Shown here: positions 1-64,000 of the stretch, piece after piece
Layout of the letters: every line of letters begins with the position of its first letter
How positions within the stretch are numbered: the first letter of the stretch is position 1
NCBI RefSeq assembly: GCF_964019385.1
Contig: NC_088649.1
Span: 25,975,517 to 26,039,516 of the forward strand
Length of the DNA: 64,000 nt
Reading direction: 5' to 3'
From: Sycon ciliatum
Taxonomy: Eukaryota > Porifera > Calcarea > Leucosolenida > Sycettidae
Program-made: the position numbers and the translations under genes
The notes under the pieces: model-generated
What the model saw: only the letters and a program-made list of their open reading frames with translations
The model's database searches: none
What the model was told of the DNA's origin: nothing

Positions 1-1912
1 CAGTCCACTCAAAGACCTGTGAACAGGTGACGGTGGGGACAATAATCTATTAGTAATACGAGGAATAAGATCGTTTGTGCACACTCAAGACGCACAGACA
101 CACCAACATACATGTAGTGTACACAGTGTTTCACTTCACTGCAACTAAATTGAAATGAGATGATTTGAACAATCTGTACAGCGTTGCTGTCAGTCAGTCT
201 TCCCCAAGATGGAAATGCAATGATTTGTTGTCACGAGGCAGTTTCACTGACACAATGTCATGTTCGTGACATCAAAACGGTTACTTCAGGGAATACGAGT
301 ATTAGCTTGAGAAGCTTTTTCTTGTCATTGGCATACAAGCAATCCTCCTAGTCCTACTACTACTAGTACACTGGCACTGCGTTTGTGGATCCCATTATAT
401 TTGACATCATACTACAGGAAGAGTGTCGTGGAGTTCACATAATTATCACAGGGATAAAAATACATTTCTCATGAAATAAATAATAATTGATGATAGCTAG
501 ACGATCATATACGATTGATGCAAAGTCCTTGCAGTCCTTGAGGACTATTACGAAGTGGTTGATTACTTTTAGGGCATTCATTCAAGCAACATCAAGCAAA
601 CGCGATACGCTCCTTGAAAATGGAAAAAAATTCAAGCATAACGACAGAACAGCTCAGCAGACCAATCGAAAGGAGTAAAAGCTTCCTTACCTCAGTCATC
701 GTCCTGCCATGTAGTTGGACAGCCTTTTGACACGGTGGTACAGGCAGCTCTTGTCCAGTCAAACAGGATATCCTTGTGGCGTCGAACGGAAGAGAGTGTC
801 AGTGTATCTGACTCGTCAGATTGCAACTGTGCTGAACTTTTCTCTTTCTCCGCTTTCTGCTTTCATCCCTCGCTCTGATGAAACCGTTCAAACGTCTTAC
901 TGGCAGCAATGGCCAGCCAAACAGGGGATCCTTGTGGCGTCGAACGAAAGAGAGCGTCAGTGTACCTGACTCGTCAGATTTGAACTGTGCTGAACTTTTC
1001 TCGTTCTGCAATTTCTGCTTTCATCCCGCGCACTGATGAAACGTCTTCAGAGAACCACAAGACGCTTTCCAGATTTGATTTTGAACGTCTCCTTATCCTC
1101 CTTGGTTAGCTCGAGACAGATTACTGTCAGCAACTGCACAGCAGAATTGGCAGCCATGGCTGAAGTGAAGAACTAGAAAGGAATGCGCTGCCACGAGGCA
1201 AGCAAAACTGAAAATGTGTTCTCTTTCGGGCACAACACACAGGACGGCGTGACTGGATAAACTGGACTCCTGGACCGTGAATAGGGGACTTGTTAAGTTG
1301 TAGAAAAAGTGTACTCCTTATAGGGGATTGCGCGGCAGGATGAAGCTGATCAAAACTGAGTGGACTCCTGGACTCTGTATAGTGGATTTTGGACCAATGG
1401 ACTCTATATAGGGTGCTGGACATCATATAGTGCATGGACTCTATATTGAGTCCTACATATATAAATAGCGGTGAGTGGGTTAAAGGGTGTGTCCAGTGAT
1501 AGTAGTGGGACAGGAGGAATGAAACAGAGACGGCGAGAGTAGTGAATGCTACCGAGGTTTCCCTCTTCAATGAGAAACCTACCGCTCTAGCCAGGGTCAT
1601 ATCCACACATGAGTTACCACTTAGTTTCATCTGCGAAGAAACATTTCATGTGTATGCTTGTGCCATAACCCGGTGTTATACTACTCCTTTGGTAGAACCG
1701 CTGAATGATTTGCAAATGTGACACGGTGCTGCTCTATGAAGTCTGGCGAGCCCCAGGCCTGTGAACATTGAACTACTCACTAGCTCTGGGCACTTCCGTA
1801 TCCATGAGATCACGTGTCATGGAGCGGGGCATTTGATTTCAAGCCTCCCTTATTCGTAGATTTGTTTCATGATGTGTTTCTACCCGCAACTGTATTTTCC
1901 CTTGATTTGCAG
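1..1912. other. Intergenic or intronic stretch before exon A1
   Basis: No exon of the modular gene was found here. Positions 1480-1800 resemble 19450-19790, which lies directly 3' of domain C in unit 2, so this is probably the end of a preceding cassette whose C exon has been lost or replaced. The place where it should lie (about 1240-1450) holds AT-rich runs built on variants of GGACTCTATATAGGG. Small open frames here have no recognisable product. Confidence 0.5.
753..1064. repeat. 158-bp tandem duplication
   Basis: Two copies of a unit containing TCCTTGTGGCGTCGAACG are spaced 158 bases apart (771 and 929). They share a downstream segment with CTGACTCGTCAGATT and a GCTTTCATCC stretch. The copies differ by scattered substitutions. 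No coding role is evident. Confidence 0.6.
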
Positions 1913-2239
1913 CCAAATGGCTCCAGGCCAACGATTCGGTACACGCCGCAGCAACTCCAGCACACAGACCCAGCGTGACTGAGCAGTTCGCAGAGGACGC
2001 ATGTCAGGAGTACGGATATCATCTCATTACCAAGGAGTGGCTAGAAGAACATGGCTATGTGTTAACAGAGCGCTGGCTAGAGAAGTTGGCCTTATTGCAT
2101 AAGCACCAGCAAGCACCTTACCACGTCGCGTCAATCCGAGTCAATGGCCGTTCCCTTTACAGAACCGTAATGTTTAGCGCACAAAAGCAGACGTTTCAGA
2201 ACGCCACAAGCAAAACTCAAGCCCAGATTCTCTGTGTCA
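1913..2239 (+). CDS. Unit 1 exon A (domain A)
   Basis: Exon of 327 bases (109 codons), phase 1-1, between a TTTGCAG acceptor and a GTAAGT donor. It encodes a domain beginning KWLQANDSV, with a central TEQFAEDACQEYG block, a WL-x4-H-x-L motif, and an end in ILCV. There are two cysteines, in the ACQEYG block and the final ILCV. Three further copies share the same start, core and end. I do not recognise the family. The A-x2-C-x3-G core and the closing hydrophobic-Cys pattern resemble a reduced C-type-lectin-like fold, which is weak inference. Confidence 0.75.
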
Positions 2240-3264
2240 GTAAGTGAGACAAGGCTCCTTAACTTAAAAGGCTGACCATGCGCAAGTAGTGCTCTTACCA
2301 TGCACAAGTAGTGCTCTGCCCTTGTGTGTGACCTCAGCACGATGAGTATACTGTTGTGCATTTGTGCATTTGTGTAACATGTGTCCTGTGCCACCGTTAA
2401 CTGTGTGAACAGGGCTTGTGCTAATAATGTGCCACTATGTACGATGTGACCTTGCAACGTGCAAACATGTCGTATCCAAGCATTCCTTGCACGCACAATG
2501 GATCCCAATATAGAGAGCCCTTCCTGAACTGAGGATCAGGTTGTGTTTTTTTTGTAATTTCGAAGTTTTGATTGCGACTTGCTTGTTTGGCGCAAGCCAC
2601 TTTATTTGTCGGAAGAAAGTCTATGCAGTGTAGCGTGGCGATTGTCCACAACCCTGGGAGCGCAGGCCATATTATCTAGGTGTTCGCATGAGGGGTAGGA
2701 TGGGATATTATTTTACAGTCAAACACCGATTGTGCGGACGTTAACTATCCGGACAATCGGTTATCCGGATCTCCTGGTCGGGCTGGACAACATACAAAAT
2801 TGGTAGCTTTTTGTTTGAAGTTTTGCTGATTTTTGCCACTCGGAGCACCACTCAAGCGATGCCCAAGATGTTTTACAGCAGGTTGTTCAGTCAAAATGTA
2901 CAACGATGAGAAGCTGGAGTGCACCTAGGTCCTGTTGTACTACCGAAGAGAATTCAAAATGGTGAAAATTTGCTGGAATATGCATGTGATAGATGTATGA
3001 GTGGTCCCATAACCGAGCATTCTTCTCCTCTGATCACCGTGGAAATGGCCAGTGCCCCGAAGGGTGGCTGACAATTGGCACCCTGCTGTATTTTAACGGC
3101 AACTGTCAAATGCACTATGCTTTAGCTCCTTGGCAGATCCTATGAGGGTAAATACTGAAAAAATCCCTGCTCTCACGCATTAGTTCCTATAATTTTTTGC
3201 TGAATGATAAGGTTTCTTGGACCATCATTTTGGATTATCAAAAATGTCAAGTGTTAGGGACTGT

Positions 3265-3796
3265 AAAGGCCGATTCACAATACAAATTCTTGCGACGCGA
3301 CATCCAACTTTACAACACCTGCGACGAGCTGCGACAGCGACACACAGTTCACAATAGATGATATCCCAAATAACGTGCTACTAGACTTGAGGGGGCATTG
3401 CACACAAGTTGCATACAAATTATACTACAATGTGTACACGGTAGGCCCTGAGCTCTGCATGAGGACAAGTCACAGGTAACTGTACAACTTTGAACTTTGT
3501 ATGCAACTACTTACTCTGCAATGCCCTCCCAAGTCTAGTTGCACGTTATATTGCATATCATCTATCGTTTTCATGTTTACGACATCCTTATGCGCTAGTA
3601 GTACTATGCACGTGCACTGCATGTGCACCCAGGGTCAAAACAGTACTCCATTTTGTGTATGTCGTACAACATTCTTCAACTTCTGCGACAGGTGCTTTGC
3701 AACAGCTTGCGACAGCTCGCGACAGGCAGATTCTTGTCGCAACTGTCGCAAATTGTGTGTCACGTCGCAGAAAGTTGTACTGTGAATCGACCTTTA
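3265..3796. mobile_element. Inverted-repeat element rich in GCGACAG
   Basis: Ends are inverted: AAGGCCGATTCACAATAC on the left and the complement of GTACTGTGAATCGACCTT on the right. Both ends abut TA, so a TA or TTA target duplication is possible. The subterminal parts are rich in TGCGACAG-type words. No transposase is seen, so it is a MITE-like, non-autonomous element in the intron before exon B1. A relative lies at 39467-40607. Confidence 0.6.
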
Positions 3797-3838
3797 GAGT
3801 GTAATGCAATTGACTTTTTGTTGTCCTGTTCTGCACAG

Positions 3839-3922
3839 GGACATGTGAGACCGGTGTTCTTGGACCAAACCTGAGTTGTGTGTGTAACCGCACCTCAACC
3901 TATGGTCAATATTGTGAAAAGG
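3839..3922 (+). CDS. Unit 1 exon B1 (4-Cys half-EGF)
   Basis: Exon of 84 bases, phase 1-1, acceptor TGCACAG and donor GTAAGA. It encodes TCETGVLGPNLSCVCNRT, a YGQYC segment and EKG. The four cysteines follow C-x10-C-x-C-x8-C, the C-terminal half of an EGF module. Equivalent exons occur in units 3 and 4 but not in unit 2. A structural role in a rod of EGF-like modules is likely. Confidence 0.75.
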
Positions 3923-4439
3923 GTAAGACGCCGAGCCATTCTTTTTTTTTGGTTTATCTGAGAACACGCAGCAAGACTGCTGGAGATCATCCGGTATCAT
4001 GATCTATGCAAGCGGAGAGACCGGCCCAATTCACCTAGACCACTTAGTTAATGTGAAAGTCATGGAAAGCCTTGTACCTCGGATGAAGCATTTGCTGGAG
4101 ATGGCTGACATTGCCACGGCTAAATGGTTAATTAACTCGTGCTCAAGGGTCTCATCGATTGGCGAAACTGGATTGAGTGCGCGCAGGCAGTGACATTCGA
4201 GCAACGCTGGCCAAATCTAACAAAGCAAGGGTGTAGTACGCAAAATGCACGCATGTTGTACAAAGATTCTGTGAAGGCTTCCAAAAAACGTCAACGTCCA
4301 TTTCCACTCAAGCGACTCCCGGGTTGGGGGCCGGTGTGGTCGGATTCCACTCCAAGTACACCTACTCCGGATTCGGCCAGATTAAGCCAATTGACCACGC
4401 ACTTGCTCGGAACGCACTTGCTCGGTATTCGCCCTATCG

Positions 4440-6300
4440 ATCATGCCCATCTCAGTCAAATGTTGTTGTTTCAAATCTTTATTCTCACGATAGCCAGTGG
4501 CCAATAAGAGATAATAGTGTAAGAAAGGAGAAAGAGTGAGGAAGAATCGGGTGGGCAAGGCCTAGGGGTTAATGACTACTTAAGTGTACGGGCAGGGGTG
4601 GTCGCTACACGAGCATACAGAGTTGTGTACTTAAGTTTACGGGCAGGGGTGGTCGCTACACGAGCATACAGAGTTGTGCAACAGCAGGGATATCTCGGAT
4701 TTGAAGGGAAAACGAGAAAGGATTTCGCGAAGCTGGGTGGGCAAGCAATTAAAGTAATGAAGGGCTTTGTACAGGGGAGAATGGAGACAGCGGTCAGTCC
4801 GCAGAGTTGGCAATGCCAAGTACGAGAGCGACGTAAATTAAACGAAGGTTGCACGTTGCTAGCAGTATGCAGCGAGAGTATATGTGGTGGGGCGTAATTG
4901 TGGCGCAGAGAATGCGCGAAGAGTATATGTTTAACTTAAAAGTGTGAAAATATTGTTGACCATTTGATGCGATGCAAAAGGTCGGAGTGTTCTAAGTGTG
5001 TGTAAAGGGGAAGGTGGAGACATATTCTGGCGGCTTTCCGCTGGAGTCGTTCTAGCCTGTCAAGGGAAGTGTGTGACAACGGTGTGAGAGCATTGCTCGC
5101 ATATGAGAATATAGGTAGTATGTATGTCTGATAGATGTGAGATAAAGAATCACTGGTGAGTGTAGACCTTAGTCTAAAAAGAATATTGAAAGACTTGAGT
5201 GGTTTTTTGACTATGTATTCAACATGCTCCGTCCAACGGAGGTCATGCTTAAAGATTATTCCGAGGTGTTTGTGTTTTTGTGCTACGGTAAGCGGAATAT
5301 TCCTGAGGGTGATCTGGGGTAGCTGTTCAGGGGGGCGGTTATTGTGGTAGAACGGGAGGATGACTGTTTTCTTTGTGTTAACCAGCAGATGCCATCTTTG
5401 AAGCCAGTCTCCAGCTGCTGTGACACTCTGTAGTTTCGGGTGCAGTCTTGAGGAGTTCTCGCTTTGGAAATCAGAACGGTGTCATCTGCAAATTGGCTAC
5501 AGGTGGTGCCGGGATTCTCACTTGCGTGTGGAAGGTCTATGTTGTAGACGAGGAATAGAAGCGGCCCAAGAATAAATCCCTGAGGGACGCCCACAGGGAT
5601 CTCGAGGAAAGGCAATAGGTCGCCATCCACCTGCACCCTCTGCCGACGCCCCAACAGGTACTGTCGGAACCACTTCAGGGCGTTGCCCTGGACACCATAG
5701 TGGGAGAGTTTTGCTGGAAGGCCGGCATGCCACACACGATCGAAGGCCTTGCTTAGATAAAAAAAAAGCAGGCATTGACGTGTTTCCCGTCGTCTCTCGC
5801 AGTGGAGAGGGTATCGACGAGACGGGCGATCTGCTGCTCAGTGCCGTCTTTCGCGCGGAATCCGGACTGCTGGTTGGGCAGGTGGGGTGTGATGTGCTTG
5901 TAGAGGATTTGACGTGCAATTTTTTCTTGGATTTTTGATGTACTGCTCAAGAGAGAGATGGGTCTATAATTTGTTGGTTGGGTTGGGTCACCAGGCTTGA
6001 GTACTGGAGAAATGGTGGCATCTTTCCACTCCTGTGGGATTTCTCCGGTTTGGAACGATAGATTAAAGAGGTACGATAACGACGGTGCAAGTTCCTTAGC
6101 CGCTTCTTTGAGTAGGCGGTTTGGAATAGAGTCGAGCCCGGGGCTTTTGTTGGTATCAACTCCGCGGAGGAGTTTTTCGACCTCAGCTTGGGAAGTCGAG
6201 ATTTCTTGAAGGGGACTGAGGATTTCAGGGGTGGTGTTGATGGCTGGAGTTTGCTCATCCGCATTGGCCACGGACAGCTTGCTCTGTGAAATGAAGAATT
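4440..6300 (-). pseudogene. Decayed non-LTR retrotransposon (LINE) reverse transcriptase
   Basis: Read on the minus strand, the sequence gives in order: SPGLDSIPNRLLKEA and NYRPISLLS (about 6140-5960), then GFRAKDGTEQQI, then after a frame break LKWFRQYLLGRRQRV, GVPQG and FADDT (about 5680-5480), then LDRLERLQ (about 5050) and a C-terminal FNCLPTQLREILSRF (about 4740). These are the ordered reverse-transcriptase and tail motifs of CR1/Jockey-group LINEs. Several frameshifts and a missing endonuclease show a dead, 5'-truncated copy. The 3' tail region (4440-4540) has a TTTATTCTCACG..CCAATAAGA stretch also seen near 52505. It sits antisense in the B1-B2 intron. Confidence 0.85.
4577..4678. repeat. 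About 51-bp direct duplication in LINE 3' end
   Basis: Two nearly identical adjacent copies of a segment starting ACTTAAGT and containing GGGGTGGTCGCTACACGAGC occur inside the LINE 3' end. It is probably a local slippage or tail-repeat event. Confidence 0.6.
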
Positions 6301-6372
6301 TGTTGTTGTTGTTGTTAATTTTTATTTTACTTCACCAAGTGAACAGGCATTTCTGCCTTCTCACCAGGTCAG
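6299..6372 (-). repeat. LINE/SINE 3' tail with (CAA)n
   Basis: On the minus strand a segment with AATAAAAATT is followed by about six AAC/CAA repeats, the usual tail of a retroposed sequence. The non-tail part (CACCAGG/GAACAGGCA/CTGCCTTCTCAC) recurs near 16940-16980, so it belongs to a dispersed family. Confidence 0.45.
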
Positions 6373-6481
6373 CGGAGACAAGACTAAATGATAAATGTCT
6401 CGATTTCCACTAAGCATAGAGTAACACCCCGTGCATTTTTCTATGCCACTCCGTGCATGCGTTTATTGATGGGCGTTGCAG

Positions 6482-6568
6482 CATGCAAGTGCTTGAATCA
6501 GGGTCAGTGTGACAACAAAGGTGAATGCAGCTGCCCGAAAGGATTCACCGGAGACAAGTGCCAACTCG
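6482..6568 (+). CDS. Unit 1 exon B2 (EGF-like module)
   Basis: Exon of 87 bases, phase 1-1. It encodes a six-cysteine EGF-like module: ACKCLNQGQC, then DNKGECSCPKGFTGDKCQL. Spacing is C-x-C-x5-C-x5-C-x-C-x8-C, and GFTGDKC is the typical EGF end. The very short first loop resembles tenascin-type EGF repeats. No calcium-binding D-x-N/D signature is present. Confidence 0.88.
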
Positions 6569-7186
6569 GTAAGTAGAAGAGATTTAGTTTTCTTCAAGTA
6601 TTCTTTTTCAGTTCCCTTGGGATTTTTTAATCATGCACTGACAAGTACTTTGACTCGCTAATGAAGGAGTCCACGCTTTTTGGACATGATCGTACGAGGC
6701 ATAATAAGAAATTCTATGTCAACAGTCCATGGTAGCCATGGAAACAGAGTGTGGAATTTTGCATTCCACTGCCATGGCAATCAATATGCCATGGTCGAAA
6801 TTCACTTTGGACGCAGTTGCAAGCGCTTCGACAGGAACATGGGCGCCCATTTTGAAAATTGTTAAAATTGCACATATGCAATGCCCTGGATGTAGTCTTG
6901 CCTTTTGCGCCATTACTTTGTACTACAAGAACCTCATCTCACCCATTGTTTCAACAAGATTCTCAAGCAACAGCACTTTTGCAGCGCGATTTCTTGGGTT
7001 CTACCGGTAGGACCCGTGGTCTTACCGGTAAGACGGCATGCTAGCTATCATTAACAATCCAGAATCACGGGTGGTCAATATCATTCTGGAATTGCCCAAC
7101 CAAATGCAACTTTAGTCTATCTGACTTCGTGTCTGGCTGATTTACTCTCTTCCTCTTCTTCCCCTACCTTGCGATGTGTGATGCAG

Positions 7187-7267
7187 TTGTGTGTACACAT
7201 CCCTGGGTGAAAAAGAACAAATTATGCGAATGTACGACCAGACTAGATGGACCTAACTGCACAGAAG
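7187..7267 (+). CDS. Unit 1 exon B3 (4-Cys half-EGF)
   Basis: Exon of 81 bases, phase 1-1, acceptor GATGCAG and donor GTAAGG. It encodes VCTHPWVKKNKLCECTTR then LDGPNCTEG. Four cysteines (C-x10-C-x-C-x8-C) match the second half of an EGF module. An N-glycosylation sequon (NCT) falls on the last cysteine. Copies occur in units 2 and 3 but not in unit 4. Confidence 0.78.
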
Positions 7268-7856
7268 GTAAGGGCTGAAGAAAGCTGCTGTATGTATGTA
7301 GGCATGTCAGAGAATGTATGACCTATGCTCTCACGCATGCTTGAATGTTGTATTTTGAAGACAAGAAAACAACTCCAGAGTCCTCATGCGGGCTTCTCCG
7401 ACCTATTCTGCAACATATGCTTAGTTTGTAGCCGGGATGTAATAATTTTAAACTGATTGGGAGAGCATATGTCGGCTACAAGAATTCTGGCTAATCTGAA
7501 CACTGCAACTAGAATACACCAAAAGGGGCGAAGAAGCTAAAATATTGTGTTGCCTTGTAAAAAAACTGATCTAAAAAATAAGAAAAGAAGAAGCTACAAA
7601 TTAATACATCTCTGCACTTGAAGTGTAAAGCGTGAAGTGTGCAAAGCAGCGTGCACGGAAGTCAATGCTGCGCCCCTACCCCTTCGGCAAAAATATTGAT
7701 ATGGTGAGTTGGACACCCTCGTAAGTGGTTAAAAAAGCTGGTTTGAGGCGTCAATGATGATGGGCAAGGACATGTGAACAATTTCTCGACAGTCCGGTAT
7801 TCTATTCCTTTTCGTGTGCTTTGGAAATGCGTGAATATTCCCTATCACTGCTGCAG

Positions 7857-7943
7857 CATGCAAATGCTTGAATGACGGCCAGTGCACCGAAGATGGCACC
7901 TGCATCTGCCGGAAACGTTTCCATGGAGATCAGTGTCAGAACA
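7857..7943 (+). CDS. Unit 1 exon B4 (EGF-like module)
   Basis: Exon of 87 bases, phase 1-1, acceptor CTGCTGCAG and donor GTAAGT. It encodes ACKCLNDGQCTEDGTCICR then KRFHGDQCQN, a six-cysteine EGF-like module with the same short first loop as B2. It is the last EGF module before domain C. Confidence 0.88.
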
Positions 7944-8645
7944 GTAAGTATATGGCGTATGAAGTAAACCCGTGTTTTGTTCATGTTTCTGGAATACTGT
8001 AAAATGACGCAAATATTAACCATCGTGAAATCAAGCTTCAACAGTGGGTGTATGTAGGTGTCCACTGTGCTTCGCGACCTTTTGCCATCGCAAACTTGTT
8101 GGTTCTAAGAAATCGCGAAAATTTAGTGACGCGGATATTGGGCGATTTACTGTAGTCGAAAGCGCGGCTGCTGTTGGCTGTGAGCTGCGCTTGGTGGGTC
8201 TTTACATTTGTGGCATTCTCCGTCCGCACTATGTACACGCCAGTGTCCGAGTTTACTAGGCCCACGGGCACCATACAACAGGACAGCTAGCTCCATGGAC
8301 CTGCAGGCGGGGAAGATCATTGGACATGCATTCGTAGTGCGTTTGTACGTGCGGCTGTTCATAGTCCCATAGGTCTGTCCATGTGGCTCTGCAACAAGAT
8401 ACCTGGCCACGTCAGGTGCACTTGCAGCGTTACAAACCAATGCGAGTTCGATTATGAAGATATTAGAGTTCATTCTTGTAGGCAGCATATTCTTGTACAC
8501 GACCGCACTATAACCGATATGTACTATAACAGTTTAGGGCAAGGAACAAAGCAAATAGCGCCTGACGTAGGTGTTTTGTTCGGAAGTTTGAGGAAAGTTG
8601 AGGGCGGAAAAGTCTGATTAAAAAATTGACTGCCATCACCAGAAC

Positions 8646-8830
8646 TACCGTAAAACTTGGTTTCAGCGACCACTCCAAGGTGCAAGCAAAAGCGGTCGTT
8701 AAAGCCAGGTGGTCTTTACAACCAGGTCCCACAGTGTCTGTGTAGAACTGTCAGTCCATGGAAAAAATGGTCCGTGTTAAGAGCAGGTGGTCGCTAAACC
8801 CAGAGGTCGCTTACACCAGGTTTTACTGTA
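8646..8830. mobile_element. Small TA-flanked MITE
   Basis: Inverted ends TACCGTAAAACTTGG and the complement of CCAGGTTTTACTGTA enclose a GC-moderate body with repeated GGTGGTCG words. TA at both ends suggests a Tc1/mariner-type non-autonomous element in the B4-C intron. Confidence 0.5.
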
Positions 8831-8990
8831 TAGCTGTGATGATCCGTGGTATTTGGGATCATTTTAGTAAACAAATTCTGAAATGGACTGCGGTATCCCT
8901 ACTGAGCAAGTGTACGTCTTGTTAGGCTGTGGTCCAGTTGTGTTCTACTTCACCTGACCGTGTCTTGCATGTGCACTGTGTTATGTTAAG

Positions 8991-9752
8991 GTTTCAAGAC
9001 AAAGTGCCTGGGTACAGATAAGGCAATGTACACCTGGATGGCTCTTGCCGGCTTGCCGTGTCATCCACACCTCGACGGTGACAGCTGCCAGAAGAAGACG
9101 AACTTGACGCATGCCCGACAGATGTGCAAGAGAAGAGGATACGACGTGGTAGACTATAATGCCTTCACAACCCTGTCTCTGGGCGTGCGGGACTGCATGG
9201 AAGCATTGCTCAACAAGATGATGGCAAGCAATTTCAACAACCCTATCACAATATGGACATCTTTCTTGAGGGATGGCAAGCATGTCATTTACAAGGAGGG
9301 CAAGAACAACTTAAGAGAAGAGTTACATGATAGTAGTGGAGCAAGCCATCTTGATTTTGAGATGATGGCGAGCGGTGACAGCAACCCTATCTCCCTATCG
9401 TCAGGGCAAGGACAAATTAAGAACAAGTTGAGAGAAGAGTTACATGATGATGGTAGTGGAGCAAGCCATCTTGATGTCAAGATGATGGCGAGCGGTGACA
9501 GCAACCCTATCTCCCTATCCTCAGGGCAAGGACAAGTTAAGAACAAGTTGAGAGAAGAGTTACATGATGATGGTAGTGGAGCAAGCCATCTTGATGTCAA
9601 GATGATGGCGAGCGGTGACAGCAACTCTATCTCAATATCGGCATCGCTCGAGGAGGATGACCAAAATATCATGTACCAGCAGCGCAAGAACCAGTTAAGA
9701 GAAGAGTTACTTGATAGTAACGGAGCAAGCCATCATGATGTCATCTGCGAAG
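8991..9752 (+). CDS. Unit 1 exon C (domain C with internal repeats)
   Basis: Exon of 762 bases, phase 1-1. The acceptor is GTTAAG where the other C exons have TTCAG, and the donor is GTAGGC. It encodes FKTKCLGTDKAMYTWMALAG, a LPC..DSC pair, ARQMCKRRGYDVVDY, VRDCMEALL and an ending HHDVICEG. It is twice as long as the other C exons because a block of about 117-120 bases (about 40 aa, core REELHDDGSGASHLDVKMMA) is repeated in frame between 9303 and 9690. The A-x3-C-x3-GY pattern, IWTS and final VICEG recall C-type-lectin-like domains. That assignment is tentative. Confidence 0.78.
9303..9720 (+). repeat. In-frame coding minisatellite in domain C
   Basis: Units start at about 9303, 9421, 9541 and 9689 (last partial), each with a GAGAAGAGTTACATGATG core. 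Copies 2 and 3 are nearly identical over more than 100 bases, so expansion is recent. Lengths of 117 and 120 keep the reading frame. The unit fuses the end of the domain (REEL..GASH) back to its middle (MMAS..NPI). Confidence 0.85.
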
Positions 9753-10817
9753 GTAGGCTGTTGCATTGTGATCATATGAACGAGTGAGAGAAAAATGTTG
9801 AGTAGCCAGGGACGAATGGATAGGCACGGCAAGAGTTATTACAACCGAGGTTTCTGAGTTCAATTGGAAACTGATCGGTATAGCCAGATTCAGACCCACA
9901 CACACGGAAGCAATCAAAACACTTCTGTCATTATGCTTATGTAACCCTGCATCATACTACTCCCTTCGTTTGACCACCGAGTAATCCGCAACTATGGCAT
10001 GGTTCTGCTCAATGAAGTCTCCCCAGCCCCATAATTAATGACTTCAACTTGAAAGTCTGTCGGGAGAGCAGGGTATGTGGAAGTTGCACACTCTGGGGGG
10101 TTATGTACTCTTGGTATAACCGCTGGGTGATTCCCAACTATGGCACGGTGCTGCTCAATGAAGTCCACCCAGCCCCATGCCTGCAAATATAGGCCGACAA
10201 CTGAACCTGTCTCAGAATAGGGGTGAAATGGTAGCATTGACCTTTCCGTTTGACCGGGTTTTATTGTGCATGACTAGATTGTGGGCATCCGTTATTTAGA
10301 TTTATTTCGTGACTTTTGTCAAAAAGGCAGAAGAGACCAGAGAGAATCGGTTAAATAATTGTTGTAATGCTTCGTTTCATGCACAAAGTGGAGCTAAGGC
10401 AGTCCTTTGTTGGATCGCTCCATCCTGGTGGTGTTGAGTACTCTAAGCCATCTGGGAATGCTCACTGTTGTCATTGCGTTTGTTATACATACAGTCGTTC
10501 CTCTCTAATCCGGCACCTTTTGCAATGGAATTTTCTGCTGGATAAAGAAGGGTGCCGCGAGTGGATTATGAAATCCTGCCCTACAACCCGGCCCACATGT
10601 TACCATACATGTTTGTGTCGTATATCAAAACATAGGGATCTTCTGTGTCAAACCAATTACTTTCTGGAATCATGGAATGCATGTCTATAACATACACTTG
10701 GGAATATCTTATGTACTAGCATAGGATATTTATTCCCAAATGTATGTTACATGAAATAGCAATGAAAAATATCAATTGTGCACTCATAACCATGTATAAA
10801 CAATTAAAATGAAACAA

Positions 10818-10853
10818 TTCCAGAACGTTTTCGTGTGACCATCATCAGTGGAA
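10818..10853 (-). ncRNA. Hammerhead-like motif, family i, left arm
   Basis: Minus strand: stem I TTCCA/TGGAA (5 bp), core CTGATGA, GAAA, then a self-complementary ACGT as a minimal stem III and TC before stem I closes. Stem II is poor (at most two pairs in TGGTCACAC). The order matches type I hammerheads reported in Penelope-like elements. Activity is unproven. Confidence 0.55.
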
Positions 10854-11050
10854 CATCGTCACATAGTAAGAATCACTAAAACAACCAGTAATATAGCTAG
10901 AGTAATATGAAAAGAAGCGTGAGAATGCAGCACAGCTAGCGGTTATGCATAACGCGTGTAGTGTGAACCTTTGCAGTGTATCTGAGAATGGTAGCAGTAG
11001 ATGAATGTGGCAGCTGTGAGTGCGTGTGAACAAAAACTGGTGAGTGCGTA

Positions 11051-11680
11051 TTATTTAAAAAGTGTGAGTGCTACAACATTTTCTTTTTGCTTGCATAGAA
11101 CAGGGTCACGTGTGCGAATATATACAGCTTCCAACACCTGCAACTGCTTAAAGAAACGCGCGCGACAAATAACACTAAACCAGGAATCGTCAAACAACTT
11201 ACGACAATCCGGACTGGACACCAAATGCTTGTAGATGGCAGACTTGCTCTTGTCGATGTCGAACCCCTCCTCGTCCGTATCACTCTCATCCTCCACTTCC
11301 TGTTCCTGCTCACCCTTGCTTTCCTCCTGACCATCCTGTTCATCCCCATCATCATCCTCCATCTCCATCTCCTCATGCCATCGCTTCTTTCCCCTTGACG
11401 TGTTCACTGCTGCGCCCGTACTTTCACCTGCCACTACTGGTTCCGCCTTCTCCATTTTTCTCAGTCGTGTCTCCGCTAGTCTCTGGCTTCTCCTCAGATT
11501 CGTTTTTCCTCCATTTTCATTTTGTTCTCCTGGTGATCTTTCCGTTACCGCCGTCGGTTTGTTAACGAACGATCGTCCGGTGGTCTCCCATGCCGTGTTG
11601 TTGTCGTCAAGAGTGACACCAGATTCGTGTGTTGCGCTACTGTTGAGTCCGGTGTTGTATCCGAACGTATCAAGCAACAC
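11051..11680 (-). pseudogene. Penelope-like protein C-terminus, left arm
   Basis: Minus-strand frame that joins the other copy's sequence at its 5' edge, so its N-terminus is artefactual. It has an acidic linker (EMEDDDGDEQDGQEE and EVEDESDTDEEGFD), then SAIYKHLVSSPDC, FFKQLQVLEAVYIRTRDPVL and a short tail. The S-A-I-x-KH and LEA-x-YI-x4-P-x-L patterns match the C-terminal GIY-YIG region end of Penelope-like elements. The reverse-transcriptase core is absent. Confidence 0.6.
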
Positions 11681-12409
11681 GTCCCATTGTCCTTGTTGTC
11701 AAAAGCGGCCAGGGCAGGCAGGCCAAAGCGTGGGAGGCCACGAAAACACCCGTTGCCTACTACTACGCCTGTCAGTATTACAACACAACCAGAAACGGAT
11801 ACAACACCGGACTCAACAGTAGCGCAACACACGAATCTGGTGTCACTCTTGACGACAACAACACGGCATGGGAGACCACCGGACGATCGTTCGTTAACAA
11901 ACCCGACGGCGGTAACGGAAAGATCACCAGGAGAACAAAATGAAAATGGAGGAAAAACGAATCTGAGGAGAAGCCAGAGACTAGCGGAGACACGACTGAG
12001 AAAAATGGAGAAGGCGGAACCAGTAGTGGCAGGTGAAAGTACGGGCGCAGCAGTGAACACGTCAAGGGGAAAGAAGCGATGGCATGAGGAGATGGAGATG
12101 GAGGATGATGATGGGGATGAACAGGATGGTCAGGAGGAAAGCAAGGGTGAGCAGGAACAGGAAGTGGAGGATGAGAGTGATACGGACGAGGAGGGGTTCG
12201 ACATCGACAAGAGCAAGTCTGCCATCTACAAGCATTTGGTGTCCAGTCCGGATTGTCGTAAGTTGTTTGACGATTCCTGGTTTAGTGTTATTTGTCGCGC
12301 GCGTTTCTTTAAGCAGTTGCAGGTGTTGGAAGCTGTATATATTCGCACACGTGACCCTGTTCTATGCAAGCAAAAAGAAAATGTTGTAGCACTCACACTT
12401 TTTAAATAA
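11627..12409 (+). pseudogene. Penelope-like protein C-terminus, right arm
   Basis: Same protein end as the left arm on the opposite strand, with more upstream sequence from the 132-base spacer. That adds a basic AT-hook-like stretch, AGRPKRGRPRKHP, ahead of a Thr-rich linker. The acidic linker and the YIRTRDPVLCKQKE end are unchanged. An extra C near 11912 relative to the left arm shifts the frame in the upstream part, so residues before about NPTAVTERS are read differently. It lacks the catalytic domains and is a fragment. Confidence 0.6.
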
Positions 12410-12606
12410 TACGCACTCACCAGTTTTTGTTCACACGCACTCACAGCTGCCACATTCATCTACTGCTACCATTCTCAGATACACTGCAAAGGTTCACACT
12501 ACACGCGTTATGCATAACCGCTAGCTGTGCTGCATTCTCACGCTTCTTTTCATATTACTCTAGCTATATAACTGGTTGTTTTAGTGATTCTTACTATGTG
12601 ACGATG

Positions 12607-12642
12607 TTCCACTGATGATGGTCACACGAAAACGTTCTGGAA
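12607..12642 (+). ncRNA. Hammerhead-like motif, family i, right arm
   Basis: Exact mirror of the motif at 10818-10853. It has TTCCA, CTGATGA, a weak stem II, GAAA, ACGT, TC and TGGAA. It lies about 200 bases 3' of the Penelope-like stop codon, the place where these elements keep such ribozymes. Confidence 0.55.
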
Positions 12643-13009
12643 TTGTTTCATTTTAATTGTTTATACATGGTTATGAGTGCACAATTGATATTTTTCATTG
12701 CTATTTTACGACTGTTGTCTCCTCGTCGGTATGTTACATGTGTTGTGTATGTTACAATGGTCCCTGACAGTATGCGATGCACAACTGCTGGATTAGAAAA
12801 TCAAATTATGTTCAGTTTGAGTGATTTGTTGCAGAAAATCGCTGCTGGAGGCGGAATTCAAGTGCCGGATTAAAGGGTAGAAAAGAACTGAAAAAATCCG
12901 TTTTGCCAGAAAGTGTGCTGGTTTGCAAGGGTGCTGGATAAACGAGTGCCGGATTAGAGAGGGACGACTGTATTCCCTATTGCCTACTGTATGTGCCCTT
13001 GTTTTGCAG

Positions 13010-13324
13010 CCAAGTGGCTTCACGCCAACTCCTCAGTATACACCACAGCAACGCCAGCGCTGAGGCCCAAAGTCACTGAGCAATTCGCAGAGGAGGCATG
13101 TGAGCAGTACGGACTTCACCTCATAACCGGGGCCTGGCTGCAAGCACATGGCCATGTATTAAGAGAGAGCTTCCTAGAGAGATTGGCTATTCGGCAAGCA
13201 CCTTACCACGTCAAACCAATTGTGGTGAACGGCAACTCCCTTTTCAGAACCGTAACGTTTAGCGAGGGAAAACAGAGGTTTGTGAACACCACAAGCAATC
13301 ACCGAGCCCAAATCCTCTGTGTCA
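13010..13324 (+). CDS. Unit 2 exon A (domain A)
   Basis: Exon of 315 bases, phase 1-1, acceptor GTTTTGCAG and donor GTAAGT. It encodes KWLHANSSVYTTATPAL, TEQFAEEACEQYGLHLITG, LERLAIRQAPYHVKPIVVNG and a closing ILCV. It aligns along its whole length with exon A of units 1, 3 and 4 and lacks the short insertion (KHQQ) of unit 1. Confidence 0.78.
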
Positions 13325-13615
13325 GTAAGTGAGATGTCTTGAACTTTTAAAAGCAATACGATAAAATTATAGCATGTGCCTAACAAACTCGGCAACCTGC
13401 ACCACTGTGACTGTTTATGCAACTTTTCACCGTACCTGTGGCTTACCATGAGGTCAGAAATGACGTACTGCACGAATTACACTCCCACAGGAACCACCCT
13501 GAGTTGCACACTCTGGTTTATGTAAACTTGTCGTTAGTGTTTGGCACAAAACGCATAACTTGTAAACCTTGTGTCCTCTCTATTTTAATCCTTGCCTTTA
13601 CATCCGAGTCTGACC

Positions 13616-13651
<36 letters not shown>

Positions 13652-13731
13652 ACGCAATAAATAGAGTAAGCTGCGCACTCAGTACAAACGCCATAAGCAA
13701 AACTTGTTTTCATGTAAATAAAGAAGCTTGT

Positions 13732-13765
13732 TCCTAAACGTTTTCGTCGCCATCTCATCAGAGGA
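13732..13765 (-). ncRNA. Hammerhead-like motif, family ii, left arm
   Basis: Minus strand: stem I TCCT/AGGA (4 bp), CTGATGA, a weak stem II opening G and closing C (GATGGCGAC), GAAA, ACGT, TT. The order fits a minimal type I hammerhead, but stem II is poorly paired. Confidence 0.45.
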
Positions 13766-13932
13766 TTACAGGCAAATCAACAAAAGCTCTTAGCTCAATA
13801 TATATACCTGATATCGTTGAATGGTGTAATGTTTCTTCAGCTCTCATTTTATCGCGCTAGTTAGGGTCTAAATTATTACTTGCATTGTGCGTATATATAT
13901 TGAGTTAAGAGCTTTTGTTGATTTGCCAGTAA

Positions 13933-13966
13933 TCCTCTGATGAGATGGCGACGAAAACGTTTAGGA
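13933..13966 (+). ncRNA. Hammerhead-like motif, family ii, right arm
   Basis: Mirror copy of the motif at 13732-13765, plus strand, with identical core and stem I. Confidence 0.45.
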
Positions 13967-14103
13967 ACAAGCTTCTTTATTTACATGAAAACAAGTTTTG
14001 CTTATGGTGTTTGTACTGAGTGCGCAGCTTACTCTATTTATTGCGTTGATTACATTTTTATCTCCACGGAAGCTTTTTAATTATTATTATTCTTATTATT
14101 TAA

Positions 14104-14716
14104 CCCTTTGGAGTCCGTAACTTTTTTGCTTCCGCAGAATTTGTGGCAGACACGAAAATGCGCACTCCATTTCCAACATAATTTTGGTTCTACTTCACCG
14201 ATTTTGAAGATCTTGGGCTCGTTGGAAAGCTCTTGATGAGAGAAATACAATGAGCCCAAACTTGCCAAGAGCACTATTCATTGTCCGCCACAACGCGCCC
14301 AAAACGCGAGTCCAGCTCCAGATCTGAGATGAAATCGGTCTTCTGTAACCATTTCACTGAATCTAGCTCGGAACTGTTCAAATTTTTTCGAGTAGAAGCT
14401 TACCTTGCCGTGACTTCGCGCCGCGCCGGTCCTGCCACGTGCCGCCTGTCATGAAGCTGGGAAAATCCCTTTTTTTCACTGCTGACTCGCAGAACGCAGC
14501 GCAGAAAATGCGAAATGTTTGATCGCTCACCGCTTACTCAAACCTCATCGGCGAGACTTCGGACCTGTTCGAGGCGGTAGCTGAGAGTTTTCTCTACCAT
14601 CTAGACTCTTCGATTGTTGAATTTGGTCAAGATTTGGCCGAGAACCGAAAGTTTGACTGCGCCCACATGCATACAAAATGCCCATGGTTCGAAATCGAAC
14701 CATGGACTCCAAAGGG
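14104..14716. mobile_element. piggyBac-like MITE
   Basis: TTAA flanks both sides (14100-14103 and 14717-14720). Ends are CCCTTTGGAGTCC and its inverted complement GGACTCCAAAGGG. TTAA duplication with CCC..GGG ends is the mark of the piggyBac superfamily. The 613-base body has no transposase frame. Confidence 0.8.
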
Positions 14717-14882
14717 TTAAATTTTTAAATGGGCAATCCCCACAGGCGAATTGTATCATATTTGTTTATGAATGGCTGTTACGAGTAGATCTACTAACGG
14801 TTATATGTGTGCTCATTGCGTAACCAAACCGTGTATTTTCTCTGTTTCACGCCATGTTGCGTGTATGCGGTGGCTGCTGCAG

Positions 14883-14969
14883 TGTGCAAGTGTTTGAACC
14901 AGGGTCAGTGTGACGACAAAGGCAAATGCATCTGCCCGAAGGGATTCACCGGAGACAATTGCCAGAAGG
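14883..14969 (+). CDS. Unit 2 exon B2 (EGF-like module)
   Basis: Exon of 87 bases, phase 1-1, acceptor CTGCTGCAG and donor GTAAGT. It encodes VCKCLNQGQCDDKGKCICPK then GFTGDNCQK, six cysteines with the same spacing as B2 in unit 1. In this unit it follows exon A directly, since no B1 was found between. Confidence 0.88.
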
Positions 14970-14988
14970 GTAAGTAGAAGCAGGCGTC

Positions 14989-15239
14989 CATACCCCCAAG
15001 AGTTTGCAACTCTGTACATGGGGTCCGCGCGGCGGCATTCCAACATTACGTCAAAAATGACGTACACGTTCGTTGCGCTTGTACTACTCCCTGGTGCCAA
15101 ACAAAAAATCCAAGCACCGCGGAATGCAGAGTTTTGTCCTCTGTGTCTCAGTGGCATGACGTTATGTTGGAATTTCGCCGCGCAGTGGGCCTACAGCAGC
15201 CAGACAACCAGTTGCACACCCTTGGGGTTATGGACTTTT
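14989..15239. mobile_element. CAAGAGT-family MITE
   Basis: Left GTCCATACCCCCAAGAGTTT and right GGGGTTATGGACTTTTGG ends are inverted. Inner GTTGCACAC motifs and ACGTCA words link it to the elements at 42136-42358 and 62995-63314. Confidence 0.55.
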
Positions 15240-15939
15240 GGTAGAAGTGAATTTCCTTACCGATCCGAACACTTCTGCTTCTTTTTACATGTACATTTCA
15301 CATTCACATTTCTCTCGCATGTTTGTCACTGTTGTAATAATGCATGGTTAGTACTCTTGGTTGGCATATTAAAGTTGCTGTCTCCGAAATGCTTTGAATT
15401 TGTTTACTTCAAGTGTTTCCTTTACATTGTATGCAATTCTCAAAGTATACCTTTCGTGTGAAGATGGCCTCCCCTGACTGTGTGTAGGCTTTGGAGTTGT
15501 TCCGGTTGGCCCTGATTATGCAGGCCTTGTTCTAGTTTCTATTTTGAGTGAAAGTCGACAGAACAAGTATTCCGTTTCATCAAGCTCTTGCTAGGAATAA
15601 GAACATGTGCATCACCAAACCTGCTATTTTTGTGCGGTCGAAACGCTCATTCGTCCGCAATGAGTTACAATTTCCTGGTCAATTGTCCAGTCTCTTGCCT
15701 CTTGGAGCTGAATGGGAGCCTTGACCCTTGAGGGGTGGGGTATTCCAATAGATGTGGAAAACTCGGCCTCTAGCCGAGTCGCACGCAAACTGTACATGTT
15801 TTCCTCTTATACTAGTAAAATAAATAATTTGATAACCGCAATCAGTAAGCAAGCACAGTCTGTGAGCCAGGACCCGCAAGTTGTGTAGGTAACGGTTGTT
15901 TTCTAGGTCGCTCTCGCTTCGGTCTTTGTTGTTGTTGTT

Positions 15940-16234
15940 GTAAATTTCACTGCTGTTGTTCTTAGTGTTATTTCTCTAACTTAGATTTTCTATTATAAGT
16001 TCAATTTAGTTTTCAGAGTCCTTTAGTACAACGAAGATTCCTGATGAGTGTTGTACGAAAACTTGTTTGAATCCCTTTCCATTTTATTTCTCTACACAAT
16101 TTCTTCACATGTTCATCGTTTTATTGCACATTGTCGCACATTGTTTTACATTGCATGAATAAAGTGTACACAAATGTCGATCCAGGCTTGTATTGCTGAT
16201 TGCGGTTATCAAATTGTTGTCTCCTCGTCGTTTG
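15940..16234 (+). mobile_element. Penelope-like 3' end, family iii, forward
   Basis: About 290 bases with a hammerhead-like motif at 16036-16073, ending in GGTTATCAAATTG and TTGTCTCCTCGTCG. It is inverted relative to 17870-18112, which matches from TTTGTTGTAC through GAAATTTACA. No coding sequence is seen. Confidence 0.55.
16036..16073 (+). ncRNA. Hammerhead-like motif, family iii, forward
   Basis: Stem I GATTC/GAATC (5 bp), core CTGATGA, stem II GTG/TAC around TTG (two Watson-Crick pairs and one G-T), GAAA, stem III AC/GT with a TT loop, then TT at the expected cleavage position. All conserved core positions are present. Confidence 0.65.
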
Positions 16235-16343
16235 TTCAAAATAAACAATTATTAATTTTTTTTCCCTCTGTCCACTTGTCTGTCCTTCTTGTGTCTGGCT
16301 AATCTCTGGCTGTTCTCCCTCTTTCTTGTGATATGCGATGCAG

Positions 16344-16424
16344 TTGTGTGCACACATCCCTGGGTGAAAAAGAACAAAGTATGCGAATGTAAACCCAGAC
16401 TAAATGGACCTAACTGCACAGAAG
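16344..16424 (+). CDS. Unit 2 exon B3 (4-Cys half-EGF)
   Basis: Exon of 81 bases, phase 1-1. It encodes VCTHPWVKKNKVCECKPR then LNGPNCTEG. It is nearly identical to B3 of unit 1, and the donor GTAAGGGCTGAA is conserved too. Confidence 0.8.
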
Positions 16425-16816
16425 GTAAGGGCTGAAAAAAGCTGCTGTAATATAATATTATTATGTGCCAGCGTGTCAAAGAATGTATGACCCATGGGAA
16501 CATACATGCCGTTATATTGTATTTGAAGCCAAAGATACACTTCCGAGTTTGTATGCCGGATTGCCCAACGTACTGTGACCTTAAAAGTGGCTGGAATTTT
16601 GTCCTATCCACGTGCAATAAATGATACAGTCATATGGGCATCAGTTGGATTTACGTGGGAGTGTTGTAATCTGGCTGTTCATGTAGCTATGTACTGGTGG
16701 GTACAGTGTCATGATGAGCAAGATACATGTAACAAACTCGAGAATCCGATATGCTATGTTGTTCTGCCACTATTCGTTTGCTTTTGGAAAATATGTGCAT
16801 CCAATCACTGCTGCAG

Positions 16817-16903
16817 CATGCAATTGCCTGAATAATGGTCAGTGTACTGAAGAAGGCGCCTGCGTCTGTCCGACCGGATTCCGGGGAGACCAATGTCAGG
16901 ACA
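16817..16903 (+). CDS. Unit 2 exon B4 (EGF-like module)
   Basis: Exon of 87 bases, phase 1-1. It encodes ACNCLNNGQCTEEGACVCPT then GFRGDQCQD, a complete six-cysteine EGF-like module. The intron before it keeps the AATCACTGCTGCAG acceptor shared by B4 in units 1 and 3. Confidence 0.88.
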
Positions 16904-17155
16904 GTAAGTGTCTCTGTTTGGTTTTGTTTAGCTATATTTTTCTTCACCAGAAGTACAGGCAATATCTGCCTTCTCACTGGGCGTGTTGCCACAGTTCTCG
17001 CAAAATGATGAAGATAGTGATAATGATAAGAAAAAGAGAAAGAGGAAAATGCCATCATGAACAAAGCCCAAAGAGAAGACGGAAACAAATCAATGAGGGT
17101 ATCTGCAATGTGAAGTGAGTATGTAACACCACACCTGCACACATTCACTAAAAAA

Positions 17156-17215
17156 AACACAGACACACACATACACACACGCACACGCACACACACACAG
17201 ACACACAGACACACA

Positions 17216-17291
<76 letters not shown>

Positions 17292-17300
17292 TACACACCG
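17156..17300. repeat. (CA)n microsatellite
   Basis: About 145 bases of CA dinucleotides with a few G interruptions in the B4-C2 intron. Open frames across it are repeat artefacts. Confidence 0.95.
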
Positions 17301-17869
17301 GCACATGCACAATTACTCTACTCGAGCAGAGCAGTAGTGCTGGACTACAAGTATTGCTTTTCAGTAAACTCACAGTCAAAGCCGTTTTCTATTTTTTTTT
17401 TAAGAACAATGGCTTTGCCACCTCTCTGTAGATGCTTGGAGCGAAAGGTTCCTTCCTAAGGGCATGCAGACTCCATTGTAGGAACTTCATATTCCACACA
17501 GTTAGTATCATAAAGTAATGCTAAAATGATGTGACGTTATTGGACTCATTTACCCACTGTTTACAGAAAAATGGGATTAATTGATTCCAGTGCGTTTGTC
17601 TCCCCAGCATTTGATCATAATGGTCCAGAATTCCAGAAAGAGAATTGAAATGTACTCACCGTAGTGTCGTGTATTACCGCCGAGCGTATTCCTGTGGAAG
17701 CCGATTTCAGGGCTAGGCTTCTATTCAGTATTCACATCAAGCTTCTATTCAAACCAGGTATTTATATGTGCGTCAACACTAAAACCAGGCTTGTGTGCCA
17801 ACAGTGTATTCTGAAAATCAGACCTCTATTCAAAACAGGCTTCTATATGATAACCGCTATCAATAAAAT

Positions 17870-18112
17870 TAGCTGAACCGACATTTTTGTATTTTATTCA
17901 TGCAATGTAAAAAAACGGTGGAGACGATGTGCAATAAAATGATGAAAATATGAAGAAATGGTGTGGAGAAAAAAATGGATTCAAACAAGTTTTCGTACAA
18001 CACTCATCAGGATTCGTCGTTGTACTAAAGGACATTGAAACAAAATTGAACTCTTATAGAAAATCTAGGTTAGAGAAATAACACCAAGAACAACAGCAAT
18101 GAAATTTACAAG
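17870..18112 (-). mobile_element. Penelope-like 3' end, family iii, reverse
   Basis: Reverse complement of the copy at 15940-16234 with scattered differences. The two face opposite ways about 1.6 kb apart around exons B3 and B4 of unit 2. A further tail copy (GGTTATCAAATTATTGTCTC) lies at about 18661-18680. Confidence 0.55.
17978..18015 (-). ncRNA. Hammerhead-like motif, family iii, reverse
   Basis: Minus-strand version of the motif at 16036-16073. Core CTGATGA, stem II and GAAA are unchanged. Stem I (GAATC/GAATC) has one A-A mismatch, so it may be weaker. Confidence 0.5.
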
Positions 18113-18205
18113 TGTGAATTTTAACAATCAAAGAGAGAAATTAACAAACAAGAGAAAGAAAGAAGGAAGGACAAAGTGATAACACATACAAGCAGAACAT
18201 TTCAC

Positions 18206-18461
18206 CAAGAGTTCATGAAAACCAGAGTGTGCAGCTCGGATGGGTTGCTGTCACTACAGAATTCCGTGATTACATCATTTTAGTGATGTAGCAGGATTCA
18301 AGCAGGTCTCTTTCTGCACAACTGCAGCTCAGTTGTACGCACTACGCCATTTCCCGCCTCAGATCTGGGCCAAGTATGATGTAATCACGGAATTTCGCAG
18401 TGACAGACATCCATAGCAGAAAAGGCCCCAAGCTGCACACTCTGGTTTTCATGTGCTCTTC
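18206..18461. mobile_element. CAAGAGT-family MITE
   Basis: Left CAAGAGTTCATGAAAACCAG and the right complement ending GTGCTCTT are inverted. Inner arms contain ATTCCGTGATTACATCAT and its inverse. The body shares the GTGTGCAGCT word with relatives elsewhere in the window. Confidence 0.6.
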
Positions 18462-18995
18462 ATTCCACCTAGAACATTAACGGCCAAGCTTGGCTGAACC
18501 AAACACGACACGTTACTTGAACAATTTCAACCCAATTATACTATCTTTCTGTACACACAAATTTGGCTTATACAGACGCTGATAGATAGCCTCCAACACT
18601 TGTAAATTGTTTCAGTGAATAAAATACACAAATTTCGTTTCAGCTAATTTTTTTTATTGCGGTTATCAAATTATTGTCTCCCCGCCGTTTGCTTCCATAT
18701 GAGATAGGCTTTAATACAAGACACTACGGTATATCATAATTAGTACAAGCCTTCATCCTGTTGGTAAAAGCGCATAAATTAATGAGAATGTCTGGGTGTG
18801 ACTTTCACAGGCCCAAAATATAGAGAAGGATCCGTTACCCACTAGCAAAATAATGGGATTAACAGCTTTTCCTTATAGTGCTTCAACCTTGAAAATTTGA
18901 ACACAAGTCGGACAGAAAGGGTTTTTTGGCCACCGTAATATTTTTCTCCTGTACCTGAGTATGTTGTACATGTCTGTGTACTGTGCTGTGTTCAG

Positions 18996-19367
18996 ATTTC
19001 AGGACAAAGTGCCTGGGTACGGACAAGGTGATGTACACCTGGACGGCTCTCGCCGGCTTGCCGTGTTATTCTGGCAGGTGCCCGAAGATAACCAGTTGGA
19101 GGAAAGCCAGAGACGCATGCAGTGATAGGGGATATCAGCTGGTCGACTTTAAAACCTTCACCTTGCTCGGCTCAAAGCTTTGTGTGCGTGGGTGCGTAAA
19201 GTCATTGCTCCACGAGATGATGGTGAACAGTAACAGCAGCCCGATCACGATATGGACATCATCCGAGTACAATCGTCGGCATATTATTTACAAGCAGGAC
19301 AAGAACAAATCGGGTGGTGCAATATTTAGTGTTCATGGGTTCGGCCGTCACAATGTCATCTGCGAAG
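18996..19367 (+). CDS. Unit 2 exon C (domain C)
   Basis: Exon of 372 bases, phase 1-1, acceptor TGTTCAG and donor GTAAAC. It encodes FRTKCLGTDKVMYTWTALAG, a CYSGRC pair, ARDACSDRGYQLVDFKTF, ITIWTS and a closing NVICEG. There are seven cysteines, one more (LC..GC) than the C copies of units 1 and 3. A C-type-lectin-like fold is suggested by A-x3-C-x3-GY, WTS and the terminal ICEG. Low certainty on the fold, high on the exon. Confidence 0.8.
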
Positions 19368-19845
19368 GTAAACAATTGCTTGTTTTAAAGCGATATCATT
19401 GGACGGGCAAATGGTGAGAATGCTGAGTAGCACACAGTGCATGCATGGACAGGATAGTATGTCCAATGATAATGACGGGACAGGAAAGTATGAAACAAAG
19501 AGACAACAAGAGTGCAGCCACCTGGGTTTCTCACATCAATGTCACACCTACCGTTATAGCCAGGGTCAGACCCACACATGCGTAACCAATTGATTTCACC
19601 TGCGAAGAAGCATTTCATGCGTATGCTTGTGTCATAACCCGGTGTTATACTACTCCCTTGGTAGAACCGCTTAATGGTTTGCAAATGTGACACGGTGCTG
19701 CTCTATGAAGTCTGGCGAGCCCCAGACCTGTGAACATTGAACTACTCACTAGCTCTGGGCACTTCCGTATCCAAGAGATCGGGTGTCATCAAGCACGATA
19801 TTAAATTCACAATAGCGAGAATTTCAGTTGTCTGACGATTGCTTT

Positions 19846-20592
19846 GGGGGGCGTTCGTTTTTGATCTACAGGTTTGGGTAGAAACTACTTCTTTCGGTAG
19901 AGTTTTTCGTTTTTGGAAAAGAAATTCGACTCAAAAGGGTAAATTCTACTTTCTTCTACCGGCTCTACCGGGAAGAAGTTAGTTGAATCCGGTAGAAGTC
20001 GGTAGAGCTATGGGATTTCCAGCAAGCTCAAGGATTCGTACACAACTCCATACAAAAAAGAAACATTTCACGTACCCATCGTGTAAACTACTAAATCCGG
20101 TAGAACAGCGTTCGTACACTTGCCTCTACCATCTACCTCTATGGCCACACATTTTTATTTCTATGTTTCTTGTCACCCACGCGCATACGATTTAGGAGTC
20201 TTGAAGAAAAAAAGAAAAAAAACTGTGCTGCACTGACTGTGCATGTGGGGACCAGCACACTCATGAACATGTACACAATGTGGCCTGGCCTGTGCGACAC
20301 ATGATGCAAGGATGGCATTTTGTGCGCAATCTAGCTGCACATGCACAGATTGTGATAGAAGCGCCTACCACATACTAGTTGCTAACTATGGATGCTGTTT
20401 TGCATGGTGTATTTGTGGATTTTAGTGTGAACAAAGGTCTAATAAACTTTTTTTATTCTTCGGTCATTTTTTATTTTTCCACCTCTCGCATACATTTTTA
20501 GATTTTCAGGTGACGAGAAACATAGAAATAAAAACGTGTGGCCTATCGGTAGAGTGACTCTACTCTACTAGGTAGCTAAAAATGAACACAGC
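19846..20592. mobile_element. GGGGCGTTCGTTT-type MITE, long copy
   Basis: Begins GGGGGGCGTTCGTTTTTGAT with a GGTTTGGGTAGAAACTAC segment and ends with AAAAATGAACACAGC. Several CTCTACCGG / CCGGTAGA words are inverted within it. Shorter relatives lie at about 26990-27130 and 27197-27537. Confidence 0.5.
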
Positions 20593-20710
20593 TTTGGCCT
20601 TGCTATTTGCACGAAAAGCAGCGTTAAAGCAATAATGATGCCGCTTGTCTTAGTTCTCTTCCGCCTATTTTTGTTTCCACCCGCAACTGTATATGCCCTT
20701 TGTTTTGCAG

Positions 20711-21034
20711 CCCAATGGCTCCATGCCAACGATTCTGTATACGCCGCAGCAACTCCAGCACTCGGACCCAGCGTGACTGAGCAGTGCGCAGAGAACGCAT
20801 GTCAGCAGTACGGACTTCGCCTCATAACCAAAGACTGGTTACAAGAACATGGCCATGTGTTAAGAGAACGCTGGCTAGAGAGATTGGCTTTAGATAAGTC
20901 CGACAGATTAGGTTACCACGTCGCGCCAATCCTGGTCAATGGTCAGTCCCTTTACAGAACAGTAAAATTTAGCAGACAACATGTGACGTTTAAGAACAAA
21001 ACAAGCCATGAGGATGCCAAGATTCTCTGTGTCA
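20711..21034 (+). CDS. Unit 3 exon A (domain A)
   Basis: Exon of 324 bases, phase 1-1. It encodes QWLHANDSVYAAATPALG, TEQCAENACQQYGLRLITKD, LERLALDKSDRLGYHVAPI and a closing ILCV. It has an extra cysteine (TEQC) not seen in the other A copies. The intron after it matches the unit 1 intron (for example ATGTGCAAACATGTCGT) for about 200 bases. Confidence 0.8.
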
Positions 21035-21779
21035 GTAAGTGAGAGAATAATAAGTGACTGTTTTCTGCGATGGCTGTCCATGCACAAGCTGTGTGTTTGT
21101 CCCTGTTTGTGCCGCTAACGTGATGAAGATAGTTGTGCGTTTGTGTAAATGTGTCCCGTCGCTACGTGCACTGTATGAACAGGGCTTGTCCCAACGATGT
21201 GCCCACTTGCAATGTGCAAACATGTCGTCTCCCAGCATTTCTTGCACCCACGGTGAATCACAACATTGAGAACACTCCCAGAACTTAGATTCAGGCTGTG
21301 TTTCTTCTGTGTCTTCCCAGGGTAATTTCGAAGTCATTACAGCATGTTTTGATTCTAAGGTTTTGTTTGGCGCAATATCAGTTTGCGGCAGAGACGGGGG
21401 AGAATTTGCTCCCTGGATTCCAATTGCGAGGAATCAAAATGCATGACAAGCTGAAGTTCGACATGCCACCAGGGTTGAGATAATTTACAGACCACTTTTT
21501 GTTGTTGTCAAGAAACAGGGGGAATTCCCATGACTGTCACCACGTGAGGAGGTGAAAGTTTACTACTTGACGTAAAACCCCTGGCGAGGGCTGTAACCCT
21601 ACTATTTGCCGACGGAGCTGAGAACTTTCCTATGCAAATAGACTTTTCGATTGCTCAATTCCATTCAGGGAAAGCCGAGTTCCGAACATTTGAGCATCTG
21701 CAGTATGCACTGCACAGTAATACGGATGTATCTATCGTACAGCAAGAGCTCAGAAACCGTGTTGGAAGTGTTATGGTGT

Positions 21780-22364
21780 CATGCATCCCGTTCTATGGTA
21801 CCGTGCCTTGCTGTCATGCTTCCATTCTATGGTACCGTGCCTTGCTGTCATGCATCCCGGTCTACGGTACCGTGCCTTGCTGTCATGCATCCTGGTCTAT
21901 GGTACCGTGCCTTGCTGTCATGCATCCCGTTCTATGGTACCGTGCCTTGCTGTCATGCATCCCGTTCTATGGTGCTGTGCCTTGCTGTCATGCATCCCGT
22001 TCTATGGTACCGTGCCTTGCTGTCATGCGTCCCGTTCTATGGTACCATGCCTTGCTGTCATGCTTCCGGTCTATGATACCGTGCCTTGCTGTCATGCATC
22101 CCGGTCTATGGTACCGTGCCTTGCTGTCATGCATCCCGTTCTATGGTGCTGTGCCTTGCTGTCATGCATCCCGTTCTATGGTACCGTGCCTTGCTGTCAT
22201 GCGTCCCGTTCTATGGTACCATGCCTTGCTGTCATGCTTCCGTTCTATGATACCGTGCCTTGCTGTCATGCATCCCGGTCTATGGTACCGTGCCTTGCTG
22301 TCATGCATCCCGTTCTATGGTACCGTGCCTTGCTGTCATGCATCCCGGTCTATGGTACCGTGGG
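21780..22364. repeat. 35-bp minisatellite, about 17 copies
   Basis: Unit CATCCCGTTCTATGGTACCG followed by TGCCTTGCTGTCATG, 35 bases, repeated with few substitutions. Some copies are 34 bases or read GGTGCT for GGTACC. A higher-order pattern of about seven units seems repeated (a variant set at 21961-22080 recurs at about 22136-22250). All three plus frames stay open only because the unit has no stop. Confidence 0.92.
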
Positions 22365-22456
22365 TGTAAAAGCCCAAGAACAACTCATCTTGTTCCTTCA
22401 ATTCTGCGTGACAGGTTTTTTTTAGATAAGCTATTATCCCCATTCTAGTGTTATAG

Positions 22457-22756
22457 CAGGGCTGCCACTTGCTCCGATTTTTTTTGGAAATCGTCCGATT
22501 TTTGATCCGCGGTCGGAAAAACCGACCGATTTTTGTTTTGAGCACTTTTTAGTCCAGTTGGCCATTCGGCGCTTCCAGGTCGCGTTTGTCCAGTCATTGT
22601 ACATGTACATGTACATGTAGCTGTAAAATGCAAATGTGTTGACCGTTAAAAATGTGTTCTGGGACCCCAACAGCAAGCCATTTTCCTAAATATTTTCACC
22701 CGGGGGACCCCCCAGACCCCCGTCAGATTTTTCTCCCTCCAAGTGTGGCAGCCCTG
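22457..22756. mobile_element. 300-bp MITE with TTATAG duplication
   Basis: Inverted ends CAGGGCTGCCAC and GTGGCAGCCCTG. TTATAG flanks both sides (22451-22456 and 22757-22762). The interior has repeated CCGATTTTT words and no coding sequence. Superfamily not assigned. Confidence 0.75.
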
Positions 22757-22812
22757 TTATAGACTGCATAAGAGTAATCCGATATTGACTTTTATTGTCT
22801 TTTTCTGCACAG

Positions 22813-22896
22813 AGTCCTGTGGGAGCGGTGTTCTTGCACCAAGCATGAGTTGTGTATGTAACCGCACTATGTCCTACGGTGAAGAATGTGAAAAGG
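22813..22896 (+). CDS. Unit 3 exon B1 (4-Cys half-EGF)
   Basis: Exon of 84 bases, phase 1-1. It encodes SCGSGVLAPSMSCVCNRT then MSYGEECEKG, with the same four-cysteine spacing as B1 of unit 1. Confidence 0.78.
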
Positions 22897-24168
22897 GTAA
22901 GACAGCAAGCCATTAGGTTTGTGTGCATGTGTGTGTATATGTGTGTATGTGTCTGTATGTGCGCATATGCATATCTGAATGTGTGTGTATGTGCGTGCTT
23001 GTGTGTGTATGTGTGTGTAGGTGCGTGTATGTGTGGGTAAGCGATTACAGGGGGCAAAGCCACCTGTCTGGTTGGTCCTTGTTTCACCGGACCACTTTTC
23101 GGGCCGAAGTTTCCTTTTCTCTTTCTAGAGAGCCGATGGGAGTTCAGCGATCGATTGGGCGCAGTACCATGTGCATTATGTACACAGCACCGTCTAGGGA
23201 GACCTGCATGTACTGTGCCTTATATGTAGGGCTCTCAGGGACAGACTGGCGGCACAGGTTTTTTTTTGCTTCATGTTGATCGAGAGTCGGAGATGGCTGC
23301 GAAAACCTTGAAGGCATCTGTTCCTGAGATTTCTTATATTCCCATAGCCAGCAATGTTTTTAGTTTCCAAAACAATTGTGCGAGGAAACGAAGCCTGTAA
23401 TGTGCGCTTCTAAGCCCTAACGGCACAATCTTGGCTTTCCTAGATTATGATAAGGGTGCAGGTTCAGTGCTTTGCCACACGACTGTCTATTCTTCCGGCC
23501 ACAAACTCCACATTAGAGAGGTTATTCCGTGCATTTCGCCACCTGAAGACGTCACAAGGCCGTCTCCATCATCTGATGGTTTTGCAGTATCATCAAGACG
23601 GACGAGAAAAAAGTACTTTCTCCAAGTTTAGGTGATACCATCTTAACTGCAAGTTTTAAAAGGTAAAATGTCCAACTGAGACCAGTCCAAAAGTGGTCGC
23701 TACCGCCCTGCATTAGGTTTTTGTTGTTTTTATCAGAACACACACCTTCCAGAGGAAGGGATGAACACTAACAAGAAGCCGTCCCTACATCCCCTGTGTC
23801 TTGTTTGTGTTCTTGAGCTTTGAAATGTGATTGGCTACTTATACTAATGTTCCAGAAGGTTCTAGAATTTCGTCGGCAACCGGTTTTCGTAGATTGCTTA
23901 TTGGTTAGGGACTTAGAACATGGCTGCAGGTTGCCGAACTTCTGTTCCCTTCCTTTCTTCTTTATTGTTGCTTCTTTACTCTCTTTGCGTTCCAAGTGTG
24001 TATAGAATATTTCTTCTGTGACGATTATTTGTAAAACTAGAAAGTGAGTGCTTTGACTTGAGTTTGTGCGTGATTGCCTCCGGGGGCCACTTACTACACA
24101 GTGACCTCCTGTGCATTATTTCTGCGTAACTCACTCCATGCATGTGCTTTTTTCCCTGCCTGTTGCAG

Positions 24169-24255
24169 CATGCAAGTGCTTGAACCAAGGTGAGTGTGAT
24201 AACAAAGGTGAATGCAGCTGCCCTAGGGGATTCACCGGCCACCATTGCCAACTCG
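24169..24255 (+). CDS. Unit 3 exon B2 (EGF-like module)
   Basis: Exon of 87 bases, phase 1-1, acceptor TGTTGCAG and donor GTAAGT. It encodes ACKCLNQGECDNKGECSCPR then GFTGHHCQL, a complete six-cysteine EGF-like module close to B2 of unit 1. Confidence 0.88.
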
Positions 24256-25161
24256 GTAAGTAGAAGTGAATTCGTTTTACTCATTTCATATGGCTGGCGT
24301 GGGATTTTCAGAGCGTACATCCATGTAAAAGTGGGCTCCCCTTTACCTTACGTGTATGGGTAGGCTTCGCGGTAGTTTTAACAGGGGTGACAGAGAACTA
24401 GGACATGCATACTGGTCTTTTTGAGTGCTCGCTTGAAATAGGAGTGTTGGGGTGACACGAATATTCTAAATCGTACCGAATATTCTGTAAACGAATTGAA
24501 TAAGTATCGCCGAAGTAGCACCAACCTCTTCTTCAAATTGGATACCGGATATTCTATAGTTTGTTTGTTCTCACATCACTAAAGAATATGTAGACAGTTC
24601 TGTCTGGTTCAGCCTTGTGAGCCATAGTCCCCTTTCCCAGCATGCCAACCACCGCATTCTACTGCCATGTACTTGAGGTTACTCAAAATTTCAGAAATTT
24701 TCGGTGCTCAATATTTTCGGTATGAGGGCAACAGGCTAGGTTAGGTGGACAGAAAGTTTCGGTACAGAGCAGCAGTTCCCTATTGGATTATGTGTGTTAG
24801 TGTTTGTTTGGTGTCTTGAAATTTTACGTATGAAACAGACGCACCGAAAGTACCGAAAATAAAAGTACACAGAAAATTTGTGAAATTACAGCACCCTAAT
24901 AGAGAGGTTCGACACTACGTAAAGCTGAGCAACTTTACGTTAGTGGTACATATTTAGGACTCTCTAGCCAGGTCGACCCGGTCATACACTGCCGTGTTCC
25001 AAGCTGCCAAGGGCAGGTACGTGATTCGAAAACTCCATAAGGCGGAACACAGGTCCTCATGCAGTGGGACTCTCCATTCATCGACTAATTATGTTGTATG
25101 GAACCTCTCTAATGTTGTAAGCTATAACCTCACACGGACCTAGTCAATGACTGCAATATTA

Positions 25162-25686
25162 GGCTGTGTTTACATGAAAATGCACGGCCAGTTTTCCATT
25201 TTCGGTCCCGCATTTCTTCTTTCGTTTTCGTGTGTTTACATGATCGATGCTGATCCGAGGTGGTCTCCGTTTGTATCGTTTTCGCGCTTCTACACGGGAG
25301 CAAAGGATCCGCAAACGTTCGTCATGTGCCAAGTGTTGTCGTGGAAGCACCAATCACACTCCAGGAATAGGCCACAAAACAACACTCGTCACATGACGAA
25401 AATTGTAAAAACAATTTTTTGGATTGCCGGATCCGTGTAAACGGCCGAAAACGAAACAAACGTGACGAAAAACGAGGCCAGCATACCGTTTCGACTGTTT
25501 ACACACTCAAATTTATCCTGCAGAACAATTTCGTTTTCAAATTCTTCCACCTTGGCCAGCGTTTTGGTTTTCTTCCATTTTGGTCTACAACTTTTACGTT
25601 TTGCTCTTCGTACCGTGTAAATGAACCATGCATCCGAAAGGATTTTGTTGCGTTTTCACCCCCAGCTTTGTCGTGTAAACGCAGCC
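25162..25686. mobile_element. PIF/Harbinger-like MITE
   Basis: TTA flanks both ends (25159-25161 and 25687-25689). Ends are GGCTGTGTTTACATGA and the complement of TCGTGTAAACGCAGCC. A 3-base TTA duplication fits the PIF/Harbinger group. The interior has several CGTTTTCGT/ACGAAAACG words and no transposase. Confidence 0.65.
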
Positions 25687-26139
25687 TTACTTGCACATGC
25701 AAAATGTCCAAAACCAAAACACAATGTATTCCGATCTGAACCGAATGCTTCGAATTGTTATCCAAAGGAACAATTCCAGAATATTCAGAATTCGTTTCAC
25801 TCCTAAATGACACAACAAAAAAGCACGAACAGTTCACAGTTCAGGAGTAGCACAAATTGCTATTTTGGAGTGTGGCCGGAGAACTGTCGTCTGCAAGTGC
25901 TCTGGTTTGGTCTGGTTTTGTCAAATGAAAAACCTATTACCACCCTCTGTCTTAAGTTGGTCATGTCACGTTGTGCTTCTGTCGTCATTTTGTTTGTTAG
26001 CAAAGTTTCAATTGTCTGAGTGTGCCGCAGAGCAGTGATGGTAATTTCTACTGATAGCACTGATTTGTAAACTGCTGCTTGTCATTCCTGCTTTAAGAGT
26101 GCTTACCTTCCAGCAGCAATTCTATCTTTTGGAAGAAGG

Positions 26140-26288
26140 CCATTATGATCGAAACCCAGATTTATCCAAGTTTCCCTGGCCCAGCCAGGCCATTATGATC
26201 GAAACCCAGATTTATCCAAGTTTCCCTGGCCCAGCCAGGCCATTATGATCGAAACCCAGATTTATCCAAGGTTCCCTTGTCCAGCCTC
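26140..26288. repeat. 50-bp tandem repeat, three copies
   Basis: Unit CCATTATGATCGAAACCCAG continuing to CCCAGCCAGG, starts at 26140, 26190 and 26240. Copies are nearly identical, the last diverging at its end. It lies in the B2-B3 intron of unit 3. Confidence 0.92.
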
Positions 26289-26396
26289 TTTTACTTTATA
26301 CATATTATGATTGTCTTTAGTCTGCCTGACTCCGTTTCCGGCTGATTCACTCTCTCCTCTTCTTCCTCTTCGGTCTGTGCTATGTGATGGATGCAG

Positions 26397-26477
26397 TTGT
26401 GTGCGAGGAACCCTGGGTGAAAAAGAGCAAAGTGTGTGAATGTCAACCGGGACTAGATAGACCCAACTGCACAGAAG
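26397..26477 (+). CDS. Unit 3 exon B3 (4-Cys half-EGF)
   Basis: Exon of 81 bases, phase 1-1. It encodes VCEEPWVKKSKVCECQPG then LDRPNCTEG. Four cysteines, NCT sequon and donor GTAAGG are conserved with units 1 and 2. Confidence 0.8.
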
Positions 26478-26826
26478 GTAAGGGCTAAAGAAAGCTACTG
26501 TAATATGCCTGCGTGTCAAATAATGTATGATCCAGGGGTTCATGCATGCTGGAATGTTGTATTCGGAGTCGAGAAGAAGAAAAAAACTTCTATGTCGTCA
26601 TGCCAGTTCCTCCAACCAATTCTACCTCTTTATTCTATTCATGTGGAATAAATAATGCATATATATGGGGAGTTGGTCACTCTCATGAGTTGAGCTATTT
26701 TGTTGTCAAGAGTTAATTTAACGTCTCCATGTTATCATGTTCAAGGACATGTCAAGAACCCGCTTTTCTGTTCCTCTCTTTGTGCTTTTTTTGAAAATGC
26801 GTGAATATTCCCAATCACTGCTGCAG

Positions 26827-26913
26827 CATGTAATTGCTTGAATGACGGTCAGTGCACTGACGATGGCAGTTGCAACTGCCGGAACGGTTTCCATGGAGAC
26901 AAGTGTCAGCATA
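26827..26913 (+). CDS. Unit 3 exon B4 (EGF-like module)
   Basis: Exon of 87 bases, phase 1-1, acceptor CTGCTGCAG and donor GTGAGT. It encodes ACNCLNDGQCTDDGSCNCRN then GFHGDKCQH, six cysteines. Confidence 0.88.
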
Positions 26914-27196
26914 GTGAGTATTATGCTGTATGAAGTGAAATCCAGTGTGCTGGCATATTTCTGTGAAATGTGGGAATACATGTACACATTAAAGAGACGT
27001 TGGTTTTTTTATCTACAGGTTTGGGTAGAAACTATTTCTTTCGGTAGAGGCGTTCGTTTCTTCTTCTCAAAAGGGTGGGTTCTACTTTCCTCTGCCGGCT
27101 CTACAAGGAAAAGTTGGTTGAAGCCGGTAGAAGTTTGTAGAGCTACGTTTGCTGTGCATATTTCTGTGAAATGTGGGAATACCTGTACACATTAAC

Positions 27197-27537
27197 GGGG
27201 CGTTCGTTTATTGATCTACAAGTTTGGGTAGAAACTATTTCTTTCGGTAGAGGCGTTCGTTTCTTCTAGTCAAAACTTCAAGTCAAAAGTGTGGATTCTA
27301 CTTTCCTCTACCGGCTCTACCAGGAAAAAGTTGGTGGAAACCGGTAGAAGTTAGTAGTGCTACGGTATTTCCGACAAGATCAAGGATTTGTACACCTCCA
27401 TACGGAATAGAAACATTTCACGTACATATCGTGTAAACTAATAAATCCGGTAGAATAGCGTTCGTCCACTTACCTCTACCTTCTTCCTCTATCGGTAGAG
27501 TGACTCTACTTTACCAGGTAGCTAAAATTGAACGCAG
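27197..27537. mobile_element. GGGGCGTTCGTTT-type MITE, short copy
   Basis: Begins GGGGCGTTCGTTTATTGATC and ends AAAATTGAACGCAG, with the same inner words as 19846-20592. A left-end-only copy precedes it at about 26995-27130, with the TTTCTGTGAAATGTGGGAAT segment of the host intron duplicated between them. Confidence 0.5.
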
Positions 27538-27861
27538 TTTATAGCTGAGAGCTATTAGAATGGATATGCTAAGGTCTGATCCTTCCAACAAGGCCAAGAT
27601 GATGAAAGTCTATCAAGGTGAAATGAGAGGGCAAAATGTAATGTTTCGTCCTGAACTGTGGGTCAAACGATACCCGGAGAGAAAGTGCACTGGCAAGTCA
27701 GTTTGCTGGAGGAAATGGAGCTAAATGGGCGAGTGGTATTTGCATAGGTATATAATTTTCAATTGAACTATGCTACCGCTGCTCAGGAAGTGTACATCTT
27801 GTTTATGTGTGCTTTCTACTTCACCTGACTGTGCCTTGCATGTGTAATGTGTTATGTTCAG

Positions 27862-28239
27862 CTTTCAAGACAAAGTGCCTGGGTACAGATAACGCAACGT
27901 ACACCTGGATGGCTCTCGCCAGCTTGCCGTGTCATCCACACCTCGACGGTGACAGCTGCCAGAAGAAAACGAACTTGACGCATGCTCGCCAGATGTGCAC
28001 AAGAAGAGGATACAACGTGGTAGACCATGATTCCTTCACCAATCAGACGCTTGGTGTGCGCGACTGCATGGAAGCATTGCTCAACGAGATGGTGACGAGC
28101 TCTTACAGCAACCCTACTTCAATATGGACATCGTTCGTGAAGGATGACCAACATCTCATATACCAGCAGGGCAAGAACAGTTTGACTAAAGAATTGTATG
28201 ATAGTGATGGAACAAGCCATCATGATGTCATCTGCGAAG
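27862..28239 (+). CDS. Unit 3 exon C (domain C)
   Basis: Exon of 378 bases, phase 1-1, acceptor TGTTCAG and donor GTAGGC. It encodes FKTKCLGTDNATYTWMALAS, LPC..DSC, ARQMCTRRGYNVVDHDSF, VRDCMEALLNEM, SIWTSF and HHDVICEG. It is closest to C of unit 1 but has no internal repeat, so it probably shows the ancestral form of that exon. Confidence 0.82.
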
Positions 28240-28323
28240 GTAGGCTGTTGGATTGTGATCAAATGAACCCGTGAGAGAGATGCTCAGTAGCCAGCAACCA
28301 TTGGGTAGAAAGTAATACTATGC

Positions 28324-28652
28324 ATGGTTAGCATTTTACCATTCACGCGATTTGCGACGGTCGGCCTGTACCCGTTTGTTGTGTGTGTAGAAATGGTTAG
28401 CATTTAACCGTTCGCTCTAAATCCAACCGTACTCGTACCCAACACCCAAAATACCATTGGTTTGGTACCGTTTCGACGATAAAAAGCTCTGTTTAGCGGA
28501 AGAACGAAACGGTAGGATTCCAACTAGGGTACGTCACAAGTCGATCGTTGTGTCAGAAACCGAAATGCTAACCAGTGTCTTGAAATCACACACAAAATGG
28601 TACAGGCCGACGTACGGTCGAAGTGAATGTGAATGGTAAAATGCTAACCATG
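28324..28652. mobile_element. 329-bp MITE with 24-bp inverted ends
   Basis: Left CATGGTTAGCATTTTACCAT plus TCAC, with the exact inverse at 28629-28652. An inner GGTTAGCATTTAACCGTTC resembles the end again. No clear target duplication. Confidence 0.7.
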
Positions 28653-29036
28653 TCTATTGACAGGGCTAGAGGACTGACAAAGAGAGGCGATGCCAAGAGT
28701 GATTACAACCTTCATTTAGATTTCCCACTCCAATGGGAAAACCTACCCATCTAGCCGGAGTCGGACCCAGACGCGAGTTACCAATTCACCCCATCTGCTA
28801 AGAAACAGTTCATGTCTATGCTTGTGTCATAACCCGGCATAACGGTGACAACTGGGACGTTCATGAATTATTCTTTGCATATTTTGTTCCATTTGTTCGT
28901 TAGAAAAATATCATGTTGTATGCATCTACGCCGGAACATACCATCAGCCAGTCCAGACATGTGAACTATGTATTGAAAGTTTTCGTTCCCTTCTTCTCAA
29001 AACACTACAGGATAAGAAGGAAATAAACTAAGGGCA

Positions 29037-29596
29037 TGTTTGATTGGTGAATCCGGATTCAGATTAGAGTCACTGGAGCAGTCAGAACACCAGTTACCAA
29101 TCAAACAGAACGGCGAATATTTTTGCCTGAAATATTGTAGAACTCACGATAGCTCACCATGCCGCGAACTTCAAAATTTACACAGACTTCAAAGATGTTC
29201 ACATTGCTCAACATGCGAAGGCAAAACAAACTTGAAAGGCAACTACAACCGGAGAAGAATCTTCGAAGACAGCCAAAAAATAAATCATGGATGTGGGGAC
29301 CGCCGTGTAATGTGCAAAATCACACTTAGACCTCCATGTACATCACCACGCCCTTTCGTAATCACTGGCATGCCAAAATCTATTCGAATGAAAACAAAAA
29401 AACGAAACTCATTGCGTAGTCATGTCAGGTTCTCATTGGGCTTTGCAACAAGCTCTGGCTGCTCCAGCCTCTGGGGTCGGAGTGGTCAGAACATGTTCTG
29501 AACACTCCAAACCTAGAGCAGACCAGTGCAGACCAATCAAACGCCCCTGTTCAAAACGCCCCTGTTCTGGATCCGACCAATCAAACACGCCCCAAG
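29037..29596. mobile_element. GGGCATGTTTGATTGG-type inverted element
   Basis: Left GGGCATGTTTGATTGGTGAA and right complement of GACCAATCAAACACGCCCC. Words such as CTGTTCTGGATCCGACC resemble those in the element at 43811-44204, so the two may be related. Open frames inside have no known product. Confidence 0.5.
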
Positions 29597-30091
29597 AGAC
29601 TACAACTATAAAGATACAAAGTTAATTTGTTCATCACATTATTATGTCGGCATCGTACGTTTTATTCATAGCTTGGTTAAAACTTCTTTCTCCGGGACTG
29701 CTTTAAGTGCAGTTGCGCTCGGTGAAAATAGACCCAAAGTGCAAAGCTGGCTGCCCTGGATCAGTTCTGATTACATCATTGTATTGTACATGCGTACGCG
29801 GCCACATTTGTCCCAATTCCACGGCGTCAATGGCCGCGCAAGTTGAAGGCACTAAATCTGCACGCTGGGCCGGGTCTCACCGAGAGCAACTGTACTGGGT
29901 AGAACCACTGGGGTGGTTTGCAACAGTGGCGTACTGCTGGTCACTGAGGTCTGCCCAGCCACATGCAGCTTTAGGTATAGCCAGCATGCTGCTCATCGAG
30001 ATGTTTGAGTAGCGGCAACCTTCCTTCTTTGTATGCATAGAACATTTTTTTTCACTTTAACCTCTCGCCCCGGTTTTTGACATCGTTCTCC

Positions 30092-30093
<2 letters not shown>

Positions 30094-30189
<96 letters not shown>

Positions 30190-30210
30190 GTGTGTGTGTG
30201 TGTGTGTGTG
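30094..30210. repeat. (TG)n microsatellite
   Basis: About 115 bases of TG dinucleotides with single interruptions. Cys-Val frames across it are artefacts. Confidence 0.95.
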
Positions 30211-30417
30211 CCCGGCAAATACTCAGGGTAGGGCTGAAACGATCACTGCAAAGCGGTTATCGATTACCTTCTTTTTTTAGTTCATTGCTCTGACACTGCC
30301 ATCAGACAAGGTTTCATTGAGTACGACTATAGAGCCCAGGGCAGCCGTTATTCGAGTATATTTCATTACTAATGTACCTATTATCTGCCCACTACTGTAT
30401 GTGCCCTTGTCCTGCAG

Positions 30418-30732
30418 CCAAGTGGCTCCATTACAACGACTCGGTATACGCCGCAGCCACGCCATCACTGAAACCCAACGTGACTGAGCAGTTTGCAGAG
30501 GAGGCATGTCAGGAGTACGGACTTCACCTCATAACCTATGACTGGCTGCAAGCACATGGCCATGTATTAAGAGAGCGCTGGCTAGATAGATTGGCTCTTC
30601 GGCACGCACCTTACCACGTCAAACCAATCCGAGTGAATGGCAACTCCCATTACATAACTGTAACGTTTAGAAATCGCAGTAATCCATTTCAAAATTCCAC
30701 AATTAATCGCCACGCCAAAATCCTCTGTGTCA
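30418..30732 (+). CDS. Unit 4 exon A (domain A)
   Basis: Exon of 315 bases, phase 1-1, acceptor CCTGCAG and donor GTAAGT. It encodes KWLHYNDSVYAAATPSL, TEQFAEEACQEYGLHLITYD, LDRLALRHAPYHVKPIRVNG and ILCV. It is closest to exon A of unit 2. The following intron of 8.5 kb is enlarged by the Gypsy element. Confidence 0.8.
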
Positions 30733-30779
30733 GTAAGTGATGATTATATTTTAGAGTGGTTTTATCAATGGCTGTCCCT

Positions 30780-30873
30780 GTGGAAGCAATATTTTATTCA
30801 TCTGTGTCTGCAACCAACATAACGAAATAGCATATCATGTTGGTTGCGGACACAGAGGAATAAAACATTGCTT
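30780..30873. repeat. Short hairpin repeat
   Basis: GAAGCAATATTTTATTC..GTCTGCAACCAACAT is followed by its inverse ATGTTGGTTGCGGACAC..AATAAAACATTGCTTC. Arms are about 40 bases with a short loop. A minimal MITE is likely. Confidence 0.6.
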
Positions 30874-31189
30874 CATTTGCCCCTTTAATTTGCCTTATAA
30901 ATGAAACACCTCATACCAACAAATGTTTCAGGAAGATTCCCAACCAAAATCACTGTTGCAGAGCGATTTCTTGGGTACTACCGGCCGGTGAGAAGGCATG
31001 CAATCTGTCATTATGAAAATGCCTTGAGTGTCAACAGGTTTCGTCCAAACATATCTGTGCCATCATGACTTATACAAACATGCATTGTGGCAATGCAGAT
31101 TGGGACAACAGTAATTGTGCCAGTATAATTATCATATGCCAACATCTGCTATGCCAATGTCTGCTGTGCCGAAATATAACTATGATGTA

Positions 31190-31910
31190 ACACCCACAGC
31201 ACACCTACCTCCTCGACCCAGTCACTCAGTGTGGGATTTCTGAATGTGTGTAGTGTTCGGCGGAAGGTAGCAGAAGTTCAAACGTTCATCTCAACACGAG
31301 GCATTCACGTTCTCGTGATAGCCAAGACATGGTTGACCCCGGATGTGTCCGATCAGGAGTTGTCCATCCCGCACTTCGAGCTATACAGAAGAGAAAGACC
31401 TGATCAGCGAGGTGGCGGAGTTGCTGTGTATTGTCACGAGTCACTGGCTTTACGACAACGGGCCGATTTACAGTGCGAGCTAGAGATGCTGTGGCTGGAG
31501 ATTCTAGCCCCTGGTCGACATGGAACGCTCCTCGGCTGCTGTTATCGGCCGCCAAATAGTTCTGCTGCCTACTGGACCACACTGGATCAGAACGTTGAGC
31601 AAGCTGTTCAGGGATGTCAGCAGTCCACTGTGGCGACTTCAATGTTGATTTTAGCAATCCAACTTCTCCATCTGCATCCCCTTTGTACAACATACTTTCC
31701 CACTTCAATCTCTGCAATTATGTTACATCTCCAACTCGAGTCACGGCAACATCATCCACAATGCTAGATTTGTTTCTCTCATCATCCCCTTTGGATGGTA
31801 CCTGTGCAGCAATACACTTAGACATAAGTGATCACTTTGCTGTGCTGGCCCGGTTGAGCATTCACACACACTGTAGAGCATGCAGATTCTTAAACCTTGT
31901 ACCTGTTGCA
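31190..31910 (+). pseudogene. LINE endonuclease fragment
   Basis: Frame 1 reads FLNVCSVRRKVAEVQTFIS, VIAKTWLTPDVSDQEL, GGGVAVYCHESL and LLGCCYRPPNSSAAYW. After a frameshift near 31615 it continues GDFNVDFSNP, TSPTRVTATSSTMLDLF and HLDISDHFAVLARL. These are the N-to-C motifs of the apurinic-endonuclease-like domain of CR1/Jockey LINEs. It stops abruptly near the start of the Gypsy element. No reverse transcriptase follows. Confidence 0.82.
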
Positions 31911-32350
31911 TTGTAGTCTAGAGCCTGTGTCACTGTAGCTTGGTGTGTTAAAACCTGTACAGTTATAAGACTAGTATCCTTTGCATGTGAAGTTCGAACC
32001 TACCTTTTTCCAGAAGCTTTCCTTTTTTTCTTTACTTTCTTCCAATACATGTCTTCTGATTGGCCGAATCTGTGCCATCTCTCTATCTCCTGATTGGTCT
32101 AAACCGTTGCTCGTTGTTATGTGAAACCTGAACTCTCTTAGTCTTGGCACATATAAAAAGCTCTGTCTCTGAAGAAAGATCATCCTTCATTTCTTCAACC
32201 ACTTCTCCTTGCTCTGGTGAGACTTGTTGGTTGTTGTGTGCCCAACCACTTGGGCCACGCTACAACTGGTGGCAGCGGTGGATGTTTCGGGGTTTTTTTT
32301 CATGCTATGTTTTTGTTGTTGTGACAATGTGAAGTGATTCCTGGTTCGGA

Positions 32351-33343
32351 ATGGCCCAAGCACAGCCTAACCAGCAAGTACCGCCGGCCCAGCCGCCCCG
32401 TCCGGGCCAGCCAGTTCAGCCAGCTCAGCCAGCCCAGCCAGTTCAGCCAGCACAGCCAGTTCAGCCCGCCCAGCCAGTGCAGCCAGCCCAGCCAGTTCAG
32501 CCCGCCCAGCCAGTTCAGCCCGCCCAGCCAGTTCAGCCCGCCCAGCCAGCTCCCGTTCGACCCATCCGGCCATGGGCAACTCCGGAACGTTTTGATGGTG
32601 GAGCAGCCTCGGACTGGACTACTTGGCGTGACCACTTCACTCAAGTTTGCCTGGTTAATGAGTGGACGCCGCAGGACCAGGCACAGTACATCCCGTTGTA
32701 CTTGATAGATAATGCGCAGTGCTACTACCAGTCGCTTCCTGTCGCGACACGCCAGGATGTTCAGCAATTACTGGTAGCTCTGGAGGGTCGGTTTGCTCCA
32801 CCCGTCAGGACCGACCTCCACAGAGCGGAATTGAAGGCCAGACGACAGCGAGGTGAGGAGGCGTTGTCTGATTACTGCGAGGTGATTCGCCGATTGTCTC
32901 GCAGAGCGTACCCTACCTTGCCAAACCTCGTGCAGGACCAGCTGGCATGTGACCAATTCATTGAAGGTCTGGACAGCAGAGAGTTGCGCATGGAGGTACG
33001 TCGCCAAGACCCCCGAACTCTTGACCAGGCACTGCAGCAAGGACTTCGAGCACTTGCCATACTCCAAGCGGACGCTACTACTAGTGCGTCTCAGCCAGTG
33101 GCCGCGGCTGTCTGTGCTGCCAGGGAAGATCGTTTGGATGCCTTATTAGTAAGGATGGAACGATTGGAAACCGCTCTGTCATCTTTGCAGCGACCGCAGC
33201 AGCAACCCCAGCAGCAACCCCAACAACAGCGCCGCTGTTACCATTGTGGGAGTGCCGAACATCTGATTGCGTTCTGCCCGACTGCACCTCCACCCCGGGG
33301 ACAACGTCAGCGCCCTTCGGGAAACGGCCGGGAGTTGGCATAG
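32351..33343 (+). CDS. gag: Gypsy gag polyprotein
   Basis: 330 codons. The first 70 residues are a Gln-Pro-rich repeat (QPVQPAQP). A gag-like region follows ([27 protein letters not shown]), then a Gln run and a single zinc knuckle [14 protein letters not shown] near the C-terminus. It packages element RNA. The stop lies about 100 bases into the pol frame, so pol is reached by a -1 shift, the usual gypsy arrangement. No damage is seen in this frame. Confidence 0.85.
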
Positions 33344-36300
33344 AGGGTCCAGAGTCAGCTCCAAACCACCATGGCCCGGAAGTGCTGCCCGCCGCGCCTT
33401 CCGATGTAGTATGCCATTCCGTTGCTGTTGACAGTTGCCAGTATGTTATCGGCAAAGTAAGTTCAATATGCACAACTGATGTCCACATGTTAGTTGATTC
33501 TGGAAGTTCGATTTCGTTTGTCAGCTCAGCATTCTATCAACAACATAAGCATATAAAATTAAACAAAATTTCTACATCAGTCCGAAGTGTTGATGGCAGT
33601 GGCGTGACTGTGGAAGGAGCGGTGGATGTGCAGCTAGAGTTTGGCAGCCTCCAACTTCAGCACACTATGGTAGTTGCGAACATTGAGCCTGACGTACTAT
33701 TATGCATAGACTTCCTCCGTAGGCACGGTTGTATTATGGATCTGGGACAAGGCTGTCTGCACTTGAGCAATCAGACCCTTCCATTAACACAGGGAGTTGG
33801 GCCCAAGCACCTTTCATGTCAGAGAGTGGAAACAGACCCCATTCCAGTGCAATTGGCTGAATCTGTTGTTCTACAGGGCTATTCTCAGTTGATAACGCAA
33901 GGTAGATTACGTGACACTGAGTTTATGTCTCCATCGTGCGGAATGGTAGAGCCAACAGAGTCGTTCGTAGATACATTTTGTGTCAGTGCAGCTAGAGTGG
34001 TCACGACCGTGAGTGAGAACAGTACTGTTCCTGTCAGGTTGCAGAACCTGCTACCACGGCCTGTCACTATAAACAAGGGTACAGTTGTTGGCATGTTCGA
34101 ATCTTGCTTTGTTGAGAAAGCCGCAGAAGCCGCGGATGAGCCTGATTGTACTGCTGAAAGCTGTAATGCTGCTGATATGTGTTCTGACCCTGTTGAGTTG
34201 TTTGACCTTAGTCATCTCGATACAGAAGAGGCAGCAGCCGTCAGGTCTCTTCTCTCGGAGTTCAGCGACATAATTTCAACGGGAGCAATGGATCTTGGCT
34301 CTACCGGTGTTGCCAAACACGACATCGAGACCACTAGCAGCCAGCCTATTCGCCAAGCCCCTAGACGATTGCCGCTTCACCATGCCAATGAGGTTCGTGA
34401 ACATGTTGAGCAGCTTTTAGCTGAGGGTTTAGTCGATCCTTCCAACAGTCCTTGGGCAGCCCCTATTGTTGTTGTTCGGAAGCTTGATGGAGCTATTAGA
34501 CTATGTGTCGATTATCGCAAACTCAATGCTGTAACTGTCAGAGACGCATTCCCCATTCCGCGGATTGATGATGCCATAGACAACATGGGTGACGCACAGT
34601 ATTTCACAACCCTAGATCTTGCATCCGGTTACTGGCAGGTAGAGCTAACTAATGCAGCAAGGGCGAAATCAGCATTTGTCACTCCATTTGGATTGTTTGA
34701 ATGGAAAGTCATGCCATTTGGGTTGTGCAATGCCCCAGCAACTTTCCAGCGCCTGATGACCATGGTTCTGGGTGATCTTGTGCCAAGCGTATGTTCAGCG
34801 TACATAGATGACACCATAACTTTCTCGAAAACATTTCAAGAACATCTGGTTAGACTGCGCCTAGTATTTGAAAAATTCCGGGCAGCAGGTTTGAAGGTCA
34901 AGCCTCGTAAGTGCCAGATTCTGAGCAAGTCGGTTACGTATCTTGGGCATGTGTTCAAGGGAGGTGGTGTGAGCTCTGATCCCAAGAATTGCAGTTCGGT
35001 CACCAGTCTCAAACCACTTAGCTCTGCAACCGAGGTTCGTCGATTTGTAGGTTTTGCTTCCTACTACAGGCGGTTCATTAAGGACTTCGCGACAATTGCA
35101 GCACCGCTACACAAGCTAATGCAGAAACAGGCAAGCTTTTCGTGGACGGATGAGTGTCAGCAAGCGTTCGATATCCTGAAGCAGAAGCTCACGTCATCTC
35201 CTGTCCTGACGTACCCGGATCCATCCCGCAAGTTTATCCTGGACACGGATGCTTCTGACACTGGTATTGGTGCAACTCTATCGCAGGTTGACGATCAGGG
35301 CAGAGAGCAGGTAATTGCGTATGCTAGTAGTTAACTTAGTAAGAGCCAACGTCGCTACGGCACAACTCGGCGTGAGATGTATGCAGTGGTCTTCTTTGTG
35401 CAATACTTCAAACATTATTTGCTGGGTGCAAACTTTACCTTGCAAACCGATCACAAAGCCCTTCTCTGGTTGAAGGCTTTCAAGGATTCGGAAGGTATCC
35501 TGGCGAGATGGTTGGAGAAACTAGAAGCGTTCGATTTCACAACTGTCCACCGTAGAGGTACTCAGCATGCCAACGCAGATGCATTGTCACGGTTCCATAG
35601 CCAACCTGCGGACAATTCGGAGCATCCTGCATCGGCCACTGCCGAGCCTTCAGTAATGGATCCAAATATTACTGTTGTCTGTCCTTCCCAGTCTTCCATT
35701 CCTGTCCCTACAGCCGTGCCATCAGTCTCTCCGGATACAGCAGCTGGTGATGCATTGACGCAGGATTCTGGACATCAAGCATACGTGGGTAATGTTGACG
35801 TTGAATCACAACCTGCAGAACATGCGAATGATGATAGCAATTTACTTGGAAGCAATTGGGCAGATTTTTTTAGTGCAGAAGATATTCGCAGAGCTCAAGC
35901 GGAAGACAGTGACATTGACTGCATGATTGGTTGGCAACAAGCATTGTTAGACAGGCCTAAACGCAGTGATAGTGCTATGAAAGGAGCATCATTAACCTTG
36001 ATACGTCTGTGGAGTCAGTGGAAACGGCTGGTTCTGCAAGATGGCTTATTGTATCGTACGTACACTTCAGTAGATGGTAGCAACTCATTTCTGCAACTTG
36101 TTGTACCTGTCAGTTTGCGACAGAGAATTATGACTGGGATGCACAATGAGTGTAGTGGTGGCCACCTCGCTACTGAACGTACTCTAGAGAAGGTGAAAGC
36201 TAGATTCTATTGGCCTTTTATGTCGTCTGACATTGAGCTGCATTGCAAGGCGTGTGCGCTTTGTTCAGCTAGGCGTACCCCAGCACCAACCGCTCGCGCT

Positions 36301-37458
36301 CCGATGAAGGTGGACCAACCATCCTTTCCACTGCAACGTGTCGCTATGGACATCATGGGACCACTGCCCAGAACAAATCGAGGTAACCTCTACATTGTTG
36401 TGATTACTGATTATTTCACGAAGTGGGTAGAAGCGTTTGCCATCCCGGATATGACTGCTAGGACAATAGCTTCGGCACTGATTGATGGTTTCATTTGTCG
36501 CTACGGTGTGCCACTGTCTATCCACACTGATCAAGGTGCGCAATTTGAGTCAAATTTGTTCAAATCCATCTGTGAACTGTTAGATATGAAGAAGACACGC
36601 ACGACTCCATACCATCCTTCTAGTGATGGTTTAGTTGAACGGATGAATCGCACACTTGAGAACATGCTGAGTGCCAGAGTCAATGCCAATCACAATGACT
36701 GGGACCTGCATATTCAACGCTGTTTACTGGCGTATCGTAGTAGCGTACATAGTTCAACCAAGGAAACCCCAGCTAGATTGATGTTCGGCAGAGAGCTTAA
36801 GTTGCCAGTGGATATTATGTTTAACGACTCCAGAGAACATGTCAAATCTGTACCTGACTATATGATTCGTCTCGAGATCTCCTTGCAGCAGGCATTTTCT
36901 CACGCTCGATCAGCTGGCGCTAAAGCACAGAAACGTCAGAAGGACTACTATGATGCAAAGACGACCAAGCCACGGTTTGCGATCAATGACAAGGTGCGCT
37001 TACACAACCCAGCTGTGAAAGCAGGCAACACAAAGAAGTTCCTCAAGCCATGGACCGGGCCGTATCGAGTTGTCGAGGTGATCGATGACGTGGTGTACAG
37101 GATTGAGCACTGTGATACAGGGAAACTCCAGGTGGTGCACATCAACCGGCTCAAGTCAACGACTCAAGTACCGGAGGAGCAGCACGCTCCAGTGCCAGCA
37201 CACCTACCTCAACCGGCGCTAATTGATTACGTGCAAGACGCAGTTCCGGCTATTCCAGTTCCGCCTGTTCCGGTTCCAGCAGTTCCGGTTATTCCAGTTC
37301 CGGCAGTTCCAGCTGTTCCAGTTCCGGCTGTTCCAGTCCCGGCTGTTCCGGCAGCTCCCGTTGTGCCAGCCGTTCCGATCATGCCACAGGCAGGTGGGTA
37401 TAACTTACGCAATCGGGCAAATCTCCAGAGGCCGGTGCGATACCGTCAATCGTGCTGA
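33244..37458 (+). pseudogene. pol: Gypsy pol (protease-RT-RNase H-integrase) with one stop
   Basis: Frame 33244-35334 contains the protease motif LVDSGSS (about 33490), reverse transcriptase with LCVDYRKLNAVTV, YFTTLDLASGYWQ, MPFGLCNAPATFQ and YIDD (about 34803), then RNase H start FILDTDASDTGIGATLSQ. A single TAA at 35332 breaks RNase H. The same frame resumes at once as LSKSQRRYGTTRREMYAVVF. Integrase follows: H-H-C-C zinc site (GMHNECSGGH..CKACALC), catalytic D in MDIMGPL, DQGAQFE and VERMNRTLE, and a GPY-like WTGPYRVVEVID. The C-terminus is a VPAVPV repeat. One nonsense codon in otherwise open sequence suggests recent inactivation or a base-calling error. Confidence 0.85.
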
Positions 37459-37568
37459 ATGCCTTTTATATGCGAGGAAAAGTTGTCCCTCACGTCATTC
37501 TCGCCATACTAGGATCATCTCTCCGGTCTGGTCCGGCCATGTTTGCAATTTCGGTGCCAATCTTGGCA

Positions 37569-38140
37569 ATTTGCCGCCCAATGAGCCGCAGTTGTAGAAG
37601 CAGTAACAGCAAACATTGGAGTGAGTTGAATTGGAATTGGAAGGAAGCACAAATGGAAGAAAGTGAAAGCTCCACGTGCTGATGGCCCAAGTGAAAAGGG
37701 CTCTCACAGGTTCCGTATCTCCATATGTTGAATTTTGCTGTACATGTCGGCTATTTTCCGCCCAATGAGCCGCAGTTGTAGAAGCAGCAACAGCCAAAAT
37801 TGGAGTGAGTTGAATCGGAACGAAGCATAAACGGACTAATGTGAAACCTCCACGTGTTGATGGCCCGAGTGAAAAGTGCTCCCGATCCCACGGGTTCCGT
37901 ATCTCCATGTCCATATGTGTTGAATTCCGCTTCAAACGTGGGCTAGTTGCCGCATAATGAGCCGCAGTGGTAGAAGCCGCAATAACAGCCAAAATTGGAG
38001 TGAGTTGAATTGGAACGAAGCACAAATGGAAGAAAACGAAACTTCCCCGTCGACTGTTGGTGGCCCGAGGGAAAAGAGCTCCATGGATCCAACGGGTTCC
38101 GCATCTCCATATGTTGAATTTCGCTGCCACTCAGGGCTGT
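37569..38140. repeat. 184-192 bp tandem repeat, three copies
   Basis: Copies start near 37580, 37764 and 37956, each with AATGAGCCGCAGTKGTAGAA, a TTGGAGTGAGTTGAATYGGA segment, GGCCCRAGTGAAAA and GGTTCCGTATCTCCATATG. Divergence is several percent. It directly follows the Gypsy pol stop where a 3' LTR would be expected. Confidence 0.85.
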
Positions 38141-39230
38141 TTGCCAGCAAAGGATACGCAATGGTTGAAACGGTAAACCAAAAAATAACAAAGGAATGAA
38201 ACAACCAAACTTTTGCTGTGCAAGGCGCGAGGAAAGGCATTCCCGCGGGTTGGGTCCCGCCAAATGTGCAGTTGTCGTGGCAAAAAAGGATCCGTTGGTT
38301 CGGGCAACCCCGCTCCCCGAGGTGGGTTGACGGGATCCAAATCCAAAGGATCCGGATTCGACCAATCGAAAGGGTGCGAATCCAGTGGATCCGGTGGATC
38401 GAGATCCCGATCCTACCAAACGAACATGACCTAAGACAGTTTCAAAACTGGTTATCCTCGAAGCCTGTTTTTGTCTTGCTTGTCCGGAGGCATGTACACT
38501 TTCGTATGTGCGTAGAATAGTTGCAAACAAGGCGAGGGAACCGGATAATCGAACACACCTACTGTATGTATGCACTGCATATGCTGTAAATCGGTAACCA
38601 ACGATTTTCTTCCGGATGGCAAGGGACCCGGATAAAAGAGGACCGGATAAGTGAGGTCTGACTGTCCCAGCAATATATTCAAACTTTGGCACTACTTCAT
38701 GAAAGGAGATTTAGGTTGTGTTTTTGTTTCTGGGAGAAAACATTTCTGAGCTATTCACCCTGCAGACGTAGAATTATGTGATAGTATGGGGCTGAGAGCC
38801 TTACCGAGAGTATCATATACATTGGCATCACCTACAGCGCTGGCTTAGCAGCAAATGAGTTTAAATTTGAGCTTAAATCGACAATGACAAGATACCTCGT
38901 CACGCACATGAAGCATGGACCACTGTACAAACTGCTTTACATTCGGTGGTGGAAGAAGTGGCAACATATTAATTTTAGTGTCCTTGCCCAACGCTTGCCG
39001 AGCTGACTGGGTGCTGACGTTGGATAAGGAATATCCGATTAGCGATGGACCTGCAGCTTCCACTGATATGGACCATTCAAATCAACACCCACAGTCCGAC
39101 ATGCCCTGATATAATTTTTTAACCGGACTTTCCACTCAATTCAGTGTGTTGTGATGCTGCGAACATTCAAGTGTAGCGAACTGTGAGCGAGTGATGCAAT
39201 GGAGCCTTTTGTGTTGTCTTTTCTGCGCAG

Positions 39231-39314
39231 AGCACTGTGCTAATGGCGTTCTGGCCCAGGACCTGAGTTGCAAGTGCAACCGCACTGTCTTCTATGGAGA
39301 CTACTGTGAAAAGG
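39231..39314 (+). CDS. Unit 4 exon B1 (4-Cys half-EGF)
   Basis: Exon of 84 bases, phase 1-1, acceptor TGCGCAG and donor GTAAGA. It encodes HCANGVLAQDLSCKCNRT then VFYGDYCEKG, with conserved four-cysteine spacing. Confidence 0.78.
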
Positions 39315-39466
39315 GTAAGACTGCAGGATAAAACTGTCTAAGTCTGTGTGGATTATACATGTACTACAATGGAAATAACCCGCTGGTGAACGGGGTATAC
39401 TGCTGTCTATATTTAAGGACCAACAAAATCCGCGTGTGGCTTATACTCAAGGGCAGCTTAATTAAT

Positions 39467-40607
39467 GCCGATTCACAACACCACTTTCTGCGACGCGACT
39501 TGCGACAGTTGCAACTAGAAACTGTCTGTCCTGAGCTGTCGCGTACAGTCGCAAGTCACCTGTCGCAGAATTTGAAGAAAGTTCAACTTTTGCGACATGT
39601 GATGTTCGACATGCGCAAATGGAGTACAGTTTCTACCCTGGGTGCTCATGCAGTGCACGTGCATAGTACTACTACACGGGTGTTTGCAGTGCATGAACTC
39701 TGGCCAGTCGTCCCCGTACTCAAAATGCGTACGCATTCGGATCTACCGTACATATCCTCGTATTTTGGGCGAATCTGAACGGTACGATGCGGTCGAATTG
39801 GGCCTGAATTTGCCCTGAACCAGACGCTTTCGAAGTAAAATTAGGCATTTTGAAGGCTACACGGGAACGCTGCGGCCATGTCTTCTTTCCTGCGTCTTTT
39901 GTTTGAAAATCGGAGCGTTTTTGAGCTCGTAGTTTCGTCTTCGTTGTGGAATGGCCGTGCGTACAGTCTCCTTGGAATTACCAATGTCACACCCCCGTTT
40001 ATTACATTACTAGGAGTTTGGCCGGCAGCCACGATAGTTTTTATCCCTGGTTCCATATGTCCTTTTATTGAACAGCCAAACGAAACTTTGTGGTGCGGGG
40101 GTCTCAAGTTTGTCACTTTGAGTTGTACACAACAACCACATCAACACCTCAAAGAGCCAAAAAATCAAGTGAGCAAAGTATTTCAATGTTTCGCTTTTGC
40201 CTGGCCTGCTGTGAAGATGGAGACTTCTACTCGGTAGCAGATACTCGTATCAATAAGCTGGGAGGGAGAGCGTGGCCAGTAAAATGTTAGGATAAAAAGA
40301 GCCACATTCTCTCTCGGAAAAGGTCGTCGTTCCAACACACTTGCTCTACCCAGATCTGTAGTAGGCTAGATTTTGCATGCACGTGCGAGATTTGCATCCG
40401 TCGCGCACATAGCCAGAGTCGAAATTGTTGTACTCTCGGATTTGCTGCCATCTTGACGAGTGGCCTCTGCACACTAGTGCATAAGGATTTCGCATACATG
40501 AAAAAAAGATTGTGAACTGTGTGTCGCTGTCACGGCTTGTCGCAGCTCGTCGCAGGTGTCACAAGTCGCATGTCGCGTTGCTAGAAGTTGTATTGTGAAT
40601 CGGCCTT
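39467..40607. mobile_element. Long inverted-repeat element, relative of 3265-3796
   Basis: Left GCCGATTCACAAC and right complement of GTTGTATTGTGAATCGGC, with GCGACAG-rich arms (TGCGACGCGACTTGCGACAG on the left). The interior from 39780 to 40480 is unique here and contains no recognised protein. Confidence 0.55.
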
Positions 40608-40714
40608 TATACTCGAATGTGGATTTTACTCTGGAAAATACTGTTCATGACCAGGTGCTGATGTCACGACCGTATTTCCACACCCAGATTTTTTTGCCAC
40701 GAAATGCAGCTACC

Positions 40715-40790
40715 TACCCTATAGTTTGGAAGGATGCACATCATTGTGAACTTGATGAAGGCAATTTGCCGAAACGTTGGAATAATTGTT
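40715..40790 (+). other. Degenerate Penelope-like 3' end
   Basis: Contains TTGATGAAGGCAATTTGCC followed by GAAACGTTGGAAT. It has a good stem (GGCAA/TTTGCC) and GAAACGTT but a T in place of the first core C. It resembles Penelope-like 3' sequences, but a working hammerhead is doubtful. Confidence 0.3.
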
Positions 40791-41139
40791 GTGAAATGAG
40801 TTGAACTATTGCAGTGTTAATGGAAGAGAGCGTGTGGGCTCTACTCTCAACTGATTATGAAAATGCAGGAAGCCTCCCCACTTTTACTTCCCTATCTATC
40901 GCCGTTAATTAATTTGACGCAGAATAGGCCTCGCCCCTAATTTTTTGGGGTTGAACTAGTGATGTGTGGCTTTTATACTCTGGGAAATCTGGTGCTTGGA
41001 CAGTCTGGCTCAACCGCTGGTAACTTGTTTGTGGTTCAATTGCTCCCTTCATGCTTCTCATTGCATAGCATGCCGTGATGCTTTTCCTTGCCATTCCCTG
41101 CTCTTGTTGCGCATGCATGAACATATCGTATCTCTACAG

Positions 41140-41229
41140 ATGGCTGCAAGTGCTTGAACCAGGGTCAGTGTGACAACGAGGGTAAATGCATCTGCCCGAC
41201 AAGATTCTACGGAGAACATTGCCAACTCG
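41140..41229 (+). CDS. Unit 4 exon B2 (EGF-like module)
   Basis: Exon of 90 bases, phase 1-1, acceptor TCTCTACAG and donor GTAGGT. It encodes GCKCLNQGQCDNEGKCICPT then RFYGEHCQL, six cysteines. It is one codon longer at the start than the other B2 exons. Confidence 0.85.
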
Positions 41230-41554
41230 GTAGGTAGCAAGATATTCATTTTTGTCAATGCAAACAGTTATTTTGACTCATTGCATATAAGGCTGAGGTT
41301 GTGATCGTTTCTTCATACCCTGATCCAGATCCAGACCCACTACTACTATAATCATTCCGTTTGAATGTGGTGGATCTCCCCAAAGTGCACCTGGGGTGTT
41401 GTGTAATCTGGATGTTTAAAAAAACTGCTTTGACGTGTTGCACCCGATGATGATCATGAATCATGTACTAACCATGCTGTGCTGTTCTGTTGCTATTTTT
41501 GTTGTGCACTGAAACAATATGTACGTCATGCACTGCACACAATAACTGCTGCAG

Positions 41555-41644
41555 AGTGCAGAACATGTCTGAACCAGGGTCGGTGTAATGAAGACGGCAC
41601 CTGCACCTGCGCTGAAGGATGGATTGGCGACCGGTGCCAGACTG
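41555..41644 (+). CDS. Unit 4 exon B4 (EGF-like module)
   Basis: Exon of 90 bases, phase 1-1. It encodes ECRTCLNQGRCNEDGTCTCA then EGWIGDRCQT, six cysteines, the first pair spaced C-x2-C rather than C-x-C. B2 precedes it by only about 330 bases. No B3 exon lies between, and no domain C follows before the disintegrin exon. Confidence 0.85.
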
Positions 41645-42135
41645 GTAAGTGTCTACTTAATGAAGCGAATACGCTGCATTCCTTCGGCGTGCGTACTGCA
41701 TGTTGCAGTTACATTTCTTTCGCTTTGTAAATCTATGTCCAGTGAAAGTAATGCCATGTGTTCGGATTGCAGTCCGCATTTTAAACACTCCTAATTTACA
41801 CCCCCAAAAAATAAAAGGTCTGTGCTGCTCACACTCCAGTGGTTAAAATTAATACACCACGATGTAAAGGGTCAATGGGTATAATCTGGGCACGGATAAT
41901 ACTCAGGTACGGCGATTCCTCTGGAAAGTATGGTACATTGTAGTAGTTGATTTGCCTGTCGTCGGTTGGACTAGTTGAGCCAACTTGCATGCATGAACGG
42001 CGGTCATCGGCCCCAGCAACTTCTGGTCTCCTGGCTTGTTGCAAAATGCCCATTTTGTGTCACCCGGGAAACATAAGCGGGACTTGATCACAGCGGATTT
42101 TGAGAAGTGGAGTGTCCCTGCCTCATTAATATCAT

Positions 42136-42358
42136 CAAGAGTCCATAATCCCGCAGAGTGCGCAATTAGGATGGGGTTGTGGGACGGCGTAATCCGTGAT
42201 TTACGTCATGTTTGGGTCGGACTTGCGTCATTGCGTCGACGCGGTCAACCACGGTTCACACTTTCCCTACTCATGATGTCACACTATGACGTTCAACACG
42301 CATTTCGTCCCAGATCTGATCAGTGAAGTTGCGCACTCTGGAGGATTATGGATTCTTG
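42136..42358. mobile_element. CAAGAGT-family MITE
   Basis: Inverted ends CAAGAGTCCATAATCCCGCA and its complement ending GGATTATGGATTCTTG. Flanks ATATCAT and ATATAAT look like a 7-base target duplication with one change. The interior is rich in ACGTCA words. Confidence 0.7.
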
Positions 42359-42914
42359 ATATAATGGTTTGACCTTGCTTGCAGCCGCCGTGAATGGTTT
42401 GTCGATGATGTAAGCCGAGTAGATTTATGTCAGGGAAATGCAAATTTTCTACTCCACTGGCCGAGTGGAGTGAAGAAATTAAGCTTTCCCCAGTGGTCAC
42501 TAGAACAGGTTGGAATTACAGGCACACTACATCGCCTGATGTGAGTTTTCGCCATCACCAGACCCCATAGAACGGGTAGCCAGGCCGTTGTAGATGTTGG
42601 ATGGGATGTGTTCTGGTCCAATGGATTGAAATAATCAGCTCCTACTCAAGCCCATCCAGCATCTCGACAAAAAGAACAGTATTGGCCGTGGATTTACAAG
42701 CCAAAAGTCTGCTTCATCTGTCATGCCGTGCCCCTCAAAGACTGTGAAGGTCCCTAAATAGTACCTCACATCTTTTTTTTCTCGATGTCTGCTGCGGGCA
42801 TAATTTGCATGCTGCACACGTTTTTCTTTGGGATGTTCGTAGACTGATTTCTTACTGTTATGCCAATGTCTGGCATACTGACCAATGTTGTTGTTGTGTG
42901 TTGGTTTAATGTAG

Positions 42915-43622
42915 GGTGTGCGGACACGGACCCATGCTGCGTGAACAAGCGCATCGTGACACGCCGGGATCAGGTCTGCCGTGCCGCCACCAGCGACTGT
43001 GACGTGGCAGAGTACTGCGACGGCGAGAATGCCACATGTCCACAGGACCTGACCGCACGCAACGGCTGGCCTTGCTCCAATAGTCAAGCATCCTGCTGGA
43101 GTGGAGTTTGCCAATCACGAACTGGCCAGTGTCAGAGTGTCTGGAACGATATGGATCAAGGGTCAGCTCCTGAGGATTGCTTCGCGATCATGAACGTTTT
43201 TGGAGAACGTACGGGTAACTGTGGTTTCAAATCGTCCAATTCCACCCCAGGAACCTATGCAGCCTGTGCGGCTGGAGATGCCCTATGTGGTAGTTTGTTC
43301 TGCCTTCCACTTGCTCGAAAGAACCAACCCAGTAGTGATGTTCTGTCAAAAACCGTTCCCGTACGCGGTGATGGCGGTATAATCAGGTGCAATGGTTTGT
43401 ACGCGTCCCCGCCAAGAAGCCACGATGACCCATCGCTCGTGAAGGACGGAACACGCTGTGATGCCAGCGGCGCTAACAAGGACCTCGTGTGCCACAAGCA
43501 ACGCTGCGTGGACAAGTCTCGAGTCACCAGTCAGTGTTCGGTCGATGCTGACAGCGGCAAAGAGTGTGGTGGAGTCGGTGTCTGTACAAATGTAACAACC
43601 TGCCTTTACCCACCCACACCTG
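42915..43622 (+). CDS. Disintegrin C-terminal half plus ADAM cysteine-rich exon
   Basis: Exon of 708 bases, phase 1-1, acceptor TAATGTAG and donor GTAAGT. It encodes GCADTDPCCVNKR, DQVCRAATSDCDVAEYCDG and ATCPQD, the second half of a disintegrin domain. An ADAM cysteine-rich region follows: GWPCSNSQASCWSGVC, GQCQSVW, GERTGNCGF, CAAGDALCGSLFC. It ends with an EGF-like LVCHKQRCVD and CGGVGVCTN..CLYP. In ADAM proteases these follow a metalloprotease domain and bind partners or control it. Here EGF modules precede them. The tripeptide at the disintegrin loop position is not RGD. The first half of the disintegrin domain is not visible. Confidence 0.88.
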
Positions 43623-43810
43623 GTAAGTTTTTGTTTTCACTGAATACCACAGAACCATCAGATGCTGCACAGCGGGGGCGGTGGCATATTGGATGGAAGT
43701 GGGGGTGGGGCAAAAGTAACTCCTCAAACCAAAGGTCTCGGAATCATCGTTACTAACTTACCAACCTAGTGGGCGTTTTCAATTCATTTTTAGTTTCTGT
43801 ACGTCCACGG

Positions 43811-44204
43811 TGCGTTTGGTTGGTACGATCTAGAACAGGATCGAACAGCTGGTGCACATGGCGCAGCCCCATGCCAACTACACGGTACTCCAGAAACAGA
43901 GCACATTTTTGTGAAAAATATGCCAAACTTAGTACATACTTCAAAATGTGTATGTGTCACCATGGTGACTGTGTACAGTACGAAGAGTCCAACTCCAAAG
44001 CGTGTGCACGTGATCATTTGGGACCAAAATCGATGTTCCCGCCAGGCTTCACAGTGAAAAAGTGAAACTGCTCGGTTTGCTCCGGCCTTGAGGCCGGAGC
44101 GAGCAGAACATGTTCTGGCCGACCCAGAACAGGTGCAGTGCCAACCAAACGCGCTGTTCTGGTGAATCCTGTTCTAGGTCGTACCAACCAAATGCGCCCC
44201 CAGT
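43811..44204. mobile_element. GTGCGTTTGGTTGGTAC-type inverted element
   Basis: Left GTGCGTTTGGTTGGTACGAT plus CTAGAACAGGATCGAAC, right complement of GTTCTAGGTCGTACCAACCA plus AATGCGCCC. The arms are about 45 bases. It is in the intron before the last exon. Confidence 0.6.
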
Positions 44205-44565
44205 TGGCATATGGATGCGATGTGCTACAGATCTTGGCTCTCAAACTATTGCTGCTACATGCAAAGTACAAGCAACAAAATAGCCGTCACGCCTTTTTTA
44301 GAGCTGCCTTACTGCGTGTGAGCAAAACTCTGTATCCTCCAACCAAAATTTTCATCGGCTCACGTACTCAACGTAGAATGGTCATTCAAAGTCCTCAGAT
44401 TCCTGAGGCTCAAGCTATTCTGACCTCTACTTTGCACGAGCCATGCAACCATGACCTACAGGGAACGTCCCCTTTCTTGGGCATGCTGTTCACAGACGGG
44501 CTCGCCTCACACGCAATTTGTAAAAAAATGGTTGTATCTGTGGTTCGCTCTTTCGCGCTATTACT

Positions 44566-44640
44566 GTCCTCGCAATTGGAACAGGCTCGGCCAAAAGCGG
44601 TATGGTTGCCAGGTATACTAACCACTGAGCTATGGATATG
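44566..44640 (-). repeat. tRNA-like (SINE head or tRNA relic)
   Basis: Minus strand has TAGCTCAGTGGTTAG, an RNA polymerase III A-box, followed about 45 bases on by GTTCCAATTGC, a degraded B-box. Stems do not close well, so an active tRNA gene is unlikely. A tRNA-derived SINE or relic is the better reading. The long plus-strand frame crossing it (44138-44908) has no recognisable product. Confidence 0.4.
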
Positions 44641-45012
44641 GTTACGTGTGGACACACGGAATTCGCAAAACAACTTCGTAGCACGTCCTGTGGTACTGCG
44701 CTGTAGGACTGTTTGTCAGGATGGTTCATGTGCAGTGCGAGCGCAGAAGGACCGGAAGTTGTGTGCGGATTGGATCACGTTTTCCAGTTTGAATTTTCTT
44801 CACATCGCGGATGTTCGAGCTGGGAAGGCAGAAGAACAGAGGTTCGAATATTCAGGGATTTTCAGCCCTAACGCAAACCCAGATTTTGCAATTTCACAAG
44901 AGTTTTAAAAGCCTCAGTACAGCTCCTGAAAAGAGTTTTTTGAGTAATAATGATACGGTGGCGAAGACATACCTTTAATAACCAGAGAAATGGTGGTAGC
45001 TACTAGTTACTA

Positions 45013-45692
45013 GCAAGAGTAGATAAACAAGAGTGCGCAACTCCGGATCTCTCCTGCACAATCTGCAAATACCCCCGCCCACTGCAGAATTTTTGTGGGC
45101 GTCACCTTTTTTCAGAGAAACGCGCATTTTGCCGCAGAGCAGTGCAGAGTAGGCAAAGCCCGATTTTGCCAGTGAAGCTTCGATATTTTGCCACAACATT
45201 TTGCTTTCTCATCGTTAATATTTTGCTTTCATTTGCCAGGCCACTCGATATTTTGCTCCCTTTTGCCCCAAAAAATAAATTGTGTCACATGTGGGAAAAG
45301 TGACCGAAAGTGGATCAAGTGTTGGCAAAAATGAGAAAAAGTGAGTCACGTTTTGCTAAAACTGTGCGAAATTGAGTCACATGCACCTTGTAAGTGTAAA
45401 ATCTTCAAATTTCCAGCGAACACACCGATATTTTGCTCCGTTTTGCTAGCAAATTCCCTTTCAGAATTCTTCAATATTTTGCTAGCATAATTGCTAGCAA
45501 AATCGGGCTATGCCTAGTCTGGGGCACGTGCTTGGCACTGGGCTTGTAGTGTAAGTCCGGCCAAGAGCACGAGGGAAAACTTTCCGAAAGACTCGCAGCG
45601 CGAGCGTCGTCGAAAAGATTACGTCAACAAAAAATCTGCCGTGGGCCTACCCATCCGCGAGTTGCACACACTTGTTTATCTACTCTTGATGG
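45013..45692. mobile_element. CAAGAGT-family MITE with nested inverted repeat
   Basis: Ends CAAGAGTAGATAAACAAGAG and its inverse (GTTTATCTACTCTTG). Inside, GGCAAAGCCCGATTTTGCCA near 45153 and GCAAAATCGGGCTATGCC near 45498 form a second inverted pair with repeated ATATTTTGCT words, so one element may have inserted in another. Confidence 0.55.
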
Positions 45693-46469
45693 CAAGCGGA
45701 CCGAGCTCGGGACAACCTTCCGGGTTTTGAGCTGACTGCATAGACAGAAGCACCGGTGACCTCAGAGTTGAGGAAATTCCTAATTTGCGTTTCCATCTGT
45801 ATCGTAACTTGTTAGGGCCCGATCACACATGCACTCGGAAGTAGTGGATCCACTGAAGCGACGTCGCAGGAGCGAACAATTCCATGGCAACGGCGAAAAG
45901 CAGAACTTCCGCCTCAGTGGAAACTCCAACCCGCTTCCTCAAAAATTTTCGAACCAAGACTGTCGCTTCTGCGGTTTCGCTTCAGCGGAAAGCACCACGG
46001 TCTGCTGTATAAGGACTTACTACAAGAAATTTGTATGCGTATGATGCCCATGCAATAAAATGCGTGCAAGATGGTCATTGACCTCGTCTATTGTCCGTAC
46101 CGTATGCACCAGAGCCCACTTTACTCTCATTTTCCGCCGAAGTAGGAGTTTTCCCTGTTTGTATGCGTGACCATACACACGTGGTTTTGCTGGAGCGACA
46201 CCAGGCTCGCTGTTGCAGAACCTCCAAGCTGAAGCGAACCCCAGTGCATGTGGGACCGGGCCCTAAGTGTTCCCCTTTCAAATATCACTCTGAGCACTAT
46301 GAGTGCAGGAGAGCAATATGGAACAAAAAAAAGTGAAGATCTAAAGTCAAAATGTTGGTGGGTTTCCATAGTAATTTTTGAAATCAGATTTTGCGAAGAG
46401 GGGATGGTATGCCGTTGTCTGCTTTGCTAAGATGCTTGTGTGTGTGTCCTCTCTGTTTCTCCGCAACAG

Positions 46470-46579
46470 AGAGCAACGAGTCCGCTAACACTACCCAGGC
46501 TGCTACACCCACGACCAGTTACTCAATAACCAAACCAAAGAGCGACCCGGCCACAACTACTCCAACTGAAGTCGTCTAA
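46470..46579 (+). CDS. Terminal exon, Thr/Ser-rich tail
   Basis: Acceptor CCGCAACAG at 46469. The phase 1 entry continues the previous exon's frame to a TAA stop at 46577-46579. It encodes about 36 residues (ESNESANTTQAATPTTSYS, then ending TTTPTEVV), a likely O-glycosylated tail. There is no membrane-spanning segment, so this isoform would be secreted. An alternative membrane-coding last exon cannot be excluded. Confidence 0.65.
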
Positions 46580-47700
46580 TAGAGTGACGGTGATGAACAG
46601 TGCAGTGCATGAAGTGTCAGTAATTGTAACTAGTTACTCATAAACCGGGGGGAATAACCTGGTGCCCTTCCACTTACCCACCCATCTTCCATAGCATCCA
46701 CAATTCGGTCCAGGAAACTCGACAGGCACATGCAGTCGGTGTTACTCCAACGGAACGTTTCCAGGACGTGAAGAGCCCCTGCTAACCAAGTGTGTTTCCA
46801 GTCCTGATAATTTCCTCCGATTGTAAATTTCAAATCTGCAATTTCAGATCAGTGAAAATCTGAGGCAGACTGATATCCCATAACCCGCTACGGCAGAGTA
46901 ATTATGTCGTATTTTAATTAGTAATTATGCACCTATTATTTGCAAGATGATGAGGGCAATAATAGATTGATCCCGACATAGCATAACTTAACTGGTTTAG
47001 CTTTGTTATTGTGTATTGTACTAGCACATAGTATATACATAAGTCGTCTACATTACTTCTCTATAAACAGATGTTCTCAGTTGTTACTTAGTCTTTTAAT
47101 GTGTTCCCCAAGTTCTTTGACTGAGAATCTGGCAGTTTGGGCTCAAGTCATTTGGCTCCAGTTTTTTCTTTTTTCATTTCTAACTCTTGTTTCTAAGTTG
47201 AGGAAAAGTTCTCAATCTTCGGACTTAAGCTCTGGTCACAACTGGGGCGTGTACGCGTGAAACCACGCGTTTGTGCGTATTTTTGCTGGCTTTTGGTGCG
47301 CCATGCATACGGAAACGCGCCCAAATGGAAATTCCAGCATGTTGGAATTTACAGCGCGTATCAGGCGCGTACCAGCCTACATACCATTCACTTTGATTGG
47401 CGGGGTCAACAAATTAGTACTCGAAGGTGTCGCATGCGCTAAATACGACACAGATTGCTGTTTGTAACAAAGCTTAGCAAAAGTACATAGCCCCCAGAGT
47501 GTGCAACGCCTGTTCCAGCCCTGCATAGTCCCTGATACTAAGAGTCCATAACCCCCAGAGTGTGCAACTCGTGATCCTTCTCAGCACAAATCAGTGCCGC
47601 AACGAAATCCAACCTTCATACGTCATGTAGTGAGTAGCGGATGTACCAGATATGCACAGGGCCCCATCCGCCAATGCTTGACTATGGACCGGATGACGCA
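46580..47700. other. Region without recognised genes
   Basis: No exon or transposon protein recognised. At 47487-47575 two CCCCCAGAGTGTGCAAC words, one with AAGAGTCCATAA, are partial CAAGAGT-family ends. Confidence 0.5.
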
Positions 47701-47703
47701 ATG

Positions 47704-47830
47704 TTTGGATGGTTGGTTGTGTTTATTTAAATTCGCAAACCGAACGGACTGAACATGTCCAATGACAAGGAAGCGAATGAAGTCCAAATAACCCAGGAAT
47801 GGGGACAGAGATGAAAAGAAAATAATGGGA
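47704..47830 (-). repeat. LINE 3' tail fragment
   Basis: The minus strand ends with CATTCGCTTCCTTGTCATTGG and AATTTAAATAAACACAACCAACC. It resembles the tail at 51020-51100, so it is probably a detached 3' end of the same LINE group. Confidence 0.45.
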
Positions 47831-48139
47831 ACAGAAGGTTCTCGGCAAAGGAAGAAGAGAAAGGAAGGAAAAAAAAGAATAATGGAGAAGAAGAAGAAGA
47901 AGAAGAAAAATCGTGGTCACGGCGAGAAGAAAGCTTTTAGCAAAAAGACAAAGGAAAGGATGAAGGAGAAAATGGGGAGACACATCGTGGTCACGGCCAA
48001 AGCCGGAGTAGCGGCAGGACACAGTAGACAAAACAACACCAGGAACAAGCACGCATGAAGCATGGGCCATGCCGGCCCAGAAGCGGGAGACCCCGAAAGG
48101 AAGAGAGAAAAGAAGAGAAGATAGAGAAATCGAAGCATT

Positions 48140-48420
48140 GCACATCTACATGTACGCCCACACATCCACACATCCACACACCCACACATCCACACACCCA
48201 CACATCCACACATCCACACACCCACACCTACACCCACAAACACACACACATACATCTACATGTACATACCCACACCTACGCACCAATACACACATACTTA
48301 GACACATACCCCCCCCCCACACACACACACGCGCGTGCACACACACACACACACGCGCGCGTGCACACACACACACACACAACACACACACACACACACA
48401 CACATGTACATTGAGAGCCA
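48140..48420. repeat. Compound CA-rich satellite
   Basis: Starts with CACACATCCACACACCCA repeats (six-base CATCCA/CACCCA units) and passes into CA dinucleotides with CGCG interruptions. Frames across it are artefacts. Confidence 0.93.
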
Positions 48421-48581
48421 CACATACAATTGCTTTGCAATGTTCTCAGTTCATAGAAGAAACGGGACTGCGGCAGCACGGAATTGACGAGGAACAGAGA
48501 TGGAGCGAATACTGCTTGGCAGGTTGTTCCAGCATAGCGCACCCTGGAAGGCGATTTCGTTGCGCCAGACCCCAACCTGGA

Positions 48582-48625
48582 GTTGCACACTCTGGGGGGT
48601 TATGGACTCTTGCTGATACTGATAG
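48582..48625. repeat. Solo CAAGAGT-family end
   Basis: GAGTTGCACACTCTGGGGGG followed by TTATGGACTCTTG, without a partner arm nearby. Similar solo ends occur at 10080-10112 and 13502-13530. Confidence 0.5.
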
Positions 48626-50119
48626 GGTCTTGGTTGAGCCAGGTTTTACAAAATTAGGACAGGTATACCATGGCAAAATGTGTGGAGAAGCAGATCCCAA
48701 ACCCAGGTTTTGGAGATTTAAAGTGGGTTTTTGATCCTCAATTCGGCCCAAATTGGACTTTCAAAAGCCAGCGGGACTGTTTCCGATGAATGGACTGTAG
48801 TAAAATCCCTTAATTAATCAGGCTGCGAAAATTCGCCGAAAATGAGACTGATCGAAAATCGCTACGCTTTTCGCCGATTTTGGAGGGTTCCTTTGACAAT
48901 CGTCGAAAATCGACCAAATCTTCTAATAATTATTTCACAAATTTTGAGGCCAACATGCCAACAGTTCTTTTAGCCGATTTTCCAATATATTCCAGTTTTC
49001 CAGCCGATTGTCAAACAATCAACTGATTTTGCAGTCGAATCTGATGTATTTTGGACCCGAGCGAAAAGCCGAACAAGCGGAAAAAACGGGCCGGTTTGGG
49101 GAAAGCCTACACAAGGGACCTTTCCGAACCTGAGCTTTCGAAGTTGGAAGGTTGCTGGTTTGCGCCTTGGAGAAGTGTTGGACCTAGGTGTCAGGTCGCT
49201 GAATGTCTCAGTACTCCCGGCCTTGTCAGTTTTGTGCCATTTTGTCGCACTCGCTGACTGTATAAAGATCTGGTTACGTTGGTGGACAGTTATCATAATA
49301 TAACAAACAAACAAAAAACTAACTAACTAATACTGCTACAAGAATACCATGTAACAGGAGATGAGCCCTCGCCACGGAGAACGGTTTTGGGAAGCAAAGT
49401 TGCAATGCGCTTGAGAAAAGCCAAAGCCTTGCCTCGACCACCCGTGCCACAAAACAGCAATGGTGCTGGGATTCATGCTGCCATGGAGAATCATAATCAG
49501 TAAATTGATGTTGCTGTTTTTTTCTTCCTTTTTTCTTTTTTCTTTTTGGTTTCCCGTTCCCGGGGCCTTCTATTCGGTGCTCTCTGTAGTTGTACTTCTG
49601 TACTGTTTCATGTTGAGCTACATGTATCCGGATTCCAATAAACACCAAAAAAAAAGAACAAAAGAAAGAAAAAAACAGTCACATGTACCCATATATTTGG
49701 CGTTCCCTCTGAGCTACCCAAACAAATATTGTGCTTGACCGCATTACGGCACGTTCGGTATCTCCGCCTTCTCCGTTAAATCATATTTAAACAAAACCGT
49801 TCTGCGCTCCGGCTCTCCGCCTTCTCCGCGAACACAAGAAAACTCGAGGAAAACAAACAAATTCAAGAAGCAAGAATGACAAGAAAGGCAGAAAGTATGA
49901 GAACATTATAATGTTATAAGCCAGCAAAATTTACCCCAGATCTCCAGTTTCAATTTCCAAACAACCCAGCACGGGAGTCTTCTGCAAGCTGCGCACTCTG
50001 CTCAGGCACAAGTCTGTGGGCGGGGGTATGCATATCACGAACGGCATACTGAGAGAAGTGGCACCCATGTTCATGCAGTCCCTGTGCTAACACTAGTTTC
50101 CGGCTCGGGCAGCTACCTA

Positions 50120-50212
50120 GTGACTGGAAGTTGGCTACAGTCTTACCTATCTACAAAGAGAACGGCAAACATGCGTGGCCAGCTAACTACAGCCTACAGG
50201 CCTATCTCTGTA
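50120..50212 (+). pseudogene. Reverse-transcriptase scrap
   Basis: Encodes DWKLATVLPIYKENGKHAWP then ANYSLQAYL, matching the W-K-x-A-x-V-x-PIYK-x-G..NYRPISL motif of LINE reverse transcriptases. Nothing else of the domain is adjacent. Confidence 0.6.
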
Positions 50213-50422
50213 TGATGATGTTGTTGTTGTTGCTGCTGCTGCTGGTGCTGCTGCCGTGGCTGTCGTTACAGTCCCTGTCGTTGTCAGGAAATGTTTGCTT
50301 GTGCCATTCTTCAACCAACCGACTTCATTTGTCACATGACTGACTCACGGCTGCCATCCAGAGCACACAAGAAGTCCATCGAACCGTCCACTCGGCAAAC
50401 CTGCAAGAAAGCACCACTTCCT

Positions 50423-50468
50423 GCTCGATACACAGTGTTTCGGGGAATTCACCCCTCATCAGTTGAGC
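50423..50468 (-). ncRNA. Hammerhead-like motif, family iv
   Basis: Minus strand: stem I GCTCAA/TCGAGC (one A-C mismatch), core CTGATGA, stem II GGGG/CCCC with loop TGAATT, GAAA, stem III CA/TG with loop CTG, then TA at the cleavage position. It is the best-paired motif in the window. The flanks are non-coding, so the host element is unidentified. A short-stem-III type I hammerhead of a Penelope-like or retrozyme-like element is the likely identity. Confidence 0.65.
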
Positions 50469-50520
50469 TTGAGTAGGCTGAGGAAGATTGTGCCTGAAGA
50501 GCACCACTTATATAATATAT

Positions 50521-50640
50521 AATCATAGTGCTCTCCAGCCACAAACATCACCAGGGATACAAACTTACAGAGACGCTCCGTTTCCAGTGCCACAAACACC
50601 TCGTGAGCACCAGATAACAGCGTGAGTCAGTGTCGCTCCT
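50521..50640. repeat. Dispersed repeat shared with 54780-54900
   Basis: CATCACCAGGGATACAAACT and the following CCGTTTCCAG..CACCAGATARCAGCGTGAGT segment occur in both places with about 90% identity. An ATATAATATA palindrome adjoins both. Confidence 0.75.
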
Positions 50641-52397
50641 GGACGGTGAGAACCAGGGAGTCGTAAAATACCGGGAGGCATAGATTAACGGCCGAACATC
50701 GGCCATTTTCCGGCCATTTTCGGCCACTGACCGGACGTTTTCAATTTCACCGGACATAGTGTCTGGTCAAAAAGGAAAAAAAGAGCAGCAACCATTCGAC
50801 CGTTTTATGTAGAGTTGGGCTTTCTTCGGAGCTTCGTGCCAAATGCGACTTGCATATCGTACAACTAACACGTCTACCCTGTAGCCTCAGGCGTAGACTT
50901 CACCAGATTTACTTGATCCGCCTGTAGCAACGCGCGCGGCGCGGTTGCTACAGTCAATTCACACTTTCGACCTTTGGTACATGGTGTCGACTTCGCACTT
51001 GAATCGATGGGTTGAACTGTCGTTGTTGTTGTTTTTTATTTGAATTCGCAATACCAAACGGGCAATAAGCCCAATTACATGGAAGCGAATAAAAGAATGC
51101 TAAGAATGAGGCATTGGGGTTGATGTTATTTCAAGTGGAAAATACTGATTCCGGGAGGTACTACAAATAGGTACAATGAAAATCTGAAAAGGCCATGGTA
51201 CTGTCGTTTACCATGCTGGAAGCAGCTACATGGAGAAGGAAAAACAACAAGAAAGACGTTTTATCTCATGTATTGGACAAACAGAGCTAACAGGAAAAGA
51301 CCGTTCGTTATATGCCTATACATACTGTCCGTGTGTGTGTGGGAGGAGGGCATGTCACTGTTTCTCTTCTTTTTAAAAACGTTTATGGCCTGAGAGTGTA
51401 CGGGTACACGGCTGCTGCGAAATCGGCCACGGCTTTGCAGGAACGTACACTGGCTGGCAGAGTGTTCCACAGCGCAGGTACACGGAAGAACGGTCGGCGA
51501 GTGCCTGTATTCGTCCTGGCCAGCGGGAGAATGAGTCCGGCGTTGGCTTGATGTCGAGTTGGGGCCGTGGTTGCGGGCTTCAGCTGCTTTGAAAGCGCTG
51601 TACTACATTGGCCGTTCAGGCCGCGCCAGATGAGATCGAGGAGTCGGTGGTGTTGTGTCTCCTCGATTTTCCGGAGGGATATGCTCTCCCTTTGGTGGCT
51701 TACCGAAGATGTGGGTGGTAGGCTGAACACAGCGCGGATGGCACGGTTCTGAAGACGTTGGAGTTTCCCTAGAGCGAAAGCTGAGAGGGAGGTGCTATAG
51801 GCCACACTTCCATATAATAGGTCGGGCATCACAACGGATTTTAGGTATTGGACCCTGGCCTTCTGGGAAAGGGATCGCCGGGCTCGCCACAATGCTCCGA
51901 CTTTCCTGTTCACCTTCGCTGTAAGATCGTGGATATGATGGTCCCAGGTCAGTTGCTCGGTGATGGTTAAACCCAAGTACGTGGCCGCAGTACAAGCAGG
52001 TAAGCGGGTCTGATGGCAATTTACAGCGATACTGGTTTGCGCATCCCTCCCACAGATGGACAGAACTTGACTTTTGCGTTCCTTCAATAACAGGCCGCGG
52101 TTTTCGAGCCAGTCGGCCAGCGCAGTGACGGATGACGAGAGTCCCAGTGAAATAGTTGCCGTGTTGGAACCACTTTGGTACAGTGCAATATCGTCAGCAA
52201 ATTGTATGCTAGGGGTCGGGTGAGCTACTGCAGCTACCGCTCGGGTGTATATATTGAACAAGATGGGCCCCAATACAGATCCCTGGGGTACTCCACTTGT
52301 GCATACTGTGATGTTGCTCAGTTCGCTACCGATGCGGACTTGTTGTGTCCGGTTTGTAAGGTAGCTAACGAGCCATTTCATCACCGTACCGCCAACT

Positions 52398-53510
52398 CAG
52401 GGGCGGATCCAGGAATTTTTCAGGGGGGGTTCAAATTTTTTCGAGTGCACAGAATTAAATTCGCTTCAAACTGTTTTCGGTTCGTTCACTACACCGGGAG
52501 TTGCAAAACTTTATTGTCACGGTAGCCCTTGCATTGCTTGGCCAATAAGACAAGGGTAATAATGCGTTTAGAGCCTTACAAAGTACAAAGCTGCAGCACA
52601 GGCAGAAACTAAGGCCGTGACTGCAGCATTTTCCGAACTGACGGAAGGCGAAGTTCTCTGACTGTCCTCCGGCTGGGACTGCGTGTCGTCACATTCGCGT
52701 CGTACACGGCGGAACGAAGCCAAGCTCAATGGCAACTGATCGGCCGCTCGCTTCTTTGGCAGACGTCGCGACATGGCAAACCACACGACAAACACAAACA
52801 TGATCTTCGTACTGCGGCGGCGGAAACCTACAGTCCAGCCAGCGCGAAATAACACAAAACGACAAGGAAGGTAAGGAGGACAAGTGGCAGTTTCTCCACC
52901 TTTGCCTCCACCGCGACATGGCAAACTACACGACAAACACAAACATTATCTTCGTACTGCGACGGAGGAAACCTACAGTCCAGCCAGCGCGAAATAACAC
53001 AAAACGACAAGGAAGGTAAGGCGGACAAGTGGCAGTTTCTCCACCTTTGCCTCCACCGCGACATGGCAAACTACACGACAAACACAAACATGATCTTCGT
53101 ACTGCGACGGAGGAAACCTACAGTCCAGCCAGCGCGAAATAAAACAAAACGACAAGGAAGGAGGACAAGTGGCAGTTTTTCCACCTTTTGCTCCACCACT
53201 TGAACTGTCGATCGTTTCAAGTCACATGATACGCGTACGGACCCTTCGATTCGAACGGTACGCGTACAACAGTCCCGACCACTGCATGCATGCAGTGACC
53301 TACATTGTAGTACCTGCACTGCCTGTACGTGACTACTGCATGCAGGATGCATGCCAGTGAAGTCTACTGCCAGTACTGGCTACGCTGCATGTACGCTACA
53401 CTTCGCTGGTTGCGCACGTGGATATCACAAAAGAATCGACTGGACCCATGGTCGAAATTATTTTAGGGGGTTCGTCCGAACCCCCTGAACCCCCCCTGTA
53501 TCCGCCCCTG
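52398..53510. mobile_element. 1.1-kb DNA element with CAGGGGCGGAT ends
   Basis: Ends CAGGGGCGGATCCAGG and the complement of CCTGTATCCGCCCCTG, with G-rich subterminal runs. CAACT flanks both sides (52393-52397 and 53511-53515). The reading frame of the host LINE resumes on each side. The interior is mostly a 145-bp tandem repeat. No transposase was identified. Confidence 0.78.
52750..53200. repeat. 145-bp tandem repeat, about three copies
   Basis: CGACATGGCAAACYACACGA recurs at 52769, 52914 and 53059 with spacing 145. Each unit also has AAACCTACAGTCCAGCCAGC and ACAAGTGGCAGTTTYTCCAC. Parallel minus-strand frames are a by-product. Confidence 0.88.
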
Positions 53511-54092
53511 CAACTCCAATTTCAAAGCAGTCCTGGATCATAATTGCATGCCGCACTTTGTCGAAGGCCTTCGACATGTCAAGGAAGCACACTCCAGAGG
53601 AGTCCTTCTTGTCGCGAGCCATTTGCAGCTGATCAACCAGTAAGGCTAGTGCATCACCCGTCGAGTGCTGCCGGCGAAATTCAAACTGAGTTTCCGGGAT
53701 AGCGTCGGTGTGGTCGAGGTGCCGTACAAGCTGCCGCTGGACCAGCTTTTCCAGCAACTTTGACAAAATCGGAAGTAGTGACACTGGCCTATAGTTTGTC
53801 GGCTGAGACGGATCTCCAGACTTGAACAGCGGGCTTACAGCCGCCAACTTGAAACCGGCAGGCACTGCACCAGATTTCAGTGACAGGTTGAAGAGTGTGG
53901 TGACAGATGGTGTGCTGCAGTCTGCAGTGCAGTTGTTCACTCTTGAGAGGAAGATGTCATCTTTTATTTTTAACTCTTTCACTGACCAGGAATGCAAATT
54001 GTCTTTTAGAATATCTTGTGGAAAGCGAAAGGGAGATTCAGAGGACTTGCCGCTGGGCAAAAAAAGTCCGTGGTGTGAAGGCCGCTTCTTGC

Positions 54093-54510
54093 GATTAGTG
54101 GATCTCGGACCATGATGCAGAGCTGACTACTTCCGCCTGGCTGATTTATGACCGGCAGAAGAACGATCGGCTCTTAGCAGAATGTTTGAAGTGTTCCGTG
54201 TGCATCAAGTTTGTAGACAGAGTTTGCAGTTGTAAAAACTTCAGCGAGGCTTTCATAACCGGATCCAAGAACCTGAGAACATCAGCGTTCAAGGATCATG
54301 CTGGAACGGAGATGCATAAACGAGCAATGAATCTTTTCCGCAGGCAAGAGTGTCCCGCTCGAAATGCCCCGAATTCGCTCCAATTGCGAAGGCACTGTGC
54401 AGGATGGACGACGGTGCTGCCGCTATTGCACGACGCAAATTCGAACTGACTTACTTTCTCTGCAAGGAGCATATCGCGTTCGCAAAATTCTTCACTGCAA
54501 TGCTTTCTTG
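54093..54510 (+). pseudogene. hAT-related protein N-terminal fragment
   Basis: Frame reads WISDHDAELTTSAWLIYD, LKCSVCIKFVDRVCSCKNFS, FITGSKNLRTSAFKDHAG and MHKRAMNLFRRQE. After a frameshift near 54380 it reads ARRKFELTYFLCKEHIAFAK. The C-x2-C..H-x4-H zinc site and following KNLR-x-S-x-FKDH pattern are known from hAT-transposase-derived proteins of animals. The rest of the transposase is absent. Confidence 0.6.
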
Positions 54511-54934
54511 TACATACATTTGTCGTCAGTAAATAGTTCAGTTTCTAATACAAATAAATTGGCGAATTGTACGTAGTAATGTGTGAGATACGTCCACATA
54601 ATGAATCATTGTGAATATACTTCAGTACTACTAAAAAAAAGAAGAAACACCCTCAAAATGTGCTGTGGAAAATATCCGGGCATGTCCGGACAGATTTCAA
54701 AACGGAAGGACATTTGTCCGAGCTAAATGAAATCCTTAAGCTATGCCCTAGAGAGCACTATATAATATAGTATATAATATAGTGCTCTCTAGGCAAAGAC
54801 ATCACCAGGGATACAAACTTACAGAGGCGCTCCGTTTCCAGCGCGAAAAACATCTCGTGAACACCAGATAGCAGCGTGAGTCAGTGTCGCTCGTGGAGGT
54901 GCTGAACAGACGCTGAGGACCGTTTGCCATAAAA

Positions 54935-55480
54935 AACATACAATACAATCTCCCTGCTGCCGGCCGTAGCCAAGATTCTGGACGCCATCATCGCCGAGCA
55001 CCTCACCAGCTTCCTCAATAGGCAGGGATTAATAACCGACCGAAAAATTAATTACCGACCACCAGTATGGCTTTGTCTCCTGAAAGTCAACATTCGATCA
55101 GCTAATTGTCCTGTCTTCAAGAGTGGCTAAAGCACTCGACAAGAGCCCTGTCTACCACGCTCTGTTCTTGTATTTTTCGCGAAAGCGTTTGACAAGGCAC
55201 CGCACCCTGTTCTTCTCCGACAGCTCGCTACTTTAATATCCCCTGAAGCCGTTCCTTGGTTCACCAACTACCTCGGAGACCGGTCCTTCTGTGTTAAAGT
55301 TCTCTCGGCCAAGTCGCCGACCCATCTAATTTCTGCAGGCGTTCCCCCAGAGTCTCACCTTGGCCCCATTGATTCTTTTCATTCTCTATGTAATGTCTTT
55401 CCTCGCACCATATCGTCTGATGTCACTACTGACGTGCTCTTATTTGCCGATGACACTGCTCTTGGTAGAGCAGCCTGAGA
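54935..55480 (+). pseudogene. LINE reverse-transcriptase fragment
   Basis: With frame changes: ISLLPAVAKILDAIIAEHL, STFDQLIVLSSRVAKALD, FSRKAFDKAPHPVLLRQL-like, AVPWFTNYLGDRSFCVKV, ISAGVPPESHLGPI and LLFADDTALG. Ordered reverse-transcriptase motifs with several frame breaks. Both ends are lost. It is a different family from the minus-strand LINE at 51020-54000. Confidence 0.75.
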
Positions 55481-55696
55481 ATCTAACCAACAACAAATGG
55501 TCCACCCCTCCAGGCCGCCACTGATGCCGTTCTGTAGTGGGTTGATTCAGTCGGAGGTTGCTTCAACCCCTCGAAGTCTTGCACCATGCAGTTCACTCCT
55601 AGAAGTCGTGCAGAACATGCCCACCCTACTCATCCGACTCCACACCTGTGTATGCAGGGTCCTGGGAGATGACGTGTCTGATGTAGCGACTCACCG

Positions 55697-55826
55697 CTAC
55701 GTATATAATATAACCTAACCAGTTGATTATATGGGAAATATAAACCTGTATACAAACCGAGGCGAAGCCGAGGTTTGTATATTGGTTTATATTTCCCATA
55801 TAATCAACTGAGTAGGTTATTATTAT
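55697..55826. repeat. Long perfect hairpin
   Basis: CAGTTGATTATATGGGAAAT..ATAAACC..GTATACAAACC is followed by GAGGCGAAGCCGA and the inverse GGTTTGTATA..GGTTTATATTTCCC. Arms are about 55 bases with a small GC-rich loop. It is probably a fold-back mobile sequence. Confidence 0.75.
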
Positions 55827-55859
55827 GCTTATACTGAGCTGATATACAAACTCCCCTCT

Positions 55860-56430
55860 CCCCCACAAGGGTAGAGATTGGAATTCCAACCCACAACCAT
55901 GGCTCGACGAGTCTTCCTTTCACCAACCTGTGCGGATCAAGTACAAGACTACCACTGACTCTGTGCAGTGCATGCAGTGCTAGTGCATGCAGTACCATCA
56001 CACACTCTTTGTGACTTCAGTTTAGTACTGAAGCACTAGTTACATCGGAAGTAACAGCTATGCGCCAAGTAAGTTAGTTTGAACTTCACAGGCACAGTGC
56101 TAGTGACCGTTACCGCGCGCAGATCTCACCGCGGGCTCTGTAAAAGAACCGTTTGCTCATTAGACTTTAGAGACATAGAGTTCGTCTCCCTCCCAAAATA
56201 AGAGTAAAATGAATCAGCACGAGCCTGTTGAATCGACTCCCAAACGTTTCTTCTGAGGACGACCACGAATCACGATGCCATTATTCAAGCAGCAGTTTCT
56301 AAGAACACTGGCAGTGCCACGGATTATGGCTGCGCATGTTCCGTCCGCTCTGCGAGGGACGCGGAAAGGAGAACATCGATTGGAAAACCATCAGTAGTGA
56401 AGTTCCGTTGCCCCTGCTATCTGCATTCTA
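55860..56430. other. Region without recognised features
   Basis: No protein, RNA gene or repeat with clear boundaries found here. Confidence 0.4.
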
Positions 56431-56435
56431 TGTCC

Positions 56436-56845
56436 ATTATAGCAATAAAAACTGCTTTAAGGCAGTTTTCTAAAAAAAGTTATTGTGTTCTAGTCCATGG
56501 ACCCCGTCTAAAAAGTAAGAAATTAACGAAATGTGATAGCTGAAAATTAAAATTTCACACAAAACCTCACAATAATCACAACACTTGAAATGCTGCTTTC
56601 AACACTAAACTTGTACTGCACCAACAATTGGCAACATGCATGCATAGGAAAGAGGATCACGAGGGGAAAAGGTCTTCTGCATGTAGCTTTTCATTCTGTG
56701 TGTGATTATTGTGAGGTTTTGTGTGAAATTTTAATTTTCAGCTATCACATTTCGTTAATTTCTTACTTTTTAGACGGGGTCCATGGACTAGAACACAATA
56801 ACTTTTTTTAGAAAACTGCCATAAAGCAGTTTTTATTGCTATAAT
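56436..56845. mobile_element. 410-bp MITE, first copy
   Basis: Long inverted arms start ATTATAGCAATAAAAACTGC and contain TTAACGAAATGTGATAGCTG. The loop holds ACAATTGGCAACATGCATG. A second copy is at 62532-62951. Confidence 0.75.
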
Positions 56846-56913
56846 TTCTTTTGTTTTTCTGTCACCAATCAATGGAATGCCCTATATCAATATGTAAATG
56901 ATGGCCTTCACAT

Positions 56914-59900
56914 GAGTATGCCACAGCGAAAGCTCGGGAGCAGGCGAAGGGACAGCTTGTAAGTTGTTAGAGGTTGCGCGCCTTGCATTGTTTGTCTCAT
57001 TGGCTTATTCCGCATTTGTCTGTATCTATCTGCATCAACATTTTAGCCCCTACTATGACTCTCCCTCTCAATCCTCATGCACCACCTTTTATACCCCATG
57101 CATCTACGCCGACTCAGTCTGGCATCAAAATAGCCACGCTCAATGCATGTAGTTTAAGATACAAACTGCCAGAGATTGCCAGCCTCATCCGCACGCGTCA
57201 GTACGACATCTTGGGTCTATCAGAGACATGGCTAGATCCCGAGATTACAGACGGAGAGCTCAGTATTGACGGGTACAATCTGATTCGAAAAGACCGCACT
57301 CAACGCTTGGGTGGCGGAGTCTGCTTCTACTACCGTCAAGATCTCCCAGTTCGATCCCGCCCAGATCTGCATTCTGAATCTACAGAAACAGTCTGGGTAG
57401 AAATAAACGGAAAACCAGGTCGACACCTGGTTGGTTGCGTGTACCGGCCACCGGGGGAGCCAGTGTCTTACTGGGCAGATTTGGAAGCAGATATTGTACG
57501 AGCAGCTGTGCAGTCTTCTTCCGTGACCCTAGTTGGAGACTTTAATGTAAATATGGACCCAGCCCATCCGGCACCCCAGCACAAACACCTCACCGACCTC
57601 TGTGCTGCGTTTGGCCTCCAGAACATCGTCATGCAGCCGACCCGTGAAACTCCACAGTGCCCTGAAGGCACGATGATCGATCTCATATTGACCAACCCGG
57701 CGCTAGTGTCCCTAGCAACGGTTGTGCCCACTGATATTAGTGACCACAGCGCTGTGGAAGCCTTTATTCAGCTTGCCGTTGACGTTCCACCCGCGTCATC
57801 CACGACGTCGCGGCTGACCAGGAATATACGTGGCGTTGACATTAACTCTTTTCGGCAAGATATCCTTGAGGCTTCTCTACATGATTTTTCGGATCACAAT
57901 GATGTAAATCACATGTGGAAAGAGTGGCACACTAAGTTCCTGTACGTTTTGGACAAGCATGCCCCGCTGCACAACTCTAAGCCTTCCCGGAGGGCGATAC
58001 CTCCCTGGTCTGACAGAGAGCTGCACCAGCTCGAACAGCGTAAACGGCGGCTGCACAGCCGTTGGCGGAAGGATAGGACAAACGGCACACTGTATGCAGA
58101 GTTTAAACAAGCACGTAGCACTGCTCGAAACGCGTATCGGCGCAAGCGAAACGAGTACTTCTCCCGTCAGTGCGAAGAAAATGTGGCCAACCCTAGGAAG
58201 TCTTGGGCCATTCTAAATGCAGTCACTGGGCGTTCACGTCGCCGCCAAGATCCTAGTTGTAGCATCAGCGAGGTGGCCGACACGTTCCACTCCATTGTCA
58301 CCGATCCCAACCGTCCTGAACAACTCTGTACCCCGCACGGTCCCGCTGGACCCGTCTCCTTGACCGAACTTGATCCTGTGACTCCTGCTGACGTCCGACG
58401 TCTCCTTGAGAAGTTGGATGCGCGGAAAGCCACAGGTAGTGACGGCATACCGGGCTCTCTGCTACAGCAGTGTGCTGACTTGCTTTCATATTCTCTTGCT
58501 GTGCTGTTCTGCACCTCGCTGAGGACTGGAACCATTCCATCCGCATTTAAATTGGCGTCTGTCGTGCCACTGTACAAGGCCGGTGACCCATCAGTCCCCA
58601 CCAACTATAGGCCTGTATCCCTTCTCCCAATAGTGTCCAAGTTGCTGGAGAGGGTAGTGCAACACCAGTTAGTTCGTCATTTGGACTTGACCCAGGCATT
58701 ACCCGAAACACAATTTGCCTTCCGCAAGAAATGTTCCACGGAAGACGCCCTCTGTGTGCTGACTGATAATCTGCAGAAGGCGAGAGACAGTGGCAAGACC
58801 ACAGGGCTGTGCCTATTAGACATGTGGAAGGCTTTTGATAAAGTGCACCACGACAAGTTAATTCAAGACCTCCTTGCGGTTGGAATTTCTGGAAAAGCCC
58901 TTAGTTGGTTCGTCGACTACTTGTCCGGCCGCAAGCAGCAGATCCTCATCTCGCCTTCAACCAGCCCTGCTCTGGCTTGCACCTGCGGAGTGGCCCAAGG
59001 CTCTGTTCTCGGCCCTGTCCTCTTCAGTATATACACACGCGATGTCCCTTTGGTTTCCTCGCCTGTGCCAAGTGTACAATTTGCAGACGACATAGCCCTG
59101 TACGACTCCCAGGCCTCAGCGGCGGAAGCGTCCAGAACCCTCACCACAGCGGCAACTGCTCTGGCCGGTTGGCTGAAGTCCCGAGGCCTTATCTTGAACG
59201 CCACCAAGAGCCAGGTTCTGACTATCTCTCCCCAGCAGCATGTACAGGAAGTAACAGTCAAAAGCGGCGACTGTCTCCTCCCCTCAGCGTCTTCTGCGCG
59301 CTACCTCGGCGTTCACCTTGACAATCGCCTAGATTGGGACACCCATGTAAACTATGTGGTCACCAAGGTTGCCAAGAAAATTGGCGCCTTGTGGCGGGCA
59401 CGCCGAAGCCTATCAAGACGCTCTCGTCAGGTGTATGTGAAGGCGGTCATAATGCCCGACCTGCTTTATGGCTCCTGCTGTTTTTCAGCCGCAATGCGAG
59501 AGGGTCAACTGAAACGACTGCAAACCACGCAAAACAGAGCCATCCGCTGTATCGATGGCAACCCGCCCCGGACAGCCATGCAGCCGCTGCTCACTGCTCA
59601 CTCCCTGTACCGTGTCAGCGAGCTCTACAGGCAGAAAATATTGATCACCATCTGGCGGTGCATCAACGCCCGCACCAGCCCTGTGCTCGCCCAGCTTCTG
59701 ACCCCGGCACAAGGCACCCCTACCCGCCATCAGCAGTCAAATGGCCTACTAAGCCAGGCAAACCGTAGCCACCGCGGTCAGCGGAGATTTTCTGTTGCTG
59801 GTGCTCTGCTGTGGAACGCTCTCCCTGGTGAGGTCCGCACAATTACCCGGCTACCTGAGTTTAAGCATGCATGTGTACCATACGCCTGTAGGGAGTAGTT

Positions 59901-60156
59901 TGAGTTGCTGCTGATTGCTCTGCTCTCCCTCCCCGTGCAGTTCAGTAACCCGCACGTAGTATCACAGATACATCGTATTCTCTCTCTCCCCCCGTTTACC
60001 CGCAGTTATTAGTATCCTATTCTCTTACTATGTGCTTCCATAGCTTTTACTATGTTCTTCCATAGCCACTTCTAGGCTAAGCCTTCGCCGTCATTTTATT
60101 GGGTCGTCATCCCGTTTGAATGTGCGAAGTGAAATAAAAACCAACCAACCAACCAA
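56914..60156 (+). mobile_element. LINE (CR1/Jockey group), intact single ORF
   Basis: Insertion defined by comparison with the empty site at 63341-63357 (TTCACAT joined to CATATCAATAC). The 5' leader is about 60 bases, then a 974-codon frame, then a 3' UTR with AATAAA at 60133 and a (CCAA)n tail. No clear target-site duplication. No separate ORF1 is seen, so the 5' end is probably truncated or the family lacks it. Confidence 0.85.
56974..59898 (+). CDS. LINE endonuclease-reverse transcriptase polyprotein
   Basis: 974 codons, uninterrupted. Endonuclease at residues about 50-265: IKIATLNACSL, LGLSETWL, GGVCFYYR, GCVYRPPG, LVGDFNVNMD (about 186) and ISDHSAVEAF (about 255). Reverse transcriptase at about 460-750: KATGSDGIPGSLL, NYRPVSLLPIVSKLLE, FAFRKKCSTEDAL, CLLDMWKAFDKVHHDKL, GVAQGSVLGPVLFSIYTRD and FADDIALY (about 702). 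The tail has YLGVHLDNRLDWDTH, KIGALWRARRSLSRR and ALLWNALPGEVR. Catalytic residues visible in both domains are kept. It copies its own RNA at a nicked target. The first in-frame ATG was used and the true start may be later. Confidence 0.92.
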   Translation: MRALHCLSHWLIPHLSVSICINILAPTMTLPLNPHAPPFIPHASTPTQSGIKIATLNACSLRYKLPEIASLIRTRQYDILGLSETWLDPEITDGELSIDGYNLIRKDRTQRLGGGVCFYYRQDLPVRSRPDLHSESTETVWVEINGKPGRHLVGCVYRPPGEPVSYWADLEADIVRAAVQSSSVTLVGDFNVNMDPAHPAPQHKHLTDLCAAFGLQNIVMQPTRETPQCPEGTMIDLILTNPALVSLATVVPTDISDHSAVEAFIQLAVDVPPASSTTSRLTRNIRGVDINSFRQDILEASLHDFSDHNDVNHMWKEWHTKFLYVLDKHAPLHNSKPSRRAIPPWSDRELHQLEQRKRRLHSRWRKDRTNGTLYAEFKQARSTARNAYRRKRNEYFSRQCEENVANPRKSWAILNAVTGRSRRRQDPSCSISEVADTFHSIVTDPNRPEQLCTPHGPAGPVSLTELDPVTPADVRRLLEKLDARKATGSDGIPGSLLQQCADLLSYSLAVLFCTSLRTGTIPSAFKLASVVPLYKAGDPSVPTNYRPVSLLPIVSKLLERVVQHQLVRHLDLTQALPETQFAFRKKCSTEDALCVLTDNLQKARDSGKTTGLCLLDMWKAFDKVHHDKLIQDLLAVGISGKALSWFVDYLSGRKQQILISPSTSPALACTCGVAQGSVLGPVLFSIYTRDVPLVSSPVPSVQFADDIALYDSQASAAEASRTLTTAATALAGWLKSRGLILNATKSQVLTISPQQHVQEVTVKSGDCLLPSASSARYLGVHLDNRLDWDTHVNYVVTKVAKKIGALWRARRSLSRRSRQVYVKAVIMPDLLYGSCCFSAAMREGQLKRLQTTQNRAIRCIDGNPPRTAMQPLLTAHSLYRVSELYRQKILITIWRCINARTSPVLAQLLTPAQGTPTRHQQSNGLLSQANRSHRGQRRFSVAGALLWNALPGEVRTITRLPEFKHACVPYACRE

Positions 60157-60953
60157 TATCAATACCATATTACACGTATACGCATTGATATGCAAGCCAT
60201 TTCTTGCAGAAAATGGCACTAGCATAATGCATGTTCTTCTGCGAGGAAACATGTGAGCAGTGGTGGTGATACTTTTTTTTTAAACGGAAGTCATTCTGTG
60301 CATGTTGCTGTTGCAGAATTTCATGACTATGTCCAAAAATTGTCTTCCCTTTCAGATTTCTCCCCCTGAATCAGATTTATTTGAGAAATGTTGCCATGCG
60401 CCAGGTGCGTGTCGCAGATGTTTTTGTTGATTCTGTGTTTATAATTGTTTATAGTCATGGGTTATCATGATAAGGTCATCCAGCATCATATTGAAACTGA
60501 AAGGGTAATCCTGTTGATGTCGATACAACTTTTGGAAGTAGTTCAATGACTTCAAACTGTTAGTCCACGATTGTCTAAAACAACACAGCAAAGGAGGAAC
60601 AATAAACATGTATTAAAATGTAAACGAATACATTGCTGAGTCCAAAACCTCGTTCCAACGACTACACTGATCCTGAGGAGAAAAGGGGCAAGGCTATGGT
60701 TGGAGGTACTGAGAGATGAACAAGGCACTCCACAATAATAAAATATTACACATCTTTTGGTGAGTATGAATGATATCCAGTCGATTCTCTTTAGGACGAA
60801 CACCAAGGGACCGATGGTATTTATTCTGTGAGCTTAACCTGTTTAGAGAATACAATTATATCACCAATAGACATACGAATAGATTTCTTCTACAGCGAAA
60901 GATTCTAAGCCACACCGACTCATTGACTCGTCTCGTATGAAACAATTGAGTCA

Positions 60954-61227
60954 CTAGAGAGATTCTGCAAAACGAAAATGCGTACAAACTCTCGCTCTAC
61001 ATCATGAAGTGCGAAACTTCGCACCTTTGGACGCGAAACTTGCAGGGAACGCGAAATGAACTGTCGTAGGAAATGTCGTGAGATCGGGTCATGGCGTACG
61101 TGCACTTGGCCCGCGCAAACTACGAAAATGTGCAGAACGCAAAGTTCGTGCAAAAATTCGCACACACTTTCGCAAGGACTGTCGCGAAACTTCGTTCGAA
61201 TTTTCGTTTTGCAGAACCTCTCTACTG
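60954..61227. mobile_element. MITE with TTCTGCAAAACGAAAAT ends
   Basis: Left AGAGAGATTCTGCAAAACGA and right complement of TCGTTTTGCAGAACCTCTCT are inverted, each followed by GCG-rich words. No coding sequence. Confidence 0.6.
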
Positions 61228-61796
61228 AACCTTTCTTTAGCAACATGACGGCAACTGAAACAGCAACAGAGAAAGTACGATACATGTACTTCACATTCTT
61301 ACAGGTACTACAAACAGATTGCAGATCGTAATTCTTGCTTTGGCGGCACGAAACTTTATTTGGGGCAGTGCAATCTCGGCGGTACTCACAAATCAAACAG
61401 CCCAGACTTGAGTAAACAAATCCAATCATACAAGTACGAGATTTTCACGAGACGAGACTGCACCCATTGGCTTTTTTCGTATGAAACAAACAAGTTACTG
61501 AACCTCTCCACAATAGAGATTTCCCCTGATATGCTAATTTATTTTGCAAACTCGGCCCAGTCAATTGGTACTTGAACCTTTCCCTCCAGATTGGGAACTG
61601 CCAACGATAGTATGCCACTGACCAGTGCCTTACTTGTAAAGTACCAATGTACAATGAATATGAGTATTTCGACAACACATCTAACATAAGCCTTACCGCC
61701 AAGAAGTTGAACTCGCGTTCTTCGCACACTGTAGACAAGGGCAAAAAGATAAAAATGGATCTAAATCCGAATAAAATCAGCACACGCTTCTGTAAA

Positions 61797-62082
61797 TGAA
61801 AGGTGAACATAAGCGAATGAATCGAAGGAAACCGGTCAACTTAGAGATCACCTGTCATCGAGTATTCCGTAAAAGGAGGCCTCGCAGCTCGGCAGCAGAA
61901 AAGCAAAATTTAGAAAAGAGATCCTGTCAACTTTTCCATTATTTATTGCATTCCGCCCCAAAATCAGCACACTTTTCCGGAATGAAAGAGTCAACACAAG
62001 CAAATGAATCAAAGGCAACTGGTCAACTCACCTGTCATTGAGTAATATTCCGCGAAAGGAGGTCTCAGCAGCGCCGAAACGA
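61797..62082. repeat. Tandem duplication of about 185 bases
   Basis: TGAAAGGTGAACATAAGCGA..CCTGTCATCGAGTATTCCG at 61797 recurs as TGAAAGAGTCAACACAAGCA..CCTGTCATTGAGTAATATTCCG at 61982. About 80-85% identical. Confidence 0.6.
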
Positions 62083-62531
62083 AATAAGCCAGGCCATGAG
62101 ACGAAATATCCGAAACAGCTCATGCAAGAAGCAGTTCCAAAGAAGGAAGTTCCTCGAGCATGCACATCCGAACACGGATCCGCGGACTGCATGCACTGAA
62201 TTGAACACAATGTCTGCCGTGCACGTGCACAGCACACGGCTACCATGCGTTGGTAGATCTAATACCGAGCACCTTACGTAGAGACTTACGTAGCCTATGT
62301 GAAATACCGAGCACCTTGCGTAGAAAGTTACGTAGCATAGCGGTGTCGTTTTTTCTGCCATGTGAACACAATAATAGAAAAGCTGACAGGATCGCTTTTC
62401 TAAATGCAAAAACGCAGGAGGAGCGGCACGCGGGGCTCTTCAGCCGCACATGTCGAGTGCTGCGCTTGACAGACGGAGTGCTGAAACAGCGAAAGAAGGA
62501 CAGCCTCGAACGCCAGGTGCAGCACAAGGCA

Positions 62532-62951
62532 CATTATAGCAATAAAAACTGCTTTATGGCAGTTTTCTAAAAAAAGTTATTGTGTTCTAGTCCATTGACC
62601 CCGTCTAAAAAGTAAGAAATTAACGAAATGTGATAGCTGAAAATTAAAATTTCACACAAAACCTCACAATAATCACAACACTTGAAATGCTGCTTTCAAC
62701 ACTAGACTTGTACTGCACCAACAATTGGCAACATGCATGTCATGCATGCAAAGGAAAGAGGATCACGAGGGGAAAAGGTCTTCTACATGTAGCTTTTCAT
62801 TCTGTGTGTGATTATTGTGAGGTTTTGTGTGAAATTTTAATTTTCAGCTATCACATTTCGTTAATTTCTTACTTTTTAGACGGGGTCAATGGACTAGAAC
62901 ACAATAACTTTTTTTAGAAAACTGCCATAAAGCAGTTTTTATTGCTATAAT
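62532..62951. mobile_element. 410-420 bp MITE, second copy
   Basis: Close match to 56436-56845 in both arms and loop, with an extra GTCATGCATG in the loop. The similarity continues to the right (ACCAATCAATGGAATGCC) but not to the left. Confidence 0.75.
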
Positions 62952-62994
62952 TTATTTTGTTTTTTCTAGCACCAATCAATGGAATGCCCTATAT

Positions 62995-63314
62995 CAAGAG
63001 TACATAACCCCCCAGAGTGTGCAACTCCACTGTGGGTGCTGTCCCGACAGAATTTCAAGTTGACGTCATTTTGATGATGCAATGCGCACTGTACACGGAT
63101 TATCAGACGAATCCGGAACCTGTGGTTGACCGAAGCCGATCGATCCTGTACAAAGTATTGGAAAGAAAAACGTGTGATGCGTTGACACCCGTACACATGT
63201 TGTAAATCACTGGTGCAAGGAGCATTGCGTCATAAATAATGACGTCAACTTGAAATTCTGTCGGGACAGCAGGGTATGTGGGAGTTGCACACTCTGGGGG
63301 GTTATGTACTCTTG
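62995..63314. mobile_element. CAAGAGT-family MITE with exact target duplication
   Basis: 320 bases, ends CAAGAGTACATAACCCCCCA and the complement ending GTTATGTACTCTTG. CCTATAT flanks both sides (62988-62994 and 63315-63321). The paralogous site at 56879-56887 is uninterrupted. The arms include TTTCAAGTTGACGTCATT and its inverse. A 7-8 base duplication fits a hAT-like origin. Confidence 0.82.
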
Positions 63315-64000
63315 CCTATATCAATATGTAAATGATGGCCTTCACATCATATCAATACTGTATTATACGCACTGATGTGCAAGCCTTTTCTTGCAGAAAA
63401 TGGCACAAGCATGTTCTTCTGCGGGGAAACATGTGAGTTGTGGTGGACCGTGGTGATACTTTTTTTTTATACGGTCATTCTGTGCATGTTGCTGTAGCAG
63501 AATTTCATGACTCTGTCATAAAATTGTCTTGCCTTTCAGATATTTCAGATTTATTTGAGAAATGTAATCAGGTGCGTGTCGCAGATGTTTTTCTTGATTC
63601 TGTGTTTATAATGGTTTATAAGTATGGGTTATCGTGATAAGGTCATCCTGCATCATATTGCACTGAAATCGTAACCCTGTTGATGTTGATACAACTTTTG
63701 GAAGTAGTTCAATGACTTCAAACTGTTAGTCCACGATTTTCTAAAACAACACAGCAAAGGAGGAAAAATAAACATGTATTAAAATGTAAACAAATACATT
63801 GTCGAGTCCGACACATCGTTCCAACAACTACACTGATCCTGAGGATAAAAGGGGCAAGGCTATGGTTGGAGGTACTGAGAAATAAACAAGGCACTCCATA
63901 ATAATAAAATCTTACACATCTTTTGGTGAGTTTGAATGATATCCAGTCGAACCTCTTTAGGACGAACACCAAGGGACCGATGGCATTTATTCTGTGCGTT
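63315..64000. repeat. Second copy of the repeat around the intact LINE
   Basis: Aligns with 60157-60840 at roughly 90% (shared words include TTGATGTYGATACAACTTTT and CAAGGCTATGGTTGGAGGTA) and runs off the window. No protein recognised in it. Confidence 0.75.

Follow-up and report, generated by a model that had tools for sequence, protein, structure and literature searches.

The window, a stretch of 64,000 nucleotides from Sycon ciliatum, starts at position 25,975,517 of contig C8 in the 538-Mb genome; positions without a contig name are those of the window. Twenty-three exons were modelled on its forward (+) strand, from 1913 to 46579, through an all-frame self-comparison and a screen for phase-1 exons. 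AG stood before 23 of 23 exons and GT after 22 of 23, the last exon being closed by a stop codon, and the internal exon borders were in phase 1 throughout. Spliced together, the exons gave a single open frame of 1602 codons with no internal stop. These borders and this frame bear out the 23 phase-1 exons between 1913 and 46579 that an earlier sequence-only reading had proposed. Rfam and tRNA scans returned no matches.

The exons were arranged in four units, A-B1-B2-B3-B4-C, A-B2-B3-B4-C, A-B1-B2-B3-B4-C and A-B1-B2-B4, followed by exon D and exon T. Unit 1 was composed of A1 (domain A, 1913..2239, phase 1 at both ends, 67% identity with A3), B1 (3839..3922, EGF-like with four cysteines), B2 (6482..6568, a six-cysteine EGF matching EGF_2 with E 1.6e-5), B3 (7187..7267, EGF-like with four cysteines), B4 (7857..7943, EGF-like with six cysteines) and C1 (domain C, 8991..9752). 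C1 contained in-frame repeats of about 40 aa, encoded by a 120-bp tandem repeat of 2.8 copies (9302..9640). Unit 2 included A2 (13010..13324), B2 (14883..14969), B3 (16344..16424), B4 (16817..16903) and C2 (18996..19367). Unit 3 had A3 (20711..21034), B1 (22813..22896), B2 (24169..24255), B3 (26397..26477), B4 (26827..26913) and C3 (27862..28239). Unit 4, with neither B3 nor C, was made of A4 (30418..30732), B1 (39231..39314), B2 (41140..41229) and a B4-type exon (41555..41644), and led directly into D (42915..43622), which agrees with the shortened fourth copy described earlier.

Similarity among the copies was far above chance, both for A against A3 (E 4e-44, 4e-42 and 2e-40) and for C against C3 (E 9e-64 and 1e-32). 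The sequence-only reading had counted the six-exon order three times, but the full order was found only twice, in units 1 and 3. No B1 was found in unit 2, where tblastn between A2 and the B2 of that unit gave E 0.74 only. The absence of B1 from unit 2 is common to the paralogs: among plus-strand C8 exons, B1 followed the A3 type in 10 of 10 cases and the A2 type in 0 of 10, with two distant matches set aside (A2-type exons at 15228645 and 15564140, where the B1 at 7.7-8.4 kb lay beyond another A).

Exon D encoded a disintegrin C-terminal half, an ADAM cysteine-rich region and an EGF-like part. It matched ADAM_CR (PF08516) over the cut-off with E 4e-20, and its closest PDB entry by phmmer was ADAM22 (E 1e-19, query residues 5-230, including the EGF region), so the disintegrin/ADAM cysteine-rich tail noticed at first is real. 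The disintegrin profile was matched over positions 33-75 of 75 (E 7e-7; 30.3 bits, under the Pfam cut-off of 35.1), and the match in paralog L004 covered the same profile positions. A complete disintegrin domain appears to be absent, the tail keeping its C-terminal half only. EGF modules precede the ADAM part, as had been claimed, but an EGF-like part is also retained after the cysteine-rich region, as in ADAM22. The terminal exon T (46470..46579) was Ser/Thr-rich and reached its stop codon with no hydrophobic stretch, so a transmembrane segment near the C-terminus was not found. No AATAAA or ATTAAA was present within 1 kb of the stop. Two weak alternative exons were observed at 45116 and 48996.

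Four of the small modules in the window were scanned, one each of B1, B2, B3 and the B4 type. Those of B2 and the B4 type both passed the cut-offs of EGF and EGF_2. Those of B1 and B3, with four cysteines each, gave no family match; their cysteine spacing can be read as that of the last four EGF cysteines. In domain A, about 76 residues separated a pair of conserved cysteines, with no conserved inner pair, and domain C had, among other cysteines, a pair about 79 residues apart. An A profile of 12 members and a C profile of 14 aligned weakly at the first cysteine (hhalign P 0.001, probability 21%), while smaller profiles (4 A, 3 C) gave P 0.029, with the observed score reached in 3 of 300 shuffles. 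Searches of Pfam, NCBIfam and PDB with A and C returned chance-level or weak matches only and no Pfam family, and Lectin_C of Pfam was listed for 0 of 14 C members. In the PDB, the C profile scored best against LY75, with E 0.037 for the whole chain; the same region of the C profile was matched in several stretches, the best spanning positions 17-55 of 124, and no single stretch was significant alone (best i-Evalue 30). AlphaFold models of A and C (mean pLDDT 40) were too poor for library comparison. Relatives were not found in a prokaryote collection for A and C, or in a viral collection for C. A distant C-type-lectin-like origin common to A and C would be only a lead, drawn from these profile alignments.

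The exon types of the window recur across the genome. Searches returned 115 A, 141 C, 74 B1, 100 B3, 21 T, 42 ADAM_CR and 16 reprolysin matches, the counts of the large families being lower bounds. Matches up to 45 kb apart were joined into arrays, and an array was cut at each ADAM exon. The resulting table had 28 rows, with 18 arrays carrying an ADAM exon, 9 holding A or C without D, and 1 lone ADAM exon; it takes ADAM_CR matches from C8 and C12 only, and passes over second fragments of C1 type, some short C8 fragments, and C matches located on C10 or C13. The 18 arrays lay on C8 and C12, and in each of them C and A exons ended in one ADAM exon D at the 3' end, followed by the Ser/Thr-rich T. 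Counted as lower bounds, eleven arrays had 4 A exons and two had 3, while single arrays had 5, 9 and 12 and a further two had 10; the 12-unit array rests on joining matches up to 45 kb apart. Strict alternation of C and A was broken in 3 of 18 arrays (15.16, 15.33 and 15.48 Mb), perhaps due to missed exons. For 11 ADAM exons measured on the C8 plus strand, a distance of 68 kb or more separated each from the A or C that followed. T was kept in 18 of 18 arrays, 2.2-5.0 kb after D, and 21 of 21 T matches across the genome were 86-100% identical; in two arrays the ADAM exon had another T match 14-16 kb further on, and one T match fell on C14, a contig that also gave one A and one C.

These arrays bear on whether the exons belong to one gene. 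The units might be several tandem genes or alternative transcripts with only the last one joined to the ADAM tail, as the C-to-A introns (1.3-3.3 kb) resemble intergenic gaps. However, no T match was found inside any of the 18 arrays, a simple scan revealed no signal-peptide first exon between units, and each C end and each A start was in phase 1 with splice sites, which makes separate genes unlikely; a single transcript is the reading preferred here. Position 1913 is not the gene start. Counted from the first letter of the window, B3- and B4-type exons were located at -3908, -3457 and -10718, so that EGF exons like those of the units extend up to 10.7 kb before the window, and the gene begins upstream of it. 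The window holds the 3' part, or most, of one large gene, and the array continues upstream. The 40 kb preceding A1 yielded no C exon, though B3 and B4 exons were present there, and a simple scan found no signal-peptide first exon either in that stretch or in the C-to-A introns.

Slightly less probable still is that the expansion is largely an assembly artefact, in which uncollapsed haplotypes of one polymorphic gene would appear as an array of copies. Some copies are identical in single exons, such as C3 at three places, and neighbouring ADAM exons follow each other at about 165-250 kb, both of which would fit such an artefact. On the other hand, C8 carries copies in both orientations, C12 has copies too, their unit numbers differ, and 15 of 15 compared A3-type exons elsewhere were 97.2-99.7% identical to A3 of the window. 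Within a family that is otherwise taken as genuine, some of the nearly identical neighbours could still be duplicates made by the assembly.

A1-type exons elsewhere were 91.7-99.7% identical to A1 of the window (11 of 11 compared), while A1-A4 of the window were 73-81% identical among themselves. As A exons are more alike between genes than within the window, units were formed first and whole genes were copied later. The copies then differ by units. The arrays at C8:25.52 and C8:25.72 Mb had no A2-type exon (a search with A2 scored 115 of 115 candidates), no C1 type (150 of 151 candidates scored) and no B1 after A1, with B3 and C2 of the unit-2 type retained. Neighbouring copies differed by one unit, although 1.8 kb compared around A1 was 97.6% identical. 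At the other side of A1, intron DNA shared with paralogs occupied 1458..1912 (+), and homology with L062, L073 and L065 ended at 1455-1458; L062 and L073 continued past this break to an upstream C exon, which the window copy does not have. Within the exon, C1-type length was 212 or 253 aa in 11 loci including the window, a difference of one 41-aa repeat, and a twelfth locus with another C type had 130 aa.

The exons are in phase 1 at both ends, so adding or removing a unit would leave the frame intact. The idea that protein length changes by gain and loss of cassettes was thus supported by the 18 paralog arrays with 3 to 12 A exons (lower bounds), by the two near-identical neighbours without the C1-A2 unit, and by the C exon that paralogs have and the window copy lacks. 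The family is read as recent and still changing, with long, secreted, protease-less proteins of the surface or matrix that would act in adhesion or recognition.

By the Nei-Gojobori method, dN/dS of whole units was 0.33-0.51 for six unit pairs, and that of single exons ranged from 0.13 to 1.06 among pairs with finite dS. Values near 1 were obtained for A1/A3 (1.06), C2/C3 (0.84) and B2_1/B2_4 (1.03), so the constraint is modest. This pattern would fit a working protein under modest constraint.

No reprolysin match was located in the arrays. All 16 genome matches were elsewhere, the nearest on the same contig at 14.54 Mb, where it adjoins the lone ADAM_CR match; the search ignores introns and could miss a protease of small exons. 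The motif HExxHxxGxxH was also absent from 114 kb (the window with 40 kb upstream and 10 kb downstream). The gene might nevertheless encode an ordinary ADAM protease, with pro- and metalloprotease domains further upstream and cassettes inserted before the disintegrin part, which would agree with the tail being closest to ADAM22 and with no gene start being found. Against this stand the 16 reprolysin places, none of them in an array, and the first half of the disintegrin domain, which is missing too, so that an ordinary protease is very improbable. A reprolysin domain does not appear to lie in the same gene, a reading held with reserve since no gene start was found. Two ADAM exons on C3 had 57-59% identity with D of the window, aligning from the same residue, against 30-38% for four ADAM exons directly preceded by a reprolysin match. 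From these identities, a tail lacking the protease may predate the cassette family, or may have been reused.

The explanation we favour, with some confidence, is that one gene encodes a long, secreted, cysteine-rich mosaic protein, which would serve as a variable molecule of adhesion or recognition. Such a protein would be built of tandem units in which three or four small EGF-like modules stand between A and C, and then a protease-less ADAM tail of half a disintegrin domain, a cysteine-rich region, an EGF part and a short Ser/Thr-rich terminus with no anchor found. A and C could be repeated binding surfaces, perhaps with degenerate C-type-lectin-like folds, and the EGF modules would form a stiff rod spacing these surfaces. 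The disintegrin and cysteine-rich parts of known ADAMs bind partners, and the ADAM end here might likewise bind an integrin, a matrix protein or another partner. About 18 genes with differing unit numbers could then supply the variability. The first proposal, a long extracellular protein of modular build whose EGF modules precede the ADAM part, was supported in this analysis, and so was its change in length. Its adhesive or recognition role is inferred, as are the single transcript, secretion and binding; a role outside the cell in adhesion or recognition is most likely, judging from the domains.

A further and rather speculative suggestion is that the family is lineage-specific and rapidly expanding, with proteins of variable length acting in self/non-self or cell recognition, a new two-domain cassette, an ADAM tail turned into a binding module, and diversity arising through gain and loss of units and changes of the in-exon repeat. 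No such family was found by literature title and start of abstract, where subscription journals are thinly covered, giving weak evidence for the earlier statement that no described family has this layout. The locus would catch modular protein growth in mid-process, with phase-1 cassettes, about 18 sister genes and 3 to 12 A exons, and with an ADAM tail parted from its protease and put to new use. If unit number varies between individuals, the family would be a testable candidate for diversity in recognition or adhesion.

Among known systems, the multi-CTLD receptor LY75 (DEC-205) resembles the predicted protein in its tandem binding domains, putative here, and was the PDB entry that scored best against the C profile (E 0.037); it differs in that A has no conserved inner cysteine pair and that Lectin_C was listed for none of the 14 C members. 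With tenascins and teneurins the protein shares short six-cysteine EGF modules of the EGF_2/teneurin type, but in the window the EGFs are grouped in threes or fours between A and C, and the fibronectin, fibrinogen and YD parts of tenascins and teneurins are absent from the exon model. ADAM11, ADAM22 and ADAM23 are protease-inactive ADAMs. The second half of the disintegrin domain, the cysteine-rich region and the EGF part of the tail align with ADAM22, and no proteolysis would be expected in either. ADAM22, however, has kept the metalloprotease fold, the whole disintegrin domain and the membrane anchor, whereas the window gene has half a disintegrin domain with tandem cassettes in front of it.

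A calcium-binding EGF exon (L011:1376-1495) was identified 8.6 kb upstream of the window. It was of a type not seen among the cassettes, and possibly represents a part closer to the N-terminus of the cassette gene in the window.

The 8.5-kb intron between exons A and B1 of unit 4 held a Gypsy-like retroelement at 33085-37458, which consisted of two adjoining frames with matches to aspartic protease, reverse transcriptase, RNase H and integrase. A long and almost perfect inverted repeat, resembling that of a foldback element, was found in the C1-A2 intron (10848-12612). The A3-B1 intron contained about 17 copies of a 35-bp tandem repeat (21777-22362). In addition, a LINE-like frame of 975 aa with endonuclease and reverse transcriptase matches was present at 56971-59895, and related reverse transcriptase pieces were located at 51386-52396, 53461-54126 and 5756-6331 on the minus strand.

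Two other clusters of ADAM_CR exons were revealed in the genome G000, one with seven matches (C10:17.18-17.70 Mb) and another with two (C3:41.47-41.48 Mb). Neither reprolysin matches nor A exons were detected in them by the genome searches, and they are possibly further protease-less families with an ADAM tail. In the same genome, a reprolysin match was present in four ADAM genes (L001, L002, L006 and L007), each lying in one single open frame of more than 1000 codons; introns were apparently absent there, in contrast to the intron-split cassette genes.
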